64,000 nucleotides of DNA from Diadophis punctatus similis. Lineage: Eukaryota; Chordata; Lepidosauria; Squamata; Dipsadidae. A model generated the notes under the pieces. The model was not told the origin of the DNA, ran no database searches, and saw nothing but the letters and a program-made list of their open reading frames with translations. The translations under genes were made by a program, and so were the position numbers. This document shows, in pieces, positions 1-64,000 of the stretch (positions are counted from its first letter, which is position 1; every line of letters starts with the position of its first letter). The stretch covers positions 2,301,001 through 2,365,000 of the forward strand of contig JALIGW010000022.1 of assembly GCA_023053685.1 (NCBI GenBank). The letters run 5' to 3'.

Positions 1-57
1 TGGAATGATTAGAAATCATTCATTGTGATAAAATTTGATGTGCTTGATTTTTTATAG

Positions 58-93
58 AATGCTTTAAATAAAAACGATGTTGAAAAATTAACG
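58..93 (+). CDS. Micro-exon A1 (12 codons, phase 0-0)
   Basis: Encodes NALNKNDVEKLT. The acceptor is tttttatag and the donor gtaagtagc. Both other reading frames contain a stop, so phase 0 is fixed by this exon. It belongs to the class with consensus N-A-L-x4-[DE]-[IV]-x-K-L-[MT]. The upstream exons I and J of this unit are outside the window. Confidence 0.9.
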
Positions 94-725
94 GTAAGTA
101 GCTCTTTCTTCATTTTCTGCTTTTTCCCCCTTTTTTTGAGTAATATACTTCTTGCCTGCAATGAAGCATCTCTGTGTTATAAGAACACTGACCCCCAAAC
201 CAAATTCATTTGGTTGTATGTCTTTTCAGAATTGTCCCCAAGGAATCTTTGCCTTTGGGGAAGATTGTCCTGAACAATTTATTTCTCTCCCTGTAATTTC
301 TGTCCCTTTTTGGTGTGACTCATCTGGTGACTCACCTGTGTGGTCCAAATACAGTTTTGTTGGTCAGTTGGTGTATTTCATCATCTCCTTTTCCAGCCTC
401 TGTTTTACCAGGAAATGTAGAAAGGAGAAATAGGGATTTTTCAAACAATCCAAAAAATTATAATGAAACCTAAACTTTCTCTGGGTTACTCAGTCCACAT
501 TTTAGTGTTGTATAAACTTCATGCAACCCTCTTCTGTTGGCTACAAATTCAAGTGAATTTCTGGGGTTTGCATAATATATTAAATACTAAGGTGATAAAA
601 TAGTCTGCATTTCCACAATATAGTAAACAAAAAAACAAATAGATTAAAACTATCTAAAATTAGGAAGTTGTGCTGATGCAGTTATCATGTTATTCTTTTG
701 TCCTAGGATCTCATACTGTACAGAT

Positions 726-1024
726 CAGGGGTGGGTTCTAACTTACCTCGCCACTGGTTTGCTTCCTCCTGCGCCACGTGGGCGCGCGCGCATTGCATGC
801 CATACATGTGCATACGCAGTGCCAAAAACCAAGCTTCTGTGCATGCGCAGAAGCAAAAAACAGCTTCTGCGAGTGCGCAGAAGCAAAAAACAAGATGGCG
901 GCTCCTACGGTGCCGCCATTAGAGCCGGTTTGGGGGCATGGCCAACCGGCGATCACTCCCGGTTCGGCGAACGGGGGGGAATTCCCATTACCGGTTCTAT
1001 AGAACCGGGAGCAACCCAGCTCTG
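726..1024 (+). mobile_element. hAT-like MITE, family 1 (cagggGTGGGTTCTAAC type)
   Basis: Starts caggggtgggttctaac and ends with the imperfect inverse agcaacccagctctg. It is flanked by the perfect 8-bp duplication gtacagat (718-725 and 1025-1032). The interior has the family's hallmark CpG-rich blocks: repeated 'cttctgcgcatgcgcagaagcaaaaaacaa'-like stretches and an 'accggttctatagaaccgg' palindrome near the end. It is non-coding. It sits in the A1-B1 intron and is absent from the homologous introns of units 2 and 3, so it is younger than the unit duplication. Confidence 0.85.
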
Positions 1025-1250
1025 GTACAGATAGACCTTGACTTATGACATGACCTCAATATAGCCTGCCCATAATGGGCATACGTTGTGATAACCATAA
1101 ATTGGGTCACCCATGTGAGTGGCCTGGTTTTATGACCTTTTTTTGCGATGGTTTTATGACCTTTTTTGTGATGGTTGTCAAGAAATGCCTCAGTCACTAG
1201 GGCCGGTTTTGCCACAAACTGGAATGTGGTTTTCTGCAGAACTGTCCTAA
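1022..1250 (+). repeat. Old family-C repeat fragment (cagatagaccttgacttatgac)
   Basis: Fragment of the repeat seen complete at 12262-12662. The same fragment lies at the same place upstream of exons B2 (13605-13810) and B3 (51375-51750), so this insertion predates duplication of the 11-exon unit. Confidence 0.65.
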
Positions 1251-1318
1251 ATCAGGTTAGAGAAGTCACATGCGATTTCATGTGAGAATAGAAGCAATAT
1301 CTTTTGTTTTATTTACAG

Positions 1319-1357
1319 GACTGTATGGAAGACGAGTGTAAAATGGCTGATTTTTTG
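1319..1357 (+). CDS. Micro-exon B1 (13 codons, two cysteines)
   Basis: Encodes DCMEDECKMADFL after tttatttacag. The donor gtaaatatc is the B-class variant of gtaagtag. B exons are the only exons of the array that contain cysteine, always as C-x4-C. Inference: an intramolecular disulphide or a dimer contact. Confidence 0.9.
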
Positions 1358-2449
1358 GTAAATATCTCTTTGTTCCTCCTCTGTTCTTTCCTTCTGAAAT
1401 ATGCTCCTTCCATGTGATCAAGGACCCCTTTTGTGATTCCACTCCCACCCAAGTAACCATCTCCATTGTCCCCAGAGCCTCAAGAAAGAAGGCAAGGCTA
1501 AAATCTTGGGCCAGTTTTGATAAAGCAGCTTCAGGCACTGTTTTACTCCTTAAAACACACCCACCATTGCACTGCTGTAAAGCAGGGTGCCCTAAAATGA
1601 GGAAGGGTTGGGGAGATTATTCATTATTGTTGTTGTTTTTGTTGCCATTGTTAGTGTCGTTGATTCTAAATCTTGGCAACTTTAATATGTGTGGACTTCA
1701 ACCCCCAGAAGTCCCCAGCCAGCATGTAGCTGGGGATTTCTGGGAGTTATAGCTGTTATTAACCATATAACTCTAGCTCCAAACCCCAATGCCTATTTAC
1801 TTTGCTGTATGTGGCATCAAGGAGCTATAGAAATGATCTCCAGGAAAAATGTTTCACATTGGAAGGGTCCCTACAAAATTTCTTTTCTTTACTTGTGGTT
1901 CTTCTCTCTGCAAAATGTTAAATGCTTTTAACTCAACGATGAAGTCGAAATTGCACTCAAATTGAAGACTGAGTGGTAAAAAGAGAGTTTTAATATTCAG
2001 GTTGGGATATGGATTGTAGGGAAATTCAGCTCTGACCCTGAGAAAGGGAAGGAGAAGAAAATGATCGTTTAACTCTGTGTAAGTACAAGAGGTGAGAAAG
2101 GAAGTTAGACTCGCCTCAGCTTGACTTTCTTGTCCTTAAAAAGAAGTAATGATGGGCTTTCAAGATTCTGCTGTTAAATCTGACAACAACATAGTGGCAT
2201 TCCTGGAATCCCTGCCATGGCTTTCCTTGGCCTTGCCTACTTCAAAGAGTTGATATAGCTTTATATACTTTCTCTGCTGATGTGAGTGAGGTCTTTCACA
2301 TCAATATCCTCCATGGCCCTCCCCAGTTTATTTTAATGGACTGCAGGGGCCCAGGTAAGGCCCACCCAATTGCTGATATCATGTACTGGCATAGCATAGT
2401 TATGAAGGAATCCATAAAAGAGGATAAAGATTTTTCTCTTTTCTTGTAG

Positions 2450-2521
2450 GACCTCATGGAGAAGATGATATACTTTTTTAAGGGAATATCACATGGTGAT
2501 AAACCAATATATGACTTGATA
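2450..2521 (+). CDS. Micro-exon C1 (24 codons)
   Basis: The longest exon class (72 bp). It begins DLMEKM and ends ISHGDKPIYDLI, and is followed by gtaagtaga. The predicted segment is an amphipathic helix with an internal SHGDK turn. Upstream is the 'ccattcacatcaatatcctcc...cagtggcccagg' intron block shared with G exons, which suggests C and G are paralogous. Confidence 0.92.
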
Positions 2522-2701
2522 GTAAGTAGATGTACACTTCCATTATCTCATTTCTTCTATGTGTCCTATGTTATCCTTCTTAGATATGAACTGAACAGAC
2601 CTCTTGAACCTCACTCCCACCAAAGGATCTCCAGACATTTCAGGAAGAATTCCAGCAGGAGGCTATAAGCTCTTCAGAACTTTTAAAGCAGTGGTTCTCA
2701 A

Positions 2702-2987
2702 CAGGGGCGGGTTGCTCTCTTACCTTCCTACCGGTGCACTGTGCGCGCATCACCACATTCCGTGCGCATGCACTTGCTACGCATGCGCGCTCCCTCACAC
2801 GATTTTGGCGCGATTTTGCTTCCGTACATGCGCAGGAAGGAAAAAAAGCCCAGAAATTCTGAAAGAAAGATGGCGGCTCCTAGGTACCAGCAACCGACCG
2901 CACTGGGTTGGTAACCTCTTGGTGACGTCACCAGCCCGCCGCTACTGGTGCGATAGAGTGGACCGCACCAGTAGGAACCCACCACTG
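2702..2987 (+). mobile_element. hAT-like MITE, family 1, nested inside family-2 MITE
   Basis: Begins caggggcgggttg and ends aggaacccaccactg. It is flanked by the perfect 8-bp duplication gttctcaa (2694-2701 and 2988-2995), which is itself part of the host MITE's terminal repeat. It contains a tgacgtca palindrome (CRE-like) near 2921. Confidence 0.85.
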
Positions 2988-3079
2988 GTTCTCAACCTTC
3001 CTAATGCTGTGACCCTTTAATACAGTTCCTCATGTTGTGGTGACCCCCAACCATAAAATAATAAAATTATTAGGAAACT

Positions 3080-3330
3080 CAGGGGTGGGTTCTAACTTAC
3101 CTTGCTGCCGGTTCGCTTCCTCCTGCACTGCATGGCCACGCCTCATGGGCGTGTGTGTGCTTTGCACGCGCACGCATGTGCAGTGCCAATTTTTTAAAAA
3201 AAATTGCAAAAAAAAAAAGCTGAAAACAAGATGATGACGCATGCACAGTGCCGGAAATTTGGCTTCTGCGCATTCTCAGAAGTTCCCATGGTAGAGATTT
3301 TTTTTTTGCAGTAGTCTATTTGCATGTGGG
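3080..3330 (+). mobile_element. hAT-like MITE, family 1, truncated
   Basis: Starts with caggggtgggttctaacttacc and carries the family's 'gccggaaatttggcttctgcgcat' segment. No clear 3' terminus or TSD is seen, so the end coordinate is approximate. Confidence 0.55.
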
Positions 3331-4417
3331 TGGGCCCGCCTGGAGACGGATAGAGGAGCAGTGTCTTGGTTCCCAAGACCATCGGAAATATGTGTTTTCC
3401 GGTGGTTTTAGGCGACCCCTGTGAAAGGGTCATTCGACCCCCAAAGGGGTCGCGACCCACAGGTTGAGAACCGCTGATTTAAAGAAAGGCATTGTTTTGA
3501 CTATTGTCTGAAGTTGAAAGAGTCTGGCTTCATGAGTCTTCCCTGTGGCTTAGGAGAAAGGCTTAAAACAGTGTAAGGCTTTTCACCAAATGCAGCTCAG
3601 AATCTGATAAATCCAATGAAACTCTGAACATGAGGCTACTGGTAATCAGTTTTCTTTTTCTGGTCAGAAAGCAAAACTTTGGCCACCATTTAATCTCCCC
3701 CCTTGAACAGCAGGCAGAGAGATGAAAACAGGTGTGCGCGCGCTAACTAAAACTTTTCCTTTTTATAGCCCACACATATTACTTGCATAGATCGTCATAG
3801 TGTTGGAAACAGTTCAGGCAAAACTCGTGATTCTTTTCTCAGCGCTTCAGAAAACAAAGAGACCTTAAAAGAAATATATTTTAGAGTTTCCCACATTAAT
3901 TTGCTGAGAAAACACATTTCAAGGTTTACAGCATTCACATACTGCAAGCAAGATTACAAAGAAAATGTTTCTTCACTAGCCTGACTTTGGCAGTCAGCCT
4001 GGAGCTCTTATCTTTGCAGTTGGCACATCTAGTTACAGCTTGACAGGGAATCAAAAGTCAGAGAATCAAAAGGTGAGCTAGGTTGCACTCTGTATATGCT
4101 CTGGGACTCTGACCCTTTTAACAGGATATCAAGAAACCTTTAGAAAAGTTGCACAATAATGAGCCTTTTAAGAAAAAAAAAATCATAAACACTATTTTCT
4201 CACAACAGTAACATGTCTTAGAATGCTATTAATTCATGTGTCTTTTAGGCTTTATTACTCCATCTGTGATTGGAAAGGCACTGTTTCTATCTATCTGGAG
4301 AATACAATATATAGATGACATTGATATATGGTACTGAAGTTACCTGTGATTTTATAGTAATACTTATTGATAGCTATCTTATCAGAATAGAACTGATCCT
4401 CTTGGTTTCCTTTGTAG

Positions 4418-4456
4418 AAGGCACTTGTCAAACATGGTCCTCTGGCTGAATTGGTA
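4418..4456 (+). CDS. Micro-exon D1 (13 codons)
   Basis: Encodes KALVKHGPLAELV between tttcctttgtag and gtaagtaga. D2 and D3 keep the -GxLAELV end. A short predicted helix with HGP as a kink. Confidence 0.92.
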
Positions 4457-4883
4457 GTAAGTAGATTTGATTTGTCTTCTTCTGTTTCTTTCTTTAACTT
4501 CTTGCATCTAAACAAGCATCTCTTCCAGTTTTCTTCTCCCAGTACTTAGATCATTGCAATAGTGGCGAATATCTGTAGCTCAGGTTTAGGACGAGGGTAA
4601 AGGTTTGTTCCCCAGCTTGTGGGTTGGTTTCAGAACATTTTGTTACCAGGCTAGGTAACATCTTCAGCAAAGTTTAGTGGATGTCAGTGTCAGTTTTCTT
4701 CTGTTTATAAGGACTTCAGGTGTGGGTGTGTCAAGTGAGGGTCTTGTGACAGGTCTTGTAATGAGTCAGCTGTGCATCTCCAGAATCTTGAGAGCACAAA
4801 CCCAGCAGGTAGAATGAAAACATTTGCCTTGTCTTTACCTTTGTTTTTTAAACAACTTAAGGCAACCTTTGTTTCCACTGCAG

Positions 4884-4919
4884 AATGAACTGAGTGAAAA
4901 ACATACATTGGAAATAATT
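4884..4919 (+). CDS. Micro-exon E1 (12 codons)
   Basis: Encodes NELSEKHTLEII between tttccactgcag and gtaagtagt. It is closely similar to J1 (NALSEEHTMKMV), which supports E and J being paralogous exon classes from an older half-unit duplication. Confidence 0.92.
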
Positions 4920-5639
4920 GTAAGTAGTTCTTTGACCATCTTCTTCTTTTCCATGGGAAATACCTTCCTGGCATGCAATCATACCTTTAAAAAAAAAATC
5001 CCCACCTCCAACCGTTCCCACCTTAATGGGTGGGAATGGTTTGAGTGGTAAAATAACAGCTTTAGGACTCAGGATAATCTAAAGCGTTTTGGGATTTTTT
5101 TTCTGGCCAGAAAATGCTCTGAATCTCAGTTGACATTCTTGTAGCAGCTAGAGGAGGATATATGATACTATTGTGGGATTTCAGAAGCCCATTTTCACAC
5201 AAATATGCATGTTTAATGTCTATATTTCACATCTGAACTTATTTGGAGGAGGAGGAAGCAGAGGAAGTAGAAGCAGAATAAAATAACAACAACATCCATC
5301 ATAAGGGTACCTTAGATGCATAGGTGTATAACAAATGTGAAGAAAATGGAAAAGTGGAACAAAAGGAAAAAGACGCCTGAGAACTCTATTAATTTAAATG
5401 TGCTTTTTAGACTAAGCATTTCCTGTTGTGATAAGAAAAGTATGTTTCCTAAGTTGAGGGAAGCAGCAATGCATGTAAATGATATCTTTTTTTTAATAGA
5501 AATTTTTATTGTATTTTTATCATTAAACAAATACTCATAACATATGCTTAACTGTGCTCATTTACATACCATTTACATACCATGACATTCAAATTCAAAT
5601 ATACTCCATACATTTTAGCTATATATTTTGATTCTACTT

Positions 5640-6248
5640 CTATTTTGTCTCTTCCTTTTCCGTTTTTCTATTCTCAGTCCAGTCGTACCACTTTTTCCAT
5701 ATTGCATAGTATTCCAAATCTATTTGTCCTTTCAATTCTATTGTTAATTTGTCCATTTCGGCACAATCGAATATTTTTTTTATTACTAAACTTTCAGAAG
5801 GTGTATTCATTTTTCTCCAGCATTGCACAAGCACTATTCTTGCTGCTGTTATTATATATAATATGATGTATATTGTTCTTTTGTTATATTCCCCTTTAAC
5901 AATCCCTAGCAAAAATAACATCGGGGTGTTTTTTTGTTTCCGAGCATAACCACCATGTATGATAGAAGGTACTGTACCTTGTTTTTGACCGCATTTCCAA
6001 CTATTCGGGTTCAGGTTTGGGTAAATCTTTGCTAATCTAGAAGGTGCCAAGTACCAGTGATAGAACATTTTATACTGGTTCTCTTTGTACTTTGCAGATT
6101 TAGTAATTTTATAATTTCTGTTCCAGATTTTCCCCCAATCTTCCAATTCAATGCTGTGCCCGATGTTTTTTGCCCACAGTATCATAACTTCCTTTACTAT
6201 ATCTTCAGCTCTATCAAATTCTAAGTAATTATATATTTTTGTTATCAA
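5640..6248 (-). pseudogene. L1 ORF2 C-terminal fragment
   Basis: The 202-codon open frame matches the C-terminal region of the complete L1 ORF2 at 25858-29298: both share MITKIY, KITKSA-YKEN-YKM and the LAPSRLAKIYPNLNP / LPPARLARMYPNMNP segment before the zinc knuckle. The CxxC of the knuckle is degraded here to SWKCGQK. It is a dead fragment without reverse transcriptase or endonuclease. Confidence 0.85.
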
Positions 6249-6302
6249 TTTTTCATCCAGGCCAGTCAGTATTTTATCTAATTGTTACGGCACCATCTCA
6301 AA

Positions 6303-6701
6303 TCAATACTCATCTTTATCTTTTTTGTACCGCGATTGAAGTTGCAAATAAGGCCACCAGTCTATAATTATTCCCTGTTCTTCCAATTCCTGTCTGTTTT
6401 TTAGATTCCCTTGTCTATCTAAAATTTCATCGTATTTGACCAATTTACTTGTATCCAGAGTATTCGGTTGGATCATCGCTTCCATTGTGGCTACCCACCT
6501 GGGGACTTTCATATAATGCCTTCTCTTGGTCTCTTGCCATATTTGCATCAAAGTTTCTCTTACTTTGTGTCTAATAAAATATGCATGAGATTTGTTCTCC
6601 TTATCACATAGGAAGGCATGGCAACCTATTTGTAGATCATGTCCTTCCAGCGTAAGTAATCTTCTATTTCTCAAATTGATCCACTCCCTGACCCAAACCA
6701 A
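6303..6701 (-). pseudogene. L1 ORF2 fragment, upstream part
   Basis: The 132-codon frame matches the region of the complete ORF2 around RRLTLEGHDLQVGWHSF and IDWWPYYQIKTR. It is separated from the preceding fragment by a frameshift or stop, confirming decay. Confidence 0.8.
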
Positions 6702-7392
6702 AATTGCCGCTTTATAATAAAGTCGCCAGTCAGGAAGCCCTAAGCCACCTCTGCTTCTGTTATCCTGTAGGTCTGTTAACTTTATTCTTGCTTTTTTACC
6801 TGCTCATATAAACTTTGTTGTAATTTTATTCAAATCCATGAAAAATTTCTTATCTAATTTTATAGGTATAGTTTGGAAAAGATAAAGCAATTTCGGCAAA
6901 ACATTCAGTTTAATAGTTGCAATTCGACCTAGTATAGATAACTGTAATGCTTCCCTGCTTTTATTTGTTGTATCAATTTCACATAGTTATCTTCTTTGAT
7001 CGAGGAGCACCTCGCTGTGCCACCTTTTTCCCTGTTCTCAATGTTGTAGTAGTAGTGCTTGTCATTTCCTTTAAAATTCTATTTTGTTCTCCCAAGATTT
7101 TATAAATTATTTCCCAAATTACCATTTACCACTTTTACTTAATATATATTTCCCTTTCCTTCTATCAATATTCTAGTATTTCTTTCTATCAATATTTATT
7201 TATTTTAGGTTCTACTTCTATTTCTATTATTATTAATTTTCTTCTCAATACTCTACAACTATTAACCAACCGAAGAATATACAGTACAATACGATATATA
7301 TTTCCACTTAATATTATTTATAAATACTTTCTATTTTAAATAAGGTACTGTCAATGAAATCTAAATAACTATACATTAATACATTAATGCAA

Positions 7393-7578
<186 letters not shown>

Positions 7579-8875
7579 ACATTTTTTTGCTGATAAATGA
7601 AAATGAAGGGAGACTATTATAGATCTATTTCAAGCTATTTAGGTCTCATCAGATAGCCATACCCTTACCAGGATTTGAATGGCTATGGGTATATAATCTT
7701 ACTAAGAGAGCAATATCATGAACACACTATTCAAGGAAACCCTGTTAGTCAGAATAATAATCTCAATAATCTCAATATACAATAGAACAATCAATTTGGT
7801 GTTCAAAGTTTGACAACTCCATTGTTTAAATCTTTATATTCTCCCAATCTTTCAAGGTTTTTAATAGTATCGTCCTTGCGATCCACTCCACCTCTATCAG
7901 TTTTTCTGCTTAGTCACTCAATGTTATGTCCGGCTCTCTCGATCACTACTTTCTCAGTCCTCTCTCTTCTCTCCGCCCTTTCACTGTCTCTTTCTAGCGT
8001 CTTTACTTTCAGTATTAATCTCTGGGTTGCACAAACACTTGTCTTTCATATACCACAGATCTCCTCCCTCGAGCGCCTTACTCGCCAGCACGTTCCCCGT
8101 GCCATTGACTCCTCTAATCCTCTCCAGGCTCTTCGCCTTTCACTTTCGTGTTCTTCCTAGTTGCCCATTCTTCTTCCAACTCAAATCGTCCTTTTCGAAC
8201 CCGATTCTCTTATTGGTTACCACAACATGGATTTCGTGTTACTCCTACTCCTTCTCTTTTCCTTCCTCTGTTGTCTTACGTTCTCCCACTTTCACTCTCA
8301 CTTTTAACATCTTTTAGCTCTTTTTTTCTCTCGGCAATTGTTATTTTTAGTAGATCGCGGCTCTTCTCTTTAAGTCGCAGCTAAGTTTCCTGCCGGAGCT
8401 CCTTTCCTCTTGCCCAATATTTTTAAAATTACTTACTTTGATGGTTCAAACTGCTGCCCATATGAAAGTTCCTCTCCGATTAAAATGAGCACAGTCAGCT
8501 AATCACTTTTTCACTTCCAAAACTGTTGTCGCGGCCTCGGGCCCGCCATGTCGGAATGACATGGCAGAATGCATTCGTGCCGGGTTAAAGAGGGATTCCC
8601 TCGTTCCAGCGGGCGGTTGCATTCCACTTCGCTGTCCCCTGGATTTCCCCTCTGTTTCGCGTGGCTCTCCAAATTCAACGCACCTTCGAAGGGTCCCCGG
8701 ACACGAAAAATTCAGAGTCAAAGGACGGAGCTCGTCTTTTTCCCTCTGCACCGCCCCAACATCGCCCTGGAAGTTGCATGTAAATGATATCTAAGAAGGT
8801 AGTGATGGCAGGGATAGAGAGGTCCTGCGGGTCTTTGAGTTAGAATAGAATTTGAGATGCTTCTTTTCTTTGTAG

Positions 8876-8911
8876 AATGCTTTGACTGCAAAAGAAATTG
8901 GAAAATTAATG
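8876..8911 (+). CDS. Micro-exon A'1 (12 codons)
   Basis: Encodes NALTAKEIGKLM, with donor gtaagtagc. It shares the NALxxxxIxKLM pattern and the downstream intron start 'ctcttttttcatcttctgcc' with class A. Confidence 0.92.
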
Positions 8912-9291
8912 GTAAGTAGCTCTTTTTTCATCTTCTGCCTTTTCTTTGAGTAATATACTTCTTGCTTGCAATGAAGCATCTCTGTATTATGATAACACTG
9001 ACCCAAACCCAAACCCACTTCATTTGGTTTTATGTGTGGACAAGGCCCCCTAGGATGTTTTGCACTAAGGAAAATTGTATTGAAAAGAAAATGAAAGGAG
9101 GTGTTTCAGAACACAGTTTACCCATGTGTGCATTTTTGGCTCTGTCAATCCTTGTTCTGTTAACAAATGCATGTATCTTATCTGTTGAATGAAGCGATTC
9201 ATATATATGACGTTGAAGATGGTAGAGATGCCATAATTGGAGAAATCATGTGTGATGTCTTTTCAAAGTATTATCTTTTTTCCCCTTATAG

Positions 9292-9330
9292 AATATAGGC
9301 AAACGTCCAATTAATATTTTTGCGTTAATT
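9292..9330 (+). CDS. Micro-exon F1 (13 codons)
   Basis: Encodes NIGKRPINIFALI, with acceptor ccccttatag and donor gtaagtata. This is the most variable class: F1 and F2 differ at 9 of 13 residues while the flanking intron stays alignable. Confidence 0.88.
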
Positions 9331-9793
9331 GTAAGTATACGTTTCTTCATAATTCTTTGTTTTTTCTGAGTAATATTCTTCTTGCATCCGAAAAACACTC
9401 CTTATTAATTCACACCTCCCTGAAAGCATCTTCAGAGACCCCAGAGCAGAAACAGAGAAGACAGGGCCAAAACATTTCATCTGTTTTAACTTTTCTTTTT
9501 AAAGCAACTTCAACTAGCACTACACCCAGTAGCCAAGGGAGAAACCTAGATTTTGGAATTGTTGCCAAGGGACACTTTTTGGATGGGGAGGTTTCTCCAA
9601 AGTTACTTTACTGATTGTGGTTCTACGTTCCTACTCTGATGTTGTGAGGCCATTCACATCAGTATCCTCCGTGGCCCTTAAGGCCTCACCAGTTTATTTT
9701 AGTGGGCTGCAGTGGCCCAGGCAAGACCCACACGTATCATGCATTTGCACAACTTATGACGGAATCCATAATGGTTTTTCTTCTTCCTTTTAG

Positions 9794-9862
9794 TCAATCG
9801 GAAAAAAGATAATACCTATTCTCAAGAAAGCCAATGGTGGCAAAGGAGTGTCTAAACTGATA
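9794..9862 (+). CDS. Micro-exon G1 (23 codons, strongly basic)
   Basis: Begins SIGKKIIPILKK and ends GGKGVSKLI. It has six Lys and no acidic residue, with a GG hinge. It resembles a cationic amphipathic peptide in composition only. Acceptor ccttttag, donor gtaagtaga. Confidence 0.93.
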
Positions 9863-10009
9863 GTAAGTAGATACACACTTAATTTGTCTCATTTCTTCTA
9901 TGTTTTCTATGTTGTCCTTCTTAGATGTGACCATAATATCTCTCTGGAGACTCCCCCCCAATAGGATACACACCATAATTATAAAGGTATGCTTTTGTTC
10001 CCATTTTAG

Positions 10010-10042
10010 AGTATATTCACTGGTGGTGGAGATGGAAACACG
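10010..10042 (+). CDS. Micro-exon H1 (11 codons)
   Basis: Encodes SIFTGGGDGNT between cccattttag and gtaagtagg. A flexible Gly/Asp-rich segment that directly follows the basic G segment. Confidence 0.9.
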
Positions 10043-10294
10043 GTAAGTAGGTTTTGTTTATTTTCTTTCCTTCATATTCTTCTTTGAACTGAACAAGCAC
10101 CCATTTCATCTTTATTCCACCACCTAAAACACTGAGCGGTCTCACTTTTAGTAAGAACTATGGGTTTCCTATTTGGAGAATGTAGCCATTCACATGTGTA
10201 CTAGTATCCAGAGATGAAACAGTTGGAGAAGTCACCTTGTTATCATGAAGTTATCATGTGAGGCTCAGACTCATACCCTTCATTTCCTTTGTAG

Positions 10295-10327
10295 GAAAAT
10301 AGCAATGATATGTTGGAAAAAATTATG
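10295..10327 (+). CDS. Micro-exon I1 (11 codons)
   Basis: Encodes ENSNDMLEKIM, with donor gtaagtagt. It is preceded by the conserved 'gttggagaagtca...tgag..cagactcatacccttcatttcctttgtag' block. It starts the second unit; the intron from H1 is only 252 bp. Confidence 0.92.
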
Positions 10328-10969
10328 GTAAGTAGTTTGTTGTTTATCTTGTGCTTTTTCCTGAGGTAATCCTAGTCCTTATTATTCAGTTTTCTGGAGG
10401 GTAAAAAGCAACTGTACATCAACCTATGGATTCTAATTTCCATCAACATTCACCAAACTCCAATTCATAGATGCTGCCATGAATTTGAGCTCTTTAAACT
10501 TATATCCTTTCTGAATAGAGGAAGAGGCTTATGGAGAGTTTTCTTTTCTAGTGAAGTGTTTCTTAACCTCAGCAACCTTAAGATGTGTGGGCTACAATGC
10601 CTGAATTCCCCAGCCAATAAAGGGAAGTTATTAGAGCCTACATATCTTAAAGCATGCAGTCTGGGGAATTCTGGGAGTTGAAGTCCACATAGCTTAAAGT
10701 TGCAGAGGGTGAGAAATTGTGACTTATCTAATACTCCTGGCATCAGTTCTACTGGTAAGTTGGATTTCATCCCCTCTTTTTCAAGATATTATTTTATTGA
10801 GTCACGTTTGCAAATCCATGATGAGAGATTTGTTTCAAACAATCCAATCCAAAATGTTTCATGAAGTCGCAGTCTTTAACCCCAAGAGACATATATGTCT
10901 ATTAAAGGACCTTGTGTCATATATGTTGTCAGGTGAGAATTGAACTGATACCCTTTGTTTCCATTGTAG

Positions 10970-11005
10970 AATGCACTGAGTGAGGAACATACAATGAAAA
11001 TGGTC
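10970..11005 (+). CDS. Micro-exon J1 (12 codons)
   Basis: Encodes NALSEEHTMKMV between ttccattgtag and gtaagtaga. Its sequence is close to class E. Confidence 0.92.
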
Positions 11006-11214
11006 GTAAGTAGATCTTTTTCCCTTTCATTGTGAAAGATCTTTCTTCCATGAGTTCAAGCTGACTGTTTTGGATTCAATCTCACCAAAATTTAGTAGAT
11101 ATACCAAGGTTTCATATTTAGGAAAATAGTTATTTTATGATGAAAGCTCTGATACTCACTTTAAAAAATATTGCACACTTCCACCCACCCCCAAAGTTTG
11201 GGGAGTGTCTAGGG

Positions 11215-11485
11215 CAGTGGTTCTCAACCTGGGGGTCGCGACCCCTTTGGGGGGTCGAACGACCCTTTCACAGGGGTCGGGAGACTTCGCCCGGACGCTG
11301 CCATTTGGGTTGTTTTACCCTCTGCGCATGCGCAGAACGCTTTGTGCATGCGCAGAGAGTAAAGCAACCCAAATGGCAGCAGCGGGGCAGGGGTCACGGC
11401 GGCGGGTGTGGGGGGTGGCGTGGGTCACGGTGGGGGCACGGGGGTAGGTCGCGAGTCGCGACATTAGGAAGGTTGAGAACCACTG
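11215..11485 (+). mobile_element. hAT-like MITE, family 2
   Basis: Ends cagtggttctcaacc and ggttgagaaccactg are perfect inverted repeats, flanked by the perfect 8-bp duplication gtctaggg (11207-11214 and 11486-11493). The interior is CpG-rich with 'gggtcgcgacccc'. Confidence 0.92.
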
Positions 11486-11514
11486 GTCTAGGGGAATAGA
11501 ATAGAATAGAATAA

Positions 11515-11770
11515 GAGCTGAGGTGGCGCAGCGGTTAGAGAGCAGTACTGCAGGTCACTTTAGCTGACTGTGATCCGCAGGTCAGTGGTTCAAATCTCAC
11601 CGACTCAAGGTTGACTCAGCCTTCCATCCTTCCGAGGTAGGTAAAATGAGGACCCAGATTGTTGGGGGCAATGTAAATATATACATTGCTTAATGTTGTA
11701 AACCCGCTTAGAGAGTGCTTGCACTATGAGGCGGTATATAAATCTCATAAATAAATAAATAAATAAATAA
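11515..11770 (+). mobile_element. Squamate tRNA-derived SINE
   Basis: The head gagctgaggtggcgcagcgg resembles the A box. It has 'ggttcaaatctcacc' (B box) and the conserved body 'ttgactcagccttccatccttcc...aaaatgaggacccagattgttggggg'. It ends in an (AAAT)n tail leading into the GGAA/GGAAT array. Family named from memory of squamate SINEs. Confidence 0.8.
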
Positions 11771-11771
11771 A

Positions 11772-11894
11772 TGAAGGAAGGAAGGAAGGAAGGAAGGAAG
11801 GAAGGAAGGAAGGAAGGAATGGAATGGAATGGAATGGAATGGAATGGAATGGAATGGAATGGAATGGAATGGAATGGAATGGAATGGAATGGAA
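11772..11894. repeat. (GGAA)n followed by (GGAAT)n arrays
   Basis: About eleven GGAA units (11772-11816), then about sixteen GGAAT units to 11894. It lies between a SINE tail and an 'attctttattggccaagtgtgattgg' repeat typical of snake LINE 3' ends. Confidence 0.95.
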
Positions 11895-12261
11895 TTCTTT
11901 ATTGGCCAAGTGTGATTGGACACACAAGGAATTTGGTCTTTGGTGCATACAGTATGTGGAGAACTTAAATAAGGGTTTAGGACTCAGGATGGCCTAAATC
12001 TATTTTTAACCTTTTTCCTAGCAGAAAATGCTCTGAAACTGAGCTGACATTCTTGTAGCAGTTGGAAGAGGATATGAGATGCTATTGAGGGATTTCAGTA
12101 GCCCCTTTTCCTCATATGGCTACACTGACAACCAAGAAGAGCAGTATAGGTGGAGACACAAATACATTACACCTTTGGACTTACTTGGAGGAGGAAAAGA
12201 CAGAGAGGGGGCCTAGGTGAAGCGGAATAAGAAACATTTCATCAAAAAGATATCTTGCATC

Positions 12262-12662
12262 TGTAGGTAGTCCTCAACTTACAAACACGATTGAGCCCCA
12301 AATTTATGTTGTTAAGTGATAAATTTGTTAAGAGAGTTTTGCCACATTTTATGAGTTTTCTTGCCATATTTGTTAAGTGAATCACTGCAGTTATTAAATT
12401 AATAACATGGTTGTTCTGTGAATCTGGCTTCCCCATTGACTTTGCTTGTCAGAAGGTCGCAAAAGGCGATCACATGACTCCTGGACACTGCAACTGTCAT
12501 AAATTTGAGTCAGTTGCCAAGCATCTGAATGTAAATCACGTGACCATGGGGATGCTACAATGGTTGCAAGTGTGAAAAATGGTCATAAGTCACTTTTTTC
12601 AGTGATGTTGTAACTTTGAACGGTCACTAAATGAACTGTTGTAAGTCGAGGGCTAGCTGTAT
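12262..12662 (+). mobile_element. Family-C inverted-repeat element (ctgtaggtagtcctcaacttac)
   Basis: Left end taggtagtcctcaacttac and right end gtaagtcgagggctagct are approximate inverse complements. The interior carries repeated 'gttaagtgaatcactgcag' and 'ggtcataagtcac' motifs. A near-full second copy lies at 45677-46065. It is non-coding. The class (Tc1-type or other) is not settled. Confidence 0.65.
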
Positions 12663-12955
12663 AGGTGTATAACTAAAGTAAATCTAGATTAAGGGATGAA
12701 ATGTGGACATGTAAGGCAATGTTATGAAAAGGGTGTTGAACTCCAAGTGCCTTGTTGTTAAATTGTTTTTTAGAATTAGAATTCAATTCAAATTGTTTTT
12801 TAGATTCACTTTCTGAAAAAAGGATGGTTGTTTCCTAAGTGGAGGAGAGCAACAATTTATGTAAATGGTATCTAAAATGGTAGTGAGGGCATGGATAGAA
12901 AGGTCCTTGGTCTCTTCTATTAGGATAGAATTTGATGTGCTTATTTCCTTTGTAG

Positions 12956-12991
12956 AACGCTTTCAATGCACAGGATGTTGAGAAATTAACG
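12956..12991 (+). CDS. Micro-exon A2 (12 codons)
   Basis: Encodes NAFNAQDVEKLT, with donor gtaagtagc. It differs from A1 at 5 codons: two are synonymous and three change the residue. Flanking introns of A1 and A2 remain alignable for hundreds of bases. Confidence 0.92.
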
Positions 12992-13871
12992 GTAAGTAGC
13001 TCTTTCTTCATTTTCTGCCTTTTTTTTTAAGTAATATTCTTCTTGCCTGCAGTGAAGCATCCCAGCGTTACAACAACACTGGCCCCAAACCCAAACCCTG
13101 TTCTTTTGGTTGTATGTGTGGACAAGTCCTTTTCAGAATTATTCCCAAGGAGCATTTTCCCACTGGGGAAGTCTGATCTGAAGAATTTCTTTCTCTCCTT
13201 GTAGTTTCTGACCCTTTTTGGTATGACACATCTGTGTGGTCCAATGAAGTTTTGTTGCTCAGATGGTGCATTTCCTTATCTCCTTTTCCAGGATCTGTTT
13301 TACCAGGAAATGTTGGGAAAGCCAAAAAGAGAGATTTTTCGAGTGATCCCAAAAATTATAACAAAGTCTAAATCTTTCTCTGGATTATTTTTTGGGTTGT
13401 AGAAATTTTATGTAAATCTCTTATCTTGGTTACAAATACAACTGCATTTCTTGTATTTGCATAATATATTAAGTACTAAAGTGATAGTCTATATTTCTAC
13501 AATATGGCAAACCACAAAAAAATCTAAGATTAAAACTATCCAAGTTTAGCAAGTTGTGCCAATGCACTTCCTATGTTATTCTTTTGTCCTAGCATCATGT
13601 ACAGATAGTCCTTAATTTATGACTTATGACCTCAATAGAGCCTGCCCAGCATGGGCATAAGTTGTAACAGTCATAAATTGAGTCATCCACATGACTGACC
13701 TGGTTTTATGACCTTTTTTGGCTGTGATTGTCGTTAAATGCCTCAGTCATTAGGACCAGTTTTGCCATAAACTGCAATACGGTTTTCAGCAAAGTTGTTG
13801 AAAATGCGGTTGTAGAAGTCATATGTGTTGTGATGTCAGAGTAGCAGTAATTATTTTTGTTTTATTTGTAG

Positions 13872-13910
13872 GACTGTCTAGAAGGCGAGTGTAAAATGGC
13901 TGATTCTGTG
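13872..13910 (+). CDS. Micro-exon B2 (13 codons, two cysteines)
   Basis: Encodes DCLEGECKMADSV, with donor gtaaatacc. The C-x4-C spacing is kept. All four codons that differ from B1 change the residue. Confidence 0.92.
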
Positions 13911-14852
13911 GTAAATACCTCTTTGTTTATCCTCTGTTCTTCTTTGTGAAATATTCTCTTTGCATGTGATGAAAGACCCCTTTTGTGATTCCACTCCCAC
14001 CCCCAGCAACCATCGCCATTCTCCCCAGAGCATCATAAAGAAGGCAAGATTAAAATCTTGGGCCAGTTTTGAATAAATCAGTTTGAGACACCTCTTTACC
14101 CCATAAAATACCCCCACCGCCTGCACTGTTGTAAAGCAGGGTGCCCTAAAGTGAGGAAGGGTCCACGAAAGTATCCATTATTGTTCTTGTAGTAGCTATT
14201 ATTATTCCTAATACTATTATATCTTCAAGGAAACAACCAAACTCAGAGAGCACCAAAGACTCCACAGGGAGTATATTTACAACCCAGGATCGTTAACGTA
14301 GAATCTGTCTTGCAATCCACCATCTGAATGACTTCCAATAAATTAGGATAGATATGCCGATCTGTGAGACACCCAACAAATTCATCCCAACTGCCCAGAT
14401 ACTCTGGGAGTGGGGAAGCCCATAAATGTAATATATTATCATATCATCATCAAGGCTGATCAGCTCTGGGTGTGTAGAATGGGTGAGAAAAGGACTCAGT
14501 GTAGCTCCAGCTTGACTTTATTGTCCTTAAAAAAGGAGTAATGAAGGCTTTGGATGGGCTTTCAAGATTCTGACAAAAATCTGAAAAAAATGTAGTAGAA
14601 TTTCTGGAATCCCTGCCATGGTTTCCTTGACCTTGGTTGCTTCAAAATGTTGATATGACTTTACGTACCTTCTCTGATGATGTGAGACCATTCACATCAA
14701 TATCCTCCATGGCCCTCAAGGCCTCAGCAGCTTATTTTAAAGGACTGCAGTGGCCCAGGCAAGACCTACCCAGATATTTATGCCATGCACTGGCACAACG
14801 TAGTTATGTAGGAATCCATAAAAGAGGATAATTTTTTTCTCCTTCTTTGTAG

Positions 14853-14924
14853 AACCTCATGGAGAAGATGTTAAATGTTCTTAAGGGAATATCACATGGT
14901 GATAAACTGATATATAACTTGATA
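14853..14924 (+). CDS. Micro-exon C2 (24 codons)
   Basis: Begins NLMEKMLNVLKG and ends HGDKLIYNLI, followed by gtaagtaga. Seven codons differ from C1 and every one is a replacement. Predicted amphipathic helix. Confidence 0.93.
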
Positions 14925-15451
14925 GTAAGTAGATACACACTTAAGTTCTCTCATTTCTTGTATGTCTTCTATGTTATCATTCTTAGATATAATCTGATCA
15001 GCCCTCTTGAGCTTCACTCCCCCCCAAAGGATCTTGATATTTCAGGAAGAATTCCCTCAGGAAGCTATAAGCTCTTGGGAACATTTAAAGAAAGGCATTG
15101 TTTTGACTATTGTCGGAAGTTGAAAGAGTCTGACTTCACAGGCCTTCCCTGTGGCTTAGGAGAAAGGCTTAAACGAAGATAACAGGAAACTTTTAGAAGA
15201 GCTGACAATAATGTGTCTTTTAAGAAAAAATCCCACAAAAATGCTTTGCTCACAATCACAAGTCTCAGATTGCTGTTGATTCATGTGTCTTTTAGGCTTT
15301 ATCACTCAATCTGTGATTAGAAAAGCACAGCTCTTCTCTGGAGAATGAAAGATATAGATGAAATTGATGGTATTGATGTTATTTGTGATGGTATAGTTAT
15401 AGTTAATAATAGTTATCAGAATAGAACTCATCCCCTTTGTTTCCTTTGTAG

Positions 15452-15490
15452 AAGGAACTCTTCAAACATGGTCCTCTGGCTGAATTGGTG
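15452..15490 (+). CDS. Micro-exon D2 (13 codons)
   Basis: Encodes KELFKHGPLAELV, with donor gtaagtagt. The intron to E2 is only 128 bp, against 427 bp in unit 1 and 1.05 kb in unit 3, so an intron deletion happened here without loss of either exon. Confidence 0.93.
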
Positions 15491-15618
15491 GTAAGTAGTT
15501 TTTATTTATAAAGACATTCATTTTATGGCATATGAAATGGCAGGGATAGCATGGTAGCAGAAGTCATATATCTTTTCATGTAAGAATAGAGTTTTGATAC
15601 ATTTTGTCTCCCTTACAG

Positions 15619-15654
15619 AATGAACTGAGTGAGGAATATACATTGGAAATAATT
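15619..15654 (+). CDS. Micro-exon E2 (12 codons)
   Basis: Encodes NELSEEYTLEII between tctcccttacag and gtaagtagc. Confidence 0.93.
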
Positions 15655-15872
15655 GTAAGTAGCTCTTTGACCATCGTCTCCCTTTTCCATGTGAAATATC
15701 TTTCTTGCATGCAACCATACTTTAAAAAAATTTCCCACCTCCAACTGTCCCCAAACCTTGATCGGTGGGATGGGTTGAGTGGTAAAAGAAGGGCTTTAGG
15801 ACTAAGGACGGCCTAAATCATTTGGGATTTTTCTCTCTCCCCAAAAGGTTCTGAATCTCAGTTGATATTCCC

Positions 15873-15921
<49 letters not shown>
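15873..15921. repeat. (CA)n microsatellite
   Basis: About 24 AC units in the E2-A'2 intron. Confidence 0.95.
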
Positions 15922-15923
<2 letters not shown>

Positions 15924-16119
15924 CTTATAGCTGCTACAAGAATATATATATATATTGCAGATTTGTGTGAAAAGGGGCTACTGAAATCCCCTTTAATTAT
16001 AAAATTATATAAATATATAATTTTTTCACATTTGAACTTACTTGGAGGGGGGAAACAGGCAGAGGAAGTAGAAGAGGGGTTACATGAAGCAGAATAAAAA
16101 AACAACATTCCATCATAAG

Positions 16120-16466
16120 CAGGGGTGGGTTCTAACTTACCTTGCTGCCAGTTTACTTCCTCCCCTGCTGCGTGGGCGCGCCTTGTGAGAGCGTGGGTGC
16201 TTTACGCGTGTGCGTATGCGCAGTGCCAAAAAATAAAAAAAGCCAAAAACAAGCCAAAAACAAGATGACGATGCATGTGCAGTGCCGGAAACTCAGCTTC
16301 TGCGCATGCTCAAAAGAAAAAAAAATAAAAAATTCAAAATAAATAAATTAAATAATTTTTTTTAAAAAATGGCGGCACCCACAGACCAGCATCGACCCAA
16401 CCGGTTCCATGACATCATCGTGACGTCACCAGCAAACCGGTCCGAACCAGGAGGAACCCACCTCTG
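16120..16466 (+). mobile_element. hAT-like MITE, family 1
   Basis: Starts caggggtgggttctaac and ends aggaacccacctctg. It is flanked by atcataag (16112-16119) and atgataag (16467-16474), a 7/8 match. It carries 'catcgtgacgtcacc' (CRE-like) near 16420 and 'ccggtccgaacc' before the end. Confidence 0.85.
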
Positions 16467-16892
16467 ATGATAAGGATGTCTTACCTATAACGGTGTAGAA
16501 CTAATGTGAATCTAAATTCAGGCAAGAAATGTGGATATGTAGGACAATGTTCTCAAAAGAGTGTTGTCTCCCAAGTGCCATGTCTGGCTTCTCTTTTTTA
16601 AGCAATCTTCTATCTGTTCATGAAACCTTTATTTCTAAAGTTTCTCAATGCATATTTTTGAATGTTGAAGAAAATTGAAAAGAGAAAGAAAAAGTTAAAG
16701 AAGTCTCAGAACTCTCTTAATTCAAATGTGATTTTTGGACTAAGCAGTTCCTATTGTGATAAGAAATGTGTGTTTCCTAACTGGAGGGAAGCAGCAATTC
16801 ATATAAATGATATCTAAGATGGTGGTGATGACACGGATGAGAGGTCCTGGGTGTTTTTGAATCAGAATAGAATGTTTTTGTTTCCTTTGTAG

Positions 16893-16928
16893 AATGCTTT
16901 GAATGGAAAAGACATTGATAAATTAATG
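16893..16928 (+). CDS. Micro-exon A'2 (12 codons)
   Basis: Encodes NALNGKDIDKLM, with donor gtaagtagc. Four codons differ from A'1 and all are replacements. Confidence 0.93.
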
Positions 16929-17204
16929 GTAAGTAGCTCTTTCTTCATCTTCTGCCTTTTTGTTGAATGATATTCTTCTCTGCATGTTGTGAGGCAGCCC
17001 TTTTGTGATTCTGTCCCTCCCGGAAAGCAACTCCAGAGTCTCCAGAGCATAAACAGAGCAGGCAGGGCCAAAACATTTCACCTCTTTACTTTTTGAAATA
17101 ATTTATCCCTTAAAAAGGGGGATAAATTGGCCAAATCATCAAATTGGGGTGATGTTTCCCTTGATAATGAGTTGCAAAGACAAGGACCCTCAGGCATATA
17201 GGGG

Positions 17205-17836
17205 TGTAGGAAGTTAGCATCCACCCCTCTCCTAGAAAAATTAAATATCCTAGGAAATATTAAAAAGGCATAATATTATATAGAATATCCCTGGAAACAT
17301 GCTTTTAGACAGAAAAAGACTCACTCTTAATAGCCCCCACCTTTGTCAATGTGCCATCAAGGAATGGCCCAGCTCACTCATCCCCCCATCTTTGTTAATA
17401 GCCTGGACCAGTCTATTCTACATAACAAAGATCTACCTCCTTCAGACAGAGCCATATTAGGAATTGACAAAGCCCTTTCAATTACACCATCACCCAGCAA
17501 GGGTCAGCCAAACTTGCACTCAAAAACACAGCCTACAGAGTTGCCCCTGCATGGCCCCTGGGAGTCTGACCACCAATCAGGGTGCATTTCTTATACAGGA
17601 ACAGGAAACTCTGAGGTGGGGCCCAACAGAGGTTATAAAAACTCAGGGACTCTCAGCAACTGCCCTTTTTTTTCCTCTTCACCCAACATCTGGAAGCATG
17701 TGATCCACCTTTTCTGTTCAGGAACTCATGCCATGTGCTCCTGTCCACCATTAAACCTTCTTTCCAAGCAGCTTCCATGAATCCAGTGTCTTTTTCCCCA
17801 CTTGGAACTGAACCCAGAAGGATATTCCTTACAACA
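17205..17836 (+). mobile_element. Solo LTR, family B (632 bp)
   Basis: Starts TGTAGGAAGTTAGC and ends CTTACAACA, flanked by the 4-bp duplication gggg (17201-17204 and 17837-17840). It contains a TATA box (TATAAAA, 17634-17640) and a poly(A) signal ATTAAA (about 17750), the layout of an LTR promoter and terminator. A second copy lies at 53509-54116. The superfamily (endogenous retrovirus or gypsy) cannot be told without internal sequence; none is present. Confidence 0.88.
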
Positions 17837-17840
17837 GGGG

Positions 17841-18829
17841 CAAGCCATGCCATGTGCAGCAGTTGAGACACAAGTAAATAATTGCAGCTTTTCTGTGATG
17901 ATATCATGCCATGCATATATCATCACACCTGGGATGCTGTAAATGACTATGCGTGTGAGCTGGTTCCTGATTTCCTAACATGCAAGCATGGGAACACAGG
18001 GGGATGGTGGCATTGGAACTTTTGAACTGAGTTATAAATACCTCCAGGGCAGGAAGAGATTAGAGAAATTTGGGGGGAACCACATGAATAATAAATCTAA
18101 AAAAGAGGAAAAAGACTTGAGAGAAAAGCTATAAGATACACAAAAATAAGAAAAAGAAGAAGAAGAAGCTAAGGGAATGGGATAAAAGGAAAGATCTAGC
18201 AAGAAGTGGAATCTTTGAGGGACCAAAGGAAAATGGGTAAAAAAGAAAAGCGGATGGAAAGAAAGAAAGAAAATAAGAGCCATATTAAAAGATTTAACAA
18301 AACTGTATTAATACTGTTAATGGTGGATAGTTGAATAAATGGAAGGTTTATTGTAAAATGGTTTAGTGGTAATTAAGACATATATATTACTTATGGCAAA
18401 ACAGATTTAGTAGGAAAAGTGGGATGAGGAATTTGATATTTCTAATTGTGGACTCTTAATTAAACTAAGAGGTTTTTGAGAATAAGATTTGAAGGTGATG
18501 ATGTATCTTGATTAGAGTAAAATAGAACAGTAGATGGAATGTGAAAAGGAAATTGGTTCAATTAGTGAAAGATAATTGGAGATAAATTAAATTAATTAAT
18601 ATAGAGAGATAGAAAATATAAGAAATGTATGTAGTACCGTAAATAAGATAATTAATTGATGTGAATGAAAGGGACTAGGAATTTGGGCGATTAGTAAATT
18701 ATGTATGTAACAAGAAGAAAATAAATTAAGATAAAGAAATATGTATGGATAAAATTATAGGTTGGAATTGAAACAGAGAGATGATAATGGAATTGACTAT
18801 GTATTAGCAAAACTATATATGATTATCAA
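17841..18829 (+). repeat. AT-rich intron with a dispersed repeat (18505-18827)
   Basis: No gene is seen. The last about 320 bp (from 'attagagtaaaatagaac' to 'aactatatatgattat') is nearly identical to 30455-30775, where it forms the interior of a MITE. Its origin is not recognised. Confidence 0.6.
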
Positions 18830-19085
18830 CAGGGGTGGGTTCCAAATTTTTTTACTGCCATTCTGTGGGCGTGGCTTATTTTGATGGTCATGTGATGGTG
18901 GATGTGGCTTCATGGTCATGTGACTGGGTGGGAGTAGTTTGGAAGTCATGTGACTGGGTGGGAGTGGCTTTGTGGTCATGTGACTGGGTGGGAGTGGCTT
19001 TGCATCATGTGACTGGGTGGGGGGGGTTGCTGGGAGGTCATGTGACTGGGTGGTCATGTAACTGGCTGGGCATCGCCAACTTGAC
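18830..19085 (+). mobile_element. hAT-like MITE fragment carrying a short minisatellite
   Basis: Starts caggggtgggttcc. The interior consists of about five imperfect repeats of roughly 30-36 bp with core 'tcatgtgactgggtgggagtgg'. An inverted related copy is at 33190-33371. The 3' end is not resolved. Confidence 0.55.
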
Positions 19086-19293
19086 GTCACTCACATCAAA
19101 GATTAGGGTTAGGGTACCTGGCCTCTCCTCGCCTCAAAGGCCTCAACGAAATACAATTTCCCTGTCTATTTACTACTACTGAACATCCAAAATATACTAT
19201 TTAATCCTATGTATATATGCCATATGTGTACATACATATTACACACAGGCACACAAAAAGATACATTATCTACTATATATACTGTATGTGTAT

Positions 19294-19296
<3 letters not shown>

Positions 19297-19341
<45 letters not shown>

Positions 19342-19342
19342 A
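19297..19342. repeat. (CA)n microsatellite
   Basis: About 20 CA units. Confidence 0.95.
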
Positions 19343-19844
19343 CAGCTCTTCTAAAACTACACATTCAACCTCACTTACTGCATTTGGAAAAACACAACCA
19401 GAGTCCACTTTCTGTCACACATTTAACCATAACTTCTGTACATTAGAACATTACACATGCCTTCAGATGTTCTTCCCTAGCTTGCACATGACTGTTAGAG
19501 CCAAGAAATGTCATGGATTGAGTAAAATGTGGTGAAACTCACTTAACAATGCTCTTGTTTAGCAACCAAAATTTTGGGCTCAATTGTGGTCATAAGTCAA
19601 GGACTATCTCTGCCTTCCTCTGCATGGAAGCCTTGTCCTAGTAAACTCCTTCTCCTTTCTGGCAATTTTCCTCTCTGTTAGAGGGACCAAAATAATCCAG
19701 ATAATGTAAGGTTTCCTGCTGCAACACGGGGTTGGACTAGATGACCTCCGAGATATCTTCCAGCCCTAAATTGCTGTGCTGTTTCAAAGTGTCTTCTGAA
19801 GCCACATCTAGTGGCAGGGTTTGTGGTGCTTCCTTCCTCTTCTT

Positions 19845-20302
<458 letters not shown>

Positions 20303-20509
20303 AATACCCTATATGAGCCCTACTGATTTATATAAGTGGATTTTATTCATTTTTTTAGTTTAGGTCAGGAGTCAGCAACCTTAAACACTCAAAGAGCCAT
20401 TTGGACCCATTTTCCACAGAAAACAAAACACTGAAAGCCACAAAACCTGGGTGGGCATGGCCAACCCGACATCACGCACTCCCATCCAGTCACATGAACC
20501 TCCTTCACA

Positions 20510-20995
20510 TCCTTTCCTTCCTTCCTTCCTTCCTTCCTTCCTTCCTTCCTTCCTTCCTTCCTTCCTTCCTTCCTTCCTTCCATCCTCCCTCCTGATTTTA
20601 TCTTCCTTCCTTTCTTCCCCCTCCTCTGATTTTATCTTCCTTCCCCCTCTTTTCACCTTCCTTCCTTCCCCCTGATTTTACCTTCCTTCCCTCCTTTCAT
20701 CTGTCTTCCTTCCCCTTCCTGATTTTACCTTCCTTCCCCCTCCTTTCACCTTCCTTCCTTCCCCTTCCTCTGATTTTACCTTTCTTCCCCCCTTTCACCT
20801 CCCTTCCTTCCCCCCTCCTCTGAATTTTACCTTCCTTCCTCCCTCCCTCCCTCCCTCCCTCCTCTTTCTCTCCCTTCCTTCCTTTCTCTTTCTCTTTCTC
20901 TCTCTCTCTCTTTCTCTTTCTCTTTCTCTTTCTTTCTCCCTTCCCTTCCCCCCCTCTCCCTCCCTCCCTCCCCCTTCCCCCCCTCTCTCTCACAC
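20510..20995. repeat. (CCTT)n and degenerate pyrimidine repeat
   Basis: About 70 bp of perfect CCTT units, then imperfect 'cccctcctctgattttaccttccttc' repeats of about 35-45 bp, then CT/CCCT stretches. Confidence 0.9.
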
Positions 20996-21454
20996 ACACA
21001 CAAACCCACCTGGTCTGGGCACAAAGTATCTGTTGTTACAGAAGTTTTCATTTCTCTCTATAATACACCTGATACTAATCCATACCCTATCTCTCAACTA
21101 AGTAAAGCCTATGCATATTTACTTGGCAGTAAGGCTACTCTCTTTCAGTGGGATTTACTCCTAAAAGATACACATGATTGCAGGCAGGCAGCTAGCTCTG
21201 TTGTTTAATAGGCTCTAAGTAAAATTTCTACATTGACAAAATTTATACCTAAACAACAGAATATAGGAGCAAAAAATCATAGCAATAGTCTGAGCTATCC
21301 TTCTTCCCTCCTCCCCCCTCGCTTCCTTTTCCTTTCAGGGTGGGAGGGAAAACCAAATAAAAATGGGAAGGACAGAAAATGGTGTATGGCTGCAAAATAG
21401 GAGAAGGGCATTTTTCAGCCGCTTTCTGGGACTGAAAAGTTGAGGGGACCCAAG

Positions 21455-21980
21455 CAGGGGTGGGTTCTAACTTACCTCGCTGCCGGTTTGCTTCCTCAAG
21501 ATGGTGACTGCATGCACAGTGCCAAAAACTCGGCTTCTGCACATGCTCAGAAGAAAAATAAAATAAATTAAAATAAATTAAATTAAAATAAATTAAATTT
21601 AAACATAATTAAAAAAAGAAAGAAAGTCAAAAACAAGATGGCAACCGCATGCACAGTGCCAGAAACTCAGCTTCTGCACATGTTCAGAAGAAAAATAAAA
21701 TAAAAAAATTAATTAAAAAAATGTAAATTAAAAAAAAATAAAAAAAGAAAGAAAGCCGAAAACAAGATGGCGACTGCATACACAGTGCCAGAAACTTGGC
21801 TTCTGCACATGCTCAGAAGAAAAAAAAAAGAAAAAAATTTCAAAAGAAATTCAAAAAAAAGATGGCGGTTTCCCTTGGACCGGCACCGACCGATCCGGTT
21901 CGTTGACATCATCATGACGTCAGCAGCGGGTCGCTACCGGTTCAGGCGAACTAGTCCGAACCGGGAGGATCCCACCCCTG
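21455..21980 (+). mobile_element. hAT-like MITE, family 1, with internally triplicated module
   Basis: Starts caggggtgggttctaac and ends ggatcccacccctg. Three to four tandem copies of a module 'aagatggc-gca-gcacagtgccagaaactcggcttctgcacatgctcagaag' followed by A-rich linker fill 21497-21855. No clear TSD was found. Confidence 0.7.
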
Positions 21981-22509
21981 ATTATCAAATGTGACCTGGA
22001 CAACACTTTGTGCAGAAACTATGTATTGTTTGTTGGAAAAAAATAAAACAACTTTTTAAAAAACAAACAAAACAACAACAGCAACAACCTACAGGGCACA
22101 GCCATAACTTCAAATGCTTGAAAAGTCATAAGTTGAGGACTAAAAATATGGAATGTGGAGATTTAATGTCAGTTTTCCAAACAGCTTGAATTCCAACTGT
22201 CCATTTTATTAACAGATTTCAGCAAACATCTTATCTTTTGAAATTCAATACAACGTTATTCCACTGGATTCTCTGTGCAGATTTGGGTTGAGAGAAAGTG
22301 GAAGAATATTGAAAAGATCCTGAAACCAAATATCGTGTGTGCCTTTTTGGCCCTATCAGAATCTGTTCTGATAAGATAGGCATCAATCCCATCTGTTGAA
22401 TGAAGCGATTCACATATGTGATATCAAAGATTGTAGTGATGGCATAGTTGGAGAAATCATGTGTGATATCGTTTCAAAATAAAAGTAATACCTTTTGTTT
22501 CCTTTACAG

Positions 22510-22548
22510 AATATAGGTCAAAGTCGAGTTAAAAAATCTGAGATAATA
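22510..22548 (+). CDS. Micro-exon F2 (13 codons)
   Basis: Encodes NIGQSRVKKSEII, with donor gtaagtaga. It is highly diverged from F1 but keeps the NIG start, frame and splice sites. Confidence 0.9.
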
Positions 22549-23339
22549 GTAAGTAGATTTTTTTCATATGCCATGATTTTTTGAGTAATATTCTTCTTGC
22601 ATGCCATAAAATATGCCTTTTGTTATTCATACCTGCTAGAATGCCATCTTCTTTTACCATCTTCAGAGACACTGGAGCAGAAACTGAGCAGGCACAGCCA
22701 AAATATTTCACCTGTTTCATGTGAAGCAGCTTCCAATATCTATTATATCCCCTAAAAAACACTGACTCCTAACTGGAGTGATGGTTCCTCTGGGTTCTGA
22801 ATAGCAAAGGGAGAAACATAGATTTTGGAATTGTCCCCAAGGGACACTTTGAGGATGGGGAGCGTTTCCCCAAAGATTTTTTTTAACCAACTTGTGGTTC
22901 TTCTCTTTGCAAAATGGTAAATTGTTGGCTCAAATGGTCTTTCTGTCAGATGCAATTTTGCTAGTGAGATGCCTTTCCTCATTTTTCTTCCCAGGATTAA
23001 TTTTATCAGAGTTTGCTTTGGAAACCAGCTTGACTTTGTCCCCTTGAAAAAGATTAATGAAGTTTTGGATAGGCTTCTAAGATTTTGCTAATATATATTA
23101 TAGTATTTTTCCTGTAATCCCAACCATTTCCTTGACTTAGCCTGCCTTGAAGGGTTGATGTGGCTTTATGTACCTTCTCTGATGTTGTGAGGCCATTCAC
23201 ATCAATATCCTCCGTGGCTCTCAAGGGCTCACCAGTTTATTTTAGTGGGCTGCAGTGGCCCAGGCAAGGCCCCCCTGTATCACGCACTGGAACAACTTCT
23301 AAAGGAATCCATAATGGTTTTTCTTCTTCTTCCTTTTAG

Positions 23340-23408
23340 TCAATCGGAAAAAAGATAATACCTATTATCAAGAAAGCTAAGGGTGGCAAAGGAGTGTCTA
23401 AACTGATG
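23340..23408 (+). CDS. Micro-exon G2 (23 codons, strongly basic)
   Basis: Begins SIGKKIIPIIKKAKGG and ends KGVSKLM. Net charge is about +7 with no acidic residue. The donor is gtaagttaa, slightly off the array consensus. Confidence 0.93.
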
Positions 23409-24495
23409 GTAAGTTAACTTGTCTAATTTCTTCTATGTTTTCAATGTTATCCTTCTGAGATAGGTCCACAGTAGTCTTCCAGAGACTGCTTCCCTGCCCA
23501 CCCCCAAGGATTTACAGACATTTCAGTAACCATTCCAGCAGGAAACTATAAACTCTAGGGCAGGGGTCTCCAACCTTGGCAACTTCAAGCCTGGCGGACT
23601 TTAACTCCCAGAATTCGCCAGCTAGCAAGCTGGCCGGGGAATTCTGGGAGTTGAAGTCTGCCAGGCTTAAAGTTGCCAAGGTTGGATCTGTCATACTACG
23701 GAAGCAAGCAAAGACTTTTTTTAAGCTGACAGTGACATCTTAGAGAAGCTGAAGGAGATACTTTTTAACAACTGTTCCTTGAGATCAACATCACACATTT
23801 GGAAACTGTTGCAGTAAAAACCAGAAATTTAGAAACTATAGTGATTTAAAGAGACTACTGTTTAACATTGGATTTGAATTTGATACATTGGATTTGGTAT
23901 AGAAGGAGGAGAATAACAGAGACAAGTGACAGTGACTGTGCAGTTTCTGAAAAAGAAGACATTTTGGAACTTTAAAAGAAGACACACTGACTGCCTCTAC
24001 TGGTAAACAAGGAAAAAAAAATTTACTTGGATATTGAATATAGACAGTTGATTGGTATTAAATATTTGATACTTGATTGAATAATTATAACAAATAGAAT
24101 TAATCTTAATTTAAAAGAAAGATTGTAGTATTAACAAAAAGTTAAATTTAGTTTTGATTGAAATAGATTGTGATAAATAATTGTACAAATAGATATATAG
24201 ATTGATTGATTTATAAATTGCCTGATAGATAGATTGTTATATTGATTAATACTGTTATACTATTGAAAATAATAGAAATTGACTGTCTACATATACATAG
24301 AAAATTGAAATCAAGACTTAGGAATTAAGAGCTAGGAGTTCAAATGATAAAATGTATAAAACTTTGACAAAGGTGGAATTAGAATATTGACATTGCTTGC
24401 TTGGTGGAGAAAGGGGAAGGGGGAATATAGGAGGAAGCTATATGAAGGTTTGGAGTAATTTCTTTAAAAATTATAATTTTTTCTTAAAAGCACAA

Positions 24496-25548
24496 ATGTC
24501 CTCGACCACGGTGACAAAAACTGTAAAGAAAGCAGCTTCAGCTGCGCCATCACCGGCAGGACAAAGATTACTAACAGAAATGTCGACTGTAGAGAAACAG
24601 GGACAAACCCCCTCCCTACAAACTATGCAGGCCTCGTTAGACAGAATTACAGAATTTATGCTTGCATCACAGGAAAAAATGATAAAAACGCAAGAAACAA
24701 TAGAAAACAACCACGAGGAAATGAAAGGGAACTTCAAAGTAGTTAAAGGAGATATTAAGAAGTTAGACAGTAGAATGAAAAATATACAAGAAATAGTTGC
24801 CAATCACGAACAACAAATACAGATAATAGTGGAAAAAACAGAAAAGGCAGAAAAAAGACAAGATGCAACAGAAGAAAGATTGAGAACAATAAACAGGGAG
24901 TTAGAGGGGGCAATCTCACTGTTGGAACTTGAGAAAGCAAATTATTACTTAAGATTCCAGAATGTACTAGAAGAAAAGGAAGAGGACACTAGAAATGTAA
25001 TGTCGGAAATCCTGGGGGAAGTTCTCCAAGTAGACAAGGAAGAAATAAAAACTAACATTGATGAGATATACAGAGTTCAGAACAATTACATAAGGAAACA
25101 TAAACTACCAAGAGAAATTCATGTAAGATTTACAAAAAAACATATAAGAGATGAGATTTATAAAATTACAAGAACAGAACAAATAAATTATAAAGGAAAA
25201 GATATTACAGTTCTGAAACAAATACCAAAGAGAATAAGAGACAAAAGGAGAGACTTCCAATACCTTTCAGTGAAACTAATAAGAAAAGGAGTGTCATTTA
25301 GATGGCTAGTGCCAGAAGGACTTCTGGTCACATGGAAAGATAAAAAAGTTAGAATAGACACATTTGAACAAGCAGATCATTTTATTGAGCATTACTTAGA
25401 GCCAGAAGGAGAAAGCAGCATAGAATTAGAAACACAGAGCCAAGAAGAACAAAGCACAGAAGAAAGAGAGAAGTTAGAGAAAATATACACCAAGACCCAA
25501 ATAGAAACACGAAGCGCAAGAACAGCCAAGGCAGCAGCAAAACAATAA
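24496..25548 (+). CDS. L1 ORF1 protein (RNA-binding chaperone)
   Basis: About 350 residues from the ATG at 24496. The frame is open from 24397, but the inner ATG gives a normal ORF1p start (MSSTTVTK). Residues about 45-170 are coiled-coil-like, with many E/K/Q and heptads. The next part contains 'YYLRFQNVLEE' and 'PREIHVRFTKKHIRDEI', typical of the L1 RRM and C-terminal domain (transposase_22 family). It would coat L1 RNA as a trimer. The frame is intact, followed at once by ORF2. Confidence 0.9.
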   Translation: MSSTTVTKTVKKAASAAPSPAGQRLLTEMSTVEKQGQTPSLQTMQASLDRITEFMLASQEKMIKTQETIENNHEEMKGNFKVVKGDIKKLDSRMKNIQEIVANHEQQIQIIVEKTEKAEKRQDATEERLRTINRELEGAISLLELEKANYYLRFQNVLEEKEEDTRNVMSEILGEVLQVDKEEIKTNIDEIYRVQNNYIRKHKLPREIHVRFTKKHIRDEIYKITRTEQINYKGKDITVLKQIPKRIRDKRRDFQYLSVKLIRKGVSFRWLVPEGLLVTWKDKKVRIDTFEQADHFIEHYLEPEGESSIELETQSQEEQSTEEREKLEKIYTKTQIETRSARTAKAAAKQ

Positions 25549-25549
25549 G

Positions 25550-28500
25550 ATGGAAAATTTAGTTAAAATACTATCAGTAAATATAAATGGAATTAATTCG
25601 CCAATTAAAAAACGACAAACTTTCAATAAACTACAAAAACAGAATCTAGATATAATCTGTCTGCAAGAGGTACATGTTAAAAAAGAGCATATCAAATTAT
25701 TAGAGGCACCAAAACTTGGAAAGTTGTTCACATCACTGGATGATTCAAAAAAGAGAGGGATTGCAGTATATGTTAAGGATTGGCTGCAACCAAAACAGGT
25801 ATACCAGGATAAGGAAGGTAGAGTACTAATGATAGAGACCTTAATAAACCAAAAAAAATGCTACTCATAACAATTTATGCACCTAACAACAAACAAAAAG
25901 AGTACTTTAAAGAACTACATAAACAAATAGTCAAATTAGAAAAAGAAAACATATGTATAGTGGGAGATTTTAATGCTGTATCAGACAATAAATTGGATTA
26001 CAAATCTGCAAATAAAAAACAACATGAAAGAAAGATACTACCATGTGAATTTTTTGACTTAACTAGGGAATTTAACCTTAGGGATGCATGGAGAGAAAAC
26101 CACCCACACGAAAACCAGTACACATATTATTCCACCCCACAAAACTCCTGGTCGAGAATAGACATGGTTTGGGCCGACACAGAAATATTGAATAAAATCC
26201 AAGAAATTGAAATAAAACCAAATATATGGGCGGATCATAATCCTATAGCTTTTACAATAAAAGAGAGGAGAAAGACAAACAAGAGATGGTTTATGAATAG
26301 GGCAATACTAAAAGAAAGGAGCTATATTGATTATATGGAAAAAGAATTAGCCTTTTTTATGAAGGAAAACTGGAATAATGATACTACAATCCAGAACCTA
26401 TGGGACACCACAAAAGCATACATAAGAGGATTAACTACAACATATACCATTAAAAGAAATAAAAACAGAAATAAACAAATTAATGAACTGCAAAAAAAAA
26501 TGGGAGAATTAGAATACAGACAACAAACGGAACAATTAAATGAAAAAATTAAAGAAGAAAAGGCCCTAATTAAACATAGAATTAACTTACTGGCACAAGA
26601 GGAGGTGGCGCAGAAAATTAAAATGGCAAAACAAAATTACTTTGAAAATGCTAACAAGCCAGGCAGGTGGCTAGCCTACAAACTACGAAAGGAAAGGGAG
26701 GAAAGACATATACAACAATTAGAAGATGAAAAGGGTGAAGTAAAGACAACATTAGAGGACAAAAAAGATATAATACTTAAATATTTTAAAGAACTATATA
26801 AAAAAGAGGAAATAAGGGAAGAGGATATACAAACCTACCTGCAACAGGCAAAGGACACACCAATAATAGAATTAGACAAAAACATGTTAGATGAGGAAAT
26901 AACAACTCTAGAACTAGAAAAAGCTATAAAAAAACAAAAGAACAACAAAACGCCTGGACCAGATGGTATACCTGCGGAATACTACAAAGAATTGCAGAAC
27001 CCTATTAAACAATTATTGCTAGTAACATTCAATGAAGTACTAAATAAAGGGGAAATTCCTAAAACATGGGCAGAATCAATAATATCACTAATCCCAAAAG
27101 AGAAAATAGAAAAACAGAAGATACAAAACTTCAGGCCAATCTCGCTGTTAAATGTGGACTATAAGATATTCATGACCATAATGGCAGAAAGACTAAAAAA
27201 TGTAATTAACAAAAATATACATCCGGATCAAAATGGTTTCCTCCCACATAGAAACATTAGAAACAACACAAGAACAATTATGAACATACTAGAATATTAT
27301 GAGGCAAATCCAGGAAAACCTGTAGCTCTCATGTTCCTCGATGCTCAAAAAGCATTTGATAATTTAAATTGGGATTTTCTTATTAAAAAGTTAGAGATTA
27401 CAAATTTCGGCCCCAAATATATCAGGATGATTAGAGCCATATACTCAAAACAGACAGCAAAAATAATTATAAATCAAGATACAACAGACAAATTTGACAT
27501 TCAAAAAGGAGTACGACAGGGATGTCCACTGTCTCCCTTGCTATTTATATTCACTTTAGAAACGCTGCTACAACGAATTAGGCAAAATTCAAATATTGAA
27601 GGACTTAAAATTAGAGGGCAAGAATATAAACTGCAAGCTTTTGCAGATGATATGGTCTTTAATATAGAAAACCCGATTGAGGTAGGACCAAAATTAATAG
27701 AGGAAATTAACAAATTTGGGAAAGTAGCAGGCCTAAAAATCAATAAAAACAAAACCAAAATAATAACAAAGAATTTACCAAATAAACAAATTCAGGAACT
27801 GGAAGAGAAACTGGGTATTCAAACGGTTAAAAAAATTAAATACTTAGGAATAATACTAACGGCCAAATGCATAACAATTAAAAATGATAATTATATAGAG
27901 CTGAATAAACAAATAGAAAAAGACTTAGAAAAATGGACAAAATTACCTATTTCATTAACAGGGAGAATATCCACGATTAAAATGTCAGTGCTACCAAAAA
28001 TATTATATTTGTTCCAAACGATACCAATTAAATTAGATAGAAAATATTTTGACAATTTAAATAAAATGATATCTAAATTCATTTGGGCAGGAAAAAAGGC
28101 AAGAATTAAATTAAAATATCTACAGCAGAATAAAGAGCAAGGGGGCTTTGGACTTCCAGAATGGGAAACCTATTATCAAGCAGCATCACTACAGTGGATA
28201 ACGGATTGGATTAAAATTAACAATAAAAGAAGATTAACCCTCGAGGGACATGATCTACAAGTAGGATGGCATAGCTTCATATGGGACGGAAAACACAAAA
28301 CACATTCCTACTTCCAAAAACATAAAATCAGAGAGTCATTATATAACACTTGGAGTAAAATAAAACATCAACATTACACAGAAATCCCAACATGGTTTTC
28401 GACTATGGAGGCGATTACATACCCCACCACAACGGACATATACAAAATGGTTAAATACGAACAAATACTAGATGAACAAGGGAACCTAAAAGAGATCCAA

Positions 28501-29298
28501 ACCCTAAGAGATCAAGTAATCGGGATAGATTGGTGGCCATATTATCAAATTAAAACCAGACTACAGAAGGATATGAAAAAATTTGGAGTAGCAAAAAAGA
28601 AATCAGAATTAGATAAAATCTTATTGGGACCCGAAAAAAAGATGATAACAAAAATTTATAAATTCTTAATAAACTATAAAATGAAAAAAGAAAGAGTTAA
28701 GGGAAATATGATGAGTTGGATCAAAAATTTTGGATATGAAATAAATCAGGAACAGTGGGAAGAAACATGGATTAAAAATTTGAAAATAACTAAATCAGCA
28801 GCATACAAGGAGAATATATACAAAATGTACTACAGATGGCATCTTCCACCAGCGAGATTGGCCAGAATGTACCCAAACATGAACCCAAAATGTTGGAAAT
28901 GCCCCCACAAAAATGGAACCTACTATCACATGTGGTGGACGTGTCCCAAAACTAGAAACTTTTGGCAAACTATACATAACTGGATTCAAGAAATAACTAA
29001 ATTAAAAATAAATTTTACACCGGAAACTTTCTTGCTAGGGATGTTGGATCAAGAAATAGAAAAAAAGTACTGGTATATCATAACCCACATACTAACGGCA
29101 GCAAGAATAGTATTAGCGCAGCATTGGAAACAGGGTGATGTACCAACAGAAAACATAACAATAAGGAAAATCTTAGAATGTGCAGAATCGGACAGATTAA
29201 CACTAGAACTGAAACAGAAGGAAAACTCAGAATACTTTGAAACTTGGAATCTCTTCTATAACTGGCTAGAAAAAAGAAATGGAACAAAAGAAATATAG
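25550..29298 (+). pseudogene. L1 ORF2 (endonuclease-reverse transcriptase), one frameshift
   Basis: The first segment (25550-25870) starts MENLVKILSVNINGIN and has the AP-endonuclease motif ICLQEVH. The frame then shifts at a run of eight A around 25850-25857 and continues to 29298. The second frame holds endonuclease motifs IVGDFNAV, SRIDMVWA and ADHNPI. Next come the RT motifs FRPISLLN, DAQKAFDNLNW, GVRQGCPLSPLLF and the catalytic FADDM. A CxxC-HxxxxC knuckle (CWKCPHKNGTYYHMWWTC) lies near the C-terminus. Catalytic residues look intact; only the A-run break prevents a continuous frame. A sequencing length error in the homopolymer is possible. Confidence 0.9.
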
Positions 29299-30105
29299 AA
29301 ATACTTAGATAGATAAGTCACAACTGAGAATTTATTAACTGATAGAATAATAAATATAAGTATTATAAATATAATTATATATGTATTAATTTACTAAAAC
29401 CTACGGCCAAGACGCTTACTGTAAAAGTTTGTATATATGTACATGTAAGTACATATAGTGTTGTCTTCAATGTATGTTTGTCTTTTTAATGTTTATATAT
29501 TAATAAAAATTATTTAAAAAAAAATAAAGTTGCCAAGGTTGGAGACCCCTGCTCTAGGATATATTTAAAGGAGGGTATTATTATCACTATTGTCAAGACT
29601 TGAGAGATTCTGGCTTCATAGGCCTTCCCTGTGGCTTAGAAGAAAAAGTCAAGAAACTCCATCAATATTTGTACTTTTCCTGAAGGTGTCTGTTTGGCCC
29701 TAGTCACTCTATGTTATGATAAGAAATGCATGTTTCATATCTGAGTAATGAAATTATAATTATAAAAATATGATATGTATATCTAATATTGAAACTGGCA
29801 ATGACAGCATGGAGAGAGAAGTTGTGTGTTTTTAGATTATTGGATTATTGGAAAGTAGCCATTTCCTTGGATCACAGCAGATATTAAGTGTTGTATCTGT
29901 TTGTTGATGTTGCCTATTTCTTTTGGTTGGGATGGCTTTCTCTACTCGACTCAAACCAAGCCATTGCCATTAATACCCTCTGTGGTCCTCACTGACCTGT
30001 TCTTGATTTGAACAAAGAGCAGTGGCCCAGGCCTGATGCACAGAAATCCTCATGGGATTCACAGCCACATCATAAAGATAAAGGTATCCTTTTGTTCCAT
30101 TTTAG

Positions 30106-30138
30106 AGTATATTCACTGATGATGAAGATGGAAAAACT
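30106..30138 (+). CDS. Micro-exon H2 (11 codons), last array exon of copy 1
   Basis: Encodes SIFTDDEDGKT, with donor gtaagtagc. Intron homology with H1 persists for about 130 bp beyond the donor, then the galectin locus begins. No following I exon is present, unlike after H1 and H3. The exon that completes copy 1 was not identified. Confidence 0.9.
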
Positions 30139-30383
30139 GTAAGTAGCTTCTGTTTATTTTCTGTCCTTGCTTTCTTTCATATTCTTCTTTGACCTGAAGA
30201 AGCACCCCTCTTACATTTATTCTACCTAAAGCAAAAGCATCTCCAGAATCCCCAGAGCATCATCACAACAGGAAGAGCCAAAATATTCATCCAAAGGCAT
30301 CTATAACACAGGATGACTGTTTTTTCTCTTTCTTGCAAAAGCAGAACCGGTCCATGGCTGCAATTCTGGTGCTTCCTCCACAC

Positions 30384-30783
30384 CAGGGGTGGGTTCTTCT
30401 ACTTACCTTCCCCACCGGTTCACATCGCAATGGAAGTAATCAAAGAATATTGATTAGAGTAAAATAGAACAATAGATGGAATGTGAAAAGGAAATTGGTT
30501 CGATTTGTGAAAGATAATTGAATTAATTAATATGGAGAGAAGTTGTAATATAGAGAGATAGAAAATATAAGAAATGTATGTAGTAAATAAGATAATTAAT
30601 TGATGTGAGTGAAAGGGACTAGGAATTTGGGCGATTAGTAAATTATGTATGTAACAAGAAGAAAATAAATTAAGATAAAGAAATATGTATGGATAAAATT
30701 ATAGGTTGGAATTGAAACAGAGAGATGATAATGGAATTGATTATGTATTAGAAAAACTATATATGATTATATACCCACCTCTT
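30384..30783 (+). mobile_element. hAT-like MITE with AT-rich interior
   Basis: Starts caggggtgggttcttc and ends atacccacctctt, with the perfect 8-bp duplication ctccacac (30376-30383 and 30784-30791). The interior matches 18505-18827 closely. Confidence 0.8.
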
Positions 30784-30976
30784 CTCCACACCTTCCTTCC
30801 CCAGCCATGTTGGGGGGATTATCCTCAGCAGAGGCCCTTCCAGGAGGTCTTTGTTTGACATGGAAGCCACTTGGAAAGGCTGATACAAGGCACGAGTTGC
30901 GGTTGGCTGGTTCAAAAGTCAGTGTTGTGTTTTGCAGTAAAGTCATTGCTTTGGTTCATCATTTTCTGTCTTCCAG

Positions 30977-31065
30977 GGTCTCCATTATTATCAACATGTC
31001 CATGGCGGACTCCATCCTGGGATGTCTGTATATATGCAAGGCACAGTGCCCAAACACAGCAACAG
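30977..31065 (+). CDS. Galectin-4-like CRD exon, copy 1 (89 bp)
   Basis: In phase 0 it reads GLHYYQHVHGGLHPGMSVYM and continues QGTVPKHSN. This matches the YYQ-IPGGL-GMSVYIQG start of galectin-4 N-CRDs. The length of 89 bp is the usual galectin CRD first-exon length. Acceptor tcttccag, donor gtaagg. Confidence 0.85.
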
Positions 31066-31466
31066 GTAAGGTTTCTTTGGGGACTCACAGAAGGGCAAGA
31101 GCTACCTCACTGAAAATAATAGTGATAAGTTTATTATTAATTTAATTTAATTTAATTTATTAAATTTATATGCCGCCCAACTCCCAAAGGACTCTGGGCG
31201 GCTTATGTCGAGACTAGACTATATTATCCAATTGCATGCCAAGATTAAACCCTTTCTTAATTTTTGGGATAGTTCTACTTCCTGCATTTTCCAACTCGAA
31301 GTAACCCACAAGAGCTAGGAGTTGATTCTCCTCTTAAACCAACAAGCCAGTCTCCTACAGATTCTAGCTTCAAGGCAAAGGAGAAAGATGGCGCAGAACT
31401 CTACCCTGAGATTCCTGCATCTCCCATTTAATTTTCTGCTTGTCTTTTCCTCTCTCTCTCTTCCAG

Positions 31467-31677
31467 AACCTGGGTGAACTTGCAGGTGGACTTTGCCTGT
31501 GGTCAGCACAAGGAGGCTGATGTTCCCCTCCACTTCAGGTCTCACATTAATGAAGAGACAGTTGGGCTCAACACACTTCAGGCTGGCAGGTGGGGAAAGG
31601 AAGAGAAACACACAAGTTCCTTCCAAACAGGCGAGCAATTCGAGGTCATCTTGATTGTCCATGATTTCGGATACCAG
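31467..31677 (+). CDS. Galectin CRD core exon, copy 1 (211 bp), binding site degraded
   Basis: Contains VDFACGQHKEADVPLHF, VGLNTLQAGRWGKEEKH and GEQFEVILIVHDFGYQ. The canonical H-x-N-P-R is HFRSH, so the key Asn and Arg are lost. The W-G-x-E-E is kept. Loss of lactose binding is expected. The donor gttggt is shared with copy 2. Confidence 0.85.
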
Positions 31678-31757
31678 GTTGGTACACGTGACAGAGGCTC
31701 CTTTGGGGCTACAGGTGCCTCTTTGTTTTCCCCTCAGAATTCACCCTTATCAGAGTT

Positions 31758-32470
31758 TGTTGCAGAAAAATCAATTTCCAGAAGCACACACAGATAACTG
31801 ATTCAGCTGGATTCATTAACTTCTTTATAAACATAATAACAGATGAATTTACAATACCATTAGCAGAGTTCTTCTTCAATGTAGCAACAGTTACAAGTAA
31901 AACACAAGCAGCTTCTAGTTCAGAGAGAGAGACAAGAGACAGAGAGTGCAGAGTGGGCTGAGCCACGCCCAACCTTCTAGTTTCAGTTTCGATTCTCTGC
32001 ACAGACTCAGATGTGTTTAGCTCCCATTGGCTGACTTAGTTGCTATGCCTATTCATTGGCTGACCTTGTTACCATTGGCTCTCCCAGTTCATGAATATCT
32101 TAACACTCCTCCCTTCATGACTGGAAGAGACATAAATCAAATAATTTAATATTCTTCCTAGACCTGTATTTGAAGACCCACATTCACAGTTCCCTTCAAA
32201 TACCTGAGAACCCTTTTACTGTTATACATCCCTTGCAATGAAACAAAGATCATCCACACATGCCAATAATTGACAATCTCCACCTTGTAACTTTCCAGTG
32301 TATATGCAACCATCAGCCTTGCAATTCTTGAACCCAAGACCTTTCAATGCCTTATCTAGACATATATTCCAATTCCTGGCTGACTGCTTCAGTCCATAAA
32401 TGGCTTTGTTCAATTTATACACCGTGTTAGGCTTTTTACTTTCATACCCTGGTGCTTGAACCATGTAATT
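31758..32470 (-). mobile_element. Ty1/copia-like retrotransposon 3' remnant (LTR plus RT piece)
   Basis: On the minus strand, an 80-codon frame (32464-32222) contains LNKAIYGLKQSARNW and LLACVDDLCFIARD, the copia reverse transcriptase motifs YGLKQ and VDD. It is followed by a polypurine tract (AAGGGAGGAG, about 32106-32116) and then a sequence starting TGTTAAGATATTC and ending TCTGCAACA (32105 to 31758), a 348-bp LTR. The 5' two-thirds of the element is missing. Confidence 0.75.
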
Positions 32471-32894
32471 TTCTTCCTCTAACTCAACATTGAGGAATTG
32501 TTATTTTTAATTGTTCCATTATTTATCATGTGTTAATATTTTACACTGTCCCTACACCTAGAGTGATTTTACTGCCTTTCTTTTGCCCAGGGCTACCACA
32601 TATTTTTCAGGGATTTACATGCATTCAATGTCAATAGTCCAAAGCATAAATATGTGTGTTTTTATTTTGTACATCAGGTTGCATAATTCCAGCTTAATAT
32701 GCTATCCCTGGTATGTGATGTTTTGTATACATACAGAGAAAGAAGCACTCCTGTGATCTTTGACTTTTAGGCTTGCTGTCAAACATCATCAGCCATAATA
32801 CTAATTACTGTTTTGAACAATATGCAGGTTGTATTACACGAATGACTATTTTATATGTGAAATTATGACTGAAATATTTCTGCACCTATATTGG

Positions 32895-33115
32895 TTCTGA
32901 CTGTCAGGAAGATTCTCCTTAGTTTTAGGTTGCTTCTCTCTTTGTTCAGTTGCCATCCATTGCTTCTTGTTTTGCCTTCTGGTGCTTTGGAAAATACGTT
33001 GCCCCCCCTTCTTTCTGGCAGCCCCTTAAAAGCCTGTTGCCTATCACACTCTTGGGCAAAGCATGTGAGCCATTTCCTCCTTTCAGTGGTCCGTGAAAAT
33101 ACATCTGTAGTATGT
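32895..33115 (-). mobile_element. CR1 LINE 3' fragment
   Basis: The segment 'ctgactgtcaggaagattctccttag...ggttgcttctctctttgttcag' is the reverse strand of the CR1 3' region as seen across reptiles and birds. Confidence 0.65.
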
Positions 33116-33189
33116 AGATAATAAAGTTGAAAAAAGCTGAACAACATTTTTACAGAACTAAAGATACGTTGAGGCTGGGTGTGACAAGG

Positions 33190-33371
33190 AATGGCTAGGA
33201 GGGGAGGGGCCAGGCGAGGCACCCCTTGACGTGAGTGACATTGAGTTGGCCACACCACCCAGTCACATGACCATGAAGCCATGCACACCATCACATGACC
33301 ATCAAGCCACACCCACAAAATAAGCCACGCCCACAGAACCGGTAGTAAATTTTTTTTAGAACCCACCCCTG
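33190..33371 (-). mobile_element. hAT-like MITE fragment (inverse of 18830 copy)
   Basis: Ends in tttagaacccacccctg and contains 'cccagtcacatgaccatgaagcc' repeats and an 'accggtagtaaa' end block. The left border is not resolved. Confidence 0.55.
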
Positions 33372-33399
33372 ATACTGTTACAAATCTCTCTCCCTTCCT

Positions 33400-33660
33400 T
33401 CCTTTTTCTTTTTCTTTTTCTTTTTCTTTTTCTTTTTCTTTTTCTTTTTCTTTTTCTTTTTCTTTTTCTTTTTCTTTTTCTTTTTCTTTTTCTTTTTCTT
33501 TTTCTTTCTCTTCTCTCTCTTTCCTTCCTTCCTTCCTTCCTTCCTTCCTTCCTTTCTCAGTCTCTTTTTCTTTCTCTGTCTTTTTTTCTTTTCTTTTTTT
33601 CTTTTCTCTCTCTCTCTCTCTCACTCTCTCACCCCCCCTCTCTCTCACACACAAACGGCA
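33400..33660. repeat. (TTTTTC)n, (CCTT)n and (CT)n simple repeats
   Basis: About 16 TTTTTC units, then CCTT and CT arrays. A 299-codon minus-strand open frame across it is a repeat artefact. Confidence 0.95.
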
Positions 33661-35167
33661 GAGACCGGTGCTTGGGCCATGCGGAGCCGCTGCTCCAGGG
33701 GGCAGCGGACCGGCAACTGGCCTCTCTCGTCCTTCCCGGAGATGGGCTGCTCCCCCCCACAAAGCCTTTCAGTGAAACTGAGTGTTTGGCTTTTGAGGCT
33801 GGCCTGGTTTCCTTCTCCACCTCAGGAGTGCTTCCCCCTCCTCTTGACTGCTCCTCCGTGCTGCTGTCGTGAGAGGCTGATCGGAGCATGCTGTCTTCTG
33901 CCCCAGGCACTGGAAATGGAGCCCTTGCCATCTCCCCAAGCCAGAAGAAGCAGTTAAGGGCAGAGACCACTACGCTCCCTGGCACGAGTGTGAAAATAAA
34001 GCTCCTTTTCTCAGGCGGTGTGGGGTGGAGTTTAAGGCTAACCCGGAAGAGGTGGCGGCCTGGTGCTTGCTGCTTCTTTTAGCTTGGGGAGAGGCAGCTT
34101 GGCCAAGCCACCGGTCTCTCTCTCTCTCTCTCTCTCCTTCCTTGGATGGATCTGGCGGGAGGAGCGGCTTCCTTGCCGGGCTTGAGGAGGGGAGGAGGCG
34201 GAGCTGTTGCCCGAGGGCGAGAGCAACCCCCAGCCACCTCTGGGTTAGGGTGGAGAGCTGCCTTGGGAGCATCCTTCTCCAGGCAGGGATGAAGAAGAAG
34301 CGCCGCCGCCCTCCTCCTGTGGCTCCTGCCCAGCTCTCTCTCTTCTCTCTCCCCTTCGCCTCCCCACACTTGTTTACCCGTCCCAGAGAGCTCAGGCTAC
34401 GCCTCCCTCCGACCTGGCCACCTTTCTTACCGGCATCACTCCTGAGCGAACTCTTCCGTCCTCGGCTGTTGCGAAGAAGTGGCAACTCTGTTTGCACCAC
34501 GCCCACTTCATTCTCTTTGAGAGCCGTTTTGCACCTTGTTTGCAAAGCGGCTCTCAAAGAGAACGAAGCGGGCATGGCACAACCAGAGCTGCCGCTTCTT
34601 CGCAACAGCCGATGACCTCTTCCGCTTGGAGCTCCAAGCTGTGGGGAGGTGGGGTGGCTGCAACGCCAGCAGCTTCGGGGGGCTCCTTCCCTCAGTGGTT
34701 TGTTTTCTTACTTCTAGGTGGTTACGCCGACTTTGTCCTTAAAGGCTGCTCTGTGCCTTTTGATCTTTTTCGGGCACGGAGAAAAGTGACCCTGTGAAGG
34801 GACCAAGCCTGCTGCTGAACTTGGAAGCCAAGAGGCTTCCTTTCCACCCAGACGCTGGCGCAGGGCACTGAAAAGACCTCCAGTCACTGCCGCCATCTTC
34901 ACGCATGCACAGCTTTCTTCTCACCAGCTGAAGGACTTTTCAGCACCCTGCGGCCAGGCGGCTGAGAGGCTTCTTTGCCAGCCAGCTGCTTCCCAGCTCT
35001 GTTCAGCTTGCCATCCAATGAATGCATCAGGTGGGTGAGCGAGCAGCGACTGGGGGACCGGTTCAGGGGCGTGGCCAGGCTGCCGGTACTGCCGGTTCGG
35101 TGAAACTGTCCCTATTTTTACTACTGGTTCTATAGAACCGGTCTGAACCGGCAGGAACCCACCTCTG
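33650..35167. repeat. GC-rich stretch with a 70-bp-arm hairpin; ends as a family-1 MITE
   Basis: About 1.5 kb of CpG-rich DNA with no supported gene. It includes an inverted repeat with arms 34463-34532 and 34542-34611 around a 9-bp loop. The last about 110 bp ('ctactggttctatagaaccggtctgaaccggcaggaacccacctctg') is the right end of a family-1 MITE. A similar arrangement, hairpin followed by the same MITE end, lies at 61565-62336. It is inferred to be a larger foldback-type DNA element. Confidence 0.6.
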
Positions 35168-35305
35168 GTTTGCAGTCCTGTGAAGGAAGTAAATGCAAGC
35201 ATTGGTTGCAAAATTACCTAACTGCAAACAGTCACTAAATGAGGACAACCTGTAACTGAAGGGAAAACCTTTTGACCTGGAGGGAAAAATGGGTATTCAA
35301 GAGCC

Positions 35306-36022
35306 TGTTCTGACCCAGCTTCCTGACAAAGGAACACAGCACAACACAGCGTCAGTACAAACCTTGTTTTAATAGTAACGGCTACTAATTGTCTTACTTA
35401 TTAGTCATCCTAAATTCAAATAAAGTATAAACCAGTCTTTTCTGTGCAAGGCTGTTAATTAGTCTTCTTAACAGTCGGCAATAGTCCAAGCCAAAGAACA
35501 CAAGTCTGACGAAGAGTCTTTCATATAACAGCAGATAACCCACAGGAACCTTAATGTTTTTGGCAAAATGCCCAGGAACAATTTGCAGGCAACTTGCCGA
35601 TTTCAAACGGGAGAAGAACAGAGGTTTGACTTAAAAAACAGGGACTTGAAATGACTGAAGTTGTTTCCTGCAAATTCCTCAGTCGTTTTCATCACTTAAA
35701 TAGACTATCGGAATGGCCAATTATCCCCAAGCCTTACTCCCGAGTAGTCCTTCTCCTCAGGAACCATTCCTGCCTTTTGGCAGCTCTGCGCACACGCAGA
35801 TTGAAAACAGGCTCCTCCTCTTCTTCTTCTTCTTCACTCATGGCAGCCTGTGGAGGTTCTGAAGGCCCTGGCTGAATCCCTGCCTCTGTCACCGAGCCTT
35901 CTCCAGCCTCCTCGCTTTCCGACTCTGGTACCAGCTGCACAGGCCGCTGGCAAATCACAACACCAGCCTCCTCGCTGTCTGAATCTGCTGCCAGCTGCAC
36001 AGACTGCTGGCAGACCACAACA
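35306..36022 (-). mobile_element. Solo LTR, family C (717 bp), inside SINE
   Basis: Starts TGTTCTGACCC and ends CCACAACA on the + strand, flanked by the 5-bp duplication gagcc (35301-35305 and 36023-36027). A related copy begins at 60777 ('tgttgtggtcc...ctggcagcagattcgg') in the opposite orientation. The minus-strand open frame across it (LAADSDSEE, MSEEEEEEEE) is LTR sequence, not a host gene. Confidence 0.8.
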
Positions 36023-36117
36023 GAGCCTAGGTGGTGCAGTGGTTAGAGTGCAGTACTGCCGGTTACTTCTGCTGACTGCCGGCTGCCTACAATTTGGCAG
36101 TTCAAATCCCACCAGGC

Positions 36118-36482
36118 CAGAGATGGGTTCCTTCTGGTTCGTACTGGTTCGCCCAAACCGGTAGCGACCCACTGGTGATGTCACAATGATGTCACAGAAC
36201 CGGTTCTGTTGGTGCCGGTCCGTGGGTGCCGCCATCTTTTTTTTAATTTTAATTTTAAATTTTTTTTAAAAAATTCTTCTTCTGAGCATGCGCAGAACCC
36301 GAGTTTCCGGCATTATGCATGTGATCGCCATCTTGTTTGTGGCTTTTTGGGGGAGGGTTTTTTTCAGATTTTCCAGCACTACGCATGCGCGCACATGCAA
36401 AGTGTGCACGTACCCATGAGGCGTGGGCTCATGGCGCGGGAGGAAGCGAACCGGCAGCGAGGTAAGTTAGAACCCACCCCTG
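36118..36482 (-). mobile_element. hAT-like MITE, family 1, inside SINE
   Basis: Starts cagagatgggttcc and ends gttagaacccacccctg, with the perfect 8-bp duplication caccaggc (36110-36117 and 36483-36490). Orientation is reversed relative to most copies. Confidence 0.92.
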
Positions 36483-36821
36483 CACCAGGCTCAAGGTTGA
36501 CTCAGCCTTCCATCCTTCTGAGGTGGGTAAAATGAGGACCCAGATTGTTGGGGGCAACAGGCTGACTCTGTAAACCACTTAGAGAGGGCTGTAAAGCACT
36601 GTAAAGCAGTATATAAGTCTAAGTGCTATTGCTATCATTGAAATAAAGGCCTCTCCCTTTTTACATGTACACATTTTGATCTTTTTGAGCCCCTCTAGGG
36701 GTTCCCTTGCTCAGCTTTGGGGTGGGATATGTTTCTGGGCAGAATAAACAGGGTTTTTTTTTTCAAAGAAAATGGATGATCCCAACTGAGACTTGATCCC
36801 TTTGGCTTTGCCCTCTGACAG

Positions 36822-36947
36822 GTCCTGGTGAATAGGCAGGCCTTATGCGACTATTGGCACAAAATCCCTCCACAAAACATCCAGGTCATTAGGATTGATG
36901 GAGACCTGGAACTGCAATCTCTGTCTGTAATGGGAGGACCAGTGATG
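36822..36947 (+). CDS. Galectin CRD third exon, copy 1 (126 bp)
   Basis: Reads VLVNRQALCDYWHKIP and IRIDGDLELQSLSVMGGPVM in phase 0. This corresponds to the VVVNG-xxFxxxHRLP and VDGDLQLQSI segments of galectin-4. The usual NG is NR here. Donor gtaagt, acceptor ccctctgacag. Confidence 0.85.
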
Positions 36948-37423
36948 GTAAGTATTTGTATTGAGATGTCGGCACCTCCTGTTCCTTGATCTCTCTTTAG
37001 GGATTGACTTTCTGGGGATTGATTCTTTGGGGATCTCTCTTTGGGGATTGATTTCCCAAGCTATCGCTTTCTCTTTCTCCTCTCCAGTCATTCTTTTCAT
37101 ACACCTCTTTTCATCCCTACAAATCGTGGCCCTTTTGGGTCCTCAGTGTTGACTTATGACTCTGCATGCTAGCAAAAATATCCATCCTGGAGTGAAGCTA
37201 GGATCAGCAACTGAACAGGGAGGAAATTTATCCCAGGCCAAGATCCTGTTTTACCCCTTGCAGAGGAAGATAAAGAAGTGTTTCTCAACTTAACAATATT
37301 AAGATGTGTGGCCTCAACTCCTAGAATGGCTTAGCAGATGCGCACACATTCTTATTAACAAACGCAAGCACCAAGAATTATGTGATGGCTGAACATGGCA
37401 GCCTGTGTCTTCAGTCACAAGGG

Positions 37424-37612
37424 GAGCTGTGGTGTGGCACAGTGATTAGAATGCAATATTGCAGGCTGACTCTGCCCACTGCCAGGAGTTCAATCCGGAG
37501 TGGCTCAAGGTTGACTCAGCCTTCCATCCTTCCGAGGTCGGTAAAATGAGGACCCAGACTGTTGGGGGCAATAGGCTGACACTGTAAACAGCTTAGAGAG
37601 GGGCTGTAAAGC
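37424..37612 (+). mobile_element. Squamate SINE, 3'-truncated
   Basis: 'gagctgtggtgtggcacagtg' head and 'ttgactcagccttccatccttccgagg' body, ending at 'gtaaagctcac'. It lies downstream of copy 1, where homology with the second galectin copy stops. Confidence 0.8.
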
Positions 37613-38210
37613 TCACATTGTTTGTGCCCCTCAAGTGCCACTTCCTGCCTCAGCCTTTGAAGGCAGCACAGCCACCTCTTACCCTAAACGATGCCCCAGT
37701 TAGAATTTTTATGGTGTTCATTTCCTGCTGCTGATTGGTCCTACAGACAGGATTCAGATGTTTGCTAGGCACATCTCCGTTGCCTGGTTGTTCCTTGGGA
37801 AAGTTCAGGGGAAATGCAAGGGGTGAGAACATTGTCTGATCTGTTATTAGAACTCCCATCATCCTGTATGTGATCTGGGCTGGTAAAAATTCTGGAACTT
37901 GAGGGCCAGGTTAGCCTGGGTGGGGAGCTGCCCATGGGAGGTGGCCCATGGGACTTACCTATCTTGTCCAGGAGATGCTGAGGTCTCAATACAGTTGGTG
38001 AATGGTGTGGCCTCTACCTGTCCCCCATAGAGCTAAAGCAGAACCGGTCCATGGCTACAGTTCTGGTGCTTCCTCCAGCCTTCCTTCCCTGCCACGTTGG
38101 GGGAATTAATCCTTACAGAGGCCCTCCCTGGAGGTCTTTAGTTGACTCAGAACCTCGTGGAAAGGCTGATACAAGGCACAGGTTGTAGTTGGCAAGTTTG
38201 AAAGTCAAAA

Positions 38211-38603
38211 TGTCAAGTTTGACACGTGCTCATGCTGTTGCAGCCATTATTGCTTCTCAACTTGCCAATCATCAAAGGGGGAGGGGGGAGGAAGATTGGA
38301 ATGTCAGTGCCAGACAACAACAGGAAACCGTCTCATGGGAAGCAAGGTCATTTCAACAGGTGTTTGACAGAGCAATGGACATCTTCTCACAATACTTCTA
38401 CACCTAATTGGACAATGTGACCTGCACTAATGGGGGGAGGGAAAGTTCTATACTTTATCTATACGGGACACGTGGGAATTAGCTAGAGCTGGTTTTGCTT
38501 TCATGCTGTGCTGAAATGATGTACCCAATAAAGTTTTGCATTAAGAGATTGGATCATCTCAACTTTGCTGGCTTGATTGGGTTCGTCAGTCAGAACCTTG
38601 ACA
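38211..38603 (+). mobile_element. Solo LTR, family A (393 bp)
   Basis: Starts TGTCAAGTTTGAC and ends AACCTTGACA, flanked by caaaa (38206-38210) and caaag (38604-38608). Poly(A) signal AATAAA at 38527-38532. It is the same length as the inverted copy at 43658-44050. It interrupts sequence homologous between the two galectin copies, so it inserted after that duplication, about 55 bp upstream of the CRD first exon of copy 2. Confidence 0.9.
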
Positions 38604-38658
38604 CAAAGTTCTGTTTTACAATAGCCATTGGTTTGGTTCATCATTTTCTGTCTTCCAG

Positions 38659-38747
38659 ACTCTCCCTTACCATCATCCTGTCTCTGATGGACTCCATCCT
38701 GGAATGTCTGTATATGTGCGAGGCAAAGTGCTCAGAAACTGCCACAG
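38659..38747 (+). CDS. LGALS4: Galectin N-CRD first exon, copy 2 (89 bp)
   Basis: In phase 0 it reads TLPYHHPVSDGLHPGMSVYV then RGKVLRNCH. This matches galectin-4's TLPYYQPIPGGL-GMSVYIQG. Acceptor tcttccag, donor gtaatg, same length as copy 1. Confidence 0.88.
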
Positions 38748-39071
38748 GTAATGTTCCTTTGGGGGTTCACAGGAAGTGCAAGATTACTCAAAACAATAGT
38801 GATAAGATTATCATGTTGTTAAGGGAAGGTTAAATAATTCTATGCCAAGATTAAAGTCTTCCTTAATTCTTTGGATAGTTCTACTTCCTGCTTCTTCCAA
38901 CTACAACTAAGAATAATGACTAGGAACTTGATTCTTCTCTTCAAGCAAAAACCCAGCATCCTGTAGATTTTAGTTTCAGGGCAAAGGAGAAAGGGGGAAT
39001 GCGACTTCTACTTTGAGATTCCTGCCCCTCCCATTTAATATTCTTCTTCCCTTTTCCTCTCTTCCTTCCAG

Positions 39072-39270
39072 GTTCAACCTGGACTTTTCCTGTGGCAAAT
39101 TTGACGAGGCCGACATTCTCTTCCACTTCAACCCTCGCTTTGGTCAGGGGTGTGTTGTGCTCAACACATATCAGTCTCGCAGGTGGGGAAAGGAAGAGAG
39201 ACACCAGAATCCCTTCCGGAAGGGCGAGCATTTTGAGATCATCTTCATTGTCAATGAGGCCGAATACCAG
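39072..39270 (+). CDS. LGALS4: Galectin N-CRD core exon, copy 2 (199 bp), binding site intact
   Basis: Contains FNLDFSCGKFDEADILFHF followed by NPRF, then VVLNTYQSRRWGKEERH and NPFRKGEHFEIIFIVN. All sugar-binding positions (H-N-R, V-N, W-E-R) are present. It is 12 bp shorter than copy 1 at its 5' edge. Confidence 0.92.
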
Positions 39271-39852
39271 GTTGGTACATGTGACAGAGGCTCCTTTAGG
39301 ACTGCAGGAGCCTCTTCATCCCCCCTCCCCAAATTCACTATTTGTCTAGAATGAACCACAAATGTATTTAATACTGACTTTCTCAACATCATATCTTCCA
39401 GATAAGGTTTAAGTGATGTGCAAGCAGTCCTTGCTTAGCAATAATGGGACCAGCAACTTAGTTATTAATGGGATCAAAAACATGGCTGTTTTTATTGGAC
39501 TTCAGCTTTTCTTTGCTTTGCAATCCGGTGAAGGTTGTAAATGCCAGGACTAGTTGCGACGTTACTATTTCATCAGTGTCCTAACTGCTAACAGTCACTA
39601 AATGAGGACGTCCTGCTGCAGAATGGAAAAACTTTTGGTCCGGGGAGGAGGAAAATAGATATCAGTGGAATGAAGGACTCTCCCTTTTTAAATGTATTCA
39701 TTTTAACCCTTTTGATTCCCCCAATGACTCTGCTTACTCTGCTCAGCTTTAGGGTGGGATGTGTTCCTGGCAAGAATAAACAGGTTTTTCCTGTAAAGAA
39801 AATGGGGTGATCCCAATTGAGATTTGATCCTTTCAACTTTACCCTCTGACAG

Positions 39853-39987
39853 ATCCTAGTAAATGGGAACCCCTTCTGCAAGTTCGGGCACAGAATCCCA
39901 CCCCAATTTCTAAAGTTCATTAACCTTAATGGAAACCTGGAGTTTCAATCTCTGACCATGGTGAGAGGACAAATAGTGGAGAACATG
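39853..39987 (+). CDS. LGALS4: Galectin N-CRD third exon, copy 2 (135 bp)
   Basis: Reads ILVNGNPFCKFGHRIPPQF and NLNGNLEFQSLTMVRG. The donor GT at 39988 is followed after gtaag by a MITE. An upstream in-frame alternative donor ATG|gtgaga exists at 39961. Confidence 0.88.
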
Positions 39988-39992
39988 GTAAG

Positions 39993-40172
39993 CAGTAGTG
40001 CGTTTCACTTGCCTTCACTACCAGTTCACTATTGTGTGTGTGTGCATGGGAGTGTGTGTGCATGCGTGCCGCTTCTGCACATGCGCAGAAACGTCCGGGC
40101 GGGTGGGCGGAGCCTCCCGCCACCGCTACCGGTTTGCCCAATCTGGGACGAACCGCTAGCAACCCACCACTG
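39993..40172 (+). mobile_element. hAT-like MITE inserted at +6 of a galectin splice donor
   Basis: Starts cagtagtgcgtttcac and ends agcaacccaccactg, flanked by atggtaag (39985-39992) and atagtaag (40173-40180), a 7/8 match. The target was the splice donor itself, so a second donor-like agtaagtg now lies at the far end. Confidence 0.85.
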
Positions 40173-40232
40173 ATAGTAAGTGTTTGCTATCAACCCTTGA
40201 TCACTTTTTAGGAATACATACTGGGTTGGTTC

Positions 40233-40485
40233 CAGTGGTGAAATCCATTTTTTTACTACCGGTTCTGTGGGCGTGGCTTGGTGGGCTTGGTGTGGCTTGG
40301 TGGGCATGGCAGGGGAAGGATACTGCAAAATCCCCATTCCCTCTCTACTCCTGGGGGAAGGATATTGAAAAATCTCCATTTCCACCCCACCAGCCACAGG
40401 TGGTATTTGCCGGTTCTCCGAACTACTCAAAGTTTCCACTACCGGTTCTCCAGAACCTGTCAGAACCTGCTAGATTTCACCCCTG
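40233..40485 (+). mobile_element. hAT-like MITE (cagtggtgaaatcc)
   Basis: Termini cagtggtgaaatcca and agatttcacccctg, with the perfect 8-bp duplication gttggttc (40225-40232 and 40486-40493). 'accggttct' blocks at both ends link it to family 1. Confidence 0.92.
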
Positions 40486-40788
40486 GTTGGTTCAATCCCC
40501 AAGTTGTCACGTTCTCTTTCTCCCCTCCAGTCATTCTTCTCAAACATTTTTCTTAACCGTTAAGAATTGCGGCCCCTTTTGGTCCTCAGTTGTCTTGGCT
40601 TACAACTCTGCAAGCAAGGAAAAATAAAATAAAAAATCCTACAGCAAGGCTAGGACCCGCAACTGCACAGGGAGCAGTTTTACCCCAGGCCAAGGTCCTG
40701 CTCTCCCCTTTGCAACTGTCCATGAAGCAGAGTTTCTTAACCTGGCAACTTTAAGATGTGGGGCCTCAACTCCCAGAATGGCTTAGGA

Positions 40789-41172
40789 CAGTGATGGCGA
40801 ACCTTTTTTTGTTCGCGTGCCAAAAGGGGGGGGGGAATGTGGGGGATCACATGTGTGCGTGCCCACACTCATAATTCCATGCACCCCCGCACATGCATGC
40901 ATGACCCCCCCTGCTCCCAGCATGCAATGGCACGCCCATTTTTCGCTCTCCCCAGGCTCCAGAGCCTTTCTAGGAGCCTGGGGAGGGCGAAAACGGCCTT
41001 CCCCACCCCCTCTGGAGGCTGGAAACAGCCTGTTTCCCGACTCCCAGTGGGCCCAGAAGGCCCGAAAATCAGCCAGCTGGTGCACACATGCACGCCGGAC
41101 TGAGCTCGCGTGCCCACCGATATGGCTCCGCGTGCCACTTGTGGCACCCGTGCCATAGGTTCGCCATCACGG
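40789..41172 (+). mobile_element. hAT-like MITE (cagtgatggcgaacc)
   Basis: Termini cagtgatggcgaacc and ggttcgccatcacgg, with the perfect 8-bp duplication gcttagga (40781-40788 and 41173-41180). Confidence 0.92.
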
Positions 41173-41278
41173 GCTTAGGAGATGCCCACTCATCCTTATT
41201 AACAAACACCAACAGCCAAGAAGTGTGCAATGGCTGAATACAGTTTTTAACACCTTCTTTGTATTTCTCTCCCATCAG

Positions 41279-41308
41279 CTGCTGACAGGCTCTGCAGTCT
41301 ACTACCCA
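41279..41308 (+). CDS. LGALS4: Galectin linker micro-exon (30 bp)
   Basis: Encodes LLTGSAVYYP between ctcccatcag and gtaagtatc, phase 0-0. It would place a short Tyr/Pro linker between the CRDs, as in galectin-4, where the linker is longer. The copy-1 duplication stops just before this position. Confidence 0.7.
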
Positions 41309-42372
41309 GTAAGTATCAAAAGACATGCTAATTCAGCCTGTGTCACTTTCTGTAAGAACTGTCTTCCCAACCACATTCAAAGTATGAACTTCTGAGTCAG
41401 TGTTTCAAAAGGATTCCTTTAATTAGCAATTGTATGACAATTCATTCATTCAAAGCAAAGTTTAAATGCCTTCAGGCAAGGCAAGCATATTTAACCTTAA
41501 TGCCCCTCCGCATTTGGCAGGATGCAAGCACAATCAATCCACAAGTGTGACACTCCTTCCTGAGAATCCAGATGGCCATACGTTCCCAGCCCCCTTCCTT
41601 TCAACTGACTTGCATTGCCCCTCATAAAACCCTATCTTAAGATGAGAAGGTTCCCAGGTGTCTAGGATCCGGATATGTTATAATCTTTTGACCAAGCAGG
41701 ACCAAGACCCCCCTTCTCTTTTTGAATGGCAGAGTCTGGAGTCTGACACCTGCTTAATGTTCACCAAGCCTATAAAATCACACAGAAGGGAGGGGGGAAG
41801 CAACAATGACTGGAATATTTAAGGGAAAATCAGCTTCTTTATTGTTAAGAAGGGGGTTAATATTAGTCCATTTGTCCCATGTTAAAATCTGCACAAGGAA
41901 ACCAGCTCTTAGAACCAAGGTTTATGATTTGATCTGTAGACTCGGTCTGTTGTGATAAACCGGGGCTTTCACAGGATTTGGTAAATAAAATTCAGCAGCC
42001 ATGCCAACCCCATCACAACCCATCTATCTTTGTGTTCATTGCACATTGCCATGGTGGCTCTACCTAGACTGTCATCTTGACTGTTTTGACCACAGCCTAC
42101 TGAGCAAACAAAAGCTTGAACCCAGCTGGTGTCTTACTTTTGAGGCCAAAAATTACTTGCCTGGTTAAAGGCAGAGATGCTTGTAACCACAAGGAATGCA
42201 GGAAAAGATAAGATCCAAGATAAGATCTCACAAGCTGCCTTCTGCCATGTTGTGGGTCTCCCGCTTGGCAACTCAAGACCTACTGGACTGCAACTACCTT
42301 AACCCCCAGGTAGTGGGGACAAGAACTGCACGGCTGGACATGGGGTGTAACCTGAATTCTTGTATATTTCAG
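41309..42372. other. Galectin intron, nothing recognised
   Basis: About 1 kb without an open frame of note, a SINE signature or clear MITE termini. It begins with 'gtaagtatcaaaagacatgc'. The stretch starting 'tgtcactttctgtaagaactg' near 41331 looks repeat-like but no matching end was found. Confidence 0.5.
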
Positions 42373-42461
42373 CCAGTGCCCTACACAGGCAACATTCCTG
42401 GAGGTATGGGAACCAACAGGACCATCACAGTGCGAGGCTTTATTCTGAAGAATGCTACCAG
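42373..42461 (+). CDS. LGALS4: Galectin C-CRD first exon (89 bp)
   Basis: Reads PVPYTGNIPGGMGTNRTITV then RGFILKNAT, matching the PVPY-GGL-TI-I-G start of galectin-4 C-CRDs. Acceptor atatttcag. The donor gtttcg is weak, so the exon end rests on the galectin exon length and phase. Confidence 0.85.
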
Positions 42462-43165
42462 GTTTCGGGTCTCTCTCTTTTTTTGTGTTTTTTGTTTTGC
42501 AGGGCTGGTTTGGATTTGGCATGGCAAAATATCAGTGTTAGGGCCTGTTGTAGACCTTTCTTGGTTGATCCCCTTTCTCTGACTCTTTCATCTCCTCTGT
42601 ACATCCACAGGGTCAACCCAGAGGACAAGGAGGTGAAGGGGAGTGGAAGCAAAATTCCACATGTAGTCTTTGGAACTCACTGCCACAAGAAGAAGCAAGG
42701 GCGGTTAGCTAAGGGCAGAGTTCCCCAAAGGGGGACATCTGACATGTCATGAAAGGATTGACGAATTGTTTAGGGAACTCTAGCTAAGGAGGTGGCTATA
42801 AAGAATGATTAGGACCGGAATAGTCCATTAAGCAGCTTCAGCTGTTCTTCATTAGAAGAATGCTACTCACTACTAGACTGCTGCTGAATATACATTCTTT
42901 TTTCATATGTCTCACTTATTGCTCACAAAAAGTTGGTTTGATGGTGGCAGAACATAAATGCAACGAATAAATACCTAAAATGATAAAACATTCAGCAACA
43001 AAGAGGACAAAAAGCTTTTTAAATTTTCTTTTAGCCTTCCCCCATGGAGGGATCTGTCAGGCTGCCATTGGATTAAGGGGCCCGGGGGGTGGGGGTGGAA
43101 TCAGATTTCCTTTTATTTATTCCAAGATCTAGTCTTCAATGCCTGCTTTTTTTTCTCTTTCCAAG

Positions 43166-43328
43166 CTTTGAAATCAATTTAATGGCTAGCCAGAATATTG
43201 CTCTGCACCTTAATTCACGCATGAAACCACGGAGATATGTGGTGCGCAACACTTGTCTGAATGGCAGGTGGGGAGCTGAGGAAACTGATCTGTCCTTTAA
43301 CCCTTTCCAATTCGGGCAATACTTTGAG
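43166..43328 (+). CDS. LGALS4: Galectin C-CRD core exon (163 bp)
   Basis: Contains NIALHLNSRM, YVVRNTCLNGRWGAEETD and NPFQFGQYFE. The motif is H-x-N-S-R with Ser for Pro, and W-G-x-E-E-T where the last Arg/Lys is Thr, so specificity may be altered. Donor gtgagt. Confidence 0.9.
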
Positions 43329-43657
43329 GTGAGTTGGCCGATTCCAGCAGGAAGGGGTATCAACAGGGAGGAGGTCACAAAAGTCAAGATGGCAGCCACA
43401 GCTATTCAACTGATGCTGTCACCCCTATTTTTCCTGACTTGGGTGGGCGGCCCTGGATCCCATCAAAGAGCTCGTCTTGGTTGGCCGACAAGCAGGCAGG
43501 CAGTGGGGAGGGGAGAGAAGACCCAGCAGATGCTTTCCAGAAGTGTAAGACTCCATCCCCCATTATTCCCTAGCTAGCACAGCTTTCAGGAGTTGAAATG
43601 TGAATCTCTAATGGAGAAGAGTGGACTTGCCTCATCAGAAGGGCATTCAGAACCATG

Positions 43658-44050
43658 TGTCAACGTTCCGATTGACGAACCCAACCAAAGCAAGCATGGC
43701 CGAGACGATACCATCTCTTAATGCAAAACTTTATTGAGTACATCATTTTGGCAAAGATGAGGGCAAAACCAGATCTAACCATTTCCCGTGCAAACCCACA
43801 TAAGTTAAAGTTTAGATTCTCCTTCCCACTATTAGATCAGGTCACATTGTCCAATGGAGTCTCCTGGTATTGTTGTGAGAAAGTCTTTGGGCTCTGATAA
43901 ACACCTGTCAAAGTGTCCTTGGTTCTCATGACTGGCTTCTTGATGTCTGGAGCCTACATTCCATCTCCCCCTTCCCTCCCCACTGGTTCGTGGGCAAGCT
44001 GAGAAGCGATAATAACTGTAACAGCGAAAGCTCAATTTCGAAGCTTGACA
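43658..44050 (-). mobile_element. Solo LTR, family A (393 bp)
   Basis: Minus-strand copy of the LTR at 38211-38603, the same length. It is flanked by the perfect 5-bp duplication ccatg (43653-43657 and 44051-44055). It lies in the last intron of the galectin gene, antisense to it. Confidence 0.93.
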
Positions 44051-44282
44051 CCATGATTTTAGGTCTCTCCTGGAAAATAGTCCTTGCATTGCCTTTGGGG
44101 TTTTTTGGAATGGGGAGAAAACAGTGTGGCAGTTGCAATCCCTCTCAATGAATCCACCCTTTATGAATTGGGCACGCATTTTGATTTTGATGCAAGTTGT
44201 GGATGGCGTGGGTGGCAGACTTTCCTGCCTGGAGGATCGAAAGTGGTCCAGATGTGCTGATTTGCCATTCCTCTCTTCCCAG

Positions 44283-44429
44283 GTCTCAATCTGCTGTGAC
44301 AAAAAAAAGTTCAAGGTTTATTCCAGCGGCCGTCACCTGTTCAACTTTAACCATCGTTATGCCACTATTGGACGCATCCGCACTCTCAAGATCAAAGGAG
44401 ACTTGACCCTTTCCTATATCAAGTATTAA
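44283..44429 (+). CDS. LGALS4: Galectin C-CRD terminal exon with stop
   Basis: Reads VSICCDKKKFKVYSSGRHLF, then NFNHRYATIGRIRTLKIKGD and LTLSYIKY, stop TAA at 44427-44429. This corresponds to galectin-4's FKVYANGQHLFDFAHR and GDVTLSY ends. Acceptor ctcttcccag. Confidence 0.93.
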   Translation, partial: VSICCDKKKFKVYSSGRHLFNFNHRYATIGRIRTLKIKGDLTLSYIKY

Positions 44430-44603
44430 GCAATGCAGGTGGGGGGGGGAGAGACATCAATAGCAGCACAGACCCCCCCCTTTTCTCTCTCTCAGTCTGC
44501 CAGTACATTTCGAATCCTGCTGAATTTTAGTGATCTACACACTCCAGTAAATAAATCAGTCAATCAATCAATCAACCAGAGAACAACATTAAGCACCATT
44601 TTC

Positions 44604-44609
44604 AATAAA
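44604..44609 (+). terminator. Galectin poly(A) signal AATAAA
   Basis: ttcAATAAAgc, 175 bp after the stop, followed by 'tcttgatcaagg'. Fits a short 3' UTR. Confidence 0.75.
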
Positions 44610-45407
44610 GCATCTTGATCAAGGAATGCAACAGGCTTACTTTTCCGCCTTCTGAATTTGATCTGTAGAAGATACAAAACATCTTTTTTAAGTTGGTACC
44701 TTCCAGTTGTGTGGGAACAAAGTTTCTCAAACTTGGTGAATTTAAGATGTATGGATTTCAACCCCCAGAAATCCCACCCCCTATTGGGTCCTGATCCATT
44801 TTATGGCTTTGTATAATCTACAGATTGCAGGGTGCATGGATTGAGAATGGAACTTTTTCAAAGGGACAAACAAATTCCCAACTTCCCTAAAGCCTAGGAT
44901 GCCCATAACTGGATCAGTTAAAGACCAAGTTTCTCCATTCACACAGTATGTTTTAACCCTGGTTAGCTTGGGGGGAGCTTAGTGTGAACTCAACCCCATG
45001 TGGTAAATTTACCATTCATTCTCAAAAATGTGGTAATTCAGTAGCCTATTAAATGTGTTGTGTGAAACCAACCCAAGTAGTTGATCCAATCAAAGGGACT
45101 ACTACTGAGTTACCCTTTGCTTTGCTTGAGAATGAGGCCTTCCAAAATCCCCTGGCCCAATTGTACAGCATGTGCTGTAGGAATGAAAAATTGAGATGAC
45201 CAGTGATGCACAATGTTTCTAGTCCTCTTGAGGACAAAACAGTGTCTTTACTCTTAGAAAGGCCCATCAATTCAATCATTTCTGTAGGCCAGTGTTATTG
45301 GTCTGGAGCTTAAAATATGGCTTCAAATTCAGAGTTGGACGACTATCTATAAGCTACTTAAGTACCAGTTGTGAAGGAATGCAATGCTTGCTTGCTTTGA
45401 GACACTT

Positions 45408-45545
45408 AGAACATAGAATAATAGGGTTGGAAGGGACCTTGGAGGTCTTCTACTCCAACCACGTGCCCATGGTAGGAGATCCTATACCATTCCGGACAAA
45501 TGGCTGTCTAGTCTCTTCTTCTGAATTACATGGAGGTATGGAATA
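45408..45545 (-). mobile_element. CR1 LINE 3' fragment
   Basis: 'aatagggttggaagggaccttggaggtc...ctccaacc' is the reverse strand of the CR1 3' end. An open frame across it is not a gene. Confidence 0.7.
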
Positions 45546-45676
45546 TGGGGTTGAAAGGGGGTTGGTGTTCCTGATAACAATTATGTGGGTGCTTTGGGCA
45601 TTGATGGGTTTGGATTTTCTGTAAAGAGATGACACGGGTGAAAACAGGTTAAGTACCATGAATAAACTTGTCAAGT

Positions 45677-46065
45677 ACAGGTAATCTCGACTTACGATCA
45701 CAATTGAGCCCAACATTTATGTTGTTAAGTGAGACATTTGATAAGTGAGCTTTGCCCCATTTTACAACCTTTCTTGCCTCAGTTGTTAAGTGAATCACTG
45801 CAGTTGATAAGTTAGTTTGTTAAGTGAATTTGGCTTCCCCATTGTTTTTGCTTGTCAGAAGGGCAGAAAAGGGAATCACGTGACCCCGGGACACTGCAAC
45901 GGTCATAAATATGAACCAGTTGCCAAGCATCTGAATTTTGGTCACATGAACATGGGGATGCTGCAAAGGTCAAAACTGCAAAAAAGGGTCCTAAGTCACT
46001 TTTTTCAGTGCCGTTGTAACTTTAAACTGTCACTAAATGAATTGTTGTAGGTCTACTTGTACCGG
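45677..46065 (+). mobile_element. Family-C inverted-repeat element, second copy
   Basis: Collinear with 12262-12662: 'acaggtaatctcgacttacgatcacaattgagccc' start, 'ttgttaagtgaatttggcttcccc' middle, 'gtcactaaatgaattgttgtaggtc' end. Confidence 0.7.
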
Positions 46066-46936
46066 TAATACATTTTAATGAAATGCAACAAGACCTGAAA
46101 TCTACTGTTTTCCTCCTGTTTATCCAGGATTATTTGTTTTTGCCACATCTCTGTGCAATTTTTGTTACTTTCTTCGATTCTGGTTTAGTGCCATTTTGGA
46201 ACTGTTTGTACTCTGTTGTCTAAGATTACAGCAGGTACAATCACATCATGGGACTTGTGGGGCCACTCATTCTTTATCTTTATGGTCTTGTCAGTATTAG
46301 ATACTTTTTTTGTGTGGCTTCCTTGTATTTCATAAAGCCAATCAATTAAGCCAACACACTGTTTTCCCTCAAGGGGACTTTTGCTGCTTTTGGAAGTCTT
46401 TCAGAAGGGATTAACTTCTTGTTTGGAAAAAGTGAGTTAAGCCCTGATAAAGGATTATAAAAAGACATCTAATGGAAAGAGCATCGTGATTACATGAAGC
46501 CATTTGGAGAAGGTCGATGAATCAAAATATCAGGGTTTTGGCACCAGAAACAAAGCACAAATAGGGAGCTATGAACTGCCTCTCCTTTTAGAAGAAATAT
46601 TCCTCAAGAGGAGCCTAGATTAGACTTGGTCCTCACAGGGAACAGAATGAGGTGGAATGGAAGAATGACAGAAAGATACGTTACCTGTATGAATTTATAA
46701 CTTCACAGAGAACAGAGATACAAGCTCTGCTTTTTAGTTTCAATTTGAGCATGGAGGATGGAATTGTGCATGATGCAAGGGAAGCTTATCATTTCCTTGT
46801 AAATCAAGTAACAACAGAGTCATTGGGTTTGGGCAATGAGGCTTAAGGATTAAGATATTAAAATGTGGCAGAGGAGCTGGATAAAGTCACTTAGAAGAAC
46901 AGCAAGGGCCAGAAGAGCTGAAGAGCAACCAAGGAG
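46066..46936. other. Upstream region of micro-exon gene copy 2
   Basis: No recognisable repeat or coding exon. A TATA-like TATTAAAA lies at 46856-46863, 74 bp before the ATG. It is placed to serve the signal-peptide exon. Core-promoter assignment is inference. Confidence 0.45.
46856..46863 (+). promoter_or_regulatory. TATA-like box upstream of signal-peptide exon
   Basis: TATTAAAA. Transcription would start near 46885-46895 and give a 5' UTR of about 45 bp before the ATG at 46937, whose -3 base is G. Confidence 0.35.
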
Positions 46937-46987
46937 ATGCATCTCCTTTTAATCTTCGCTTTGACTTTTACGCTTTCTGCACAGCAG
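46937..46987 (+). CDS. Signal-peptide exon (17 codons), start of copy 2
   Basis: Encodes MHLLLIFALTFTLSAQQ: a short n-region, a hydrophobic core of about 11 residues and a likely cleavage after LSA. It ends CAG|gtgaga in phase 0, matching every downstream micro-exon. ATG chosen as the first in-frame Met; the context GGAGATGC is acceptable. Confidence 0.85.
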
Positions 46988-47724
46988 GTGAGACTGAATT
47001 TGGTGGGTTTCAATAGCCTTTCAGCTGGGGTGCCTGAAGATGAAATTAGCATTTTGTTGAGCTCTTCTTCCTTCTTTAACACATTTCTTCATGAATGGAT
47101 TGAAAAATCAGGCAGAGGGCTTTGAGTACTCGGTCTTTTAATGATCGGGAATTCAACTCTTATCAGTGGTTCTGGATTCAGGTTTTGCATCCTGTTCTCT
47201 GCATTAGCTTTCTCGGTATTCACATTATCCTGAGAGTCAGAGATAACTGACTTTTGTTGGACCTACTGAGTTGGACCAATATAAAATGCTGAAAGTTTCT
47301 TTGGTTGGAAAGTTATAAGTTAACTGTGCACGGTATAAGAAGAGTTTAAGATGAATAAAAATAAGGGACAGAGCAAAATGCACAGGTTCATTGGCACCTA
47401 AGGTGCATATTGTGTGTGGTTTATATTACCTGAAAATGTCTAAGGAAGCTTAATGTTTGATATTTAATTGACATATGGTATCAAGGCTTATTTGTGGTTG
47501 GGTGAATGTGGAAGAATATTGAAAAGAGAAAGGAAAGATAAAAAGGTCTCAGAACTTTATTAATTCAAGTTTGGGGGTTTGGCCCACTTTTAGTAAAAAA
47601 AAAAGTGTTTTCTATGTGGAGAAATGCAGTCATTCAATGTGTTCTATTTAGTGATGGAACCGTCGGAGAAGTCATATATGTTATCATGTAAGGATCAGAC
47701 TGATACCCTTCATTTCCCTTGTAG

Positions 47725-47757
47725 GAAAGCGGCAGTGAAATGATGATAAAAGCTATG
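47725..47757 (+). CDS. Micro-exon I3 (11 codons)
   Basis: Encodes ESGSEMMIKAM, with donor gtaagtagt. Preceded by the conserved 'gtcggagaagtcatatatgttatcatg' block. First exon after the signal peptide. Confidence 0.93.
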
Positions 47758-47804
47758 GTAAGTAGTTCTTCATTCATCTTGTGCTCTTTCCTTGGGTAAT
47801 ATCA

Positions 47805-47995
47805 GTCCACTCTCTGGGTGGTTTACAATGTCAGCATATTGTCAACCCTCAACAATCTGGGTCCTCATTTTACCGACCTTGGATAGATTGAAGGCTGAAT
47901 CAATCTCGAGTCCCATCTGCATTGAACTCCAGGCTGTGGGCAGAGTTTACCTGCAATCCTGCATTCTAATCACTGAGCCACCAGGGCTCTATCAT
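47805..47995 (-). mobile_element. Squamate SINE, minus strand
   Basis: 'caacaatctgggtcctcattttaccgacc' is the reverse of the SINE body. It starts about 45 bp after the I3 donor. Confidence 0.75.
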
Positions 47996-48371
47996 TAAAC
48001 TATGGATTCTTAATTCCACCTACCCTCATAAAACATCAATTCATATACGCTGCCATGAATTTCAGCTCTTTCACTTTTAAATTAAGCTTACCCTTCACTT
48101 CCCTGCTTCATTGATCAATTCCACTCCAGAAAAGTACCATAAAGGGAGTCACAAACTACAAGGAAAACTGCACCCTTCTCCCTATTCCGGCATGTCCCCA
48201 AACACCCCCTTCCTTACAGGTGGGCAGACGGCTCCCCCATGGACTCCTGGTGAATGTGAATGAATCTGAAGAAGGAAGGCATTCATTGTTATCATGTATG
48301 ATGTGGCACAGATGGCATGGTTGGAGAGTCATATATGTTTTCATGTGATAAAACCTTTGTTTCCATTGCAG

Positions 48372-48407
48372 AATGCAATTGATGAGGAGGGTCGAGAACA
48401 AGTGATC
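48372..48407 (+). CDS. Micro-exon J3 (12 codons)
   Basis: Encodes NAIDEEGREQVI between tttccattgcag and gtaagtagt. Confidence 0.93.
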
Positions 48408-48446
48408 GTAAGTAGTTCTTTGACCATCTTTTCCTCTCCTTTGGGG

Positions 48447-48450
<4 letters not shown>

Positions 48451-48514
<64 letters not shown>
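48451..48514. repeat. (CA)n microsatellite
   Basis: About 32 CA units beginning 43 bp after the J3 donor. Confidence 0.95.
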
Positions 48515-48516
<2 letters not shown>

Positions 48517-48887
48517 CTCAAAATATAACAGTTTATATTACCAGGTTATAAATTTATGAGGATGGTTGTCTTTTTAATGATTAAATTTTTGATACTCATT
48601 CTTAAAAAAATATTGCATATGTCCATCTACCTCCAAATTTTGGGGAGTAGGTGGAGGTCTTTTGAGTTCTTAAATAAGGGTTTTAATACTCAGGATGGCT
48701 TAAATCTTTTTCAGAACTTTTTCTGACCAGAAAGTGCTCTGAATCGGAACTCACATTCTTGTAACATTTGGAAGAGGAAATGAGATGCTATTATGGTATT
48801 TCAATAACCCCTTTTCCTCACAGAACTACCCTGAAAAAGAACACAAATAGATGGACACACAAAACTGCATATTTAATATATATATTT

Positions 48888-49139
48888 CAGAGGTGAGTTC
48901 CCACCGGTTCTAACCGGTTCTTTAGAACCGTTAGTAAACCGGTGGTGACATCACAGAGCCAGTTCTGTCGGTGCCGGTCTGTGGGTGCCGCCATCTTGTT
49001 TTTGGCTTCTGCGCATGCACAGAAGTTGAGTTTTTGGCACTATGCATGCGCACGCAGCCACGTGGTGCGCAATGCATGCACAACCATGCGGCACGGGAGG
49101 AAGCGAACCAGCAGCAAGGTAAGTTAGAACCCACCCCTG
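48888..49139 (-). mobile_element. hAT-like MITE, family 1
   Basis: Starts cagaggtgagttcccaccgg and ends gttagaacccacccctg, with the perfect 8-bp duplication atatattt (48880-48887 and 49140-49147). Confidence 0.92.
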
Positions 49140-50799
49140 ATATATTTCATCTCTGAATTTACTTGGAGGAGGAAGAGGCAAAGAGGTAGGAAGAGGGGGG
49201 GGGGGCTACATGAAGCGGAATTAAAGAAACAGCATTCTATCATAAGGATGTCTTATCTGTACAGGTGTTCAGTATAACTAATGTGAATCTAGATTCGAGT
49301 ACAAAATATGGACATGTAGAGACATATTGTTGAAAGAGTGTTGTCCCCAACTGCCATGTCTGTTCAAGCTCCTCTTTTCTAAGCAATCATCTTATATGCT
49401 GATGAATAAGGTACAAGCATTACTCCTCAAGTTTCTCAATCCATACTATACTTCCATGAAGGTGTGAAAGAACATTGACAAGAGAAAAAAAAGCCTTCAA
49501 ACACTGTTAATTTGTTCTTTGGTCTTACCACTCCCAGTTTTTATAAGAAATGTCCATTTCTTAATTGGAGGTAATGGCCAAATCCAGACTGTGCCTCGGC
49601 ACGCTGTCTTCGATAAGCAACTAAGAAGATTGTTTAAAGACAATTTATAGATTACTATGATAAAGAGGGGTCTCTCTATGAAAGTGGAGAGAGAACCTCG
49701 AAAAATGGCTTACATTTACTTTTATAGTTAGCACAATAAGGAATTTCAAAGTAAAAGTTGATTGGGTTAGAAACAATAATCTGTCCAGTTACATTATTAG
49801 AATTAAAACAGCCAATTATATGTGAATACAGCCATAGAAAGCAGCATTGTACTCTGAATAAAAGTGAAAGAAACATTTGCAAGGGAAAAACCTCAAATAG
49901 GTATGGATAAGATACATTTGCAATGCTTCCCCACCCTGGGCTTGAATACTTGCTTTGTTCATGGAGGCTTGGGAACAGCTGGAAACTACAATGGTTTATC
50001 TACAATGCATTGAGTACTCTTGCCAGTCCTAGTTTCTAAAAGGGAGGTTTTTTACATTCTTTTTGAAGGTTAAGGCTTGTCACTATGTGAAGATTGCCAG
50101 TTGTGCATCTCTACTATTTCTAGATTTACTGTATTTCCTAATCAAGCAGATATGTGATACGTTTTACTACGCATGCGTGCATTCCAGGAGTTTTGTCTCC
50201 ACCTACCTTTTCTTCTCCTTCGAAGCCTCGCCCGACACAGATGTGAATTCTTATCTGAGAAAATGTAGCTTATTAAAGGTTTATATTTTTTTTGTTACTT
50301 TTGTACTGAAATAAATATTTTGTTAATTAGAATTGAATCTCGGTTTTATTTTCTAAGTACGAATGACTTCAGGGAAGCAAGATCCTATATCACCTCTTGA
50401 TAGGAAAATTCCTATCCGACAAGGCTTATGACAAATTATTAGCAATACATTTGATGAAAGCAAATTTAAAATATGCAAGAAGTCCCATGTTCGTTGGCCA
50501 GTGCAACTGTTCTACAAAATTGCAAATATTACGAAGTCCATTTCACATGGCCCACAGAGGGAAGCAGCAATTCATGTAAATGGTGTCTAAGATTGTAGTG
50601 ATGGCAGGGATAGAGAGGTCCTTGGGGGTCTTCGGTTAGAATAGAATTTAATATTTTAAATATTTTAATATTTTAATAGAATTTAATAGAATTTTAATAG
50701 AATCTATTAAGAATTTAATAGTCCCTCGGGAGTAGGGCGGCATATAAGAACCAAGAAATAAATAAAATAAATAAATAAATATGCTTCTTTCCTTTGTAG

Positions 50800-50835
50800 A
50801 GTTCTTTGAATGAAAAAGATCTAACGAAATTAATG
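50800..50835 (+). CDS. Micro-exon A3 (12 codons)
   Basis: Encodes SSLNEKDLTKLM, with donor gtaagtagc. A longer open frame (50806-51048) arises by reading on into the intron and is not a separate gene. Confidence 0.92.
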
Positions 50836-51374
50836 GTAAGTAGCTCTTTTTTCACCTTCTGCCTTTTTTTTTTGAATAATAGACTTCCTGCCTGCAAGGA
50901 AGCATCCCTGTGTTATAACAACCCTGACCCTAAACTCAAACCTACTTCGTTCGGTTGTATGTGTGTGCAAGGCCTTTTTAAGAACTGTCCCCAAGGAAGT
51001 TTTGCACTGAGGAAGATTGTCCTGGACAATTTCTTTCTCTCCCTGTAATTCCTGTCCCTTTTTGGTGTGGCTGATCTGTGTGGTTCAAATGTAAGTTTGG
51101 ATCAAATGATCCAAAAAATTATAAGGAAGCCTAAATCTTTGTCTGGGTTACTTAGTCTACACTTTCAGTGTTCTACAAATTTCATGCAACCCTCTTATCT
51201 TGGCTACATTTCTGGAATTTGCATAATGTAGTAAATACTAAGGTGATCAAATAGTCTGAATTTCCACAATACAATAACCCAACCCCAAAATGAACCAAAA
51301 TTAAAATTATCATGTTTAGGAAGTTATGCTAATGCAGTCGCTATCTTACTCCCTCGTCCCAGGGATCTTACACA

Positions 51375-51750
51375 GGTAGCCCTTGATATGACTTCAGTGA
51401 AGCCTGCCAATCACCGGAGTCAGTCATGACAGTCATAAATCAGGTCACCCACATGACTGACCCAATTTTAGTGGTGGTTAAGAAACCCTGCCATCATTGA
51501 AGTCTGGCTGGTTTTTGCTGAAAATCAGAATGCAGTTTTCAGCAAAACTTGTAAAATACAGTCAGGTAACCACACAGGGCTACAAACGGCCATAAATGTG
51601 GGCCCATTGCAAAGTGCCTGGCATGTAGGGATGTGACAGCAGGAGAGAGGGGCCCAGCTATTGGAACTTTGGAACTGGTTGTAAGTACTCTCTGGGAGGT
51701 TGCTCATAACTTCTCACAGTGTCGCAAAGCAGCCAGTCATAAGTGGAGGA
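51375..51750 (+). repeat. Family-C repeat fragment upstream of B3
   Basis: Same relative place as 1022-1250 and 13605-13810, so it is a shared ancestral insertion. Confidence 0.6.
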
Positions 51751-52195
51751 CTATAAATATGGACTGTAGAGATTTAATGCCAGGTGGCCAAACAGCTTGA
51801 ATTCCAAATACCCCTTCTGTTAATGGACCTCTTTTGTCAGGAAGCAGCTTTTCTTTTGAGACGGAAATTCAATCCAAGCATAATTCCACTGGATTCTCTG
51901 GGCAGGGTTTGGTTGTGTGAAAGTGGAATATTGAACAGAAAATGAAACAAAATGTTTCAGAACATTGTGTGCCTTTTTCACTCAATCAGAATCTGTTCTG
52001 AGAACAAATGCTTGTATCTCATCTGCAGAACGAAGCATTTCGCGTATATGATATCAAAGACGGTAGTAATGGCAGAGTATTTCTTTCGTTCAAAGATGTA
52101 TATAGCTGCCCATCTTATAGAGCATGACCTGGGTTAGAGAAGTCATCTGTGAGGTCATGTCAGAATAGAAGACATGCCTTTTGTTTTCTTTGCAG

Positions 52196-52234
52196 GATTG
52201 TGTAGAAAGTGTGTGTGAAACGACTGATTTCACA
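52196..52234 (+). CDS. Micro-exon B3 (13 codons, two cysteines)
   Basis: Encodes DCVESVCETTDFT, with donor gtaagtacc. C-x4-C kept although most other residues changed. Confidence 0.92.
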
Positions 52235-52298
52235 GTAAGTACCTCTTTGTTCATCCTCTGTTCTTTCCTTATGAAATATTCTCCTTGCATGTGATCAG

Positions 52299-52484
52299 GA
52301 GCCAAGGTGGTGCAGTGGTTAAAAGCAGCACTGCAACCTACTTCAGTGACTGCTAGTTCAGCAGTTCAGCTGTTCAAATTTCACCAGGCTCAAGGTTGAC
52401 TCAGCCTTCCATCCTTCTGAGGTCGGTAAAATGAGGACCCAGATTGTTGGGGCAATAAGTCTAAGTGCTATTGCTATTGCTATT
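52299..52484 (+). mobile_element. Squamate SINE
   Basis: 'gagccaaggtggtgcagtgg' head through 'aagtctaagtgctattgctattg' tail, with tgatca at both borders. It starts 64 bp after the B3 donor. Confidence 0.82.
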
Positions 52485-52634
52485 GATCAACTCTCCCTAT
52501 TGCCATTCACCCCAGTTTCAGGAAAGAAGGCATGGCTGAAATCTTGATAAAGCAGCTTGAGGCTCCGCTTTACCCTATAAAATGCACCCACCACCTGCAC
52601 TGCTGTAAAGCAGGGTGCCCTAAAATAGCACTAA

Positions 52635-52732
52635 CCCTTAGACTTATATGCCACTTCACAGTGCTTTACAGCCCTCTCTAAGCGGTTTTACAGAGTCAGC
52701 ATCTTGCCCCCAACAATCTGAGTCCTCATGAG
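52635..52732 (-). mobile_element. SINE 3' fragment, minus strand
   Basis: 'agacttatatgccacttcacagtgctttacagccctctctaagcgg' is the reverse of the SINE 3' end. Confidence 0.7.
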
Positions 52733-53508
52733 GAAGGGTTGATGAGATAATCCATTATTGTTGTTACTTAAAGTACAGTTAGTCGTTGGATTACGACAGG
52801 AATTGTGTTGCTGAGCAACACAAAAATAAAGCATATGGTCACCTGATCATGTCACTTAGCAAAATTCCGACTGAGATCGGCATATGTGGGCCTGATTGGG
52901 ATAGATTGCAGGGGAGAAACAGAAATATAATTTTATGTCATTTTATTCTATTTTACATATTTGTGTATTAAATTATTGTATGTTATCCTACTCTTATTTT
53001 AAATTGTTTGTATAGGATTTTATTGATAATACGTGTTCGAACCTTGTATGTTGATATGGCCTATATAACTTAGCAAAATCAGTTCCAGCAATTCTGGTTG
53101 TGGTCCTTGTGTAATGATAGGTCATTAAGGACCACAAAATGCCAAATGGTTTCAGCTCAACTATGTTGCCCAAATTACACTCAAATGGAAGACTGAGTGG
53201 TCAAAAGAGGGTTTCGATATTTCGATATTCAGGTTGGGTTATGGCTTACAGGGAAATTCAGCTCTGGCCTTGAGAAGGGGAAGGAGAAGAAAATGGTTGT
53301 TCAGCTCTGGGTAAGTTGAATGGGTGAGAGAGCGAGTCAAGTGTAGTTCCAGATTGATTTTCTTGTCCTTAAAAAGGAATAATGAAAGTTTTGGACGGGC
53401 TTTCAAATTTCTGCTACTAAATCCAACAACAGAGTGGCATTCCTGGAATCCCAGCCATGACTTTCCTTGACCTTGCCTACCTCAAAGGGTTGATGTGGCT
53501 TTACGTAC

Positions 53509-54116
53509 TGTAGGAAGTTAGCACCTACCCCCCTCCTAGAGGAATGAAATATTTTAAGAAATATTAAAAAAGGCAGAATATTATATTTCCCTGGATGAGA
53601 AAATGGAGAAACATGTTTTTAGGCAGGAAACAGACTCACTCACCTTTGTCAACGGGCATGAGTGTCAGCTCACTCATTCCCCCCACCTTTGTCAACGGGC
53701 AGTCTATTCTACATAACAAGCATCTACAGGAAGAACCATAATAGGAATCCCAAAGCCACCTCACCTGAGAAGATTACATCAGCCAAGCCTGGTGGGACAC
53801 AGACAAAAGCCTACAAAGTTAGCTAAGACCCTAGCCCCCTGGGCATCTGACAGCCAATGGGATACATTTCTTACACAGGAACAGGAAACTCTTAAGGTGG
53901 GGCCCAACAGAGGGTATAAAACTCAGGCACTCTCAGCTTCTCACCCCTTCTCTTCTTCTTCAACATCTTCGAGACATGTGATCCCCCTTTTCCCCAGGAC
54001 CTCAAACCACATGGTCCTGCTGTCCACCATTAAACCATCTTTTCAAACAGCCTCCATGCTTCCAGTGTCTTTTCTCCCACTTGGAACCGAACCCAGAAAG
54101 GACATTTCTGACAACA
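53509..54116 (+). mobile_element. Solo LTR, family B (608 bp)
   Basis: Same family as 17205-17836. Flanked by the perfect 4-bp duplication gtac (53505-53508 and 54117-54120). The homologous C2 intron still reads 'acgtaccttctctg', the empty site. TATA box 53915-53921. Confidence 0.93.
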
Positions 54117-54297
54117 GTACCTTCTTTGGTGATGTGAGACCATTCACATCAATATCCTCTGTGGCCCTCAAGGGCTCACCAGTTTATTTTAATGGACTGC
54201 AGGGGCCCAGGTAAGGCCTACACATATCATGCACTGGAACCACGTGGTTATGAAGAAATTCATAGAAGAGGTAAATGGTTTTTCTCCTTTGTTGTAG

Positions 54298-54369
54298 GAC
54301 CTCATGGAGAAGATGTTAAATGTCCTTAAGGGAATATTACATGGTGATAAACTGATATATAAATTGATG
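54298..54369 (+). CDS. Micro-exon C3 (24 codons)
   Basis: Begins DLMEKMLNVLKGI and ends LHGDKLIYKLM, followed by gtaagtaga. Preceded by the shared C/G intron block. Confidence 0.93.
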
Positions 54370-54489
54370 GTAAGTAGACACACACTTAAGTTCTCTCATT
54401 TCTTCTATATCTTCTATGTTACCCTTCTTAGATATAACCTGATCAGCCCTCTTGAGCCTCACTCCCACCAAAGGATCTCCAGACATTTT

Positions 54490-54645
54490 GGGGCGTGCAT
54501 AAGCATACCAACATGCATACCGTCCCTGTCCTACTGTCCCCTATTTATTCATATCCATTTCCTGTACTCATAATCATGTTTATACTTATATCTGTTACCT
54601 TATACATGCTTGACAAAAATAAATAAATAAAATAAAATAAATTCC
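54490..54645 (+). mobile_element. CR1/L3-type LINE 3' end
   Basis: 'gcataccgtccctgtcctactgtcccctatttattc' ending in an (AAAT)n tail. The same 3' end as 58510-59160. Confidence 0.7.
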
Positions 54646-55038
54646 AGCAGGAAGCTACAAGCTCTTGGGAACATTTAAAGAAAGGCACTCTTTTGACTCT
54701 TGTCCAGCGTCACAGGTCTTTCCTTTGGCTTAGGAGAATGGCTTAAATGAGGATGTCAGGAAATCTTTAGAAGAGCTGAACAATAGTGTGCCTTTTAAGA
54801 AAGGAAAACACAAAAACTCTTTGCTCACAACACTAACAAGTCTCAGAATGCTATTAATTCATTTTTCTTTTAGCCTTTATCACTCCATTTGTGATTAGAA
54901 AGGCATAGTTGCTATCTGGAGAATGAAATATATACAGTAGATGAAATTGATATATGGTATTGAAGTTATCTGCAATGGTATAGTTAGAGTTAGCGATAGT
55001 TATCAGAATAGAACTGATCCCTTTCATTTCCTTTGTAG

Positions 55039-55077
55039 AAGGAACTCTTCAAACAAGGTCGTCTGGCTGAATTGGTA
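55039..55077 (+). CDS. Micro-exon D3 (13 codons)
   Basis: Encodes KELFKQGRLAELV, with donor gtaagtagc. Confidence 0.93.
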
Positions 55078-56128
55078 GTAAGTAGCTTTGATTTATCTTC
55101 TTATGTTTCTTTCTTTAATTTCTTCTTACAGCTGAACAAGGATCTCTTTTATTTTTCTTCACTCAGCACTTAGAGCATCTCCAGAGTCTGGAGAGCACAA
55201 ACCAGCAAATACGTTGAAAACATTTGGCTTGTTTTTACATTTGTTTTTAAGGCAGCTCAAAGCAACCAACTGACCCCCTTCAAAGCCAAAACCAAAACCA
55301 AAACCCAGCAGCTAAATTGGACAGACGTTTCCCTCTGGGTCTGATTATGGAAAAAAAAAGATTTTATCTCTGACATGGCTGTCCCTATGAGGAGGCTGTC
55401 CCTATGTGTGCAAGATGATGTCACGATGCAGTTGTGAGTGATGTCAACAAGTAGGTTTGTGTGACCTTTATTTGATGACATCACGGTTCATGTCATCATT
55501 TGTGCATCATGAGTTGTAGACACCCCTGCTTGAGAAAATGCGGGTCCATCCTGTGCTGCATCAAGTCAAGGAAATTTGCAATCTTGTCCTTATTTTTTAT
55601 AATAGACTGAATATCCTACATAATTAGACTGAATTTCCTGACATAATTTAGGGCCATGAAATAAATATCAAGAAATGCATATGAAAAATACACGGCTTGG
55701 ATCACAGAACTTCTAACAAGCCTGGATCTAGGTTCACATATGGAAGTGAAGACAGGTAGCGCATATTCCCAAAAGTGCTTTAACCCCAAGTGACATGTCA
55801 AAGCCCCTCTTCCCTCTGAAACCCTCTTTTGTTTTCATATATACAATTCAATACAAGCATTTTGATTCGGGTTTCTTTGTGCTTGTGTGAATGTGGAAGA
55901 ACATTGAAAGATAATGAAAACAACAAGGTGGCCTCAGAATACTATTTATTCAAGACTGTGTTTTTGGTCCCAAATTGCTTTGTGCTGTAATAAATAATGT
56001 AAATTTGCAATCGGTAGAATGAAGAAATTCATTTTCTTGAGATACGAAATGGCGGAGACAACATGGTTGGAGAAGTTATATATCTTCTCATGTGAGAATA
56101 GAGCTGATAACCTTTGTTTCTATTGTAG

Positions 56129-56164
56129 AATGGACTAAGTAAGGAATATACATTGGAAATAATT
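56129..56164 (+). CDS. Micro-exon E3 (12 codons)
   Basis: Encodes NGLSKEYTLEII, with donor gtaagtatc. A SINE sits only 21 bp downstream of the exon. Confidence 0.92.
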
Positions 56165-56185
56165 GTAAGTATCTCTTTGACCACT

Positions 56186-56413
56186 GAGCCGAGATGGCGC
56201 AGTGGTTAAATGCAGCACTGCAGGCTACTGCTAGTTCAGCAGTTCAGCTGTTCAAATCTCACCGGCTCAAGGTTGACTCAGCCTTCCATCCTTCTGAGGT
56301 CGGTAAAATGAGGACCCAGATTGTTGGGGGCAATATGCTGAACTCTGTAAACCGCTTAGAGAGGGCTGTAAAGCACTATGAAGCGGAATATAAGTCTAAG
56401 TGCTATTGCTATC
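56186..56413 (+). mobile_element. Squamate SINE next to a micro-exon donor
   Basis: 'gagccgagatggcgcagtgg' to 'gtctaagtgctattgctat'. It begins 22 bases after the E3 exon end, leaving the donor intact. Confidence 0.85.
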
Positions 56414-57094
56414 TTCTCCCTTTGCCAGTCCTTTTCAGATTCTATTCGACCCTCACCAAAATTTAGTCTTATATAGAAAGCATTGAGATGTACCCAAGTT
56501 ATATATTTAGGAGGATAGTTATCTTGCTTTATGACTAAAGTTATGATACTCAGCTCATTCTTTTTTAAATTTAATGCCCACCAATGACAGTGTCCAAATG
56601 CTGATGAGTGGGGATGAGTTGGGTGGGAAAAGAGGGGTATTAAGAGTCAGGATGGCATGAATCTTTTTTGAACCTTTTTCTGACTAGAGAATGCTCTGAA
56701 TCTGAGCTGACATTCTTGTAGCAGTTGGAAGAGGAAATGAGAATGAGCTATTGTGGGATTTTAGTAACCCCCTTTCCTCCCATGGCTACACTGAAAATCA
56801 AGAAGAGCAGATATAAATGGAGACACAAATCTGCATATTTCATAATGAGTGTTTGAACTTTCTTGGAGGAAGAAGAGGCAGAGGATGTGGAGGTGAGGGT
56901 GGCCACGTGAAGCAGAATAAAAAATGAAATTCCATCATAAAGAGAATAAGAATCATAAGAAATGTGTTTTTCCTAAGTGGAGGAGAGCAGCAATTCATGG
57001 AAATAATATCTAAGATGGTAGTGATTGCAGGGATAGAGCGGTCCTGGGTATCTTTCAGTCAGAATAGAATTTGACATTTTTGTTTCCTTTGTAG

Positions 57095-57130
57095 AATGCT
57101 TTGGAAGCAAAAGACATTGGAAAATTAATA
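57095..57130 (+). CDS. Micro-exon A'3 (12 codons)
   Basis: Encodes NALEAKDIGKLI, with donor gtaagtacc. Confidence 0.92.
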
Positions 57131-58048
57131 GTAAGTACCGGTTATTCTTTTTTCATTTTTTGCCATTTTGTTGAGTGATATTCTTCTTGCATGCAGTGGA
57201 GCCCACCTTTTGTGATTCTACCCCTCCCGGAAAGCAACTCCAGAGTTCCCAGAACATAAACAGAGCAGGCAGGGCCAAAACATTTCACCTCTTTTCTTTT
57301 TGAAATAATCTATCCTTTAAAAAAACAGCCACTGCCAAATTGGGGTGATGTTTCCCCTGGAATGAGTAACAAAGGCAGGGACCAGGTCTCAGCAATGGGC
57401 GTGCCTGTGAGAAATTGGGGGAGGCCATGCCATGAGCGTGATTGCATCAGGGATTTATCTCCCTGAAATTTCTGTTCCTTTTTGGTGACATTTGGACTCA
57501 CCTGTGTGGTCCAAATGCGGTTTTGCTGTTCAGGTGGGGATGTGACAACAAGGGAGAGGGGCCCAGCCATTCGAACTGGGTTATAAATATCCTCAGGGAA
57601 GCCTGTCATAATTTCCCACATTCACAGAGCAATAGGTCATAAGTTGAGGACTACAAATATGGCATATTGACATATAATTCTCAAACAGCTTGAACTCCAA
57701 CTACTCTTTCTATTAAAGGCCCTCTTTTTTTGTCCGTAAGCAACTTATCTTTTGAGACAAAAATTCAATACAAGGATTATTCCACTGGATTCTCTGGGTA
57801 GATGTTAGTTGTGTGGAAGTGGAAGAATATTGAACAGAAAATGAAATAAAGTGTTTCAGAACACAATTCATCCATGTGTGCCTTTTTGGCTCTATCAGTC
57901 CCTGTTCTGATAACAAATGCATGTATCTCATCTGTAGAATGAAGCGATTTAGATATATGACATCGAAGATTGTAGTGATGGCATAGTTGGAGAAATCATA
58001 TGTGGTATCTTTTCAAAATAAATGTATTATCTTTTGTTTCCCTTATAG

Positions 58049-58087
58049 AATATGAATATAGGTCAAGATAATAGTTCCAAGTCAATG
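58049..58087 (+). CDS. Micro-exon F3 (13 codons)
   Basis: Encodes NMNIGQDNSSKSM, with donor gtaagtaga. Contains an N-S-S sequon. The variable F class differs again from F1 and F2. Confidence 0.9.
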
Positions 58088-58509
58088 GTAAGTAGATTTT
58101 GTTTATATTCTTTGCTTTCTTTGAGTAATATTCTTCTGGCATGCAATAAAACACTCCTTTTGTTATTACACACCTCTCAGAAAGCATTTGCAGACACCCC
58201 AGAGTAGTAACTAAGCAGGCAAGGCCAAAATATTTCATTTATTTCGACTCCTTTATAAAGCAGCTTCAAATAGTACTACACCCTTTAAAACGATAATGAT
58301 TCCCAAATTGGAATGATGGTTCCCTTGGGTACCAAGTAGCAAAGGGAGAAAGAAACTTATATTTTGGAACTAACCCCAAGGAACATTTTTGAGATGTGGA
58401 GGGTTTCTCCAAAATCACTTTTCCCTGCTTGCGATTTTTCTCTCTGCAAAATGGCAAATTCTTGGCTCAAGTGGTCTTTCTGTCAGATAGAATTTTGCTG
58501 ATGAGCTGT

Positions 58510-59160
58510 CAATTCTCGAATACAGCTCGTCTGCCTGGAATCCACACTGTATATCAGACATTAATAAAATTGAACGAGTGCAGAGGTATTTCATGAGAAG
58601 AATACTCCACTCCTCTTCTTGCAAAAGAATACCTTATGCCACCAGGCTTGACATTTTGGGCCTGGACAACCTAGAACTACGCCGCCTATTGTCTGACCTA
58701 AGCTTAGTACACAAAATTGTCTGCTACAACGTCCTACCTGTCAACATCTATTTCAGCTTCAACCGCAATAATACATGGGCAAACAAGAGATATAAACTCA
58801 TAGTAAAGCGCTCCAAACTTGATTGCAGAAAATACGACTTCAGCAACAGAGTGGTCAATGCCTGGAATGCTCTACCTGACTCCATTGTTACATCCTCAAA
58901 CCCTCACAGCTTCAACCTCAAACTGTCTACCGTGGACCTCACCCCATTCCTTAGAGGCGGCCATAAGCGCACCAGCGTGCCTACCGTCCCTGTCCTACTG
59001 TTCCCTTTATTCGTACTCATTTCTTATTCTTATACTTATCCCTGTTTATGCTTATATGTTTATATGTTATGTTTATACTTATACTTATTTTCTCATACAT
59101 GCTTGAGAAATGAATGAATGAATGAATGAATGAATAAACAAACAAACAAACAAATAAATA
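58510..59160 (+). mobile_element. 5'-truncated CR1/L3-type LINE with (AATG)n tail
   Basis: A 179-codon open frame (58578-59117) contains RRILHSSSCKRIPYATRLDI, LGLDNLELRRLLSDL and RVVNAWNALPDSIV, the C-terminal tail common to CR1/L3-type ORF2 proteins. It ends in gaatgaatgaatg and aaacaaac repeats. No catalytic RT motif remains. Confidence 0.8.
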
Positions 59161-59304
59161 ATCAATCCTCCGTGGCCCTCAATGGCTCACCAGTTTATTT
59201 TAGTGGGCTGCAGTGGCCCAGGCAAGACAGACGCATATTCATGTACTGGCACAACTTATGAAGGAATCCATAATAGTTTTTCTTCTTCTTCTTCTTCCTT
59301 ATAG

Positions 59305-59373
59305 TCAATCGGAAAAAAGATAATACCTATCATCAAGAGAGCTAAGGGTGGCAAAGGATTGTCTAAACTGATG
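59305..59373 (+). CDS. Micro-exon G3 (23 codons, strongly basic)
   Basis: Begins SIGKKIIPIIKRAKGG and ends KGLSKLM, with donor gtaagtaga. Net charge is about +7 and no acidic residue. The best conserved class across the three units. Confidence 0.93.
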
Positions 59374-60413
59374 GTAAGTAGATACACACTTAATTTGTCT
59401 CGTTTCTTTTATGTTTTCAAAGTTGACTTTCTTTTGACAGAAGCCCTGTTGTGACTAAATCCCCACCCCCACCCCAAGGATTTACAGGCATTTCAGGAAC
59501 AATTCCAGCAGGAAATTAAAACTCTTGGGAATATTTAAAGGAGAGCATCATGATGACTATTACCAGAATTTGAGAGGTTATAGCTTCACAGGTCTTAGAA
59601 GAAAGACTTAAAAGGTCAGGAAACTCCATAAATATTTATACTTTTCCTGAAGATATCTGCCCATTCCACCTGATTGGATAAAGTAGGTGTGCTTTAATGT
59701 CCCTTCCCATAAAGATTGCCATCTAGGTTTTTCACATGAGTGAACTTCAACTCCCAGAATTCCCCAGCTTGTATGCTGACTATGGAATTCTGGGTGTTGG
59801 AGATCACACTTCCCTAAAGTTGCCAGGTTTGAGAAAAACTGATGTAATGGGATGCAGAATTCCATTTCCATTGTAACTCCTGCCTGCTGGGTCACTTTTC
59901 CTCCTGGGATCCAGCAGGTCCCTGGAATCCACTTTTTAAACCTTCCGGAAGGCTGTGGGAGAAGGTGAGGTTGGAGCCTGAATATGGTGGCAAGGTCTGG
60001 GCTGGAGAATGGTGGTGGCACCAGATTCCTCTTGCTTTTCTTGGTTTTACAGTGTTTTGATTTTGTACCACAGCTGTGAACCACCCAGAGTTGTCTGCTT
60101 TAAGATGGGTGGCCATATCAGTTAAAGTAATTAATTAAGACACATATATTTTTAAAAACCCAGCTCTTTACAAGAATTGTTTGCGTTCATGAGCAACCCT
60201 TTGTGTCTGTTTGTCGATGTTGCCTATTCCTTTTGGTTGGAATGGCTTTATCTACTCTGCTCAAACCATCCCATTGACATTAATACCCTCTGTGGTACTC
60301 ATGGACCCGTTCTTGATTTGAACAAACTAGTGGCCCGGCCTGATGCTCACAAATCCTCACAGGATACTCTGCCCTATCATGATTTTAAAGATATCCTTTT
60401 GTTTCCACTTTAG

Positions 60414-60446
60414 ATTATGTTTATGGTTGATGGAAATGTAAAAGGG
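60414..60446 (+). CDS. Micro-exon H3 (11 codons)
   Basis: Encodes IMFMVDGNVKG, with donor gtaagtagc. Frame and splice sites are kept although nearly all residues differ from H1 and H2. Confidence 0.88.
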
Positions 60447-60776
60447 GTAAGTAGCTGGAAACAGAAAGCATGAAAAGGCATCTAAGAGTGATTCTTGCCT
60501 CGTTCATTAGAGGATCACAGAGACAGAAGGGAAAATCTAATCAGCATTCAGGTTCTTGGTGTAGCAAAACTGTGCACCTCACTTTTTAACACCATGTCGT
60601 TTGCCCTGTGAATATCTCCAGGCTCATAATTTCTTCTTCATTTCCTTCAAGAGAATTCCACTATTTCCATAGCATGTTTAGATGAAGACACACATTACGA
60701 TGAGCAGGGTGTGGCACTAGAAGACCTCTATGGTCCTTTCCAACCCACTTTTTCTGTGTTCTGTGTTCAGAATGGC

Positions 60777-61270
60777 TGTTGTGGTCCACCAGCGGCCAGC
60801 AGAGCTGGCAGCAGATTCGGACAGTGAGGAGGTTGGGGAGGAACCTGGGCCAGTCCTAGAGTCTGGGGAAGGCTCTGACAAGTGCTCTGCGTTGGAGGCA
60901 GAGATGGGGCCATGCCTTCCTTCCTCTGCCATGTTGGGGGGGGGATTAATCATTAGCAGAGGCCCTCTCAAGAGGTCTTTATTAATAATGAATCAGAGTC
61001 CGAGGCTTGGCCTTCCTCTAGGTTCCAGTTTATTAACAGAGTCATGTTAGCACGATCTGTAGAAAACCCGAATCTAAATTCCCTTAGGTTTCTCCACCCA
61101 GTTTAAAGTTCATCCCCTGTCCCCCACCCACAAGTTCATCACATGGACCACTCTGGTTCTGTCAACGTCCACGATCCTCCCATCGACTTCCGGGCAGGTG
61201 CTGAACAAAGGATGACCTTGAATATCTGGAAGGAATTTGTTGTGGCTAGTATTCTTCCCCCTCATACAAC
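60777..61270 (+). repeat. LTR family C-like fragment and dispersed repeat
   Basis: Starts 'tgttgtggtcc' and shares 'ctggcagcagattcggacagtgaggagg' with the inverse of 35306-36022. From about 60905 it shares 'ccttccttc-ctgccatgttggggg' with 38075 and 30790. Borders are unclear. Confidence 0.5.
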
Positions 61271-61564
61271 CATCCCTCCCAAATTCCCACAGTACTAATG
61301 CATTCTACATTCTAGCTTGTGGCAGGCCAAAGTCTCCAACTCAAATGATGGCTTCGGCCTGACAAGGTGATCCTCTCTCTCATTTCTCTCCTGTGTGTGT
61401 GCGCGCCCAAGCGGGATACCCTCCTGTGCTGGGATAACGGTGGTGGTGGGGATGGCAACTCCTCCTCCTCCTTCTGCCGCCATTGCGCAGTGAGGTGAGT
61501 AGTGGGCCACACTGCACAGAGCAGGAGAGCCCGGGCTGTGCAGGGGGCAGCCCAGGCTGCACAA

Positions 61565-62336
61565 TGTCTTTTGCAGGCAACTTAGTGCCAGCCACGGTCC
61601 CCTTCGTGTCGGCTCAGGAAGGAGGGGAACGGGCAGGAGCAGCTGCTGCCGCTGGAGGCAGGGAGGGAAGAGCTCCAGCTCCCCGCCGGAGCTCTTCCCT
61701 CCTTGTATCCAGCAGCAGAACTGCTCCTGCCCGTTCCCCTTCTTCCTGAGCTGACATGAAGGGGACCGTGGCTGGCCCTGAGCTGCCCGCAAAGGATACG
61801 GAATCACAAAAAGCAGCCTGTCATGGGCAGTGCAGAGAAAATGCTAGGAGCACTGCAGCTTGCGCCTTCTCAGGGCAGAGAGCATGTTGCATGACAGGGT
61901 GGGCAGGGAGACATAGAGGAACAATCCACATCACTAAAAAAAATCCACATCACTAAAAAAAAGCCATAAGGGGTGGGAGAGATGCACGTCTCCCAGCGGG
62001 GCGCAATTTGGGGGTGCAGATGGGGCGGGAGGGCCGCGAAACACGCATCTTACTGGAGACTGGCAGCTCCGGGTCATCTCTCAGCCATTGTGTGCAGGGA
62101 AAAACTTTGCACAGTAAAGTCTTTACTGTGAGTGCTACAAACCCAGCTTCTGTGCATATGCAGAAGAAAAAAACCACAGCTTCTGCATGTGCGCAGAAGC
62201 AAAAAACAAGATGGCGACGCCTATGGCCAGTTTGGGGGCCTGTCCAGCTGCCCTTCGCTGCCAGTTCGGTGAGCAGGGGGAAATTCCTGCTATCGGTTCT
62301 ATAGAACCGGTCCGAACCAGCAGGAACCCACCTCTG
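61565..62336. repeat. GC-rich region with long hairpin and family-1 MITE end
   Basis: An inverted repeat of about 110-bp arms (about 61565-61676 and 61688-61800) around an 11-bp loop. It is followed to 62336 by family-1 sequence ending 'accggtccgaaccagcaggaacccacctctg'. The same order as in 33650-35167. Confidence 0.65.
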
Positions 62337-63102
62337 AATGATGGTGAACCTTTTGCTGTTGGCCTCTCCACAATTTGGAAAATGCCTATCTTGACTCTGT
62401 TGGGTGTCATCATCTCCCCTGAATACGAGAGAAATGATTCTCTCTCTGCTCCTTCCATCTGGGCCACCCTGAACAGTGGCAATCTGAAAATGAAAGAGAT
62501 AGATAGAGAAAGAAAGAAAGGGGGGGGGGTCGGAGAGAGAGACGATTAGGGTCAAGATTAAAATACTATTCTCTCCTATATCTTATAATGTATTTAAAAA
62601 TATTATTTATATTTTAATTAAAAATCTACAATACAAGGTAATAAATGAAAAAAAGAAAAGAAAAATAGTATAGAAATTGCATGACTAAATAAATACATTA
62701 ATTAAAAAAGAAGTGGAAAAAACCCCAAAACATCGCAGAACACTGTTAATTCAGATTTGGTTTTTTAGCTTTAGCCCTTTCTGTTTTGATAAGAAATGTG
62801 TGTTTCCTAATTAAAGGGAAACAGTAATTCATGTATATGGTATGTAAGTTGGCAGTGATAACATGGGTAGAGTAGGAAGATCCTGGTGTCCTGAATCCTC
62901 AGGTTTCTTTATGCGTATTGTGGTTGTGTGAGTGTGGAAGAATATTGAAAAGAGAAAGGAAAGATAAAAAGGACTCCGAACGTTTATTAATTCATGTTTG
63001 GGTTTTTTGGCCCTGTCACTCCCTCTTCTAGTAAGAAATATGTGTTTCCTACATGGAGAATGCAGCCAGTTATATGCGTGTTATCTACTGATGGAACAGT
63101 TG

Positions 63103-63161
63103 GAGAAGTCATATATGTTATCATGTGAATATCAGACTGATACCCTTTATTTTCTTTATAG
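63103..63161 (+). promoter_or_regulatory. Conserved pre-exon intron block (representative copy, I4)
   Basis: 'gttggagaagtcatatatg...atcatgtga...gactgatacccttt...' up to the AG. Related blocks precede I1, I3, J1, J3, J4, E2, E3, B1-B3 and F1-F3. The invariant 'ctgatac' about 30 bp before the AG fits a branch-point consensus. Confidence 0.6.
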
Positions 63162-63194
63162 GAAAATGGCAGTGAAATGATGAAAAAAGTTATG
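63162..63194 (+). CDS. Micro-exon I4 (11 codons)
   Basis: Encodes ENGSEMMKKVM, with donor gtaagtaat. Starts another 11-exon unit after H3, proving that the I-to-H order repeats within copy 2. Contains an N-G-S sequon. Confidence 0.92.
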
Positions 63195-63909
63195 GTAAGT
63201 AATTCATTGTTTATCTTGGGCTCTTTTATGAACTCAAAATCTTTCTCAGGGTTATTTTGTTAGCTACTTAGTGTTATGGAGCTCATGGAACGCACATATC
63301 CTGGCTGCTAATTCATTTCTGTGGTTTGCATAATACAATAAATGCTAAAATGAGGAAATAACCTGTTCTCACCCAACTCAGTAAAGCACAAAATAATGTA
63401 TAAAAATCTAACTCGGATTACTACAGACCAAATTTGGGGTGCTGTGCCAGTGCAGCTGTTAGGGTTTTTATTGATGTGGTTAGATAACTACGGTAGCATG
63501 AATCTAGGTTCACATATGAAATGAAGATATAGTGGATAATCCAGAACAGCTATAGCCTCAAGAGATATGCATATTAAAGCAGCAGTCCCCAACCTTTGTG
63601 ACTTGGTGGCCCAGCTGGACGGGGGGAGAGATGGCAACTGGGCTGCAGGCCGGAATGCATGTACGCGAGGGCCTGCCAGTCTGCTGCTCATGGAAGTTGA
63701 GCTGCGCACATGCAATTCTGAATAGGCCATAGCCCAGTAGTGGGCTGCAGCCCAAGGGTTGGGAATTCCTGTATTAAAGGACTGACCCGTTCCTATCTGA
63801 AGGAGGACGGAATTCATTTTTATTATATTTGAAATAGCAGACATAACATGGTTGGAGAAGATATGTTGTCATGTGAGAATAGAGTTGATACCCTTTGTTT
63901 CCACTGCAG

Positions 63910-63945
63910 AATGCAATTGGTGAGCAAGGTCAAGAACAAATAATG
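63910..63945 (+). CDS. Micro-exon J4 (12 codons)
   Basis: Encodes NAIGEQGQEQIM between tttccactgcag and gtaagtagt. The next exon (A4) would lie beyond the window. Confidence 0.92.
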
Positions 63946-64000
63946 GTAAGTAGTTCTTTGACCATATTCTCCCTTTTTCATGTTAAATATCTTCCTTGCA

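What the first reader, a model, noticed from the sequence alone, without database searches (positions are those of the whole stretch)
58..63945. A symmetric micro-exon gene family in a reptile genome
Seen: 33 exons of 33-72 bp, every one a multiple of 3, every one open in phase 0, each with AG acceptor and near-consensus U1 donor (mostly gtaagtag), plus a 51-bp signal-peptide exon also ending in phase 0. Known: schistosome micro-exon genes (MEGs) have this architecture (short symmetric exons, secreted product), but I know of no such vertebrate family with these modules. Inference: a secreted modular protein whose exons can be skipped in any combination without frameshift. I do not recognise the protein.
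Basis: partly seen in the sequence, partly recalled or inferred. Interest (0 to 1): 0.95.

Follow-up and report, generated by a model that had tools for sequence, protein, structure and literature searches.

The report
Snake secreted galectin with micro-exon stalk
This stretch of snake DNA holds two neighbouring copies of an undescribed-looking gene family in which dozens of tiny exons, roughly one short helix each, build a stalk behind a secretion signal; in the first copy, and in related snake proteins, the stalk is joined to three or more sugar-binding galectin domains.

Summary
The window holds 33 micro-exons (33-72 bp, all multiples of 3, all open in phase 0, AG/GT) plus a 51-bp signal-peptide exon. 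A mechanical scan finds 34 such exons on the + strand (32 of the 33 plus 2 strays), 0 on the - strand and 0.23 per resampled window. Gene 1 runs on, in phase, into ten further exons encoding three galectin domains and a stop codon. The joined conceptual product matches snake gene models: Crotalus 77% and Vipera 76% over 100%, Pantherophis 84% over 86%, with the same micro-exon modules in the same order. So it is a galectin-4-type lectin with an ER signal and a predicted-helical micro-exon stalk. A published survey says deuterostome galectins typically lack such a signal (PMC10343441). Stalk identity to orthologues exceeds that of the lectin domain in 10 of 11 comparisons. Splicing, tissue and function are unproven. 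By sequence it is not a schistosome MEG; the gene architecture is alike. Eight galectin-related paper searches listed no description of the family.

The parts
58..93 (+). gene 1 micro-exon A1 (cycle 1) NALNKNDVEKLT
1319..1357 (+). gene 1 micro-exon A2 DCMEDECKMADFL
2450..2521 (+). gene 1 micro-exon A3 (72 bp)
4418..4456 (+). gene 1 micro-exon A4
4884..4919 (+). gene 1 micro-exon A5
8876..8911 (+). gene 1 micro-exon A1'
9292..9330 (+). gene 1 micro-exon B2
9794..9862 (+). gene 1 micro-exon A3' (69 bp)
10010..10042 (+). gene 1 micro-exon B4 (end of cycle 1)
10295..10327 (+). gene 1 micro-exon B5 (start of cycle 2)
10970..11005 (+). gene 1 micro-exon A5'
12956..12991 (+). gene 1 micro-exon A1 (cycle 2)
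13872..13910 (+). gene 1 micro-exon A2
14853..14924 (+). gene 1 micro-exon A3
15452..15490 (+). gene 1 micro-exon A4
15619..15654 (+). gene 1 micro-exon A5
16893..16928 (+). gene 1 micro-exon A1' (module absent from the P0002 and P0004 gene models)
22510..22548 (+). gene 1 micro-exon B2
23340..23408 (+). gene 1 micro-exon A3'
30106..30138 (+). gene 1 last micro-exon B4 SIFTDDEDGKT
30977..31065 (+). gene 1 galectin CRD1 exon 1 (89 bp, starts in phase 0)
31467..31677 (+). CRD1 middle exon, 211 bp, long N-type
   Evidence: exon rule PMC10343441
36822..36947 (+). CRD1 exon 3
38659..38747 (+). CRD2 exon 1 (89 bp)
39072..39270 (+). CRD2 middle exon, 199 bp, with the canonical sugar-binding residues
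39853..39987 (+). CRD2 exon 3
41279..41308 (+). 30-bp linker micro-exon LLTGSAVYYP
42373..42461 (+). CRD3 exon 1 (89 bp); weak donor gtttcg
42609..42710 (+). probable alternative last exon: matches the C-terminus of the Pantherophis model P0003, 88%, 8e-14; the frame stays open a little beyond 42710
43166..43328 (+). CRD3 middle exon, 163 bp, short C-type
44283..44429 (+). CRD3 last exon with stop codon; AATAAA/ATTAAA-type signal at 44550
46937..46987 (+). gene 2 start codon and signal-peptide exon, 51 bp
47725..47757 (+). gene 2 micro-exon B5
48372..48407 (+). gene 2 micro-exon A5'
50800..50835 (+). gene 2 micro-exon A1
52196..52234 (+). gene 2 micro-exon A2
54298..54369 (+). gene 2 micro-exon A3
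55039..55077 (+). gene 2 micro-exon A4
56129..56164 (+). gene 2 micro-exon A5
57095..57130 (+). gene 2 micro-exon A1'
58049..58087 (+). gene 2 micro-exon B2
59305..59373 (+). gene 2 micro-exon A3'
60414..60446 (+). gene 2 micro-exon B4 IMFMVDGNVKG (the one exon of 44 without any tblastn hit)
   Evidence: (no hit)
63162..63194 (+). micro-exon B5, second cycle of gene 2 or start of a further gene
63910..63945 (+). micro-exon A5', same remark; the window ends here

Best explanation
The window carries two tandem copies of a snake gene family that encodes secreted, multi-domain galectin-4-type lectins with an N-terminal stalk made from serially duplicated micro-exons. SHOWN by sequence: gene 1 (58-44429; by comparison with P0001 about four 5' exons lie before the window) reads in one open phase through 20 micro-exons, CRD1, CRD2, a 10-residue linker exon and CRD3 to a stop codon. 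Gene 2 begins at 46937 with a signal peptide and runs off the window. The same fused architecture exists as gene models in other snakes. INFERRED: the signal peptide sends the protein through the ER, unlike ordinary vertebrate galectins. Each 12-residue exon supplies about one short helix, so the tandem exons build a rod, bundle or superhelix of short helices, about 156 residues per 11-exon cycle, that holds and probably multimerises the lectin head. The head cross-links beta-galactoside glycans, with CRD2 as the canonical site and CRD1 and CRD3 altered, in an external secretion such as mucus, gut lumen, skin or oral fluid. Symmetric exons let modules be gained, lost or skipped without frameshift, so stalk length can evolve or be spliced in whole-module steps.
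For: One open frame of 714 codons across 30 exons. Galectin PF00337 three times, E 3.3e-103. Matches over 86-100% of the product in the Crotalus, Vipera, Pantherophis and Erythrolamprus models; the stalk of P0001 parses into signal + x + the 22 modules of two cycles, gene 1 having the last 20 in order. The last CRD groups with galectin-4 C-CRD (support 1.0) and the others lie with its N-CRD, matching long/long/short middle exons of 211/199/163 bp and the published rule. Stalk identity to four orthologues 0.79-0.88, higher than the intact CRDs (0.69-0.82) in 10 of 11 comparisons. Three N-linked sequons in gene 1. AF2 predicts an all-helical stalk; in 8 of 8 twelve-residue modules of P0001 the helix starts at module residue 5.
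Against: No RNA or protein data were available: splicing, secretion and sugar binding are untested. Homologues are database gene models, some fragmentary (P0011 and P0017 start inside a CRD, P0016 has no stalk). Only 7 of 17 snake models show the signal exon. Single short exons are weakly detectable by tblastn: 28 of 44 at E<=0.1, 23 at E<=0.01. AF2 confidence is low (mean pLDDT 61.6 and 69.2, pTM 0.31 and 0.33). The CRD3 exon-1 donor is weak (gtttcg), and the Pantherophis model ends in an alternative exon that truncates CRD3. dN/dS between paralogous modules in the window is 0.99. The 5'-most exons of gene 1 and any lectin exons of gene 2 are outside the window, so no gene is seen whole here.
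Confidence: 0.8

Rival explanations
1. Two unrelated neighbouring genes: a secreted micro-exon gene that ends before 30977, and an ordinary cytosolic tandem-repeat galectin with its own start.
For: Deuterostome galectins typically have no signal peptide (PMC10343441). Three of 17 snake models are galectins without a recognised stalk (P0011, P0016, P0017). Sequence alone does not exclude it: the 838-bp gap holds 7 ATG-to-GT stretches and 4 acceptor-to-stop stretches that would fit in phase, as chance would also give.
Against: Models from three genera (P0001, P0002, P0003) join signal, stalk and CRDs in one protein with the window's module order, apart from one absent module in P0002; P0005, P0006, P0010 and P0013 also join signal, stalk and CRDs, and P0004 joins stalk and CRDs. 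The last micro-exon and CRD1 exon 1 meet in phase 0. Gene 2 restarts with a signal exon only after the galectin stop codon.
Confidence: 0.06
2. The micro-exons are mainly a splicing-diversity device: skipping of symmetric modules yields many stalk variants, as proposed for schistosome MEGs (recalled).
For: All phases are 0. Cycle-2 A1' is missing from P0002 and P0004; A5 is missing from P0006; P0015 has a short stalk. Isoform labels (X1, X2, -T2, -T3) appear on eight models.
Against: P0001 and P0003 keep every module in the same order and the stalk is conserved at 0.79-0.88; a diversity device need not conserve each module. The isoforms themselves were not seen.
Confidence: 0.25
3. The stalk is a membrane-active or antimicrobial helical segment aimed by the lectin head at microbial or prey glycans, rather than a structural spacer.
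For: Cationic amphipathic-looking modules (SIGKKIIPIIKKAKGGKGVSKLM); a sub-threshold Pfam match of one A3 module to the pleurocidin family (E 0.0085, 16.3 bits against a cut-off of 22).
Against: Other modules are acidic or neutral. The match is one of 13 weak ones up to E 1 for that protein. No processing sites were examined.
Confidence: 0.15
4. A decayed or non-expressed array: exon-like relics kept by recent duplication.
For: Paralogous modules in the window differ with dN/dS 0.99, and exon divergence (pS 0.195, pN 0.194) is not far below flanking intron divergence (0.236, itself lowered because pairs at 0.45 or more were dropped). Introns hold many repeats.
Against: 0 of 33 micro-exons has a stop or broken splice dinucleotide; neutral simulation expects 4.3-5.6 exons with stops at K 0.20-0.283 (none in 0.25-1% of runs; none in 8% at K 0.10). 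The exons were chosen partly for being intact, which weakens this, but profile searches showed no further copy at E below 0.4. Orthologous models are open and conserved.
Confidence: 0.03

Closest known systems
Galectin-4 (LGALS4), tandem-repeat galectin of vertebrates
   Same: CRD1/CRD2 lie with its N-CRD and CRD3 with its C-CRD in a tree with one rodent galectin-4 as reference; best single-CRD PDB sequence matches are galectin-4 N (145 bits) and C (136 bits) domains; the exon pattern long, long, short fits the tandem-repeat rule.
   Different: Three CRDs here (three to five in the snake models that look complete) instead of two; ER signal peptide; a 289-residue micro-exon stalk visible in the window; tandem gene copies.
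Galectin-3 (chimera type: N-terminal self-association tail plus one CRD; recalled)
   Same: An N-terminal non-lectin region that may multimerise a C-terminal lectin.
   Different: That tail is Pro/Gly-rich and disordered (recalled) and has no signal; here the tail is predicted helical and built from micro-exons.
Schistosome micro-exon genes (MEGs; features recalled, only listings seen)
   Same: Many short symmetric internal exons behind a signal-peptide exon.
   Different: No sequence relation turned up; here the stalk is followed by lectin exons of ordinary size; vertebrate.
Aphid bicycle genes (PMC9168663, passages read)
   Same: N-terminal signal sequences, many unusually small internal exons nearly all of one phase, fast-evolving family.
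   Different: Bicycle exons are phase 2 with CYC motifs; here phase 0 with galectin domains.
Sponge galectins with a Sec signal (PMC10343441, section 3.3 read)
   Same: A galectin domain behind a classical signal peptide.
   Different: One CRD encoded by one exon, no stalk.
Frog glue galectins (PMC11237159, abstract and passages read)
   Same: A galectin, sister to galectin-9, abundant in an external secretion where it binds a glycoprotein and is proposed to cross-link it; a functional model for what the snake proteins might do.
   Different: galectin-Dg1 is a 145-residue single-CRD protein; no stalk is described in the passages seen.

Membership tests
Galectin family (PF00337) | Galactoside-binding lectin domain | tested here: met
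   E 3.3e-103, three stretches; the CRDs of the AF2 model of the relative P0001 match galectin-4 crystal domains with TM 0.86-0.95 to the target in the rows shown
Galectin family (PF00337) | Conserved sugar-binding residues H, N, R, V-x-N, W, E, R (signature recalled) | tested here: met
   All present in CRD2 (HFNPRFGQGCVVLNTYQSRRWGKEER); CRD1 has HFRSH and K for the last R, CRD3 has T for the last R: altered in two of three
Galectin family (PF00337) | No classical secretion signal (typical for deuterostomes, PMC10343441) | tested here: not met
   Signal exon in gene 2 of the window (judged by eye, no SignalP run) and in 7 of 17 snake models; typical, not a strict criterion
Galectin-4 / tandem-repeat galectin | N-type CRD with long and C-type CRD with short middle exon | tested here: met
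   211 and 199 bp against 163 bp; tree split support 1.0
Galectin-4 / tandem-repeat galectin | Exactly two CRDs | tested here: not met
   Three CRDs in gene 1
Galectin-4 / tandem-repeat galectin | Synteny with HNRNPL, ECH1, ACTN4, RYR1 (PMC10343441) | not testable with these tools
   Neighbouring DNA could not be reached: the genome search did not complete
Micro-exon gene in the schistosome sense | Many short symmetric exons plus signal exon | tested here: met
   33 exons of 33-72 bp, all multiples of 3, plus 51-bp signal exon
Micro-exon gene in the schistosome sense | Sequence relation to a MEG family | tested here: not met
   No such protein among 18 hits, 10 and 8, nor any Pfam family above its cut-off for the stalk; the searches are word-limited and no MEG was compared directly
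Micro-exon gene in the schistosome sense | Alternative splicing of micro-exons in mRNA | not testable with these tools
   No RNA data

The most novel reading that the evidence does not exclude
Advanced snakes have evolved a vertebrate counterpart of micro-exon genes: a multicopy family of ER-secreted galectins whose stalk was built by serial duplication of one short exon encoding about one helix, so that stalk length and valency change in whole-module steps by exon gain, loss and alternative splicing, giving a tunable secreted glycan-cross-linking system.
Probability: 0.4. Interest if true: 0.85.

Novelty: new variant of a known kind. Interest (0 to 1): 0.72.

Why it matters
Vertebrate galectins are the textbook lectins that leave cells without a signal peptide. 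A snake lineage that gave galectin-4-type lectins an ER signal, extra sugar-binding domains and a long helical stalk departs from that rule and offers a natural experiment on what a galectin does in the secretory pathway. The stalk also shows, in readable form, how a protein region can be made by repeating one tiny symmetric exon, about one helix per exon, a gene architecture known from parasite and insect effector genes; the searches made here listed no vertebrate case.

Tried and rejected
Schistosome-MEG homology: no such hit; no MEG was compared directly. Structural RNA in the window: 0 matches at gathering thresholds. A known fold for the stalk: PDB sequence search gave 14 weak rows, best endoplasmin at E 0.0016, judged chance; no Pfam family reaches its cut-off, the best being MgtE_N (E 0.0044 and 0.0022, 18-19 bits against 25.9). 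The database's own annotation does put MgtE_N (PF03448) on one relative, P0003. That domain is a superhelix of short helices (recalled), so a likeness of fold is possible but not shown. Foldseek of the full P0001 model returned galectins in all 50 rows shown (1289 matches in all); the second AF2 model was not searched because its stalk is low-confidence and galectins would dominate. Stalk outside snakes: not found (10 hits up to E 1 among 7999 scored; 8 hits among 513), but one search also missed P0005, P0006, P0007, P0013 and P0014, which carry stalk modules, so absence elsewhere is not shown. Leader exon 'x' of gene 2: no + strand tblastn match within 46988-47724 up to E 20. tblastn of the 17 snake proteins first looked better than it is: 43 of 44 exons are hit at E<=20, but with 328 off-exon matches; at E<=0.1 it is 28 of 44 with 7 off-exon matches, including the alternative last exon and one low-identity hit that I judge an artefact of linked scoring. 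Idea that micro-exons evolve faster than introns: not supported overall (pS 0.195, pN 0.194, intron 0.236; intron pairs with divergence of 0.45 or more, or 50 or fewer aligned bases, were dropped), though B2, A5', B4, A1' and B5 have pN above pS. Literature: ten searches, eight on galectins or the locus names and two on micro-exon genes. No listed paper describes the family and none holds the six locus names (0 papers), but listings were partial (10 of 33 papers, 25 of 553) and the library lacks most subscription journals and preprints.

Full report
What was claimed and whether it is there. I recovered all of them: lengths 33-72 bp, all multiples of three, open in phase 0, AG/GT borders, 25 of 33 donors gtaagtag. 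The + strand has 25 GTAAGTAG sites in all, the - strand 1. A fixed scan gives 34 on +, 0 on - and 0.23 per first-order resample; 32 of the 34 are listed exons, one listed exon (58-93) fails the rule and two hits are strays. The pattern is real.

Order and origin. The exons fall into classes in a fixed order: B5, A5', A1, A2, A3, A4, A5, A1', B2, A3', B4. That is 11 exons and 156 residues per cycle. A profile of the A1/A1' class with 40-bp flanks matches 29 of the 33 exons at E<=1 and nothing else in the window on either strand; three of the other seven profiles gave five off-exon matches at E 0.43-0.96. The classes therefore look like serial duplicates of one ancestral exon plus its intron edges.

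What follows the micro-exons. After the last micro-exon of gene 1 (30106-30138) come exons encoding three galectin domains: CRD1 (30977-31065, 31467-31677, 36822-36947), CRD2 (38659-38747, 39072-39270, 39853-39987), a 30-bp linker exon (41279-41308) and CRD3 (42373-42461, 43166-43328, 44283-44429 with stop). All phases agree, giving one open product of 714 residues. Pfam finds Gal-bind_lectin three times (E 3.3e-103). A polyadenylation-type hexamer lies 121 bp after the stop. About 2.5 kb further on, gene 2 opens with the signal exon (46937) and has 13 micro-exons before the window ends. The finding is thus two tandem genes, the first cut at its 5' end and the second at its 3' end.

Independent confirmation. 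The gene 1 product has 18 hits among 7991 scored candidates; 17 are snake proteins and one is a Peromyscus galectin-4. Crotalus tigris LOC120317141 (77% over 100%), Vipera latastei M6D78_012926 (76% over 100%), Pantherophis guttatus LOC117677717 (84% over 86%) and an Erythrolamprus reginae protein (75% over 98%) have the same fused layout; the Erythrolamprus model lacks the 5' end and the Pantherophis model a complete CRD3. Parsed into window modules, P0001 reads signal, x, then two full cycles, then CRDs; gene 1 holds the last 20 of its 22 cycle modules in order, so signal, x, B5 and A5' should lie upstream of the window. Stalk modules were recognised in 14 of 17 snake models (not P0011, P0016, P0017) and the signal exon in 7 of 17; the parser also made a few spurious assignments inside CRDs, which I did not count. 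Module by module, tblastn is weak because the exons are short: 28 of 44 exons at E<=0.1, 43 at E<=20 where chance matches abound. Gene 2 is closest to Pantherophis LOC117677719 (stalk 129 of 150 identical).

Kind of galectin. In a FastTree of CRDs the last CRDs group with the C-terminal CRD of the rodent galectin-4 (support 1.0) and the others lie with its N-terminal CRD. This fits the exon rule of PMC10343441 (section 3.3 read): long middle exon in N-type CRDs, short in C-type; here 211 and 199 against 163 bp. Against PDB sequences the best single domains are galectin-4 N (145 bits) and C (136 bits); the best overall is two-domain galectin-8 (180 bits). CRD2 keeps all sugar-contact residues of the recalled signature; CRD1 carries HFRSH in place of HFNPR and K for the last R; CRD3 carries T for the last R. 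The HxRSH form of CRD1 is shared by P0001, P0002 and P0003.

Selection. Orthologue identity of the stalk is 0.82, 0.84, 0.88 and 0.79 against P0001-P0004. CRD1 and CRD2 give 0.69-0.82; CRD3 gives 0.73, 0.73 and 0.81, P0003 being left out for CRD3 (0.28) because its CRD3 is truncated. The stalk exceeds the CRD in 10 of these 11 comparisons, the exception being CRD3 of P0004. Each cycle of gene 1 matches its positional counterpart in Crotalus and Pantherophis (104-118 of 132-133 identical) better than the two cycles match each other in the window (95 of 133) or across positions between species (85-91 of 130-133), so the cycle duplication is probably older than the split of these lineages. Between paralogous modules in the window dN/dS is 0.99; yet no stop or broken splice site occurs, where neutral simulation expects 4.3-5.6 exons with stops at K 0.20-0.283, none being seen in 0.25-1% of runs (8% at K 0.10). 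I read this as diversification after duplication with function kept; a direct orthologue dN/dS could not be done for lack of DNA.

Structure. AlphaFold2 of P0001 with 14 relatives predicts an all-helical stalk and beta-rich CRDs at low confidence (mean pLDDT 61.6, pTM 0.31); a second model from P0010 with 13 relatives agrees on helices (69.2, 0.33). In all 8 twelve-residue modules (A5', A1, A5, A1', two cycles) a helix begins at residue 5 and runs 0 to 4 residues into the next module. The longer A3 and A3' modules hold two helix centres, A2, B2 and B4 none, so 'one helix per exon' is an average. 18 of 22 internal module borders lie inside helices, against 65% of neighbouring residue pairs in the stalk as a whole. 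No solved structure resembles the stalk convincingly by sequence. The best sub-threshold Pfam match is MgtE_N, which the database also lists for P0003; this may hint at a superhelix of short helices.

Mechanism. Shown: architecture, phases, family, conservation. Inferred: entry into the ER by the signal peptide (judged by eye and by its recurrence in 7 models, not by a predictor); glycosylation at sequons such as NRT in CRD1 and NRT and NAT in CRD3; a helical stalk that spaces or multimerises the lectin head; cross-linking of galactosides in an external secretion. Frog skin glue, where a secreted galectin binds a glycoprotein, is a precedent for the last step (PMC11237159, passages read). The tissue is unknown. 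Gut or another mucosa is my guess from galectin-4 biology (recalled).

Variation of modules. P0002 and P0004 lack the A1' module of cycle 2, P0006 lacks A5, and P0005 has a differently built stalk and five CRDs. An alternative last exon at 42609-42710 matches the C-terminus of the Pantherophis model P0003 (88%, 8e-14); it would end the protein inside CRD3. Whether these are splice forms, losses or annotation differences cannot be told here.

Is the fusion certain? Not from the window alone. The 838-bp gap between B4 and CRD1 contains 7 ATG-to-GT stretches and 4 acceptor-to-stop stretches in a fitting phase, as any such gap would. The case for one gene rests on the gene models of other snakes and on the signal exon of gene 2 standing right after the galectin stop of gene 1.

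Novelty. PMC10343441 states that deuterostome and bivalve galectins typically lack a classical secretion signal. The snake proteins exist in databases as 'uncharacterized protein' or 'galectin-4/6/9-like'. Of ten literature searches, eight concerned galectins or the locus names; none of the listings shows a paper on the family (listings partial). The habu genome paper excluded galectin as a keyword false positive for 'lectin' (one passage read). I therefore rate it a new variant of a known kind, not a new kind.

Limits. No transcript, no whole genome (genome search did not complete), no eukaryotic DNA collection, protein searches capped at three and word-limited. Presence outside advanced snakes is open.

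Noticed in passing
63162-63945: Two more micro-exons (B5, A5') follow gene 2's B4 with no galectin exon recognised between, whereas the Pantherophis counterpart P0008 goes from B4 over 11 residues to a CRD. Either gene 2 has a second cycle or another gene starts here.
   Followed up: partly
42609-42710: Alternative last exon conserved in Pantherophis (88%), which would truncate CRD3; the competing CRD3 exon-1 donor is weak (gtttcg).
   Followed up: partly
30977-41220: CRD1 and CRD2 with stretches of their introns and flanks look by eye like a tandem duplicate; CRD1 has lost the canonical HFNPR motif and shows HxRSH in three other snakes.
   Followed up: partly
   Followed up: partly
P0018 (Peromyscus galectin-4 isoform X3): A rodent model with precomputed PF00378 and PF16113 domains (enoyl-CoA hydratase type, names recalled) besides galectin; ECH1 is a listed LGALS4 neighbour, so probably a read-through or merged model.
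   Followed up: no
37280-37420 and 40720-40791: Intron-like stretches match the C-terminal tail of the Thamnophis model P0015 (E 1e-5 and 0.004, with stops), suggesting that model ends in intron sequence.
   Followed up: no
7393-7532, 19840-20990, 33402-33648: Long simple repeats, (AT)70, CT-rich tracts and CTTTTT, inside introns; several interspersed repeats resembling SINEs in the introns (by eye).
   Followed up: no
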